From Clostridia bacterium (GTDB lineage Bacteria; Bacillota; Clostridia; Oscillospirales; Acutalibacteraceae), in NCBI GenBank assembly GCA_017507805.1, contig JAFWAC010000007.1, positions 1 to 37,548 on the forward strand: DNA of 37,548 bases, given 5' to 3'. Positions 1 to 37,548 of the stretch are shown piece by piece. Positions within the stretch are counted from its first letter, which is position 1, and each line of letters opens with the position of its first letter. Position numbers and translations under genes: made by a program. The notes beneath the pieces were generated by a model. The model saw only the letters and a list, made by a program, of their open reading frames with translations. It made no database searches and was not told the DNA's origin.

Positions 1-741
1 AACGGTGATTACTACTATGTATATTGGGGCGGCGTTGTTAAAACCGGCAAGCAGTATGTTTCTATCAGCTATTGTGACATACCTGCCGGCAAAGAATACG
101 AATTCGGCGCTGACGGCAAAATGCTCAACGGCATTGTCGAGAAAAACGGTACCCTTTATTACTATAATAACGGTATCACAGGTACTCACGGCTTAGTTGA
201 GTGGAACGGTAATTACTACTATGTATATTGGGGCGGCGTTGTTAAGACCGGCAAGCAGTATGTTTCTATCAGCTATTGTGACATACCCGCAGGTAAGGAA
301 TATGAATTCGGCGCTGACGGCAAAATGCTCAACGGCATTGTCGAGAAAAACGGCACCCTTTATTACTACAATAACGGTATCACAGGTACTCACGGCTTAG
401 TTGAGTGGAACGATGATTACTATTATGTATATTGGGGCGGCGTTGTTAAAACCGGCAAGCAGTATGTTTCCACAAGCTATTGCGACCTCCCTGCCGGTAT
501 GGAATACGAATTCGGTGCTGACGGCAAAATGCTTAACGGCTTTGTAACAAAAGCTGACGGTATTTACTATTATAAAAACGGCAGAACTCCCCTCCCCGGT
601 CTTGCTTACATAGACGGCTACTATTACTTCATATATTGGGGCGGTAAAATTATCACCGACCAAACCTTCTATGTTTGGGAAGGAAACGGTCTTTCTATCG
701 AAATGAATTATACATTTGATGAATACGGCCGAGTGATTTTA
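1..741 (+). repeat. In-frame tandem repeats, unit 204 bp (68 aa)
   Basis: One partial unit (1-120) is followed by two nearly identical full units (121-324 and 325-528) and a divergent terminal unit (529-741). The full units differ at only a few codons, for example NGN versus NDD before YYYVYWGG. This indicates recent duplication or ongoing homogenisation within the coding sequence. Confidence 0.85.
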
Positions 742-744
742 TAA
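1..744 (+). CDS. C-terminal part of a secreted repeat protein with wall/glucan-binding-type repeats (5' end outside window)
   Basis: The reading frame is already open at base 1 and ends at a TAA at 742-744, so only the C-terminal 247 residues are present. They consist of aromatic- and glycine-rich repeats (YYY, YVYWGG, EFGADGK) of about 68 residues. Similar Tyr/Trp/Gly repeats occur in clostridial and streptococcal cell-wall-binding or glucan-binding (choline-binding-like) surface proteins; that assignment rests on resemblance only. The last unit diverges (PLPGLAYIDG) and forms a C-terminal cap. The catalytic or adhesive domain, and any signal peptide, would lie upstream of the window. The neighbouring phosphatase and flippase genes suggest a cell-surface region. 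Confidence 0.75.
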   Translation, partial: NGDYYYVYWGGVVKTGKQYVSISYCDIPAGKEYEFGADGKMLNGIVEKNGTLYYYNNGITGTHGLVEWNGNYYYVYWGGVVKTGKQYVSISYCDIPAGKEYEFGADGKMLNGIVEKNGTLYYYNNGITGTHGLVEWNDDYYYVYWGGVVKTGKQYVSTSYCDLPAGMEYEFGADGKMLNGFVTKADGIYYYKNGRTPLPGLAYIDGYYYFIYWGGKIITDQTFYVWEGNGLSIEMNYTFDEYGRVIL

Positions 745-751
745 ATTCTCT

Positions 752-781
752 CCCCCGGCTCCCTTTACGGTGAGTCGGGGG
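752..781 (+). terminator. Hairpin after the repeat-protein gene, probable weak terminator
   Basis: Arms cccccggctc (752-761) and gagtcggggg (772-781) pair over 10 bp with one G-T wobble around a 10-nt loop. The stem starts 7 nt after the stop codon. The downstream T-tract is poor, so termination may be incomplete. Confidence 0.55.
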
Positions 782-820
782 TTATCACTCAAAGCGCACT
801 TTAAAGGAAATGATAATTAA

Positions 821-1954
821 ATGTTCAAGAAAGTCAGTATATGTATATCTGTCATACTTGTCGCTTGTTTATTTATTATAGGAATATACATTGATAAAAA
901 CAGTAAATATTCCAATCTCCCTACACAAAAGGAGAATACTTTTGCAATAGGACTTATTCCTTTCGAGCAAGAGCAATATCTTGTAAACAGCGTAATTATA
1001 GAATGGTTAGACGGAGAATACACCGCAGAGCAATTATACGATTTATACAGAAATAAATCAGGCAGGCTTGATTATCCGACACCTGTTAGAATTAATTTTT
1101 CAATTGACAACATTCCAAACGGTGAAACTCTTTCATCTCTTACTGTTGAGCTTTCCGAAAACGAAAGCTTTAATAACACAAAAGAATATAAATTAAAATC
1201 CCACGAACGGGATATTTCAATATACAATCTTAAAACCGGACAGAAATATTACTATCGTGTTACGGCTACAACATCAAGCGGTAAACAAACGACCGCCTCT
1301 TCCTACTTCTCTACCGCACAAACACCTCGGCTGATTTTAGTTGACGGTTTAAGGAATGTTCGTGATATAGGCGGATATAAAACTGTTGACGGGAAAACCG
1401 TTAAGCAAGGACTTCTTTTCCGCGGGACAGAACTTAGAGGAACAATGAATCCTGATTTCACTATTACTGAAGCCGGTATAGATGTTTTATTAAACGATCT
1501 TGAGATCAGAAACGAGTTAGACTTGAGATTTACCACAGACGGCGGTGAAACTATAAGTGATAAAGTCGAGCAAAAGTTTTACAAATTTAAATATCTATAT
1601 AGTGAGATATTTTTGTCAGAAGGAAAGGAAGCTGTAAAAACTTTATTTTCTGATTTGGCAATCAAAGAAACCTACCCTGCATATCTACACTGCACGTACG
1701 GAAGTGACCGAACAGGAACTATCTGCTATTTACTGCAGGCTTTGCTCGGCGTTTCTGAAGAGGATTGCTACCGAAATTGGGAGCTAACCACCTTTTTCAA
1801 TGGTGGATCATATAAAGACGATGCCTTGAAATTCATGGAAAATATGAAAAAATTTGATGGAAATACTTTGCAGGAAAAAACCGAGAATTTTCTATTGTCT
1901 ACCGGCCTTACAGCTTCCGAGATTGAAAGTATAAAGGATATATTTTTAGAATGA
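821..1954 (+). CDS. Exported/membrane-anchored tyrosine phosphatase-like protein
   Basis: The protein has 377 residues. A hydrophobic segment at residues 5-23 after MFKK is a signal anchor or uncleaved signal peptide. Residues of about 85-166 look like a fibronectin-III-type beta domain (alternating strands, NLKTGQKYYYRVTA). Residues of about 172-377 match the Y_phosphatase3 family: an N-terminal RNVRDIGGY motif near 178 and the catalytic P-loop HCTYGSDRTG, with Cys291 as nucleophile and Arg297 in the CX5R signature. It is therefore predicted to hydrolyse phosphotyrosine or another phosphoester outside the membrane. A purine-rich AAAGGA site precedes the ATG. It ends 19 nt before the flippase gene and is probably cotranscribed with it. 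The true substrate is unknown; phosphoinositide or polysaccharide-linked phosphate are alternatives. Confidence 0.8.
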   Translation: MFKKVSICISVILVACLFIIGIYIDKNSKYSNLPTQKENTFAIGLIPFEQEQYLVNSVIIEWLDGEYTAEQLYDLYRNKSGRLDYPTPVRINFSIDNIPNGETLSSLTVELSENESFNNTKEYKLKSHERDISIYNLKTGQKYYYRVTATTSSGKQTTASSYFSTAQTPRLILVDGLRNVRDIGGYKTVDGKTVKQGLLFRGTELRGTMNPDFTITEAGIDVLLNDLEIRNELDLRFTTDGGETISDKVEQKFYKFKYLYSEIFLSEGKEAVKTLFSDLAIKETYPAYLHCTYGSDRTGTICYLLQALLGVSEEDCYRNWELTTFFNGGSYKDDALKFMENMKKFDGNTLQEKTENFLLSTGLTASEIESIKDIFLE

Positions 1955-1973
1955 TAAAAAAGGGGGATGCAGT

Positions 1974-3293
1974 ATGCCGCAAATCAAAAGCAAACAGGTT
2001 TTCAAAAATGCGAAATGGATTATTATTTGCAAAATTGCCCAATCCATCATTCAGCTTGTTATCGGTATGATTTCGGCGCGCTATCTGGGTCCCTCTAATT
2101 ACGGATTAATTAATTATGCCGCTTCCATTACTGCCTTTTTCCTGCCGATTATGAAGCTGGGACTTGATGCCACACTTGTCCATGAGCTTCTTGAAAAGCC
2201 TGAAAAAGAAGGTGAAACGATTGGCACTGCCGTTTTACTTAACATACTGTCGAGTATATTGTGTATCGGCTCGGTAACGGCAATTTCCTTTATTGCAAAC
2301 CCGAGTGAAACCGAAACGGTAATCGTTTGTATACTATACAGCACCTCAATCTTTTTTGCCGCGCTTGAAATGGTACAGTATTGGTTTCAGTATAAATTAC
2401 TTTCCAAATACTCCTCCCTTACCATGTTAGGAGCTTATATAATAGTCTCTGCCTACAAAATATATCTGCTTGTGACCGGAAAAAGTATTTTTTGGTTTGC
2501 CATGTCCCATTCGGTGGAGTACGGAATTATTGGTATTATTCTAATAACTATCTACCTCAAAAAAGGAACTCAATTCTTTTCTTTTTCTATCAAGCGGGCA
2601 GGAGCATTGCTTCGCAGAAGCAAATCCTACATCATTGCTGCGTTAATGGTTGTTATTTTCCAAAATACCGATCACATTATGCTGACTGTTATGTCGGGCA
2701 AAAGTGAAAACGGATTTTATTCTGCCGCCGTTACCTGTGCAAGCGTTGTGCAGTTCGTGTATGTTGCAATTATGGATTCCTTCCGTCCCCTCATTCTTTC
2801 ATCTAAGAAAGGGGATACTGCGGTTTATGAAAAGAATTTATCAAGACTATACGGTATAATTATCTATCTGTCATTTGCACAAAGTGTTGTATTTACAATA
2901 TTTGCAAAGCTCATAATTTACATTCTTTACGGAACTGAATATATGGCGGCTGTACCCGTTCTGCAAATTTTAACCTGGTTTTGCGCCTTTTCGTTTATGG
3001 GTACAATACGAAACATTTGGTTGCTCGCAGAAGAAAAGCAAAAATATTTACCCGCAATTAACCTTTCGGGAGTGATTTTTAACATATTACTTAATGCACT
3101 GATGATACCGCTGTGGGGCGCCTGCGGTGCTGCATTAGCTTCCCTGCTCACTCAAGCCTTCACTAATTTTGTTTTAGGATTTATTCTGAAGCCGATGCAT
3201 AAGAATAACGAGCTGTTGATTAAAGGCATTAACCCCAAGTTCTTTTTAAAAGAAATAAAAATGATTTTAATCGAGCTAAAAAGAAAGGCTTAA
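1974..3293 (+). CDS. Polysaccharide flippase (Wzx/RfbX-like, MOP superfamily)
   Basis: The protein has 439 residues, with about 12 hydrophobic segments and a basic C-terminal tail. The N-terminus carries the family's typical pattern (NAKWIIICKIAQSII, then ARYLGPSNYG at about residues 35-45). Such proteins flip undecaprenyl-linked oligosaccharide units across the membrane for capsule, O-antigen-like polymer or teichoic polymer assembly. A strong GGGGGATG-type ribosome site lies just ahead of the ATG. The gene directly follows the phosphatase gene and ends before a strong bidirectional hairpin. No glycosyltransferase or polymerase genes are in view, so the exported glycan cannot be inferred. 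Confidence 0.85.
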   Translation: MPQIKSKQVFKNAKWIIICKIAQSIIQLVIGMISARYLGPSNYGLINYAASITAFFLPIMKLGLDATLVHELLEKPEKEGETIGTAVLLNILSSILCIGSVTAISFIANPSETETVIVCILYSTSIFFAALEMVQYWFQYKLLSKYSSLTMLGAYIIVSAYKIYLLVTGKSIFWFAMSHSVEYGIIGIILITIYLKKGTQFFSFSIKRAGALLRRSKSYIIAALMVVIFQNTDHIMLTVMSGKSENGFYSAAVTCASVVQFVYVAIMDSFRPLILSSKKGDTAVYEKNLSRLYGIIIYLSFAQSVVFTIFAKLIIYILYGTEYMAAVPVLQILTWFCAFSFMGTIRNIWLLAEEKQKYLPAINLSGVIFNILLNALMIPLWGACGAALASLLTQAFTNFVLGFILKPMHKNNELLIKGINPKFFLKEIKMILIELKRKA

Positions 3294-3309
3294 AGAAAAC
3301 AGATATAAT

Positions 3310-3353
3310 AAAACGCAGAATAAGCTTGAAATTTCAAACTTATTCTGCGTTTT
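3310..3353. terminator. Bidirectional rho-independent terminator between convergent genes
   Basis: A perfect 15-bp stem (aaaacgcagaataag at 3310-3324, complement at 3339-3353) has a loop that is itself largely self-complementary. It is followed by T-rich sequence on the + strand and flanked by A-rich sequence that serves the opposite strand. It separates the flippase gene (+) from the SGNH hydrolase gene (-). Confidence 0.9.
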
Positions 3354-3399
3354 TATATTTGTATTATCTGTTGCTTGTGATGCTTTTAAACTTTTCCTC

Positions 3400-4401
3400 T
3401 CAAAAGTGTTTGCTGAGATTTTTAAAATAACACTCAAAGCCCTTATCGTTTGGATGCAAACGTAAATCACCGAAATATTCCTCTGACTGCGGGAGAAATG
3501 CATAGCCCGAAACCGTCCTTGCGTTTTTTATGTCGCAAACAACATTTTTAAGGTACTCCTCTACCCCACAAAATTCTCCGAATTTTCTACATTCGTCCTT
3601 ATCCTTGCGCCAAATGGGTGTAATAACAGTTATGAGTGTATCGGGATAGGAATTACTAAGCTTCAGCAAAAAGCTTTTACAGTTGCTTTCAAAGGCTTCT
3701 CTATCGGTATAATTCCAATCGTTTGTACCGTAGGCAACGGTTATATAATCGGGAATAAAGCTTTCCCTTGTATCAGCCAAAGCCGGAAAAAACATCTCTC
3801 CGCCAATAGCCTTATTGTATTCATCGGCACCTAAGAAATCTGCCAATTTGGTAATATATTTATTACTTGGATGCAATGCATCATAACCGTGTGTTATTGA
3901 GTCACCGAATGCCAAAAGCCTTTTCTTTTCTTTTATAGGGGTAATATATGCACCGTTATCAATCGAAATTGCAGAAATCTTGGTATTTGCTGACCACGGC
4001 AAATACACGCAGACCTCTTTTTTACCGTTACCCAAACAAAACTGCTTTGAAAATTCACCCTGTTCTAATCTTTCGGTTGAATAATTAAGCGGCAGCTTTT
4101 CATCCTCAAAGTTTTTAAGGTATCCCACAGGTTTTCGGTTTACAAATACATCAAAGCAAAAATATCTGCGGCTGCTTCCGCTTTCTATCGATGTGTTTAG
4201 AGTAAGGGTTTGACTGTCTGTAAAAAAGCGGAGCTTTATACCCGATGCAGCAAAGGTCTTTTGGTAAAAATCGTCACGCCGTGTGCGGTAAAGCTCCTCC
4301 TGCTCGGAGGTGAAGCGGTAAAAACGGTAATATCCGTTTTCGTATGTAACACGCGCCGCACCACAGGTTACGGCTTTTATCTGTTCAAAAGATAAATTCA
4401 T
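3400..4401 (-). CDS. SGNH/GDSL-family hydrolase (probable carbohydrate esterase)
   Basis: The protein has 333 residues. Residues 1-155 form a beta-rich N-terminal domain. The SGNH hydrolase domain follows: block I GDSITHG with nucleophile Ser168, a block II Gly at 200-201, block III YGTNDW with Asn227, and block V with Asp312 and His316 (spacing DxxxH rather than the usual DxxH). This architecture resembles two-domain carbohydrate esterases (CE2/CE3-like) that remove acetyl groups from sugars. No signal peptide is visible, so it should act in the cytoplasm. An AAAGGTG site precedes the ATG, and the gene starts 15 nt after the HAD gene, at the end of the nad transcription unit. The substrate is not readable from the sequence. 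Confidence 0.8.
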   Translation of the reverse strand: MNLSFEQIKAVTCGAARVTYENGYYRFYRFTSEQEELYRTRRDDFYQKTFAASGIKLRFFTDSQTLTLNTSIESGSSRRYFCFDVFVNRKPVGYLKNFEDEKLPLNYSTERLEQGEFSKQFCLGNGKKEVCVYLPWSANTKISAISIDNGAYITPIKEKKRLLAFGDSITHGYDALHPSNKYITKLADFLGADEYNKAIGGEMFFPALADTRESFIPDYITVAYGTNDWNYTDREAFESNCKSFLLKLSNSYPDTLITVITPIWRKDKDECRKFGEFCGVEEYLKNVVCDIKNARTVSGYAFLPQSEEYFGDLRLHPNDKGFECYFKNLSKHF

Positions 4402-4416
4402 TGTTCTGCACCTTTA

Positions 4417-5073
4417 CTATATAAGCTTTAAAAGGGTTTCACCCTGAGCAATATATTGATCCGATATTTCCTTTATTTTATCCTGATAAGGGTTGCATTT
4501 ATCATAAATGCCAACCGTTTTCATTCCTATGCTTTTGGCGGTTTCAAGTGCTGTAAATGAATCCTCGAACACCCATATTTCCTCTGTTTTTGTTTCCAAA
4601 TATTCCTGTGCGCACAAATAAATATCGGGCTTATCCTTTCCCATACCCAAAACGGCACAAGAGAAAACCCTTGAGAAATATTTTTCCAATCCGCAAGATT
4701 TGAGGGCAATATTAACCAAATCAAGCGCAGTAGCCGTTGCGAGACACATCTTTATACCGTTACTGTAGCAATGCTCCAGAAAATCCTTCACGCCGGGCTT
4801 GACCGTGACAGTATTTTTATAAAAATCCAGCATCATTTCATTGGTCACATCGAGTAATTCTTTACCGCTTGCTGCGATACCGTAATTGGTATGTAAAAAA
4901 TCCATAGCGTCCTTCAGTGTCATCGTCCTGATTGCTCTGTCATCCTCAGGCTTCGGAGTGAATTTATTTCCGCCGCAATACTTATCGCCGAAATTTTTCC
5001 ACAAAACCTCCCAAAACACTAAAGAATCAATTAATGTTCCGTCCATATCAAAAATTGCCGCATTAATAAACAT
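4417..5073 (-). CDS. HAD-superfamily hydrolase, beta-phosphoglucomutase-like subgroup
   Basis: The protein has 218 residues. Motif I FDMDGT holds the nucleophile Asp9 and acid/base Asp11. The helical cap follows, then a Thr-containing motif II (ATATALDLV), a Lys motif (GKDKPDIY) and motif III VFEDS. It probably dephosphorylates a small sugar phosphate or nucleotide. I chose the ATG at 5073, preceded by AGGAATGGGG, over the ATG at 5085, which sits only 1 nt from its AGGA. It lies 14 nt downstream of niaR, which suggests the same transcript. A role in NAD metabolism, such as removal of a nucleotide phosphate, is possible but unsupported beyond position. Confidence 0.85.
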   Translation of the reverse strand: MFINAAIFDMDGTLIDSLVFWEVLWKNFGDKYCGGNKFTPKPEDDRAIRTMTLKDAMDFLHTNYGIAASGKELLDVTNEMMLDFYKNTVTVKPGVKDFLEHCYSNGIKMCLATATALDLVNIALKSCGLEKYFSRVFSCAVLGMGKDKPDIYLCAQEYLETKTEEIWVFEDSFTALETAKSIGMKTVGIYDKCNPYQDKIKEISDQYIAQGETLLKLI

Positions 5074-5087
5074 ACAAAACCCCATTC

Positions 5088-5600
5088 CTATATTTCAGGC
5101 GCGATATAGCCGCGTTCATAAAGCGCAGTCTCAATTCTGCCGAGAATTTCCTCTGAATCGGCGCGCACTGTGTGATAGTGATAACCGCCGGTGATATTCA
5201 TTAACTCACTTGATTTTCCGCTTCGCACACCGTTAATAAATTGTGCCACCTGATGTCTTGAAAAAATATCAAGGCGCGCGGTCAGCTTGCCATAAACCTT
5301 GTGCCACACAAAAACATCTACCACCGTACCGCCTAAATCTACGATAAGATTAAGCTCATCCTCAGTTTGCTCGGTGGTGTGATACAGCTTAAAAACTCTT
5401 TCAGCAAGCGGAGTGCTCTGCACAATATAACCGCTGTGTGCGGCAAGAATGTCAAAGCCGTTTGCCTTTAAAATTGAAATATCCCGAACAATAATCTGCC
5501 GCGATACGCCAAAGTGTTTAGAAAGCTCTCCCCCCGATACCGGACGGTGCTCGGCCATAAGTAAAGTAATAATTGCCTTTCTTCTGTCCTCAGCTTTCAT
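5088..5600 (-). CDS. niaR: NAD-biosynthesis transcriptional repressor NiaR (HTH_11 + 3H domain)
   Basis: The protein has 170 residues. An N-terminal winged helix-turn-helix (residues of about 5-60, with VSGGELSKHFGVSRQ) is followed by a 3H domain whose conserved histidines can be seen in LYHTTE, VWHKVYG and GGYHYHT. This is the architecture of Firmicutes NiaR (YrxA), which binds niacin and represses nad and niacin-uptake genes. Placement directly after nadC (11-nt gap) and ahead of the HAD gene makes it autoregulatory through the nadA promoter. A good AAGGGGTG ribosome site precedes the ATG. Confidence 0.93.
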   Translation of the reverse strand: MKAEDRRKAIITLLMAEHRPVSGGELSKHFGVSRQIIVRDISILKANGFDILAAHSGYIVQSTPLAERVFKLYHTTEQTEDELNLIVDLGGTVVDVFVWHKVYGKLTARLDIFSRHQVAQFINGVRSGKSSELMNITGGYHYHTVRADSEEILGRIETALYERGYIAPEI

Positions 5601-5611
5601 ATATTCACCCC

Positions 5612-6463
5612 TTACACTGTATGAAGGTTTTTAAGGGAAAGATCCAAAATGGGTGCAGAATGGGTAAGCGCACCGCTTGATATATAGTCTACACCAATAT
5701 CAACCAATTTTGCAACATTTTCTTTCGTAACATTACCGCTACATTCAGTCTCGGCTCTGCCGGCAGATAATTTCACCGCCTCTTTCATTTCCTCAACACT
5801 CATATTATCAAGCATAATAATATCTGCACCGGCTTCAAGCGCCTCTTTAAGCATCTCAAGGTTTTCAACCTCAACCTCTATTTTACGGACAAACGGTGCA
5901 TACTCACGCGCCATTGCAACAGCCTGCTTCACACCGCCTGCAGCACCTATATGATTGTCCTTAAGCAGAATTCCGTCACTTAAATTATACCTATGATTAT
6001 ATCCGCCGCCAACCTTAACTGCATACTTTTCGAAAATACGCATATTAGGCGTTGTCTTTCGCGTATCAAGCAGCTTGGTTTTACTTCCCTCAAGCAAATT
6101 TGCAATAGCGCGGGTATAGGTTGCGATACCACTCATTCGCTGTAAAAAATTAAGTGCGGTACGCTCACCCGAAAGCAGCACGCGTATATCTCCGCGCAGA
6201 ATGGCAATTCGTTCCCCGTTTAATACCCTGTCTCCGTCAGTGCAGAAAAGGTCGATTTGGACATTGGCATCCAAAAGCTCAAAAACCCTTTTGAAAACAT
6301 CAAGACCTGCAATCACGCCGTCCTGCTTACAGATTAATTCGACCTCTCCCATTTTAAATTCACGCATAACCGAATTGGTTGTAATATCCTCGCCGGTAAT
6401 ATCCTCCTGCAATGCGCTTAGAATGTATTTATCGGCATTGATCATCATTGTAACACTATTCAT
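5612..6463 (-). CDS. nadC: Nicotinate-nucleotide diphosphorylase (quinolinate phosphoribosyltransferase)
   Basis: The protein has 283 residues, the normal family length. It converts quinolinate plus PRPP to nicotinate mononucleotide, CO2 and PPi. Diagnostic segments include LLDTRKTTPNMR, the VGGGYNHRYNLSDG active-site stretch and DNHIGAAGG, followed by the alpha/beta-barrel motifs EVEVENLE and IMLDNMS. Its ATG overlaps the last 8 nt of nadB (ATGAATAG), so translation is coupled. An AAAGGAG site lies inside the nadB end. Confidence 0.97.
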   Translation of the reverse strand: MNSVTMMINADKYILSALQEDITGEDITTNSVMREFKMGEVELICKQDGVIAGLDVFKRVFELLDANVQIDLFCTDGDRVLNGERIAILRGDIRVLLSGERTALNFLQRMSGIATYTRAIANLLEGSKTKLLDTRKTTPNMRIFEKYAVKVGGGYNHRYNLSDGILLKDNHIGAAGGVKQAVAMAREYAPFVRKIEVEVENLEMLKEALEAGADIIMLDNMSVEEMKEAVKLSAGRAETECSGNVTKENVAKLVDIGVDYISSGALTHSAPILDLSLKNLHTV

Positions 6464-7730
6464 ATTCCCTTTTCTCCTTTTCTATTGCATTTAAAACCAA
6501 TTGCTTATATTTTTCTCTATAGTCATAATACTGTGTTTCATCTATTTCGGCTTCGGGATTTTCATCGACTTGGGTATACCCCGATGTCATATTCAATGCC
6601 GCACGTTTGGCAAAAACAAGACTTTCAAGCAATGAATTGCTTGCCAGACGGTTTCTTCCGTGAACTCCGTTGCAGGCAGTCTCCCCCACGGCGTACAGTC
6701 TGTCCATTGAGGTTTTACTATCGGAATTGACCCTGATGCCGCCCATAAAGTAATGTTGAGACGGCACCACAGGGATACTTTCCTTAGTAATGTCAAACCC
6801 CTCCTCGAGGCAACGCTTATAAATATTCGGAAAATGTGTTTTGATTTCCTGCTCACTAATCGCTTTCAAGGAAAGCCGGACGCAGTCAGAACCCTCCTTT
6901 TTCATTTCTGCAAAAATAGCTTTTGCCACTGTATCGCGGGGCAAAAGCTCATCCACAAATCTTTCACCCTTTGAATTAAGAAGCACTGCGCCCTCACCGC
7001 GCACAGATTCAGAAATAAGAAACCTTCTCCCCTCTTTTTTGCTGTAGAGTGTTGTGGGATGAATTTGGATATAATCAATATGCTCTAACCTTATATTATA
7101 TTTAAGCGCCAATGCCAATGCATCGCCCGTAAGGTGGCTGTAATTAGTTGAGTGCTTGAAAATTCCACCTATTCCGCCTGTGGCAAGAACTGTGTAGTCT
7201 GCGGTTATTCTTTCAAAATTACCGTCCTTATCATGTCCGATTATACCGTAGCAAGTATTTGAAGCAGATATCAAATCCACCATAGTAAAGCTTTCTATAA
7301 CGGTAATATTTTTTCTGTTGCTCACCGCTTCTAAAAGCCGTGATGTGATTTCCTTACCGGTTTCATCCTCATGGAATAAAATACGAGGTCTTGAATGTGC
7401 GCCCTCGCGAGTGTATGCAAAAGTCTCGCCCTTTTTCTCAAACCGAACACCAAGCTCAACCAAATCAGCAATCACTCCGTTTGAGGAACGAATCATAATA
7501 TCAACCGATTGCGGATTGTTCTCATAATGACCGGCACGCATTGTGTCCTCATAAAAGGCTTCATAATCCTCACTGTCACGCAACACACAAATACCGCCCT
7601 GTGCTAAAAAGGAATCGCTCTCACAAGCCGCGGCTTTGGTCACAATAATAATTTTTTTATCCTCAGGCAGATTGAGCGCACAGTAAAGACCTGATACTCC
7701 GCTGCCCACAATTAAAATATCTGTTTTCAT
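6456..7730 (-). CDS. nadB: L-aspartate oxidase, short form
   Basis: The protein has 424 residues. It oxidises L-aspartate to iminoaspartate with FAD. The N-terminal dinucleotide motif VGSGVSGLYCA, the AQGGI segment, the GEGAVLLNSKGERF block, the substrate-site PVVPSQHYFMGG and the C-terminal FAD segment HGRNRLASNSLLE are all present. Bacterial NadB proteins of the E. coli/B. subtilis type run to about 530-540 residues. This one ends shortly after the FAD domain and lacks most of the C-terminal helical domain. In anaerobes the electron acceptor is fumarate rather than O2 (family knowledge). There is no clear ribosome site; the start lies 5 nt after the nadA stop, implying coupling. Confidence 0.94.
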   Translation of the reverse strand: MKTDILIVGSGVSGLYCALNLPEDKKIIIVTKAAACESDSFLAQGGICVLRDSEDYEAFYEDTMRAGHYENNPQSVDIMIRSSNGVIADLVELGVRFEKKGETFAYTREGAHSRPRILFHEDETGKEITSRLLEAVSNRKNITVIESFTMVDLISASNTCYGIIGHDKDGNFERITADYTVLATGGIGGIFKHSTNYSHLTGDALALALKYNIRLEHIDYIQIHPTTLYSKKEGRRFLISESVRGEGAVLLNSKGERFVDELLPRDTVAKAIFAEMKKEGSDCVRLSLKAISEQEIKTHFPNIYKRCLEEGFDITKESIPVVPSQHYFMGGIRVNSDSKTSMDRLYAVGETACNGVHGRNRLASNSLLESLVFAKRAALNMTSGYTQVDENPEAEIDETQYYDYREKYKQLVLNAIEKEKREYE

Positions 7731-7735
7731 ATCGG

Positions 7736-8635
7736 TTATTTTGCAAGCTCAAGCATTCGCTCAAGAGGCTTTAAAGCCTTAAGCCGTATTTCCTCGCTTA
7801 CCTCCACACTGTTTTCCTCTTTTTCCAAAACCGAAATAATTCCTTGGAGTGTGTTAAGCTTCATATCCTTACAGCATGGATGCGGCTTCGGGAAATAAAA
7901 GCTTTTATCGGGATTATCCTCTCCAAGCTTAAAAACCACACCTTCCTCTGTGCAGACAATAAATTCAGACGCAGGGCTCAGCTTCGCATAATCAATAATC
8001 TCTGCTGTGCTTCCTATATAATCCGACAGCTCAAGTACCTCCCGTTCACATTCAGGATGCGACAGTACCACCGCATTCGGATGTTCGGCGATTTCATTTC
8101 TTAACTGCTCTGCAGTTAAGAAATTATGTATTGGGCAATAACCGTCATTAAGTATTATGTTTTTTTCAGGCACCTGTTCAGCCACATATCTGCCAAGATT
8201 TCGGTCGGGAATAAAAAATATATTTTTATTCGGTAACGACCTCACTATTTTCACTGCATTTGACGAGGTTACACACACATCGCTTTGGCTTTTAAGACGG
8301 GCCGTTGAATTAATATAGCAAGCTACTGCAACATCGTCATACTTTGCCCGTATTTTCTCGATTAATCCCGGCTTCACCATGTGTGCCATAGGGCAATCGG
8401 CAGTGATATCCGGCATAAGAACCTTTTTTTGCGGATTTAAAATTTTTGCGCTCTCACCCATAAAATACACACCGCAAAACACAATTACATCTGCACAGCT
8501 TTGCTTAGCGACCTTTGCAAGATAAAAAGAATCGCCAACATAATCAGCTACCGCCTGAACTTCTTTTGGCGCATAATAATGTGCAAGAATAACAGCATTT
8601 TTAAGCATTTTGAGCTGTTTGATTTTTTCCTCCAT
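7736..8635 (-). CDS. nadA: Quinolinate synthase
   Basis: The protein has 299 residues. It condenses iminoaspartate with DHAP to quinolinate using a [4Fe-4S] cluster. The three cluster cysteines are at the expected positions: Cys81 (TADCPM), Cys167 (GYCPIH) and Cys254 (PHPCC). Other family motifs are AHYYAPKEVQ, VFCGVYFMGE, FIPDRNLGRYV and SHPECE. It is the first gene of nadA-nadB-nadC-niaR. A consensus sigma-A promoter lies just upstream. Confidence 0.97.
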   Translation of the reverse strand: MEEKIKQLKMLKNAVILAHYYAPKEVQAVADYVGDSFYLAKVAKQSCADVIVFCGVYFMGESAKILNPQKKVLMPDITADCPMAHMVKPGLIEKIRAKYDDVAVACYINSTARLKSQSDVCVTSSNAVKIVRSLPNKNIFFIPDRNLGRYVAEQVPEKNIILNDGYCPIHNFLTAEQLRNEIAEHPNAVVLSHPECEREVLELSDYIGSTAEIIDYAKLSPASEFIVCTEEGVVFKLGEDNPDKSFYFPKPHPCCKDMKLNTLQGIISVLEKEENSVEVSEEIRLKALKPLERMLELAK

Positions 8636-8670
8636 AGCAACCTTTCCCCAAATAAAATTCTAACCCGTAC

Positions 8671-8699
8671 ATTATACAGCTTATATTTACATCTGTCAA
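8671..8699 (-). promoter_or_regulatory. Sigma-A promoter of the nad operon
   Basis: Reading the minus strand, a perfect TTGACA (8694-8699) is separated by 17 nt from a perfect TATAAT (8671-8676), 35 nt before the nadA ATG. A fully consensus promoter implies that expression is set by repression. Confidence 0.9.
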
Positions 8700-8711
8700 G
8701 TTATCTGTAAA
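8686..8711. promoter_or_regulatory. Candidate NiaR operator overlapping the nad promoter -35
   Basis: TTTACA (8686-8691) and TGTAAA (8706-8711) form an inverted repeat that brackets the -35 hexamer. On the minus strand there is also a 12-bp direct repeat with 9 of 12 matches (AGTTTACAGATA, ACTTGACAGATG). The position over the promoter of an operon encoding NiaR suggests the repressor site; the exact binding motif was not checked. Confidence 0.55.
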
Positions 8712-8754
8712 CTTTTTGGCAGAAAACAATCGGAGAGCTTAAATCCGCAGCCAA

Positions 8755-9243
8755 TCAATATTCACCTATAGTCCGCCATTTTTCTATAAGCCGTTCTAAA
8801 GACCACGCCGCATTTGCCGGAGATGTAGACGGCAGACAAACAGCAGTCCTGCCCACCCTTTCTTTTATATATCTGTTATAAAATTTTTCGGCAGTTTTTC
8901 CGTTTACAAAAATGCATTTAATATTTGCTGTTTTAAGGATGACGCTCAAATCGTTCGGAACAACATTTTTTATCGAGCTGTCCGAGCTTCCTATAATTTC
9001 ACAGGAAGCTATCACATCCCAAACGGCAATTCGGTGGCTTAAAAGAAGCTCACGCTTTTGCTCAACCGTATTCGGTGTCTCACAGCCGAAAACCGCCGCC
9101 AAAACCCGCCAAAAGCGGTTTTGAGGGTGCCCGTAAAAAAAGCCTTGTTCCCGTGATTTTTGTGATGGGAAGCTCCCCAAAACAAGTATTCGTGAATTTT
9201 TATCATACAACGGCTCAATCGGATGAAAAACTGTGTTGCTCAT
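8755..9243 (-). CDS. DNA-deoxyinosine glycosylase (UDG family 6)
   Basis: The protein has 162 residues. It carries the UDG-superfamily motif A (VLGSFPSQKSR, residues 21-31), the substrate-binding segment FYGHPQNRFW (36-45), with Asn42 where family 6 keeps its catalytic Asn, and motif B LPSTSPANA (137-145). Family 6 enzymes excise hypoxanthine, the deamination product of adenine, from DNA. Its ATG overlaps the stop of the upstream MGMT-family gene (ATGA), so the two repair proteins are made together. I see no membrane or export signal. Confidence 0.88.
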   Translation of the reverse strand: MSNTVFHPIEPLYDKNSRILVLGSFPSQKSREQGFFYGHPQNRFWRVLAAVFGCETPNTVEQKRELLLSHRIAVWDVIASCEIIGSSDSSIKNVVPNDLSVILKTANIKCIFVNGKTAEKFYNRYIKERVGRTAVCLPSTSPANAAWSLERLIEKWRTIGEY

Positions 9244-9575
9244 AAGTCATTTTCCTCAAAATCAAAGCCTTGCGGTCTCCAGCCGTAAAGCCTTAAATCT
9301 ATGCATCCGTCCTTGCCGAACTTAATCCCCTCTTTTTCAAGCAATCCCTTTTGAACAGCTTCACCGCCGAAAGCAAAGGAAGCGGTTGTTCTGCCCTCAC
9401 GGTTTACCACCCTGTGACATGGAATTTTACCGGGAGTAGGATTTCTGTGAAGCGCATATCCCACCACTCTTGACCAACGGGAATTTCCTGCCAATGCCGC
9501 CACCTGACCGTAGGTTGCGACCTTACCCTCGGGTATTCTGCAAACCACTGAATAAATTTTCTCAAAAACAGTCAT
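9240..9575 (-). CDS. MGMT-family DNA alkyltransferase (single domain)
   Basis: The protein has 111 residues and consists only of the DNA-binding methyltransferase domain. The acceptor motif IPCHRV holds Cys53, so it is potentially an active O6-alkylguanine transferase rather than a Cys-less ATL protein. The helix-turn-helix segment (VATYGQVAALAGNSRWSRVVGYAL) with its flipping Arg is present. The N-terminal ribonuclease-like domain of Ogt/Ada is absent, as in many short MGMT-like proteins. I chose the ATG at 9575, with AGGAG 9 nt upstream, over a TTG at 9584 that overlaps this site. A TATAAT (9597-9602, minus strand) lies just upstream; no good -35 is seen. Confidence 0.88.
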   Translation of the reverse strand: MTVFEKIYSVVCRIPEGKVATYGQVAALAGNSRWSRVVGYALHRNPTPGKIPCHRVVNREGRTTASFAFGGEAVQKGLLEKEGIKFGKDGCIDLRLYGWRPQGFDFEENDL

Positions 9576-9685
9576 TATTTTCAACTCCTGTTATCCATTA
9601 TAACACAAATAAGTGTTTGGCAAAAGTAATAATACGCATATTTACAGCCCCTACCTGCATATTATTGAAAAAAGGCGGTGTTTTT

Positions 9686-10159
9686 ATGATAATAAAAATC
9701 AAACCATATATTATTTCAATTCTGACAGCACTTGCAGTCGGCGGTCTTTCGGCATTACTCACAAGAAACAATATGGATATATACAGCACGGTAAATACTC
9801 CCCCTCTGTCTCCGCCGTCCATTCTGTTTCCCATTGTGTGGACTGTGCTTTATATTCTGATGGGTATAAGTGCCGCTATGATTTACACCGACAACAAAGC
9901 CTCCGATGCGGAGAAAAAATCAGCTCTTTACACCTATGCCGCAAGCCTTCTTGTAAACTTTTTCTGGAGTATTATTTTCTTTAATATGCGTGCTTTCCTG
10001 TTTGCATTTATCTGGATTTTGCTTCTGCTGTTTCTTATTATAAGAACCATTATGAAATACTACAGAATAAAGCCCTTAGCGGCATATTTGCAAATTCCCT
10101 ATGCCTTGTGGGTCGCCTTTGCAGGCTATCTGAATTTTGGAATTTGGTACTTGAATTGA
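9686..10159 (+). CDS. tspO: TspO/MBR family membrane protein
   Basis: The protein has 157 residues, with five predicted membrane helices and the family motif PPLSPPSILFPIVWTVLYILMG (near residues 39-60, aromatic/proline-rich) plus the C-terminal YLNFGIWYLN. TspO proteins bind porphyrins and related ligands; their bacterial role is unsettled. The ATG at 9686, preceded by AAAGGCGGTG, is the family start; an open frame extends further upstream but overlaps the divergent repair gene. It stands alone on the + strand between minus-strand operons and ends at a strong hairpin. Confidence 0.93.
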   Translation: MIIKIKPYIISILTALAVGGLSALLTRNNMDIYSTVNTPPLSPPSILFPIVWTVLYILMGISAAMIYTDNKASDAEKKSALYTYAASLLVNFFWSIIFFNMRAFLFAFIWILLLLFLIIRTIMKYYRIKPLAAYLQIPYALWVAFAGYLNFGIWYLN

Positions 10160-10182
10160 TGCATATTGAATTTTGGCAGCAA

Positions 10183-10212
10183 AAAACGGTAATCCTTAAA
10201 GATTACCGTTTT
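10183..10212. terminator. Bidirectional terminator between tspO and the BMC operon
   Basis: A perfect 12-bp stem (aaaacggtaatc at 10183-10194, complement at 10201-10212) has a 6-nt loop and A-tracts/T-tracts on both sides. It ends the + strand tspO and the minus-strand microcompartment operon. Confidence 0.9.
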
Positions 10213-10222
10213 ACTATATATA

Positions 10223-11368
10223 TTAGTTTTCCGACACCGGAGCAATTTTATTCAGCAAAAGCTCAACAGCATCGTGATCTACCTCGCGCGGATTTGAGGC
10301 GGTGCACAAATCCTCTAATGCGGCAGAAATAATGTTTTCCTTTTCTCGTTCAAAATCCGCAGGTGATATTCCCGCCTCCCAGAGTGTGGCAGGGATACCC
10401 ATACGGCGAAGCATATAACGAACCTCATCAATAAGGCTTTCAACCGCAATTCGCACATTATCGTGCGGAAGGCTTAATTTTCGGGATATATCAGCATACC
10501 TTTGTGCCGCCTCGCAGGGCACTGCACCGAAGCAGGCGCGCAAATGAGCATTGAAGCGGATAACATGAGGCAAAAGTATCGCATTTGCTCTGCCGTGGGG
10601 AATGTGGAATTTTGCACCCAAAGCGTGGGCTATTCCGTGGTTAATTCCAAGACCAACCTCATTAAATGCCATGCCTGCAAGGCAGGAAGCACTGTGCATT
10701 TTTTCTCTTGCCACTATATCCGAGCCATCCTTAAAAGCATAAGGCAAATATTTAAAGGCAAGCAACAATGCTTTTTCTGCCAAAGCGTCAGAAGCATCGT
10801 TTGCATTAACCGAAACCAAAGCCTCAAACGCATGCGTTATAACATCCATACCGGTATCGGCAGTTATGGAAGGAGGTGCGGTTTCAACAAGCGCGGGGTC
10901 CAGAATAGCAAGGTCGGGTAACATTCCCTCGTCAACCAAGGGGTATTTGAGGTTATCGGTATCATCAGTAATAACCGCAAATTTTGTTACCTCCGAGCCG
11001 GTACCGCTTGTGGTGGGAATAGCAATAAGCTTAAGGTCACCCATGCCGGATTTCTCTGCCATAAATACTATTGCCTTTGCTGCATCTATGGGCGAACCTC
11101 CGCCCAAGGCGATAACAATTTCACCGCGGTTTTCGGTGATAAATTTTAGTCCCTTTGCAATAAGTGAGGTTGTGGGATCGGGAGTTACCTCGTCAAAAAC
11201 CGCAATGCTTTTATAGCCCTCCATTTTATCGGTAATCTTTTTTATCATACCGGAGGAAACCATAAATTTATCGGTAATTATAACGGCAGATTTTCCCTTG
11301 AACTCCTTAAGGGTATCAAGTGCGTTTTGATTAAAGCGTACCTCGGTACGGATTTTAAATCTATTCAT
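10223..11368 (-). CDS. pduQ: Iron-containing alcohol dehydrogenase, PduQ-like (1-propanol dehydrogenase)
   Basis: The protein has 381 residues. It carries the group III ADH nucleotide motif GGGSPIDAAK (89-98) and metal ligands Asp175, His179, His244 and His258, with the same spacing as FucO. In the pathway it would reduce propionaldehyde to 1-propanol and regenerate NAD+ for PduP. It is the last gene of the operon, 12 nt after pduL. No N-terminal encapsulation peptide is visible; PduQ elsewhere enters the shell by binding PduP (family knowledge). The alternative is lactaldehyde reductase activity, since FucO belongs to the same family. Confidence 0.88.
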   Translation of the reverse strand: MNRFKIRTEVRFNQNALDTLKEFKGKSAVIITDKFMVSSGMIKKITDKMEGYKSIAVFDEVTPDPTTSLIAKGLKFITENRGEIVIALGGGSPIDAAKAIVFMAEKSGMGDLKLIAIPTTSGTGSEVTKFAVITDDTDNLKYPLVDEGMLPDLAILDPALVETAPPSITADTGMDVITHAFEALVSVNANDASDALAEKALLLAFKYLPYAFKDGSDIVAREKMHSASCLAGMAFNEVGLGINHGIAHALGAKFHIPHGRANAILLPHVIRFNAHLRACFGAVPCEAAQRYADISRKLSLPHDNVRIAVESLIDEVRYMLRRMGIPATLWEAGISPADFEREKENIISAALEDLCTASNPREVDHDAVELLLNKIAPVSEN

Positions 11369-11380
11369 CTCATCAACCTG

Positions 11381-12034
11381 TTATTTCTGAATTTCGGCAA
11401 TAGAAACAGTATCGCCGTTTTTAAGGGCGGCGGCATTAGCATCATCAGTATCAAGATGAAGCTCCAATCGGAATTTATCACTCACCCTTACCTGAACATC
11501 ATAAAAACGGGTACGGCGCTCGCTTATGGTATCAAGTGTAACATAATCGCCGTCTTTAACACCGAATTTTTCACCGTCCTCAAGGCTCATATGAATGTGA
11601 CGGTTAGCGATTATACAGCCCTCCTTAAGTGTAACAACACCCTTAGGGCCTATAATTGTAATCGGTGCCGAGCCTTGTATCTTTCCGCTTTCACGAACAG
11701 GGGGCTTAACCTTTAACGCATAAGAATCAGTACGGGAAATTTCCACCTGAGACTCGCTTCTTTCGGGACCTAAAACCCTAACCTTTTCTATCGGCTTAAG
11801 TGACGGGCCTACTATTGTGAGCAATTCCTTGCAAGCAAACTGTCCCGGCTGTGAAAGGTCCTTTAAGGGAGTAAGCTGATAACCCTCACCAAAAAGAATG
11901 TCAACATGCTCACGGCTCAAATGAATGTGACGGTTGGAAATTCCTACCGGTATACCGTCTTCTGTTACCATTGTGCCGTTGCTTTCCAAAGCTCTTAAAA
12001 CCGCTTCTGCAACTGCTGAAATATTTATATCCAT
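11381..12034 (-). CDS. pduL: Phosphate propanoyltransferase PduL
   Basis: The protein has 217 residues. It converts propionyl-CoA plus phosphate to propionyl-phosphate and recycles CoA inside the compartment. The duplicated PduL signature is clear: SNRHIHLS (33-40), ANRHIHMS (143-150) and the metal-site segment ELHLDTDDAN (191-200). Residues 2-18 form an amphipathic helix (ISAVAEAVLRALES) typical of an encapsulation peptide, followed by a short linker. It sits between pduP and the iron ADH. No propionate/acetate kinase follows, so ATP formation must use a kinase encoded elsewhere. Confidence 0.95.
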   Translation of the reverse strand: MDINISAVAEAVLRALESNGTMVTEDGIPVGISNRHIHLSREHVDILFGEGYQLTPLKDLSQPGQFACKELLTIVGPSLKPIEKVRVLGPERSESQVEISRTDSYALKVKPPVRESGKIQGSAPITIIGPKGVVTLKEGCIIANRHIHMSLEDGEKFGVKDGDYVTLDTISERRTRFYDVQVRVSDKFRLELHLDTDDANAAALKNGDTVSIAEIQK

Positions 12035-12051
12035 AATTTTTTCTCCGAAAA

Positions 12052-13506
12052 TTAAATTATACGGAAGCTATCCGCCATAACACAGCGGCGCTTTCTTGTG
12101 AAGCTTCGTGCAGAGGTTATACCCTCACCTGTGGGGCCTGCAATCGTAAAGGTTGTGTGTCCCTCACCACCAAAGCCTATACCTGCATAGGAAGGAGCAT
12201 TTTTAACAAAAATGGTAGTCTCAACCGCCGCCGCAAAGCGAGAAAGATTGTCAATATTCTTAGAATGCATATGTGCAGTGTGGCGGTTGCCGTGCTCCGC
12301 TTTTACAGCGAGGTCAATTGCCTCGTCAATATCAGAAACACCAACAATTGGCAAAATCGGCATCATAAGCTCCTCTTGAACAAACAGGTGATTGAAATCG
12401 GTTTCACAAATTATGCAACGAACATCGTTTCCAACCTTAACACCTATCATATCAAGCAAGACTGCGGCATCTCTGCCCACGCATTTGCGGTTGATTGTTT
12501 TCTTTGTTTTGCCTGTCTTTTTATCGGTAACATCAACAAGCACTACCTGTGCCAGGGCATCTGCCTGTGCGGCAGAAATGAGATATGCACCGTTTTTGAG
12601 CATTTCGGATATAAGTCTATCCTTAATATTATTAAAAGCAAATACCTCTTTCTCGGCTATACAAGGGAGGTTATTATCAAAGGTACATCCGTCAATAATA
12701 TCCTTACCTGCCTTGGCAATATCGGCTGTGTCATCAACAATAACAGGGGGATTACCTGCGCCTGCGCCGATTGCCTTTTTACCCGATGAAAGCACCGAGC
12801 GCACCACTCCGGGGCCGCCTGTGCAAACAAGCAAACGGATAAGCGGATGTGTCTGCATTATCTTTGCGGAATCAAGTGTGGGCTTATCCATAGAGGTTAC
12901 CAAAACCTTGGGGCCGCCTGCCATAAGGCTTGCTCTGTTTACAAGGTCAACCGCATAGTTTGATACGCATATAGCACCGGGGTGCGGGTTAAAGACAACA
13001 CCGTTGCCTGCCGCTATCATACCCATACTGTTGCAGATAACAGTTTCGCTGGGGTTGGTACTCGGCGTGATTGCACCCACAACACCAAAGGGTGCCATTT
13101 CAACAAGGGTAAGACCGTTGTCACCGGTTTTAGCCTCGCTTACGATATCCTCTGTGCCGGGAGTTTTATCGGCAACAAGAAGGTGCTTAAGTCTTTTATG
13201 CTCGACCTTGCCCATTCCGGTTTCCTTAACACCCATCTCAGCCATTATGGGAGCTTCCTTTCGGGTAAGCTCGCGAATAGCGGTAATTATCTGCTCGCGC
13301 TTCTCAACGCTCATTGCTCTTACAGCCTTATATCCCTCATTAGCGGCGGCTATGGCATCATTCATATCCGAATAAATACCCACCAGCTTTCTGCCCTGAT
13401 ATTCGGTACTGCTGTATTCTGCTGATGGTGCGGCGGCAGTATTACCCAAAGCACCAACAACCTGTTTTACTATTTTTTCTATTTCTGCCCTACTGATTTC
13501 GGCCAT
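12052..13506 (-). CDS. pduP: CoA-acylating propionaldehyde dehydrogenase, PduP-like
   Basis: The protein has 484 residues. It oxidises propionaldehyde to propionyl-CoA with NAD+. The catalytic Cys282 lies in NNLPCIAEKEVF. TGGPGVVRSV and GAGNPPVIVDDT are typical of the EutE/PduP branch. The first 20 residues (MAEISRAEIEKIVKQVVGAL) form an amphipathic encapsulation helix, followed by an Ala/Ser linker up to about residue 35. The start at 13506 is set by GGAGGAG 7 nt upstream; this site lies inside the 3' end of the DeoR gene, whose stop is 1 nt away. A longer frame to 13530 has no such site. Confidence 0.95.
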   Translation of the reverse strand: MAEISRAEIEKIVKQVVGALGNTAAAPSAEYSSTEYQGRKLVGIYSDMNDAIAAANEGYKAVRAMSVEKREQIITAIRELTRKEAPIMAEMGVKETGMGKVEHKRLKHLLVADKTPGTEDIVSEAKTGDNGLTLVEMAPFGVVGAITPSTNPSETVICNSMGMIAAGNGVVFNPHPGAICVSNYAVDLVNRASLMAGGPKVLVTSMDKPTLDSAKIMQTHPLIRLLVCTGGPGVVRSVLSSGKKAIGAGAGNPPVIVDDTADIAKAGKDIIDGCTFDNNLPCIAEKEVFAFNNIKDRLISEMLKNGAYLISAAQADALAQVVLVDVTDKKTGKTKKTINRKCVGRDAAVLLDMIGVKVGNDVRCIICETDFNHLFVQEELMMPILPIVGVSDIDEAIDLAVKAEHGNRHTAHMHSKNIDNLSRFAAAVETTIFVKNAPSYAGIGFGGEGHTTFTIAGPTGEGITSARSFTRKRRCVMADSFRII

Positions 13507-13507
13507 C

Positions 13508-14284
13508 TCAAATCTCCTCCGAAGCATCAAATACTAATTCAATTCCGTCACGGGTAATGCGCTCCTGCCAACGGGTGTCAGGTGCATTATCAGTAACGAT
13601 AACATCAACCTCGTTTATATCGCAAACCTTAACAAATGAGGTTTTATCAAATTTAGAAGAATCCACCGCTAAAACCTTACGCTTTGCCGATGCAAAAAAG
13701 GCTTTTTTTATCTCACTGTCCCTCTCGTTAGAATCGGTAACACCCTTTTCACGGTCTAAGCCCTTGCAGGAGCAAATTGCAATATCCACATTATAGCCTG
13801 CAACCATACGCTCTGCCTGATAGCCCAAAAGGGAAAGTCCACCCTCCTTTAAAACACCGCCTGTAGATATAATCATCCAATCAGGCTTGTTACAAAGCTC
13901 TATCAAAATTTCGATTGAGTTTGTGATAAGGGTTATTTTTTTGCGGTCAAGAATATTTTTTATAACACACAGCGCCGTTGTGCTGGAATCCAGCATAATA
14001 CAGTCGCCGTCCTTTATCATATCGCTTATAAGTGCCGCTATTTTGCGTTTGCTTTCTACATTGGTTTGATTTCTTATATGGAAAGGAAGGTCAATATTAA
14101 AATTTTCATTTTTGACTGCGCCGCCGTAGGTTTTGCGTGCCAAACCGTCCTGCTCAAGTTTTTCAAGGTCGCGGCGGATGGTTTCCTCTGTGACCGAAAA
14201 TTCACGGCTGAGGTCACTCACAACAACCTTGCCTTCAACCGAAAGCTTGGAAAGAATAGCATTTCTGCGCTCGATAGCTAACAA
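13508..14284 (-). CDS. DeoR-family transcriptional regulator of the BMC locus
   Basis: The protein has 258 residues. The N-terminal DeoR helix-turn-helix spans residues of about 5-57 (ERRNAILSKL, VTEETIRRDLEKLEQDG). The C-terminal DeoRC sugar-phosphate sensor domain runs from about 75 to 235 (DGDCIMLDSSTTALCV, ITNSIEI, KRKVLAVDSSKFDK). The start is TTG, with AAGGGG 8 nt upstream. DeoR proteins usually release DNA on binding a phosphorylated sugar intermediate. Here a fuculose- or rhamnulose-phosphate-type inducer is plausible from the aldolase (inference). It is embedded in the operon between the PduT-like gene and pduP, so it would autoregulate. Operator-like repeats at 21085-21122 and 25399-25470 are candidate targets. 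Confidence 0.9.
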   Translation of the reverse strand: MLAIERRNAILSKLSVEGKVVVSDLSREFSVTEETIRRDLEKLEQDGLARKTYGGAVKNENFNIDLPFHIRNQTNVESKRKIAALISDMIKDGDCIMLDSSTTALCVIKNILDRKKITLITNSIEILIELCNKPDWMIISTGGVLKEGGLSLLGYQAERMVAGYNVDIAICSCKGLDREKGVTDSNERDSEIKKAFFASAKRKVLAVDSSKFDKTSFVKVCDINEVDVIVTDNAPDTRWQERITRDGIELVFDASEEI

Positions 14285-14307
14285 AATAACAGCCCCTTAA
14301 AATATTT

Positions 14308-14856
14308 TTAAAGTATACTCTGCCAGAGCTTGGAATCGGGTCTCGGAATTACCGAACTGTCAAGGAACATACCCCTGTCGCTTGCCTCAGCTTCAGCACG
14401 CTCAATAGCGGCAGTAACTGCAGAAACACTGCCTGTAAGCAGTAAATAAGATTTTCCGCACATACCGCGAGCCAGACGAAGCTCCAAAAGGTCAACCAAT
14501 GCGGTTTTTGCCGCTGCATCTGCCGCAACAATGGCGGTTGCCGCAGAAAAGCTTTCCAAAATACCTAAAGCCTCCACACCTTCAGGCGGAGTAGCGCCGT
14601 AAATTGCGGGGAATATGGATTCATGTGGGTTGCCAAGTACAAAGCTGTCAATCACCTTTTGAGGCTCCTTTGCCTTTGCGGTATCAACCGAAGCCTTAAC
14701 AGCACTTAACTCACCGCTTATAATTACAATATATTTACCTGGGCATACGGTGGCGCTTTCGATAATATCTATTTCAGCAGTTTTAAGCATTGTATCTGCA
14801 CCGGTCATACCGGCAGATACTGTAACGAATTCCACCATACCTATTGCCTTGCTCAT
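14308..14856 (-). CDS. pduT: BMC-T shell protein, PduT-like, with Fe-S pore cysteine
   Basis: The protein has 182 residues and is a tandem of two BMC domains (about 1-90 and 93-182; AIGMVEFVT and ALGILESFS mark each start). Cys38 in ESATVCPGKY matches the pore cysteine that coordinates a [4Fe-4S] cluster at the centre of the Salmonella PduT trimer. It is predicted to form a pseudohexameric tile that lets electrons cross the shell. The PduS-like gene lies immediately upstream in transcription, separated only by the 278-bp element. PduS and PduT are known partners, so the pair suggests a redox conduit. Confidence 0.93.
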   Translation of the reverse strand: MSKAIGMVEFVTVSAGMTGADTMLKTAEIDIIESATVCPGKYIVIISGELSAVKASVDTAKAKEPQKVIDSFVLGNPHESIFPAIYGATPPEGVEALGILESFSAATAIVAADAAAKTALVDLLELRLARGMCGKSYLLLTGSVSAVTAAIERAEAEASDRGMFLDSSVIPRPDSKLWQSIL

Positions 14857-14878
14857 TACACAACTTCCCTTCTAAGCC

Positions 14879-15156
14879 TTAGTGCGACAGGAATTGAACC
14901 TGTCGCGGTTTCGCTCGCCGCCTTTTATATGCGGCTTTGCACTTATTTTTGCAAGGCGTTAGCCTTGCGGCAAATTCCCTGCTTCGCCGAATAAAAAATT
15001 CGGCGGCAGAAACTTTTTAACCTGCTAAACTGAAAATTTTTGTATAGGACGAAGCCGATAAAACGAAGGGATACTGTCGTATTTCAAGTTTTGAGGCAAA
15101 GTATTATCAAAAATTTTGTTTCGCAGACGTGACAGTTTCAGGTCCTGTCACACTAA
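14879..15156. mobile_element. 278-bp MITE-like element bounded by 13-bp inverted repeats
   Basis: The left end TTAGTGCGACAGG (14879-14891) and the reverse complement of the right end (15144-15156, TTAGTGTGACAGG) match at 12 of 13 bases. Each end also folds on itself: gcgacagg/cctgtcgc at 14884-14906 and gtgacag/ctgtcac at 15129-15151. Internal hairpins lie at 14951-14968 and 14979-15009. No ORF of note is inside. The right end supplies the TAG stop of the PduS-like gene (15153-15155). No target-site duplication is evident. It looks like a non-autonomous element or dispersed intergenic repeat; a second copy is not in this window. Confidence 0.65.
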
Positions 15157-16481
15157 CTTGCGGCAATAATAATATATTTTTCGGTTACTTCCCTAACAAC
15201 ACCGTTGATCGAGCTATGTATAGCCACGCTCAAAGCGCCCTCTTTAGGTGCGGCAATCATATCGCCAACCTTAACACTGTCACCCTTTTTAACGGTGGGC
15301 ACAGCAGGCGCACCGATATGCTGTGAAAGCAAAAGCTTTACTGTCTTCGGCTTATACTCTGCTTCATCAAGCAATGCAGGATGATTATACTTTGTAAGTC
15401 CAAGTCTTGCAGTTAAGCGGGATTTAAGAATGTATCTGCCCGAGCGCTCCTCCTTTACAGGTGCCGCCTCAACCTCGGGCACAGGAATACCGCCCTTTCT
15501 TAACTCGCCCTTTACAATTCCGATAAGTGTGCGGGGTGAAAGGTTCTGGAAGCAGGAATACATCTCACAAAGACCGCAGGCACTACAGAACATTGTGCCG
15601 AGATAGGGCTCCTTATCGCTTGTAACACCGCTTGAAGCCGAGCGCATAAAGCTATGCGGCTCGATAGGATGACCTAAAAGATTACGGGGGCAAAGGTCGG
15701 TACACATTCTGCATTGACAGCATGCCGACATTGCCCTCTTAAGAGAGATGCCGGGGTCTGCCTTGCGCTTGCGCACAATGTACTGATCCTGTGGCATAAC
15801 CAGAATTGCGTTGCTGGTTTTGGTTATAACATCGCTTTCGCTTACAATATTACCTGTCATCGGACCGCCATTAATAAGCGCATAGTCCGAAATTGTGGCA
15901 CCGCCTGCCAAGGACAGCACCTCACCGACAGTAATACCCAACGGTACACGAAGTGTTACAGGATTTTTAACCTCACCCGTAACCGTTATATATTTATGAG
16001 TAACACCGATACCATCACTTATTGCATTATAAGCATTGAGCATGGTTTCGACATTAAAAACAGTCACACCAACCGAAATCGGAAGCTTACCCGGAGGCAC
16101 TACCCGACCTGTGGTTTCATATATGGTAACAACCTCATCACCGGCAGGATAAACCTCCGGCAAAAGGCCGATAGTTATCGATTTAAAGCTTTCAAGCTGT
16201 GCCTTAACCGCCTCAACCGCCTTTTTATAGGACGGCTTAATGGCAATGATTACCTGCTTTGCTCCAACAGCCTGCCGCACTGCCTCAAGGGCGGTTAAAA
16301 TCTCCCTTGCGTAATGCTGCATAACCTGACGGTGGAGCTTTAAAAGCGGCTCACATTCAGCACAGTTGAGTATTAAAGTATCAGCACTTTCATTAAGCTT
16401 TGCATAGCATGGAAAGCCTGCACCGCCCGCACCTACAATACCTGCGGTCTGCAAAGCATTTTTTAACTCATTTATGTTCAT
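15153..16481 (-). CDS. pduS: PduS/RnfC-like flavo-iron-sulfur electron-transfer protein
   Basis: The protein has 442 residues. An N-terminal RnfC/Nqo1-like FMN/NADH-binding region carries GAGGAGFPCYAK (17-28). An SLBB domain follows at about 160-215. Two 4Fe-4S clusters are formed by Cys254/255, 257, 260, 264 and Cys299, 302, 305, 310. A C-terminal barrel-sandwich domain covers about 385-442. PduS of Salmonella is a cobalamin reductase that binds PduT. Here no B12 enzyme is encoded, so a role in moving electrons through the BMC-T pore is more likely (inference). It starts 4 nt after the BMC-P gene without a clear ribosome site, suggesting coupling. Its stop lies in the right inverted repeat of the downstream element. 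Confidence 0.92.
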   Translation of the reverse strand: MNINELKNALQTAGIVGAGGAGFPCYAKLNESADTLILNCAECEPLLKLHRQVMQHYAREILTALEAVRQAVGAKQVIIAIKPSYKKAVEAVKAQLESFKSITIGLLPEVYPAGDEVVTIYETTGRVVPPGKLPISVGVTVFNVETMLNAYNAISDGIGVTHKYITVTGEVKNPVTLRVPLGITVGEVLSLAGGATISDYALINGGPMTGNIVSESDVITKTSNAILVMPQDQYIVRKRKADPGISLKRAMSACCQCRMCTDLCPRNLLGHPIEPHSFMRSASSGVTSDKEPYLGTMFCSACGLCEMYSCFQNLSPRTLIGIVKGELRKGGIPVPEVEAAPVKEERSGRYILKSRLTARLGLTKYNHPALLDEAEYKPKTVKLLLSQHIGAPAVPTVKKGDSVKVGDMIAAPKEGALSVAIHSSINGVVREVTEKYIIIAAS

Positions 16482-16485
16482 AAAA

Positions 16486-16752
16486 TCAATCCATCAATCC
16501 AATCGAATTATCAACAATACCTACTATTGCCGCGTCAACGGGTGCATTGTCCATATCGCAACCAACCCTTGCGGCGCTGCCTGTGGCAACCAAAACAATT
16601 TCTCCTATACCTGCGCCCACATTATCAACAGCCACTATTCTGCCGTTTTCGGACATATTCTCGATAGGCTCAACTATCATAAACTTACTGCCTAGTAAGC
16701 GTTCGTTTTTGCGTGTAGCAACTACACTGCCAACTACCTTTCCGACTATCAT
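16486..16752 (-). CDS. eutN: BMC-P pentameric vertex protein (EutN/CcmL family)
   Basis: The protein has 88 residues with the EutN/CcmL fold: MIVGKVVGSVVATRKNERLLGSKF begins the OB-like barrel, and GEIVLVATGSAAR is the conserved glycine-rich stretch. Pentamers of this protein cap the twelve vertices of the icosahedral shell. It is the only BMC-P gene in the locus. It lies after the last BMC-H gene, separated by 93 nt that contain a stable hairpin, and directly before pduS. Confidence 0.95.
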   Translation of the reverse strand: MIVGKVVGSVVATRKNERLLGSKFMIVEPIENMSENGRIVAVDNVGAGIGEIVLVATGSAARVGCDMDNAPVDAAIVGIVDNSIGLMD

Positions 16753-16808
16753 TTAAAAAGACCCTTTCTGTAAATAGTGAAGTCTGCAAGTCTTTTGGGA
16801 TAGGCTAT

Positions 16809-16828
16809 GGGCTCCGCTTACGGAGCCC
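16809..16828 (-). other. Intra-operon stem-loop between BMC-H and BMC-P genes
   Basis: A perfect 8-bp GC-rich stem (gggctccg and cggagccc) has a 4-nt loop and sits 17 nt past the BMC-H stop. No U-tract follows on the minus strand, so it is more likely an RNA-stability or processing element, or a partial terminator, than a full terminator. Confidence 0.6.
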
Positions 16829-16845
16829 TGCTATCTCCGCTGATT

Positions 16846-17124
16846 TTACTTTAATGAGGGTAAAATCTTTTCAACATCTGCATGGGGTCTGGGGATTACA
16901 TGAACTGCAACCAATTCGCCCAGCTTGGATGCTGCTGCAGAACCTGACTCGGTTGCAGCCTTAACTGCGCCTACATCGCCGCGTACCATAACAGATACGA
17001 GTCCTGAACCGATTTTCTCGGTACCGATAAGCTCAACATTAGCAGCCTTTACCATTGCATCTGCTGCCTCAATTGCTGCAACAAGACCTCTGGTTTCTAC
17101 CATTCCAAGTGCTTCAAGTGCCAT
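16846..17124 (-). CDS. BMC-H hexameric shell protein (PduA/PduJ-like), copy 1
   Basis: The protein has 92 residues and a single BMC domain. The pore loop EKIGSG is the same as in PduA, which forms the propanediol-permeable pore in Salmonella. The sequence is nearly identical to the proteins of the genes at 17166 and 17883, differing mainly in the first four residues, NVE versus EVE, and the ESGSAAA segment. It forms the hexagonal facets of the shell. It is the last of five BMC-H genes in tandem. Confidence 0.95.
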
Positions 17125-17165
17125 TTTTAGTTCCTCCTGTTAAGATTTATTAATTAAATTATTAA

Positions 17166-17549
17166 TTAAAGCTTAGGTAAAATTTTCTCAACATCTGCGT
17201 GGGGTCTGGGGATTACATGAACTGCAACCAACTCGCCCAGCTTAGATGCTGCAGATGCGCCCGATTCGGTTGCAGCCTTAACTGCACCTACATCGCCGCG
17301 TACCATAACAGATACGAGTCCCGAGCCGATTTTCTCGGTTCCGATAAGCTCAACATTAGCAGCCTTTACCATTGCATCTGCTGCTTCAATAGCCGCTACG
17401 AGACCTCTGGTTTCTACCATTCCAAGTGCCTGAAAATTCATTTTCTTTTCCTCCTTTGAAAAATTTTCCTTAACAGCCGGTGTTGTCTCCGGCGGCTTTG
17501 TGGTTTTTGCAGGTGCTTTTTTGGAAGCACTGCTCTTTGCCTCTGCCAT
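17166..17549 (-). CDS. BMC-H shell protein with N-terminal Lys/Ala/Pro extension and internal start (copy 2)
   Basis: The long form has 127 residues from the ATG at 17549 (AAAGGTGG 8 nt upstream). About 36 residues of low-complexity Lys/Ala/Pro/Thr/Glu sequence ([20 protein letters not shown], then TTPAV...KEEKK) precede a standard PduA-like BMC-H domain with the pore loop EKIGSG. Inside the gene, an ATG at 17441 is preceded by a perfect AAGGAGG 8 nt away. Starting there gives a 91-residue BMC-H like the neighbouring copies. Both isoforms may therefore be made. The KEEKK of the extension is encoded by the internal ribosome site itself, which suggests that an ordinary shell gene gained an upstream in-frame extension. 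A GTG at 17561 overlaps the upstream ribosome site and is less likely. Confidence 0.85.
17439..17456 (-). promoter_or_regulatory. Internal ribosome binding site and ATG within the extended BMC-H gene
   Basis: AAGGAGG (17450-17456, minus strand) sits 8 nt before an in-frame ATG (17441-17439). It is stronger than the site of the full-length start. It would direct synthesis of the unextended shell protein. Confidence 0.7.
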
Positions 17550-17570
17550 ATTATTAGCCACCTTTCAGGT

Positions 17571-17870
17571 TTATGCTTTTGCTTTAGCTTTAGCCATTCG
17601 TGAGGCGCTGAGCTTAACCATACGCTCGGTCTCACTGTGAGGACTTGCAATCACTGCCGATGCGGCAGGTTTGATTATCGAGCCGTTTACGGCCGCTTCA
17701 ACTGCGGCGCTTACTGCCGATATCTGACCTTCAACAATAATGGTTACAAGTCTTCCGCCAAGCTTTCTTTCCCAGGTCACAAAGCTAACCTCTGCCGCCT
17801 TGCACATAATATCAAGGCAATCCACCGCGGCGGTTACACTCTGAACCTCTATAAGTCCCAAAGACTTCAT
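17571..17870 (-). CDS. BMC-H shell protein, divergent paralog with basic tail
   Basis: The protein has 99 residues and a single BMC domain (MKSLGLIEVQSVTAAVDCLD, then GGRLVTIIVEGQISAV). The pore region reads KLGGR instead of KIGSG, so its pore chemistry differs from its neighbours. The C-terminus is an Ala/Lys tail (MAKAKAKA) that could face the lumen or bind cargo. It lies between copy 2 and copy 3 of the PduA-like proteins, so it belongs to the same shell. An AGAGGGGAT site precedes its ATG. Confidence 0.9.
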   Translation of the reverse strand: MKSLGLIEVQSVTAAVDCLDIMCKAAEVSFVTWERKLGGRLVTIIVEGQISAVSAAVEAAVNGSIIKPAASAVIASPHSETERMVKLSASRMAKAKAKA

Positions 17871-17882
17871 TTATATCCCCTC

Positions 17883-18158
17883 TTAAAGCTTAGGTAAAAT
17901 CTTTTCAACATCTGTATGGGGTCTGGGGATTACATGAACTGCAACCAATTCGCCCAGCTTAGATGCTGCGGATGCGCCCGACTCGGTTGCAGCCTTAACT
18001 GCACCTACATCGCCGCGAACCATAACAGATACGAGTCCTGAACCGATTTTCTCGGTACCGATAAGCTCAACCTCTGCCGCCTTTACCATTGCATCAGCAG
18101 CCTCGATTGCTGCCACAAGACCTCTTGTTTCTATCATTCCAAGTGCTTCGTATGCCAT
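17883..18158 (-). CDS. BMC-H hexameric shell protein (PduA/PduJ-like), copy 3
   Basis: The protein has 91 residues and a single BMC domain, with [13 protein letters not shown] at the start, pore loop EKIGSG and the C-terminal [11 protein letters not shown]. It is nearly identical to copies 1 and 2, including long stretches of identical DNA. It is a facet-forming hexamer. The divergent BMC-H gene follows after 12 nt. Confidence 0.95.
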
Positions 18159-18182
18159 TTTTATTTCCTCCGTTAAATTTAA

Positions 18183-18497
18183 TTATTTTTTATCAAAAGC
18201 ATTTAGCTTCAGCATTTTTTCTGTGCCGTCCTCGGCATTGGGAATTATGTGCTTACAAATTACTCCCGATACACGGTCTGCCGCCTCCTCAGCCGCTTCA
18301 ACCGCCGCCTCTACCGCCGCAACACTGCCGCGGAATTTTACCGCAACTATAAGCGGTACCTCAAGTCCATCGGGATTACCGGGCTTGTTTTTATCAAAGG
18401 TTTCAACCGTTACTGCCGCCGCTTTACAGCCTGCATCACAGGCAACAAAGGCAGCTACAAGACCGTAAACCTCTATTATACCGACTGCCTTACCCAT
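18183..18497 (-). CDS. BMC-H shell protein, long-loop variant
   Basis: The protein has 104 residues from the ATG at 18497 (AAAGGTG 6 nt upstream). An earlier GTG overlaps this site and is rejected. The BMC fold is recognisable (GKAVGIIEVYGLVAAFVACD), but the pore-loop region is lengthened (FDKNKPGNPDGLEVPL), so the hexamer pore should differ from the KIGSG type. It lies 11 nt after the zinc ADH gene. Similar single-domain variants occur in GRM loci; the transported metabolite is unknown. Confidence 0.87.
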   Translation of the reverse strand: MGKAVGIIEVYGLVAAFVACDAGCKAAAVTVETFDKNKPGNPDGLEVPLIVAVKFRGSVAAVEAAVEAAEEAADRVSGVICKHIIPNAEDGTEKMLKLNAFDKK

Positions 18498-18508
18498 TAG
18501 CATCACCT

Positions 18509-19699
18509 TTATTCATTGATGATGGCAATCTTAAGACCCTGCATTGAAAGGTTGGTCTTTAATGCCTCATTTATCTGCTCTAACGGGAAGCGGTGGGTAA
18601 TAAGCTTTTCAAGCGGTAAGCCTATTGCCTTAGCGCGCTTGAGGAAATCGAAGGTGGTTGCATAATCGCGAAGGGTGTATACCCAAGAACCAACGGTTGT
18701 TATCTCCTTAGCGCAAATATCAAAGTGGGGGTTGATTGTGGCATCGCCGCCATTAATAAAGAAGCCAAGCTCACAAAGACCGCCGCCGTTACGGATAAAC
18801 TTATAAATATTTGAGTGTGCCACGGGCGAGCCTGTGCATTGGAAGGCAAAGTCTGCGGCATAACCGCCGAAGGCTCCCTCAACAGCCGCTGTAAGCTCCT
18901 CTATACCCTTATAATTCTTGAAGTTTACAGAGCGCTCTGCACCCATTTCCTTTGCAAACTCAAGGCGCTTTTCCTCACCGTCAATAGCAACGATATTTTC
19001 AATACCCATCGTACGCAAAATTGCTATACACAAAAGACCGATAGGACCGCAGCCCTGAACGGCTACACGGCTGTTAAAGCGAAGTATGCCGGTGGTCTTT
19101 GCGCGCTCCACTGCGTGAATAAGCACAGCCGCAGGCTCAATGAGAATACGGGAATCAAGGTCAAGGTCGCTTACATTAAATATAGTTGAGCCGCCGCGAA
19201 CAACCATATAGTCGGCAAACCAACCGTTAAGATGAATATCGTCATCAGGCAAAAGGCCGAATACATCGGCACCGCCAACATTTTGCTTGTTAAGGTCAAA
19301 CATAGTAATGTCGGGGTTGTCCTTGAAAATCATACAGGTAACAACCTTATCACCTATATTTAAAGGCTTGCCGGCACTGTCCTTCTTAACATTTTTACCC
19401 ATTGCAACGACTTCGCCTGTACCCTCATGTCCCAACACAACAGGAATGAGACCAAAGGGGTCACGCTTAAATTCGTGAGCATCTGTACCGCAAACACCGC
19501 AGCCCTCAACCTTAACGAGAATATCATCGTCACCGAGAGGCGGAATGGGGTATTCCTTAATATCGAAATTTTCCAAAGAAGTAAGCATTGCTACGCGAGA
19601 AGTTGCAGGGACAGCTCCGCCCGACTTTTTAGCCGGTGCCGCACCCTGAATTTCACCGATAACCTGCTTTACAATTCTTTCAATGTCAGCAGAATTCAT
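18509..19699 (-). CDS. Zinc-dependent alcohol dehydrogenase (MDR family) with N-terminal encapsulation peptide
   Basis: The protein has 396 residues. Residues 1-19 (MNSADIERIVKQVIGEIQG) are an amphipathic encapsulation helix closely matching that of PduP, followed by an Ala/Lys/Gly linker to about residue 34. The MDR core follows: catalytic zinc site Cys70 (GCGVCGTD), His91-Glu92 (GHEGTGEV) and Glu188, and Rossmann motif GCGPIG (216-221). The four-cysteine structural zinc lobe of classical ADHs is absent. In context it probably reduces lactaldehyde to 1,2-propanediol or propionaldehyde to propanol (inference). It lies between the GlcG-like gene and the shell genes. Confidence 0.88.
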   Translation of the reverse strand: MNSADIERIVKQVIGEIQGAAPAKKSGGAVPATSRVAMLTSLENFDIKEYPIPPLGDDDILVKVEGCGVCGTDAHEFKRDPFGLIPVVLGHEGTGEVVAMGKNVKKDSAGKPLNIGDKVVTCMIFKDNPDITMFDLNKQNVGGADVFGLLPDDDIHLNGWFADYMVVRGGSTIFNVSDLDLDSRILIEPAAVLIHAVERAKTTGILRFNSRVAVQGCGPIGLLCIAILRTMGIENIVAIDGEEKRLEFAKEMGAERSVNFKNYKGIEELTAAVEGAFGGYAADFAFQCTGSPVAHSNIYKFIRNGGGLCELGFFINGGDATINPHFDICAKEITTVGSWVYTLRDYATTFDFLKRAKAIGLPLEKLITHRFPLEQINEALKTNLSMQGLKIAIINE

Positions 19700-19721
19700 T
19701 ATATGTATCTTTCCTTTCTTA

Positions 19722-20192
19722 TCACAGATTTTCGCTCAGCCACCGCGCGCCGTACTCAGCAAGAGCAGTATCCTGCTCCTCACTGCCGCCGCTTACACCC
19801 AAGCCGCCTATTATATCGCCGTTTTTACCGTACAGCGGTACACCGCCGCCGAAAATAACGATTTTGCCGGAATTGGTAAACTGAATTCCGTAAAGCGAGC
19901 CGCCGGGCGCGGCTAAATTTTTAAGAGCAGAGGTAGGCATTTTAAGCGCCGTCACAGTGTATGCCTTGTTAAACGCAATATCATAGCTTGCTATATACGA
20001 ATCTCTCATACATTGCACCGAAACGGGATTTGTGTGCTTATCCGCAACAGCCGCTACCGCGCGGACACCCATTTCCTTTGCCTTGGCAAACACCGCCGCT
20101 ATAAGCTCGTTTGCCTTTATAAGGCTGATGCTGTTTTCGGGCAGAGCCTCTATTACCTCTTTAACCAAATCCGTAATTTGTTTTTCGGTCAA
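19722..20192 (-). CDS. GlcG/HbpS (PduO C-terminal domain) family protein with encapsulation peptide
   Basis: The protein has 156 residues if it starts at the TTG at 20192, which has AAGGGAG 8 nt upstream. A GTG at 20201 overlaps that site. The N-terminal helix TEKQITDLVKEVIEAL resembles the other encapsulation peptides here. The body is a DUF336/GlcG domain (SVQCMRDSYIASYDIAFNKAYTV, then GGVPLYGKNGDIIGGLGVSG). This domain forms the C-terminal half of PduO and can bind haem in HbpS. The adenosyltransferase half of PduO is missing, in line with a B12-free pathway. Its exact role in GRM loci is not established. Confidence 0.85.
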   Translation of the reverse strand: MTEKQITDLVKEVIEALPENSISLIKANELIAAVFAKAKEMGVRAVAAVADKHTNPVSVQCMRDSYIASYDIAFNKAYTVTALKMPTSALKNLAAPGGSLYGIQFTNSGKIVIFGGGVPLYGKNGDIIGGLGVSGGSEEQDTALAEYGARWLSENL

Positions 20193-20225
20193 ATCAAGCA
20201 CTCCCTTTCTTAAAAGGTACGGCTA

Positions 20226-21026
20226 TTACTTGCCGAGCTGTTCCATAACCTTTTTAGTAATCTGAGCTACTAAATCATCGCTTGCAGCAGATGCAGATGA
20301 AGTTTTATTGACACCGCAGTTATGGCAGCTTAATTTACCGCTTTTAGCATTGGGGCAAAGGTCAGCTGGATGCTTACCCTTCATACCGAACTGTCTGCGG
20401 ATTTCATACAAACGCTCAACCTGTCTCTCATCAAGCTCCTTAGGACCGCCAAGCTGTCTTGAAATAAACAGAAGCTGTGCATAGAACTCAAGAGATTCCA
20501 TCTTATGATAAGCATTAAGCAGACTGTCGGAATAAGCCAATGCACCGTGGTTTTCAAGAAGAACAGCATCAAAGCACTGCAAATACTTTTCAACAGCATC
20601 CGGAATTTCATCGGTGGAGGGTGTGCCGTACTCAGCAATCGGAACGCAACCGAGAGCGATTACAGCCTCAGGCATAATGGGCTGTGTAAGGGGAACACCT
20701 GCGATTGCAAAACCGGTAGCATACATAGGATGAGCATGAACTACCGAATTAACATCGGGACGGTTCTTATAAACACGCATATGCATCTTAATCTCCGATG
20801 AAGGACGGAAGCCGGGGTTAGCCTGAATAACCTTACCCTCTGCATCAACCTTACAAATGTATTCGGGTGTCATAAAGCCCTTACTAACACCTGTGGGGGT
20901 GCAAAGGAATTCGCGGTCGTTAAGCTTTACCGAGATGTTACCGTCATTAGAAGCAACCATTCCCTTATCGTAAATGCGCTTACCAATGTCGCAAATCTGT
21001 TTTTTGATTTCATACTCTGATACCAT
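20226..21026 (-). CDS. Class II aldolase (L-fuculose-phosphate aldolase type) with C-terminal encapsulation peptide
   Basis: The protein has 266 residues. It would cleave fuculose-1-phosphate (or rhamnulose-1-phosphate) to DHAP and lactaldehyde. Residues 1-215 form the class II aldolase fold: catalytic Glu78 and zinc ligands His97, His99 (HAHPMYATG) and His160 (LENHGALA). After it comes an extra segment with Cys224, Cys234 and Cys237 (CHNC), a Ser/Ala linker, and a C-terminal amphipathic helix (DDLVAQITKKVMEQLGK) matching encapsulation peptides. A cargo-tagged aldolase is the hallmark of GRM5 (fucose/rhamnose) compartments. It heads the second transcription unit; AAGGAG precedes its ATG and a promoter lies at 21074-21102. 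Confidence 0.92.
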   Translation of the reverse strand: MVSEYEIKKQICDIGKRIYDKGMVASNDGNISVKLNDREFLCTPTGVSKGFMTPEYICKVDAEGKVIQANPGFRPSSEIKMHMRVYKNRPDVNSVVHAHPMYATGFAIAGVPLTQPIMPEAVIALGCVPIAEYGTPSTDEIPDAVEKYLQCFDAVLLENHGALAYSDSLLNAYHKMESLEFYAQLLFISRQLGGPKELDERQVERLYEIRRQFGMKGKHPADLCPNAKSGKLSCHNCGVNKTSSASAASDDLVAQITKKVMEQLGK

Positions 21027-21073
21027 TGTTTTTTCTCCTTTATGATAGAATATTTTATTTTATTTACATAACA

Positions 21074-21102
21074 AATATATCACACAAACCAACAAAAGTC
21101 AA
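21074..21102 (-). promoter_or_regulatory. Promoter of the aldolase-to-pduQ transcription unit
   Basis: On the minus strand, TTGACT (21097-21102), a 17-nt spacer and TATATT (21074-21079) lie 47 nt before the aldolase ATG. The spacer and -10 are almost identical to those of the distal promoter upstream of the dehydratase (25448-25475). Confidence 0.8.
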
Positions 21103-21122
21103 CACAAATTCGGCAAAAAACC
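21085..21122. promoter_or_regulatory. Operator-like AAACC boxes at the aldolase promoter
   Basis: CAAACC (21085-21090) inside the promoter spacer and AAAACC (21117-21122) just upstream lie 32 bp apart, about three helical turns. The same boxes recur at 25404, 25427 and 25458. They are candidate direct-repeat sites for the DeoR regulator of the locus. Confidence 0.45.
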
Positions 21123-21189
21123 AAATTTTATATGTATTTTTCCTTGGTATTGATGTGGTTTATTCGTTAATTTGTAACCTTTTAAGTCA

Positions 21190-21657
21190 CTACATATCGA
21201 AAATGCGGGTTTTATAATAGCGTTTAGTGTCAAATTCCGATAAAAAGTGCTTTAATTCCTCTATACCTTCACCCGTTACTGCGCTTACCTTGAATATCCT
21301 TTTACAGCCGGCAAGCTCCAACCAACGCACCGCCCTGTCAGCATTGGCATTTTTACGGTCAATCCCCGTAACTATACCTATAACCGGTCGGTTTGCCATT
21401 GAGGTTATATTAGGGCTATAAAGCGAATAGGGTTCATCGGCAGAAAGCAAAAAACCCACTATATCACTTTCATAGGCATAGACCGCAAGCGCGCCCCCGA
21501 AATTACGGCTTTCAACATATTCACCGGGGGTATCAATAAGAAATTTTCCCCTTTCAACACTTTGCGTTTTGGAATAATGTATTCCCTCGCCGTTAAGCGC
21601 TTGGGTCAATGTGGTTTTACCGCACCCCGAGCGACCGATAAGCATTACCTTATTCAT
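21190..21657 (-). CDS. eutP: EutP/PduV-like P-loop GTPase
   Basis: The protein has 155 residues from the ATG at 21657, which overlaps the stop of the preceding shell gene as TGATG (stop-restart coupling). A start 21 nt further up, inside the shell gene, is possible. The Walker A motif GRSGCGKT (8-15) is followed by IDTPGEYVE (G3-type) and VTGIDRKNANADRA (G4 region). PduV/EutP are small GTPase-like proteins in microcompartment operons, linked to compartment positioning; their mechanism is unresolved. It is the last gene of the dehydratase unit, with a 163-nt gap carrying the aldolase promoter behind it. Confidence 0.9.
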   Translation of the reverse strand: MNKVMLIGRSGCGKTTLTQALNGEGIHYSKTQSVERGKFLIDTPGEYVESRNFGGALAVYAYESDIVGFLLSADEPYSLYSPNITSMANRPVIGIVTGIDRKNANADRAVRWLELAGCKRIFKVSAVTGEGIEELKHFLSEFDTKRYYKTRIFDM

Positions 21658-22037
21658 CAGGTTTTTGTTATCGGGCATACGGTAAAGCCCAAGGTTTTTT
21701 CTGTGTAGGCAGTAACCGCCGAAACCGCCTCGCTCACCTGCGAAACACTGCCTGTAACTATAAGTGTGCCGCTGAAGCGGTCAACAAAGCCGAGCTGTGC
21801 GCCCGAAGCCTTGGTAGCAATATCGCCCGCGATAATTGCCGTTTCAGCAGGGCTTAAGGTTATAATACCGATTGCGGAGGTTTTATAGTCCCCTGCCGGG
21901 TCAAGTCCAAGCTTAGTGTAAAGCACAGGATCGGGGTTTGCAATAATGTGCGCAAGGGTTATCTGCTTACCGGGTACAAGCTCCTGAATAATACGGGCTT
22001 TACCCTCGTTTTTGAGTACATCAAAAATTGTATCCAA
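21657..22037 (-). CDS. pduU: Circularly permuted BMC-H shell protein, PduU/EutS-like
   Basis: The protein has 126 residues. The N-terminal strand segment RIIQELVPGKQITLAHIIANP is the hallmark of PduU/EutS, which build a small beta-barrel over the hexamer pore. The permuted BMC domain follows (SAIGIITLSPAETAIIAGD, then GTLIVTGSVSQVSEAV). The start codon is TTG; its AGGAGG site lies within the last codons of the activase gene. The protein is a shell tile with a plugged pore, made with the dehydratase and its activase rather than with the main shell cluster. Confidence 0.92.
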   Translation of the reverse strand: MDTIFDVLKNEGKARIIQELVPGKQITLAHIIANPDPVLYTKLGLDPAGDYKTSAIGIITLSPAETAIIAGDIATKASGAQLGFVDRFSGTLIVTGSVSQVSEAVSAVTAYTEKTLGFTVCPITKT

Positions 22038-22039
22038 GC

Positions 22040-22828
22040 TTATCCTCCTATCTTGGCTCTGAGACCAAATTTCTTTGCTGTTTCAAGCAACAGCTCCATT
22101 TTGCTGTCCTCGGGCGGTGTGATATTCTTAAGGGTATAATCTCTGCCCAAGCCCTTATACTTATCAAAACCTAATCTGTGATAAGGCAGGAGATTTATTT
22201 CACCGCCGGGCATAATCTCGGAAACAAACCGCGATATATCGGATATTTCCTCAACTGTATCATTAAAGGTAGGAATTACCGGCACACGGATAACAAGGTG
22301 ACGGGCTTCCCGACTTAATATTTTAGCATTGTCAAGAATGAGTTTATTGTCTTTACCGGTAAATTCCTTATGCTTTTGTGGGTTTACATGCTTTATATCC
22401 ATCAGGTAATGGTCCAGATGCGGTAAAAGCATACGAATTGTTTCTATGGGTGCGCAGGCTGTGGATTCGATTGCCGTGTTAAAGCCAAAATCGTGCGCGG
22501 CCCTTAGCAGTGCCGCCGCAAATTCCGGTTGACAAAGACATTCTCCGCCCGAGAGTGTGAGACCGCCGCCTGAAAGCCCATAATAAACACGGTCCTTTGC
22601 GACCTCGTCCATAACCTCTTTAACGGTTACATCTCTGCCGATGGTTTTTATTTTTCCTGCCGTTTCCATCTGTTCAATTTTGTAATTTTGAGATTCGGGA
22701 TTACAGCACCAACGGCACCGCAATACGCATCCCTTTAAAAACACAATGGTACGAACACCGGGACCGTCATGCACGGAAAATTTTTGTATATCGAAAATTC
22801 TGCCTGCAGTATTCATATAATCCTGCAT
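22040..22828 (-). CDS. Glycyl radical enzyme activase (radical SAM), short form
   Basis: The protein has 262 residues. It makes the glycyl radical on the adjacent dehydratase using SAM and a [4Fe-4S] cluster held by Cys34, Cys38 and Cys41 (GCVLRCRWCCNP). The activase signature HDGPGVRTIVFLKGC precedes it, and the SAM motif SGGGLTLSGGE lies near residue 90. Activases of diol/glycerol and choline enzymes usually carry a ferredoxin-like insert with CxxC clusters after the first motif. Here the stretch between residues 42 and about 95 has no such cysteines, more like the pyruvate formate-lyase activase. It starts 11 nt after the dehydratase gene with AAGGTG. Confidence 0.94.
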   Translation of the reverse strand: MQDYMNTAGRIFDIQKFSVHDGPGVRTIVFLKGCVLRCRWCCNPESQNYKIEQMETAGKIKTIGRDVTVKEVMDEVAKDRVYYGLSGGGLTLSGGECLCQPEFAAALLRAAHDFGFNTAIESTACAPIETIRMLLPHLDHYLMDIKHVNPQKHKEFTGKDNKLILDNAKILSREARHLVIRVPVIPTFNDTVEEISDISRFVSEIMPGGEINLLPYHRLGFDKYKGLGRDYTLKNITPPEDSKMELLLETAKKFGLRAKIGG

Positions 22829-22839
22829 TGCTTAACACC

Positions 22840-25368
22840 TTAAAATCCGCCCTGCTCGGTGCGGTTGATAATATCGTCCTGCAAGGAGCGCGAAAGGGTT
22901 GTGAACAGAGCACTGTAGCCTGCAACACGCACTACAAGCGAACGGTATTTTTCAGGATATTTCTGCGCCTCCAAAAGGGTTTCGCGGCTAACAACATTAA
23001 ACTGCATGTGCATACCCTTTTGAGCGAAATATCCGCGAACGAGTGCCGCAAAGCCCTCAAGTCCGCTCCTGCCTTTAAGCGCGCTCGGATGGAATTTCAT
23101 ATTAAACAGTGTACCGTTTGAAGCGATGAAATGATCCAATTTTGAAACCGAATTACAGGACGCGGTCGGGCCCTTCACATCTCTGCCTGCCGCCGGAGAA
23201 ACACCGTCAGCCACAGGTGTGCCTGCAAGTCTGCCGTCAGGCGTAGCGCCTGTCTGAGCGCCCAAAGGCACGTTTGCCGAAACAGGATAAAGTCCTGCAT
23301 GATATTTACCGCCGCGCGGATTTGTATATCTCTCAAGCGGTCTTGTATATGTATAAGCCACATCCCTTGCGAACATATCAACCTCGGCAATATCATTACC
23401 AAATTTAGGAAGCGCGTCAATATCCTCACGCAGTTTTTGGTAAAATGCCTTTTTATCGGGTGAGGTCTCATTTGCCTTTACCTTGGAATAAATCTCTGCG
23501 ATTTCCTGCGGAGTAACCTCTCTGCCCTTTGCGCTCAGCTCCTTAACTATTGTGGCGGTAAGCTGTTCGCTTATCAAATCCGACATAGGCTCACCGTAGT
23601 TATTTCTAAGGGCATCTGCAAACTCGCAAAGAGTGTATTTCCTCTGCTCATAAACTAAGGTGCGTATCGCACAGAGCGAGTCAGCCATATTCGCAATACC
23701 AAAGCCCTGCGGACCGGTAAAGTTATATACCGCGCCGCCCTCCTGAACAGATTTACCTCTGCCGATGCAATCCTCAATCATAGATGAAAGGAAGGGCAAG
23801 GGACATCTTTCAGCGTGAGCATAGTCTATACTGTTATCTGCGTTTACAAGCAGTTCTATCATATAATTCATCTGAGCCTTATAGGCATCATAGAACTTAT
23901 CAAAGGTATCAAACTCTGGTAATGCTCCTGTTTTGGGGCCAATCTGCACGCCGTTGTCAACACCGTTACTGAAAACAAGCTCCAACGGGCGGCACATATT
24001 AAAGAATGCGGCATCGTGCCAACCGTCCGTCTTGCCCGACACCTGCGGTTCAACACATCCGATAATATTATAGTTACGCGCGTCAGCAAGGGTAAGTCCA
24101 CGGCTGACAAGCGCAGGGATAATTACCTCATCGTTATAGTACGCAGGCAAGCCTATGCCCAAACGGGTAAGCTCTGCGGCACGAATTAAAAACTCGTGCG
24201 GAGTGCCGTTCCATATTCTTACCGAAAGTGACGGCTGCGGCAGCATAACATGCATTGAAGCGCCGATACACATAAAGGAAAGGTCATTAGTGACATCAAT
24301 TCCTTCCTCATTCTGACCGCCCGCGATGAGATTTTGGAAAACACCGTATCCTGCAAAGCCTTCTGCCGAAGCGGCATCACGCACCTTGGTAAGGTCATTG
24401 AGCTTAACCCATATACAGTCAATAAGCTCCTGAGCAAATTCACGGGTAATCTTTCCGCTTTCAATATCACGCTTATAATAGGGATACATATATTGGTCAA
24501 ATCTTCCGGGTGAAATTGAATGTCCGCTTGATTCGGTCTGCAAAAGCATCTGAACAAACCAGAAGGATTGGCAAGCCTCATAAAAGGAGGAAGCGCCTCT
24601 GCGCGGAACATTGGCACAGTTGTTTGCGATAAGCGCCAATTCCATACGGCGGTTGGGATCAGTTTCTTGCTTTGCCATATCCAAAGCCAAAAGAGCATAT
24701 CTCTCGGCATATTCGCAAGCCGCATTAAGCGATTTTATAACCGCTTTCAGGAAGCTGCTTCGGCGGGCATAATCACTGTCTCCCTCGTGACAGCTTTCAA
24801 GTGCAGACTGCGCCTTTTTGATAATCCCCTCAAAGCCGATGCTTAAAACTTCACCGTAATCAACAGTAACATGTCCGACACCGTTATAGAAATAGTTTCC
24901 GGTTGTGAAAATGTTATGCTCCATAGCAAGCTTGGCGTTTTCGCTCATATACTCGGTTGCAAGCTCACTTGTGGTTTTACCCTTCCAATATTTATAAGCC
25001 TCTGTAAGCTTTGCCTTTGTTTCGTCAGAAATATAAAAAGGGTCTGCCGAGCGTGTTTCAACCGTATCGAATTCCTGCTCCAGCCATTCAAATGAAAATT
25101 CAGGAAAGGTCTGACAGCTTCTCGGACGCACCGTCGCACTGCCGACAATCAATTCCAAGGGACGAATGGTTATGGGAATATTTTTAAGTATATGTTCAAA
25201 AGCCTCTGCACGGCGTGTAATAACAGGCTTGCCCTCGCTTGCGCGATAGCTTTCTGTAATAAGAACCGCACGGTCCGCCTCTATCTGAGGCTTTTGTTCA
25301 AACAAATGATCAATAAGCTTTTGTATTCGAGGGCTCTTTGCCACCTCTTGTGTGTAAAAATTAGCCAT
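22840..25368 (-). CDS. B12-independent glycyl radical diol dehydratase (1,2-propanediol/glycerol type)
   Basis: The protein has 842 residues. It dehydrates 1,2-propanediol to propionaldehyde by radical chemistry. The thiyl residue Cys438 and Glu440 lie in IIGCVEPQ, and Asp452 lies 14 residues after the Cys, as in the glycerol/diol dehydratases. His166 (NGVGHVTVD) and His283-Ser284 (SGHSISPG) match the substrate-binding positions. The C-terminal radical loop VVRVAGYSALF holds Gly817. These positions agree, from memory, with the Roseburia inulinivorans propanediol dehydratase. No N-terminal encapsulation helix is visible. The aldolase and PduP/PduL partners favour 1,2-propanediol over glycerol or choline. 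AAGGAGG precedes the ATG. The enzyme is oxygen sensitive by family. Confidence 0.95.
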   Translation of the reverse strand: MANFYTQEVAKSPRIQKLIDHLFEQKPQIEADRAVLITESYRASEGKPVITRRAEAFEHILKNIPITIRPLELIVGSATVRPRSCQTFPEFSFEWLEQEFDTVETRSADPFYISDETKAKLTEAYKYWKGKTTSELATEYMSENAKLAMEHNIFTTGNYFYNGVGHVTVDYGEVLSIGFEGIIKKAQSALESCHEGDSDYARRSSFLKAVIKSLNAACEYAERYALLALDMAKQETDPNRRMELALIANNCANVPRRGASSFYEACQSFWFVQMLLQTESSGHSISPGRFDQYMYPYYKRDIESGKITREFAQELIDCIWVKLNDLTKVRDAASAEGFAGYGVFQNLIAGGQNEEGIDVTNDLSFMCIGASMHVMLPQPSLSVRIWNGTPHEFLIRAAELTRLGIGLPAYYNDEVIIPALVSRGLTLADARNYNIIGCVEPQVSGKTDGWHDAAFFNMCRPLELVFSNGVDNGVQIGPKTGALPEFDTFDKFYDAYKAQMNYMIELLVNADNSIDYAHAERCPLPFLSSMIEDCIGRGKSVQEGGAVYNFTGPQGFGIANMADSLCAIRTLVYEQRKYTLCEFADALRNNYGEPMSDLISEQLTATIVKELSAKGREVTPQEIAEIYSKVKANETSPDKKAFYQKLREDIDALPKFGNDIAEVDMFARDVAYTYTRPLERYTNPRGGKYHAGLYPVSANVPLGAQTGATPDGRLAGTPVADGVSPAAGRDVKGPTASCNSVSKLDHFIASNGTLFNMKFHPSALKGRSGLEGFAALVRGYFAQKGMHMQFNVVSRETLLEAQKYPEKYRSLVVRVAGYSALFTTLSRSLQDDIINRTEQGGF

Positions 25369-25393
25369 AAAAAGACCTCCTTATCCAACAACC

Positions 25394-25422
25394 ATTCTAC
25401 TACAAAACCAAACATTTGTCAA
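25394..25422 (-). promoter_or_regulatory. Proximal promoter of the diol dehydratase unit
   Basis: On the minus strand, TTGACA (25417-25422), a 17-nt spacer and TAGAAT (25394-25399) lie 25 nt before the dehydratase ATG. Confidence 0.75.
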
Positions 25423-25470
25423 TAGTAAAACCACATAAAGCCAAAAAAATATATCACAAAACCAACAAAT
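25399..25470. promoter_or_regulatory. Three operator-like AAAACC boxes upstream of the diol dehydratase
   Basis: AAAACC occurs at 25404-25409, 25427-25432 and 25458-25463, in the contexts ACAAAACCAAAC, GTAAAACCACAT and ACAAAACCAACA. Two boxes lie inside promoter spacers. They are spaced 23 and 31 bp apart and resemble the direct-repeat sites of DeoR-family regulators. The same box set occurs at the aldolase promoter. Confidence 0.5.
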
Positions 25471-25475
25471 ATCAA
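25448..25475 (-). promoter_or_regulatory. Distal promoter of the diol dehydratase unit
   Basis: On the minus strand, TTGATA (25470-25475), a 16-nt spacer and TATATT (25448-25453). The spacer and -10 differ from the aldolase promoter mainly by one missing base. The -35 abuts the T-tract of the upstream transporter terminator. Confidence 0.6.
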
Positions 25476-25479
25476 AAAA

Positions 25480-25513
25480 TATCCGCCATACAGCACAAGC
25501 TGTACAGCGGATA
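25480..25513 (-). terminator. Rho-independent terminator of the NSS transporter gene
   Basis: Arms tatccgc/gcggata and tacagc/gctgta pair around a 4-nt loop with a symmetrical CA/CA internal bulge (13 bp in all). It begins 4 nt after the transporter stop and is followed by six T on the minus strand. Confidence 0.88.
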
Positions 25514-25517
25514 AATT

Positions 25518-26876
25518 TTATATACTTATAACACCGAAGGCACTGAGCACCGAGGAAATAAGAATTAAAAGAATACATACCGGAGCTACATAGCGGATAA
25601 CAACCGAAAACATACCCTTGCGTTTGAAGGTGTTATCAAGAGAAACCTCATCAATAATCGTTTTGGGTTTAAGGAAATATCCTACAAAGATACTTGTTGC
25701 CAATGCAACAACCGGCATAATAACGCTGTTGCTTGCGAAATCAAAGAAATCAAGCACCTGCATACCCAAAAGCTTGAATTCACTCCACGCGCTGTAGCCC
25801 AAGGACGAGGGCAAACCTAAAGCGAGGCAAATCCCGATAACAATCAGACAGCAAAGCTTACGGTTGATTTTAAATTTATCATGGAATATTGAAACAACCG
25901 TTTCCATAAGGGATATGGACGATGTAAGCGCGGCAAAAAATACCATCACAAAGAACAATGTGCCTATTACCGTACCGCCGGGCATTACATCAAAAATCTT
26001 TGGCAGGGTAACAAACATAAGTCCGGGGCCTTGTCCCAAAGCCGCTTCGTCACCTCCGAAAAAGGCAAAAACAGCAGGTATAATCATAAGACCGGCAAGG
26101 AAAGCGATGCCTGTATCAAACAGTTCTATCTGACTTGCAGACTTTTCGATACTGATTTCTTTTTTCATATAAGAGCCGTAGGTAATCATTATACCCATAG
26201 CAAGTGACATTGAATAAAACAACTGTCCCATCGCGGAAACAACCGTCATAACAGAGAACTTTGAAAAATCGGGCTTGATATAGTAAATCACGCCGTCAAT
26301 CGCTCCGTCCATTGTGAAAATGGTATAACCGGCAATAAAGATAATCATTACCACCAGGAGTGGCATCATAAACTTACTTACGGTCTCTATCCCCTTGTCA
26401 ACACCGCAAAGAACGATAACTGCAGTAGCGGCAAGAAAAACCAAAAAACATAAAATCGGTTCGGAAACACTGCCGATATAATTCCCGAAATAGCTGTCCT
26501 GCGCCATCTCGCCCGCCTTGTTTGCGCTAAAGCCGACAAGGTACTTCAAAACCCAACCGCCGATTACCGAATAATACGGTAAAATTATCATCGGAACAAG
26601 CGAAGCCAGGACACCCACAAAGGAAAATCTTTTGTCAAGCGCTTTAAAGGCGCCGATTGCGCTTAGCTGTGTCTTTCTGCCGATAGCAATTTCAGCAACC
26701 ATAAGGGCAAAACCGAATGTAACTGCCAAAACTATGTATACAAGAAGGAATATACCTCCGCCGTATTTAGCGGCAAGATAAGGGAAACGCCATATATTCC
26801 CCAATCCCACCGCAGAGCCTGCCGCGGCGAGAACAAAACCGATTTTTCCGGTAAAAGAGCTTCTTTTAGCACTCAT
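25518..26876 (-). CDS. Neurotransmitter:sodium symporter (NSS/SNF family)
   Basis: The protein has 452 residues with about 11-12 membrane helices. The N-terminal signature GSAVGLGNIWRFPYLAAKYGGG (first helix, around residues 20-41) is diagnostic of Na+-coupled amino-acid and amine symporters such as LeuT/MhsT. The substrate cannot be read from the sequence; amino acids are usual. The ATG has GAGGAG upstream, and a minus-strand TATAAT lies at 26907-26912, without a convincing -35. It ends at its own terminator just before the dehydratase promoters, so it is probably independent of the microcompartment operon despite the shared strand. Confidence 0.92.
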   Translation of the reverse strand: MSAKRSSFTGKIGFVLAAAGSAVGLGNIWRFPYLAAKYGGGIFLLVYIVLAVTFGFALMVAEIAIGRKTQLSAIGAFKALDKRFSFVGVLASLVPMIILPYYSVIGGWVLKYLVGFSANKAGEMAQDSYFGNYIGSVSEPILCFLVFLAATAVIVLCGVDKGIETVSKFMMPLLVVMIIFIAGYTIFTMDGAIDGVIYYIKPDFSKFSVMTVVSAMGQLFYSMSLAMGIMITYGSYMKKEISIEKSASQIELFDTGIAFLAGLMIIPAVFAFFGGDEAALGQGPGLMFVTLPKIFDVMPGGTVIGTLFFVMVFFAALTSSISLMETVVSIFHDKFKINRKLCCLIVIGICLALGLPSSLGYSAWSEFKLLGMQVLDFFDFASNSVIMPVVALATSIFVGYFLKPKTIIDEVSLDNTFKRKGMFSVVIRYVAPVCILLILISSVLSAFGVISI

Positions 26877-26966
26877 GTTTTTTACTCCTCATATTTGAAA
26901 TTCCATATTATAGTGTATTATCTCATATTCAGGCACAAAAAACAATCTTTTTTTGCAGAAAAATAA

Positions 26967-26998
26967 AAAATCCGTCCCACATAAGCAAGACGGATTTT
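26967..26998 (-). terminator. Rho-independent terminator after the M23 gene
   Basis: A perfect 10-bp stem (aaaatccgtc and gacggatttt) with a 12-nt loop is followed by a T-run on the minus strand (A-run 26965-26970). A second GC hairpin (gcccc/ggggc) lies nearer the stop codon. Confidence 0.85.
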
Positions 26999-27042
26999 CT
27001 ATTGTGCCCCTAAGCGATTATATTTTCGGGGGCAGGTATTCT

Positions 27043-27768
27043 TTATTCTAAGCCCAATGCTTTTAACGGCTCAACGCTCACATCATTTTTCAGAACCTCT
27101 AAATGAAGATGGCTTTTATCGCTACATTCCTCAGGCACTGTGCCTACCGTACCGATTATATCCCCAAGCTTTACCTTGCCGCCCTGCTTTACCTCAACAT
27201 CATTTAACGAAGCATATTTTACGGTTATCCCGTTTCCGTGGTCTATCACAACAACATTTCCTAAAACTGCATCTGTAGCTACCGATAATACCGTACCGTC
27301 CGCACAGGCACTTACGGCTGTACCCTCATTGCAGGCGATGTCAATACCGTTATGCAAACGCATATCCCCGTAGGTGGCAGAATACTGAAGCCTGTCGGTG
27401 CTGTGCTCCTTAATTATTTCTCCCTCTACCGGCATTGTAAAGGTGTTGCTTTGGGGTTTAGCCTCGGTTGTCTCCTTTTCAGAGGAATACGGCTGGTCGG
27501 TAACCGATTCGGCAACATCCTCGGCAGGAGTGCTTTCTGTGGAATTTGGAGCTTCATCCTTCACACTTTCAGTATATGAAGGAGTTTTGTCCGTATATTC
27601 ACTGTTTTCGGTGTTCTGCGGCACAGTACCCTCATCGGCATATTTTGAGAGTGCAAACCACGAAGCACCGCCTATGATTAAAAGACAGCAGGCTATTACA
27701 ATATAAAAGCCCGTTCCCAATTTCGGCTTTGAGCCGGAAAAACCTTCCGAATATTTCAAATCAATCAT
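27043..27768 (-). CDS. Membrane-anchored M23 (LytM) protein, SpoIIQ-like
   Basis: The protein has about 241 residues. A single hydrophobic segment (YIVIACCLLIIGGASWFAL) follows about 20 residues. A Ser/Thr/Glu-rich linker to about residue 110 leads to a LytM/M23 domain with zinc ligands in HNGID and SHLHLEV (HxxxD and HxH both present). It is a candidate glycyl endopeptidase, or a forespore engulfment protein SpoIIQ, which in Clostridia keeps these motifs. The start is uncertain: the ATG at 27768 directly abuts AAAGGA, a TTG at 27759 is better spaced, and a TTG at 27780 has no site. It is a single gene, bounded by hairpins on both sides. Family certain, SpoIIQ role inferred. Confidence 0.82.
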   Translation of the reverse strand: MIDLKYSEGFSGSKPKLGTGFYIVIACCLLIIGGASWFALSKYADEGTVPQNTENSEYTDKTPSYTESVKDEAPNSTESTPAEDVAESVTDQPYSSEKETTEAKPQSNTFTMPVEGEIIKEHSTDRLQYSATYGDMRLHNGIDIACNEGTAVSACADGTVLSVATDAVLGNVVVIDHGNGITVKYASLNDVEVKQGGKVKLGDIIGTVGTVPEECSDKSHLHLEVLKNDVSVEPLKALGLE

Positions 27769-27957
27769 TCCTTTCGACAATTCTATTATTGCCCGAAAAA
27801 AAATCTATATGCGGTTTACAAAAATTTAAAATTCGTTCATAGAAAATAAATATAAATGAAAAAATTATATATTATTATATAATCGTACCAAGAAGGGAGC
27901 CGCACCCGTTTTGGTATAATTTCTCCGAAAGAGAAATTCTCTCCTCAAACCCCTTAA

Positions 27958-27995
27958 AGAGAAAAGGAACCGTTTTCGGACGGTTCCTTTTCTCT
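27958..27995 (-). terminator. Strong stem-loop after proC
   Basis: A 15-bp perfect stem (agagaaaaggaaccg and its complement) with an 8-nt loop lies 13 nt after the proC stop. The following T-tract is short (TCTTTAAG). The 27781-27957 gap otherwise holds A/T-rich sequence and a smaller hairpin near 27921-27937; no further gene is visible. Confidence 0.75.
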
Positions 27996-28008
27996 ATTTA
28001 TAATATTT

Positions 28009-28818
28009 TTATTTTCCAAGCTCTTTTGTTTTTTCAAAGGCAGCCTTTACTGCCCCCATCACACTGCCTCTGAAGCCATCGGCTTCAAGAGAGTGTACCC
28101 CTGCAATCGTACTGCCGCCGGGACTGCAAACCTCGTCCTTGAGCTGACCGGGGTGCTTTGCGGTTGTGAGCAACAGCTCAGCCGCGCCCGAAAGGGTTTG
28201 TGATGCATATTCAAGTGCCTTTGCGCGAGGCAAACCGCACTCAACACCGGCATCTGCCATTGCCTCTGCAAAAAGATAAACAAATGCAGGACCGCAGCCC
28301 GAAATTGCAGAAGCCGCATCTATAAGCTCCTCGGAAATACTGTCAATTCTGCCGGCAAATTTCAAAGCCTCACAGAACTCTCCTATTTCATCCATAAAAA
28401 CAAGAGGAGAAGCGGTGTAAAGTATCATACCCTTACCAACCGCTACGGGGGTGTTAGGCATAATCCTGATTATTGGATACTCACCGTCAAGCATAGCTTC
28501 AAGGGCTGACATCTTAAGTCCTGCCGCCATTGTAACCAATACAAAGCGGTCGGTTCTCTTTTTAAGAACAGGTGCTATGGACTGCAATGCCTTTTGCATC
28601 ATCTGAGGCTTTACACCCAAAAAAATAAATTTTGCCGCCGATGCCACAGCATTATTATCACCGTAAGAGCATTTAAGCTCGTCTGCCAAAAGCTGTGCTT
28701 TCACAGTCGTTACATCAGAAATCAAAACCTCTTTTGGCGAAGCAGACCTACAAACAGCCCTTGCCAAGGCAGAGCCCATATTTCCGGCGCCTATAAAACC
28801 GAATTTAACCGATGACAT
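28009..28818 (-). CDS. proC: Pyrroline-5-carboxylate reductase
   Basis: The protein has 269 residues. It reduces pyrroline-5-carboxylate to L-proline with NAD(P)H. The N-terminal Rossmann motif GFIGAGNMG (residues 7-15), IMPNTPVAVGKG and the C-terminal signature DEVCSPGGSTIAGV are present. The ATG at 28818 has AGGAGG 8 nt upstream; an upstream TTG is a poorer start. It is the last gene of lacZ-proB-proA-proC and starts 12 nt after proA. Confidence 0.97.
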   Translation of the reverse strand: MSSVKFGFIGAGNMGSALARAVCRSASPKEVLISDVTTVKAQLLADELKCSYGDNNAVASAAKFIFLGVKPQMMQKALQSIAPVLKKRTDRFVLVTMAAGLKMSALEAMLDGEYPIIRIMPNTPVAVGKGMILYTASPLVFMDEIGEFCEALKFAGRIDSISEELIDAASAISGCGPAFVYLFAEAMADAGVECGLPRAKALEYASQTLSGAAELLLTTAKHPGQLKDEVCSPGGSTIAGVHSLEADGFRGSVMGAVKAAFEKTKELGK

Positions 28819-28830
28819 AACCAAAACCTC

Positions 28831-30078
28831 CTATCTTATCTGTCCGTTACCCTTAATAATATATTTATAGGTATTAAGCTCGCAAAGTCCCATAGGTCCC
28901 CTTGCATGGAGCTTTTGGGTTGAAATACCCATTTCACAGCCAAGCCCGAATTCACCGCCATCGGTAAAACGGGTAGAGGCATTAACATAAACCGCCGCAG
29001 AATCCACCATTGAGGTAAAATACTCTGCCGCTTCCTTTGAAGCGGTGATTATACTTTCACTGTGATGGGTTGAATGCTTTGTTATGTGCTCCACCGCCTG
29101 CTCAACACCGTCAACAATACCCAATGCCATTATATAATCAAGAAATTCGGTATCAAAATCCTCTGCCGTGGCGGGTGTTACATCAATATATCTTAAAACC
29201 TCACTGTCGCCGCGAAGCTCAACAGTATTAGTGCGGGCAGTATCATAAAATCTTTCATAAAGTCGGGGTAAAAAGCGGTCGGCTATATCGCGGTGCACAA
29301 GACAAACCTCTGCCGCATTGCAAACCGAAGGTCGGCTTGCTTTTGCATTTTCTATAATATCAAGTGCCATATCAATATCAGCCGATTTATCAACATAAAT
29401 ATGGCAAATTCCGGTGCCCGTTTCAATGCAGGGCACCTTTGCATTTTCGGTGCATGCCTTGATAAGCCCCTTTCCGCCTCGCGGAATAAGCAAATCCACA
29501 AGTCCCACAGCGGTCATAAGCTCATTCGCACTGTTGCGGGTGGTGTCCTCCACAAGGTTGATATAATCCTCGTCAATACCACATTCTCTAAGCCCTGACT
29601 TTAACGCCTTGACTATTGCTTCTGCCGAGGAATAAGCTTCCTTACCGCTTCTGAGCACACAGGCATTACCGCTTTTAAAAGCCAAAGCCGCCGCATCCGA
29701 GGTGACATTCGGGCGGCTTTCGTAGATTATTGCAACCACACCGAAGGGTACGGCTGTTTTCTCTATAACAATACCGTTTTTATGTGCCGTACTGCTCAGC
29801 ACACTGCCAACCGGATCGGGCAGGGCGGCAACCTCCAAAATTCCGTTTGCCATTGCCTTAATACGGTCACTGTCAAGCCGCAGGCGGTCAATCATAACCT
29901 GAGAAACCGTCTCGCTTGCGCGCTCAACATCGGTACTGTTTGCGGCGAGTATGGCATCGGTATTTTCCACAAGCGCCTTTGCCATACACTCAAGGGCTTT
30001 ATTTTTTATTTCGGTTGAAAGGGGCGCATTAAGGGAAGCTTTTTTTGCCCTTTTCAACAAATCAGCAGTTGCAACCAT
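28831..30078 (-). CDS. proA: Glutamate-5-semialdehyde dehydrogenase (gamma-glutamyl phosphate reductase)
   Basis: The protein has 415 residues, full length. It reduces gamma-glutamyl phosphate to glutamate semialdehyde with NADPH. The catalytic Cys253 lies in RPSVCNAAE. IYESRPNVTSDAAAL and the C-terminal GGEFGLGCEMGISTQKLHARGPMGL are family landmarks. Its ATG directly follows the proB stop (TAAATG), so the two subunits of the pathway are translated together, as expected for a channelled labile intermediate. Confidence 0.97.
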   Translation of the reverse strand: MVATADLLKRAKKASLNAPLSTEIKNKALECMAKALVENTDAILAANSTDVERASETVSQVMIDRLRLDSDRIKAMANGILEVAALPDPVGSVLSSTAHKNGIVIEKTAVPFGVVAIIYESRPNVTSDAAALAFKSGNACVLRSGKEAYSSAEAIVKALKSGLRECGIDEDYINLVEDTTRNSANELMTAVGLVDLLIPRGGKGLIKACTENAKVPCIETGTGICHIYVDKSADIDMALDIIENAKASRPSVCNAAEVCLVHRDIADRFLPRLYERFYDTARTNTVELRGDSEVLRYIDVTPATAEDFDTEFLDYIMALGIVDGVEQAVEHITKHSTHHSESIITASKEAAEYFTSMVDSAAVYVNASTRFTDGGEFGLGCEMGISTQKLHARGPMGLCELNTYKYIIKGNGQIR

Positions 30079-30852
30079 TTATTTCACCTTTTCGGCAAAA
30101 AAGCGGGTACCCACATTCTTGCCCTCAACAATATCATAAAGACTTTTGGGATTATTGCCGTTAGCAATTACCATATCGGTGCCTGCCGCAACCGCAATTT
30201 TCGCCGCCTTAAGCTTGGTAGCCATACCGCCTGTGCCCAAAGCACTGCCTGCACCACCCGTCATTTGTTCAATTTCAGGGGTGATTTTTTCCACGCGGTC
30301 AAGCAAAACCGCACCAGGATTTTTATGAGGGTCAGCAGTGTAAAGACCGTTTATATCAGACAGAATAATCAACAAATCTGCCTGAACGGTGGTTGCCACT
30401 ATTGCACCCAAGGTATCGTTATCACCTATTACTATTTCGTTGGTGGCAATCGAATCGTTCTCGTTGAGGATAGGAATAACACCAAGCTCCAAAAGGCGGC
30501 GCATTGTGTTTTCAAAATTCTGACGGCGGTCAGTATTGGCAATATCGTCATCAGTTATAAGTATCTGTGCAACAGTGTGGTTGTACTCCGAAAAAAGCTT
30601 ATCGTAAATATACATAAGCTCGCACTGACCGACAGCCGCGGCAGCCTGCTTAGTAGGAATATCGGTAGGTCTGCCCTGCAGTGAAAGCTTGCCGACACCC
30701 ATTCCTATTGCACCGGATGACACCAAAATAATTTCATGACCGGCATTTTTAAGGTCGCTCATAACCTTGCAAAGCTCCTCAACGCGGAGAATGTTTATTC
30801 TCCCCGTTTTGTGAGCTAATGTAGATGTTCCTAATTTTATTACAATCCTCAT
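30079..30852 (-). CDS. proB: Glutamate 5-kinase, short form without PUA domain
   Basis: The protein has 257 residues. It phosphorylates glutamate and is the usual proline feedback point. The amino-acid-kinase fold is clear: IKLGTSTLAHK, LVSSGAIGMG, ILNENDSIAT, FLAD-equivalent LIILSDINGLYTADP and GTGGMATKLKAA. The C-terminal PUA domain of E. coli and B. subtilis ProB (about 365 residues) is absent, as in some Clostridia. Its ribosome site TAGGAG contains the lacZ stop codon TAG, so translation is coupled to lacZ. Confidence 0.96.
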   Translation of the reverse strand: MRIVIKLGTSTLAHKTGRINILRVEELCKVMSDLKNAGHEIILVSSGAIGMGVGKLSLQGRPTDIPTKQAAAAVGQCELMYIYDKLFSEYNHTVAQILITDDDIANTDRRQNFENTMRRLLELGVIPILNENDSIATNEIVIGDNDTLGAIVATTVQADLLIILSDINGLYTADPHKNPGAVLLDRVEKITPEIEQMTGGAGSALGTGGMATKLKAAKIAVAAGTDMVIANGNNPKSLYDIVEGKNVGTRFFAEKVK

Positions 30853-30861
30853 TTAAAACTC

Positions 30862-33726
<2,865 letters not shown>

Positions 33727-33753
33727 TTAATTAATTAAATTATAGATATTTTT

Positions 33754-33782
33754 ATTATAATTCAAACCATACCTAAAGTCAA
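33754..33782 (-). promoter_or_regulatory. Promoter of lacZ-proBAC
   Basis: On the minus strand, TTGACT (33777-33782), a 17-nt spacer and a perfect TATAAT (33754-33759) lie 66 nt before the lacZ ATG. No clear catabolite or lactose-regulator palindrome was found in the 33718-33886 spacer. Confidence 0.82.
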
Positions 33783-33839
33783 TTAAAAAAGCAATAATTG
33801 CAAAAATCGCAAAAATCATGCTGTAACACTAAAAAAAAG

Positions 33840-33868
33840 TTGACATATTTGCATTGTTGTGGTAAACT
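33840..33868 (+). promoter_or_regulatory. Promoter of the str operon (rpsL)
   Basis: A perfect TTGACA (33840-33845), a 17-nt spacer and TAAACT (33863-33868) lie 60 nt before the rpsL start. The GGTAAACT -10 region is shared with the tuf promoter at 37133. Confidence 0.85.
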
Positions 33869-33928
33869 GTTTTAGCATGCCGAATTATGCGTATTCGGTG
33901 TGTGAGAAAATTTAAGGGAGGTGTAAGA

Positions 33929-34351
33929 GTGCCTACTTTTAACCAATTGGTTCGCAGCGGTCGTGAAACTGTTGAGAAAAAGGCTAAGGCTCCTGCTTTG
34001 AATAAGGGTTATAACTCTATGAAGCGTCAGCCCACAGACAATGATTCTCCTCAGAAGCGCGGCGTTTGCACAGCCGTTAAAACTTCCACACCTAAGAAGC
34101 CTAACTCAGCTCTCCGTAAAATTGCCAGAGTTCGTCTTTCCAACGGAATCGAAGTATCTGCTTACATTCCGGGTATAGGTCACAACCTGCAGGAGCACAG
34201 TGTGGTTCTTATTCGTGGCGGACGTGTTAAGGATCTCCCCGGTGTGCGTTATCACATCATCAGAGGAACCCTTGATACACAGGGCGTTGCCAAGAGGATG
34301 CAGGGCCGTTCAAAATACGGTGCGAAGCGTCCGAAACCGGGTGCAAAGTAA
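33929..34351 (+). CDS. rpsL: 30S ribosomal protein S12
   Basis: The protein has 140 residues, within the family range. It starts at GTG ([12 protein letters not shown] follows), with GGGAGGTG just upstream; a longer frame from an upstream ATG is not S12. The decoding-site motifs [11 protein letters not shown] and [11 protein letters not shown] are intact, with no classical streptomycin-resistance change that I can see. It is the first gene of the str operon. Confidence 0.98.
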
Positions 34352-34478
34352 TTTTTTGAGAAATAATCTCTGCTGCAGAACAAGCAGCGGCTTTATATAT
34401 ATATGTAGCCGATGCTTGGTGCCACGGGGAAGTTACTCGAGTACCTATGATATCATCATTATGAAGGAGGGAAGCAAA
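34352..34478 (+). other. Structured S12-S7 intercistronic spacer
   Basis: The 127 nt hold several short helices (gagaaataatctc, gctgc/gcagc, cggct/agccg) before the rpsG ribosome site AAGGAGG. In E. coli the S12-S7 spacer is where S7 represses translation; whether this spacer does the same is unknown. Confidence 0.4.
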
Positions 34479-34949
34479 GTGCCAAGAAGAGGCGTTATTG
34501 CTAAACGCGATGTATTGCCGGATCCTATGTACAATTCAAAGATAGTTACCCGTCTTATCAACAACATCATGCTTGACGGTAAGAAAGGTGTTGCTCAGAA
34601 AATTGTTTACGGTGCATTCGACATCATCAGTGAAAAAACAGGTAAGGACCCTATTGAGGTATTTGAACAGGCTATGGAGAATGTTATGCCCCAGCTTGAG
34701 GTTAAGGCTGTTCGTAAGGGCGGTGCAACCTACCAGGTACCCTTTGAGGTTCGTCCCGAAAGAAAGCAGACTCTCGGTCTGCGTTGGTTGACAACATACA
34801 GCCGCAACCGTTCCGAAAGAACAATGAAGGAGCGTCTTGCAGGTGAAATTATGGATGCTGTCAACGGTATCGGCGGCGCTGCTAAGAAGCGTGAAGATAC
34901 ACACAAGATGGCAGAAGCAAACAGAGCTTTTGCACATTACAGATGGTAG
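34479..34949 (+). CDS. rpsG: 30S ribosomal protein S7
   Basis: The protein has 156 residues, the exact usual length. It starts at GTG ([19 protein letters not shown] follows), with AAGGAGGGAAG upstream. Family landmarks are [37 protein letters not shown] and the C-terminal [12 protein letters not shown]7 nucleates the head of the 30S subunit. The gene lies between rpsL and fusA. Confidence 0.98.
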
Positions 34950-34999
34950 TTTAAAACAAATATTACTGTTTACCGCTTTAATGCGGATTGGAGGTTTAT

Positions 35000-37081
35000 A
35001 TGCCAAGAAAGGTATCTCTTGAAATGACAAGAAATATTGGTATAATGGCACATATTGACGCCGGTAAAACTACCACCACCGAGCGTATCCTTTTTTACAC
35101 CGGTATCAACCGTAAATTAGGTGAAACTCATGACGGCGCGTCAACTATGGACTGGATGGAGCAGGAGCAAGAGAGAGGTATTACCATTACCTCTGCCGCT
35201 ACCACCTGCTTCTGGAATGACCATCGTATCAATATTATCGACACCCCCGGACACGTTGACTTTACAGTTGAAGTTCAGCGTTCACTCCGCGTGCTTGACG
35301 GTTCTGTAACCGTTCTCTGCGCAAAGGGCGGTGTTGAACCTCAGTCTGAAACCGTTTGGCGTCAGGCTGACGAATACCGTGTACCCCGTATGATCTATGT
35401 TAATAAAATGGACATTATGGGTGCCGATTTCTATCGCGTTCTTGATATGATCAAGGACCGTTTCAACTGCAATGCAGTTCCGATTCAGTTGCCTATCGGC
35501 GCTGAAGACACCTTCAAGGGCATCATCGATTTGCTTAAGATGAAGGCTATCGTTTATTATGATGACCTTGGTAAGGATGTAAGAGAAGAGGATATCCCTG
35601 AGGATATGCTTGAGCTTGCAAACAAGTACCGCACCGAGCTTATCGAGCACATCGTTGAGCAGGATGAGGAGCTTATGGAGAAATACTTCGAGGGTGAGGA
35701 GCCCACTGTTGAGCAGATGAAGGTTATTATCCGTAAATCCACCATCGCTAACGATATGGTTCCGATCTGCTGCGGAACATCCTACAGAAACAAGGGCGTT
35801 CAGCCTTTATTGGATGCCGTTGTTGATTATATGCCTGCTCCTACCGACATTGAGGCTATCAAGGGTGTCAACCCTGATACCGATGAGGAAGAGGTTAGAC
35901 ATTCTTCTGACTCTGAGCCCTTCTCGGCTCTTGCCTTTAAGATTGCTACCGACCCCTTTGTTGGTAAGATATGCTTCTTCCGTGTTTATTCGGGTAGCGT
36001 AGACTCCGGCTCCGGCGTTTACAACTCGGTTAAGCAGAACAAGGAAAGAATGGGCCGTATTTTGCAGATGCACGCTAACCACCGTGAGGATATTGAGACC
36101 TGCTATTCAGGTGATATTGCCGCAGCAGTTGGTCTTAAGAACACCACAACAGGTGACACTCTCTGCGATGAAAAGAATCCTATCATTCTTGAATCAATGA
36201 ACTTCCCTGAGCCGGTTATCCGTGTTGCTATCGAGCCTAAGACCAAAGCAGGTCAGGAAAAGATGGGTCTCGCTCTTGCAAAGCTTGCTGAAGAGGACCC
36301 CACCTTCAAGGCTTACACCGATGAGGAAACCGGTCAGACCATCATCGCCGGTATGGGTGAGCTTCACCTTGAAATCATCGTTGACCGTTTGCTTCGCGAA
36401 TTTAAGGTTGAAGCAAATGTTGGTGCACCTCAGGTTGCTTACAAAGAGAGCATCCGCAAGAAGGTTGACCATGAAACCAAGTACAAGCGTCAGTCCGGTG
36501 GTTCCGGTCAGTACGGTCATGTTAAGATCATTGTTGAGCCTAACGAAACCGGTAAAGGCTACGAGTTCATCAATGCTGTTACCGGCGGTACCGTTCCGAA
36601 GGAATTTATCCCCGCTGTTGACGCAGGTATCAAGGGTGCTTTGCAGGCAGGTGTGCTTGCTAACTACCCTGTAGTTGATGTTAAAGTTACACTTTATGAC
36701 GGTTCTTACCACGAGGTTGACTCCTCTGAAATGGCATTTAAGATTGCCGGTTCAATGGCTTTCAAAGAGGCATGCCGTATCGCGGACCCCGTTCTCTTAG
36801 AGCCTATTATGAAGGTAACTGTTATCGTTCCTGAGGACTATATGGGCGATGTTATCGGAGACCTTAACTCTCGCCGTGGCGAAATTCAGGGCTTTGAGGA
36901 CCGCGCAGGCGTTAAGCAGATTAACGCAAGAGTACCTCTCGGCGATATGTTCGGTTATGCTACCGACCTTCGTTCCAAAACACAGGGACGCGGTCAGTAT
37001 GTAATGGAGCCGGACGGCTACAAGGAAGTGCCCAAGAGCATTTCTGAGAAGATTATCAGCGCAAGAAGCAAAAAAGATTAA
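35000..37081 (+). CDS. fusA: Elongation factor G
   Basis: The protein has 693 residues, full length. It is the GTPase that drives translocation on the ribosome. The P-loop AHIDAGKT (17-24), switch [10 protein letters not shown] and the G4 motif NKMD are present. The C-terminal domains carry [12 protein letters not shown] and [15 protein letters not shown]. The ATG at 35000 has GGAGG 5 nt upstream; an in-frame ATG at 34988 has no such site. It lies 50 nt after rpsG. Confidence 0.98.
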
Positions 37082-37109
37082 TTTTGCGCTAAATAATCGC
37101 AAATAATAC

Positions 37110-37138
37110 TTGAAATTTACCACGATTTTTGGTAAACT
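37110..37138 (+). promoter_or_regulatory. Internal promoter for tuf
   Basis: TTGAAA (37110-37115), a 17-nt spacer and TAAACT (37133-37138) lie in the fusA-tuf gap, 46 nt before the tuf ATG. It allows extra EF-Tu synthesis independent of the rpsL promoter. Confidence 0.75.
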
Positions 37139-37183
37139 ATATTTAAACTTTAAACAAAATAATTTCTTAGGAGGAAATTCACA

Positions 37184-37548
37184 ATGGCAAAGGTAGCATT
37201 TGAAAGAAATAAGCCCCACGTAAACATTGGTACCATCGGTCACGTTGACCATGGTAAGACCACATTAACCGCAGCTATCACAAAGTATCTTTCCCTTAAG
37301 GGACAGGCTTCATTCGAGGATTATTCAAACATCGATAAGGCTCCCGAAGAGAGAGAGCGTGGTATCACAATCAACACCGCACACGTTGAGTATGAGACTG
37401 ACAATCGTCACTATGCTCACGTTGACTGCCCCGGACACGCTGACTATGTTAAGAACATGATCACCGGTGCTGCTCAGATGGACGGTGCTATCCTCGTTAT
37501 CGCTTCTACCGCTGGTCCTATGGCTCAGACCAAGGAGCACCTTCTCCT
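37184..37548 (+). CDS. tuf: Elongation factor Tu, N-terminal part (cut by window end)
   Basis: The frame is open from the ATG at 37184 (TTAGGAGG upstream) to the last base, giving 121 codons. The start [21 protein letters not shown]-loop GHVDHGKT, effector region [14 protein letters not shown] and switch [10 protein letters not shown] identify EF-Tu. The protein delivers aminoacyl-tRNA to the ribosome. The remaining two thirds lie outside the window. Confidence 0.97.

Follow-up and report, generated by a model that had tools for sequence, protein, structure and literature searches.

Type and gene content of the locus

The genes at positions 10223-25368 of the window (the whole stretch of 37,548 nucleotides analyzed here) raise the question of which type of microcompartment they encode, which substrate it serves, and whether any part of it is new. 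Profile searches resolved this region into a single minus-strand run of 19 genes, 11 non-shell and 8 shell. Every gene matched at least one Pfam family above the gathering score (for example, PFL-like with 825 bits, PTAC with 256, and EutN with 104), and hence the content of the locus is not due to chance. Judged from these genes, the run very probably makes up a full glycyl radical microcompartment locus of the GRM5 type, for fucose and rhamnose, in the uncultured Clostridia-type genome of a gut bacterium, and the published GRM5 features that could be checked are present in it. The locus type is already known and the locus is an ordinary GRM5; the single fresh detail is the putative dual start of one shell gene. 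A preliminary description of this DNA had also read it as a GRM5-like fucose/rhamnose locus of a class that is not new. We agree that this is the best reading of the domain content, the match of the glycyl radical enzyme (GRE), and the published GRM5 features tested. The components named in that description were all recovered on the minus strand where it had placed them, but its count of 17 genes has to be corrected to 19, which is also the sum of its own list.

The GRE (22840..25368, 842 amino acids; PF02901, PF01228) is by homology a propanediol-type dehydratase. It is 65.5% identical to the propanediol dehydratase of Roseburia inulinivorans (PDB 5i2a) and aligns with it end to end from residue 1 with 1274 bits, compared with 471-566 bits for choline lyase structures. 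The CutC model scored 575 bits against a cut-off of 1050, which speaks against a choline lyase of GRM1 or GRM2. Grouping with choline lyases was the outcome that the preliminary description had named as contradicting its reading, and the scores do not show it; the five residues it had singled out (His166, Cys438, Glu440, Asp452, and Gly817) are all in place. The GRE has an insertion at about residues 593-650, where the alignment to 1r8w breaks (592/651), and lacks an N-terminal extension; an insertion of about 60 residues is carried by the GRM5 dehydratases described in Ferlez 2019. The GRE-activating radical SAM enzyme (22040..22828, 262 amino acids) is of a short type. Its Pfam matches are limited to PF04055 and PF13353, with no ferredoxin-like insertion (PF00037), and its best stretch (residues 58-254) aligns to positions 95-292 of TIGR02494, with about 37 positions missing on the N-terminal side. 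According to the account in Ferlez 2019, activases without the ferredoxin-like insertion occur in GRM5 only.

The next genes encode an EutS/PduU-like BMC-H shell protein (21657..22037; PF00936; NF012012 with 114.7 bits, below the cut-off of 123), an EutP/PduV-like GTPase (21190..21678; PF10662; TIGR02528 with 142.9 bits, above the cut-off of 138.35), a class II aldolase (20226..21026; PF00596), an HbpS/GlcG-like protein (19722..20201; PF03928, 117.9 bits), which we take to be of the PduO C-domain type, and a zinc alcohol dehydrogenase (Zn-ADH) of the GRM5 kind (18509..19699; PF00107, PF08240). Five BMC-H genes follow. Two encode PduA/EutM-like proteins (17883..18158 and 16846..17124; PF00936 with 102 and 102.7 bits), one a 107-residue protein that is possibly the Cphy_1180 equivalent by position (18183..18506; PF00936, 70 bits), one a 99-residue protein in the PduK position, equivalent by position to Cphy_1181 (17571..17870; PF00936, 66.8 bits), and one the PduA-like protein with two candidate starts (17166..17549). 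The remaining genes encode an EutN/CcmL pentamer vertex protein (16486..16752; PF03319, 103.8 bits), a PduS-like flavin/iron-sulfur oxidoreductase (15153..16481; PF01512, PF13375, PF10531, PF13534), a PduT-like BMC-T shell protein with two PF00936 stretches and Cys38 in the motif CPGKY (14308..14856), a DeoR-family regulator (13508..14284; PF00455, PF08220), a PduP-like CoA-acylating aldehyde dehydrogenase (12052..13530; NF011927 with 664 bits, above the cut-off of 403; best solved relative 4c3s), the phosphate propanoyltransferase PduL (11381..12034; PF06130; NF011652 with 264 bits, above the cut-off of 209), and an iron-type alcohol dehydrogenase (Fe-ADH; 10223..11368; PF25137, PF00465). PduS and PduT are thus both encoded, with the PduT match to TIGR02526 (119.5 bits) under its cut-off of 250.3. 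Among the profile hits of the locus genes there was no GrpU-named model.

Two elements were considered and set aside. The 296-nt hairpin-forming insertion between pduS and pduT (14857..15152, no strand assigned) lies outside the pathway and is present in one copy in its own assembly, which rules it out as a repeat. An NSS transporter gene (25518-26876) found no match in the stretches examined of 80 relative loci and was rejected as a member of the locus.

Gene order in known and related loci

The GRM5 loci of C. phytofermentans (Cphy_1174-1187) and R. inulinivorans, as listed in Petit 2013 Table 1, share with the window the overall order of GRE, activase, PduU/EutS-like protein, aldolase, Zn-ADH, BMC-H set, EutN, PduS, PduT, and DeoR, and they also contain PduP and PduL. 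The window differs from these loci by a terminal Fe-ADH and more PduA-like copies. It has genes for EutP and HbpS; pduV- and pduO-like genes are absent in C. phytofermentans and present in R. inulinivorans. In C. phytofermentans, pduP and pduL are located, respectively, between the aldolase and Zn-ADH genes and before the EutN gene, whereas in the window they stand behind deoR. A more distant comparison is the PVM microcompartment, which to our knowledge has no glycyl radical dehydratase. As described, it likewise has a class II aldolase for fucose and rhamnose, in a wholly different gene order.

We compared 81 loci, the window and 80 relatives; the stretches of 23 loci are short or partial. 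The pduP gene stands behind deoR in 26 of them, in the order of Petit 2013 in 17, and in a third order in 5; 10 lack pduP in the stretch examined, and 6 of these 10 end within 1.6 kb. Although the position of pduP-pduL behind deoR departs from that in C. phytofermentans, it was thus found in 26 of the 48 loci with readable order, which rules out a new locus type by gene order. The earlier suggestion that the combination and order of the genes may be new is weakened by the 25 other loci that share the pduP position. In a GRE tree made by a quick method, the loci with the window order did not form one clade; its 63 rows include 16 unclassed loci, which inflate the number of changes counted. In a PduP tree without outgroup, the PduPs of the window-order loci did form one clade, which comprises 25 of the 47 rows, has 97/93 support, and was recovered in 98% of 200 bootstrap trees. 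A long branch (0.88) separates the PduPs of the Petit order from it, and on the window's side those of the third order group in a clade. This may reflect a replacement of pduP.

Predicted sugar input and pathway

The aldolase is predicted to act on fuculose or rhamnulose phosphate. Its closest relatives among solved structures, although distant (98 bits), are L-fuculose phosphate aldolases. By eye it ends in a C-terminal tag-like segment, in line with the tag reported for it before, and PduP, PduL, Zn-ADH, and HbpS, also by eye, each begin with a similar segment. L-rhamnose isomerase (RhaA) and L-fucose isomerase (FucI), both above NCBIfam equivalog cut-offs, are encoded in the same genome, as are a probable rhamnulokinase (484.7 bits, below the cut-off of 527.95) and the acetate kinase AckA; this set fits an input of fucose or rhamnose. 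No fuculokinase scored above a cut-off in this genome, which is 87.6% complete and has four FGGY sugar kinases above cut-off, two of them (L093 and L096) without assigned type. In Petit 2013, the loci of C. phytofermentans and R. inulinivorans are reported as induced on fucose, and that of C. phytofermentans also on rhamnose.

We consider it quite improbable that the aldolase cleaves another ketose 1-phosphate, such as a pentulose 1-phosphate, to acetaldehyde or other products. The four FGGY kinases would be consistent with this, as would the listed NCBIfam matches of the aldolase, which are all below cut-off (best, 3-oxo-tetronate 4-phosphate decarboxylase, 139 of 250 bits), but the closest solved aldolases, the propanediol type of the GRE, and the presence of RhaA and FucI argue against it. 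We give hardly any credence to a GRM3/GRM4-type locus that uses preformed 1,2-propanediol with the aldolase as a bystander, since, although the GRE belongs to the same enzyme class as the GRM3/GRM4 enzymes covered in Ferlez 2019, the aldolase and Zn-ADH genes are part of the operon, and 58 of the 81 loci have both along with EutN and PduS (the rest being the 23 short or partial ones), the activase has the trait ascribed there to GRM5 only, and the genome encodes isomerases for both sugars.

In the fucose/rhamnose pathway that we favor, cytosolic isomerases and kinases would convert L-rhamnose or L-fucose to the ketose 1-phosphate, which the tagged aldolase would cleave inside the shell to DHAP and L-lactaldehyde. 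Zn-ADH, named LR in Ferlez 2019 and propanol dehydrogenase in Petit 2013, could be a lactaldehyde reductase or a propanol dehydrogenase; in the former role it would reduce lactaldehyde to 1,2-propanediol. The activated GRE would then dehydrate this diol to propionaldehyde, which PduP and PduL would convert to propionyl phosphate, with ATP gained via AckA, while an alcohol dehydrogenase would form propanol and recycle NADH. PduS and PduT may move electrons across the shell. A gut pathway that converts mucin and plant deoxysugars to propionate and propanol is already known, and the locus would extend its reach.

A shell gene with two candidate starts

The gene at 17166..17549 encodes a BMC domain and could be read from two starts, giving a long form of 127 amino acids or, from an internal ATG at 17441, a short form of 91 amino acids (17166-17441). 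The long form has a 36-residue Ala/Lys/Thr/Pro-rich N-terminal tail ahead of the short-form start. A strong ribosome-binding site, AAGGAGG (17450..17456), lies within the gene, 8 nt before the internal ATG. We propose that a single mRNA of this gene is probably translated from both starts, yielding two products: a PduA-like subunit with the long tail and the plain subunit of the hexamer. We found no description of a dual start of a GRM5 shell gene in open-licence PMC papers. Cphy_1182 matches PduA over residues 73-161 only (Petit 2013 Table 1) and should therefore have an N-terminal extension too.

It is unlikely that the short protein alone is made, with the tail being a pseudo-leader or a frame left open by chance. 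The upstream ATG has no ribosome-binding site match of at least 4 nt in 10 of 44 extended genes and one of exactly 4 nt in 23, so that 33 of the 44 have a match of 4 nt or less; the internal site resembles those of plain copies, 96 of 97 of which have a match of 5 nt or more; and the tail is absent in 9 of 55 post-PduK copies. These points favor the short form alone. Against it, a tail of at least 24 open codons is found in 46 of the 55 post-PduK copies compared with 12 of 109 other copies, 8 of these 12 being themselves tailed, and synonymous differences in the tail exceed nonsynonymous ones (pS 0.47, pN 0.23); in 2 of 13 disjoint pairs, however, pN is above pS.

We regard it as very unlikely that the long protein alone is made and that the internal AAGGAGG arises only because a KEE/KEV peptide is conserved. 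The K-E peptide is indeed conserved in all 10 aligned rows, but the Lys-Glu pairs at this site are written AAG GAG in 38 of 38 cases, compared with 170 of 960 Lys-Glu pairs in cargo genes. Synonymous recoding left a 6-nt site in a mean of 10.7 (maximum 17) of 43 loci, whereas 38 were observed. An internal match of at least 6 nt is present in 38 of 43 loci (window included), whereas of 4549 internal Met codons of the ordinary kind, 13 have one.

Readthrough from 17571-17870 into this gene, with which it agrees in frame in the window, was also considered and rejected: two stops, TAA then TGA, intervene, and the frames disagree in many relatives. An AlphaFold model of the long form from the 10-row alignment (mean pLDDT 54, lowest in the tail at <50) did not recover the BMC fold itself and was not used.

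Possible role of the tail

The PduB gene is absent from the locus. PduB/PduB' of the Salmonella Pdu system, as described, is made as long and short proteins from two in-frame starts, with a PduB tail of 37 residues. However, PduB is a tandem-domain BMC-T protein whose amphipathic tail helix binds the core, whereas the GRM5 gene encodes a single-domain BMC-H protein whose Ala/Lys/Thr tail is of low complexity, bulky hydrophobics making up 5.9% of it. By domain type and tail composition it is not of the PduB type, and the analogy would be in expression only; given these differences, the same function is not implied.

Tentatively, PduB-less GRM5 shells might use a dual-start PduA-type protein: most hexamer subunits would come from the strong internal start, and the weaker upstream start would add a smaller number whose tail is basic, disordered, and histone-like. 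Such a tail could link the shell to its cargo, the job of the PduB tail, or tether or space the organelles, for example on the nucleoid. If confirmed, the dual start would mean that the proportion of tailed and plain subunits in the shell is built into GRM5, and it would open both the cargo retention and the positioning of PduB-less shells to direct tests by single start-codon mutations in a host that can be cultured.

Some tails in other loci contain motifs that we noted by eye, each ahead of the internal ribosome-binding site. In locus L164 the tail starts with a segment that resembles cargo tags (VDIKEITKQVEQDI), whereas in L159 and L160, which belong to another locus type, it contains the AT-hook-like GYKRRGRPRKSD; these hints point both ways, to a cargo link and to a tether.

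Gene content and dehydratase identity

The locus at 10223-25368 on the minus strand contains 19 genes. The preliminary description gave seventeen, a miscount of its own list, which sums to 19; it correctly interpreted the locus as a real one of the known fucose/rhamnose-type glycyl radical microcompartment class (GRM5). Gene content, homology and order are established here: along the minus strand follow the glycyl radical 1,2-propanediol dehydratase (GRE, 22840-25368), activase, EutS-like, EutP, class II aldolase, HbpS/GlcG-like and Zn-ADH genes, then five BMC-H genes, EutN, PduS, PduT, DeoR, PduP, PduL and Fe-ADH. All eight PF00936 matches of the draft genome (2.34 Mb, 87.6% complete, with the window as a 37.5-kb contig) lie within this locus. 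No tRNA and no Rfam family reaching its gathering score was found in the window. Immediately upstream on the same strand lies a sodium:neurotransmitter-type symporter gene (25518-26876), with no match in the examined stretches of 80 related loci. Three similar PduA-like copies at 16846-18177 (86-88% DNA identity over 295 nt) are candidates for gene conversion.

GRE scored 1274 bits over 840 residues against the Roseburia inulinivorans diol dehydratase 5i2a (65.5% identity, 550/840), 1035 bits against the glycerol dehydratase 1r8w (60.3%, 462/766), 1019 bits against 9rco, titled merely 'glycyl radical protein', and 471-566 bits against choline lyases. The active-site residues named previously (His166, Cys438, Glu440, Asp452 and Gly817) are all at those positions. 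In a tree of 63 GREs, which contained no choline lyases, GRE falls in a supported set of eight rows with relatives L009, L010, L017-L019, L024 and L031.

The organism's own genome encodes an L-rhamnose isomerase (625.8 bits, cut-off 572), an L-fucose isomerase (1034.5 bits, cut-off 775), a probable rhamnulokinase below its cut-off (484.7 bits, cut-off 527.95) and one acetate kinase. Four FGGY kinases exceeded the Pfam cut-off; two were typed, the other two being L093 and L096, and no fuculokinase was found above cut-off in this genome. The isomerase, kinase and acetate kinase genes are on contigs other than the window; the sugar genes of Clostridium phytofermentans likewise lie apart from the BMC operon (Petit 2013). 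We infer that the pathway operates in this organism and is encapsulated.

A probable internal start in a tailed shell gene

Next after the BMC-H gene at the PduK position (17571-17870) comes a PduA-like gene whose frame stays open upstream of the BMC domain. In the window (17166-17549, minus strand) the long start at 17549 would add a 36-residue tail, and AAGGAGG at 17456-17450 precedes the short start at 17441. An aldolase scan of genome contigs gave 487 encoding stretches, the best 80 of which (L009-L088) served as relatives. We examined 164 PduA-like copies, 55 just behind a PduK-position match (>50% identity) and 109 others. The frame is open for at least 24 codons in 46 of the 55, with an in-frame ATG in 44 (L073 and L086 have none). 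The other nine (L028, L036, L058, L065, L069, L074, L077, L085, L087) have no open tail; in these loci the ribosome-binding site (RBS) match before the BMC-domain start persists. Among the 109, 12 copies have an open frame of that length: eight are tailed copies with no PduK-position match upstream (L020, L039, L041, L047, L056, L057, L062, L078), and four lack an ATG (L040, L049, L053, L071), the L049 frame crossing Ns. Most tail counts leave out L068 because its open frame crosses the neighbouring gene, giving 43 tailed genes, window included.

Conservation of the internal site is clear. An RBS match of at least 5 nt precedes the BMC-domain ATG in 43/43 genes, of at least 6 nt in 38/43 and the full AAGGAGG in 32/43; in cargo genes, matches of these lengths precede 83, 13 and 3 of 4549 internal in-frame Met codons. 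Synonymous recoding of the final 8 codons, repeated 500 times, left a site of at least 6 nt in a mean of 10.7 and a maximum of 17 of 43. Lys-Glu pairs at the site are encoded by AAG GAG in 38/38 cases, compared with 0/8 in the rest of the tails and 170/960 in cargo genes, and the spacing is 8 nt in 36/44. An ordinary RBS of 5 nt or more is present in 96/97 plain PduA-like copies, so the internal site resembles a normal start retained within a longer gene. Two protein products would be made from this gene, and the tail might have a role.

Is the tail itself translated? In 45 tail pairs out of 87 prefiltered (60-97% identity, final 8 codons excluded), pS was 0.47 and pN 0.23. Differences at codon positions 1, 2 and 3 numbered 340, 236 and 481, and pS exceeded pN in 11 of 13 hand-chosen, non-overlapping pairs, with the reverse in 2; relatedness among the pairs makes all of these values indications rather than tests. 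Tails consist of 20% Ala, 19% Lys and 19% Thr, and 37/43 have a net positive charge. Against translation, the RBS match of the upstream ATG is 4 nt in 23/44 genes, and 10/44 have no match of at least 4 nt.

Twenty additional stretches of the class were picked mostly for long open frames and so yield no frequency. Twelve (L162, L164-L170, L172, L173, L175, L176) have an MA-starting, mostly Lys-rich tail and the internal site; two of them, L165 and L172, correspond to the L020 and L039 contigs, having equal lengths and identical tails. L161 has a basic tail in a frame shown without a Met start. The open frames of L157, L158 and L171 differ in composition, and no open frame was seen in L163 or L174. 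By eye, the L164 tail start resembles cargo encapsulation tags; tails elsewhere are of low complexity. The L159 and L160 tails contain GYKRRGRPRKSD, which we take to be AT-hook-like. These two represent another microcompartment locus type, matching PduP, PduL, EutN, PduS and PduT, with no aldolase or Zn-ADH matches and, by eye, acetate-kinase-like and FBP-aldolase-like genes; there, too, the tail of a PduA-like shell protein precedes an internal RBS.

Comparison with known shell proteins

Salmonella PduB and PduB' are described as products of overlapping genes differing by a 37-residue tail that links shell and core. The window showed no PduB, the highest score with a PduB model being 31 of 310 bits, and the table of Petit 2013 lists none. 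By composition the GRM5 tail lacks the amphipathic helix of the PduB tail, so the likeness would be limited to expression. A paper on GRM2 suggests that encapsulation may differ in loci without BMC-T; the window has the BMC-T protein PduT. Extensions of BMC-H proteins are known, most commonly at the C-terminus (Sutter 2021). In Table 1 of Petit 2013 the PduA match of Cphy_1182 begins only at residue 73, and the tail therefore probably exists in a cultured species; the portion of that paper available does not discuss start sites of Cphy_1182.

Gene order and history of pduP

Many relatives of the locus are found among uncultured Clostridia. The titles of the best 80 of 487 name Clostridia, Clostridiales/Eubacteriales, Oscillospiraceae, Ruminococcaceae, Lachnospiraceae, Firmicutes or two Candidatus genera; animal gut samples appear in many of them. 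Within the genus GRE is patchy, occurring in 7 of 24 genomes searched (E up to 1e-100).

The position of pduP was readable in 48 of 81 loci (window counted in): 26 loci have it behind deoR like the window, 17 have it between hbpS and Zn-ADH (the order of Petit 2013), and 5 show a third order. Ten of the 81 had no pduP in the examined stretch and 23 were short or partial; these counts are non-independent, with near-copies such as L044/L050 and L057/L078. The PduPs of window-order loci (12052-13530 in the window) form a single clade (support 97/93), with a long branch between it and the PduPs of the Petit 2013 order, whereas the dehydratases of the same loci do not form one clade, suggesting that the aldehyde dehydrogenase gene was replaced.

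In 54 loci (window counted in) pduS and pduT are both present, and the gap between them, estimated from alignments, is 5-64 nt in 52 and 260 nt in L074. In the window it holds a 296-nt insertion (14857-15152), present in one copy in the assembly, which folds far better than shuffled sequences (z -4.96) and has near-matching ends (TGTGACAGGA / TCCTGTCGCAC), features that make it look like a small hairpin element.
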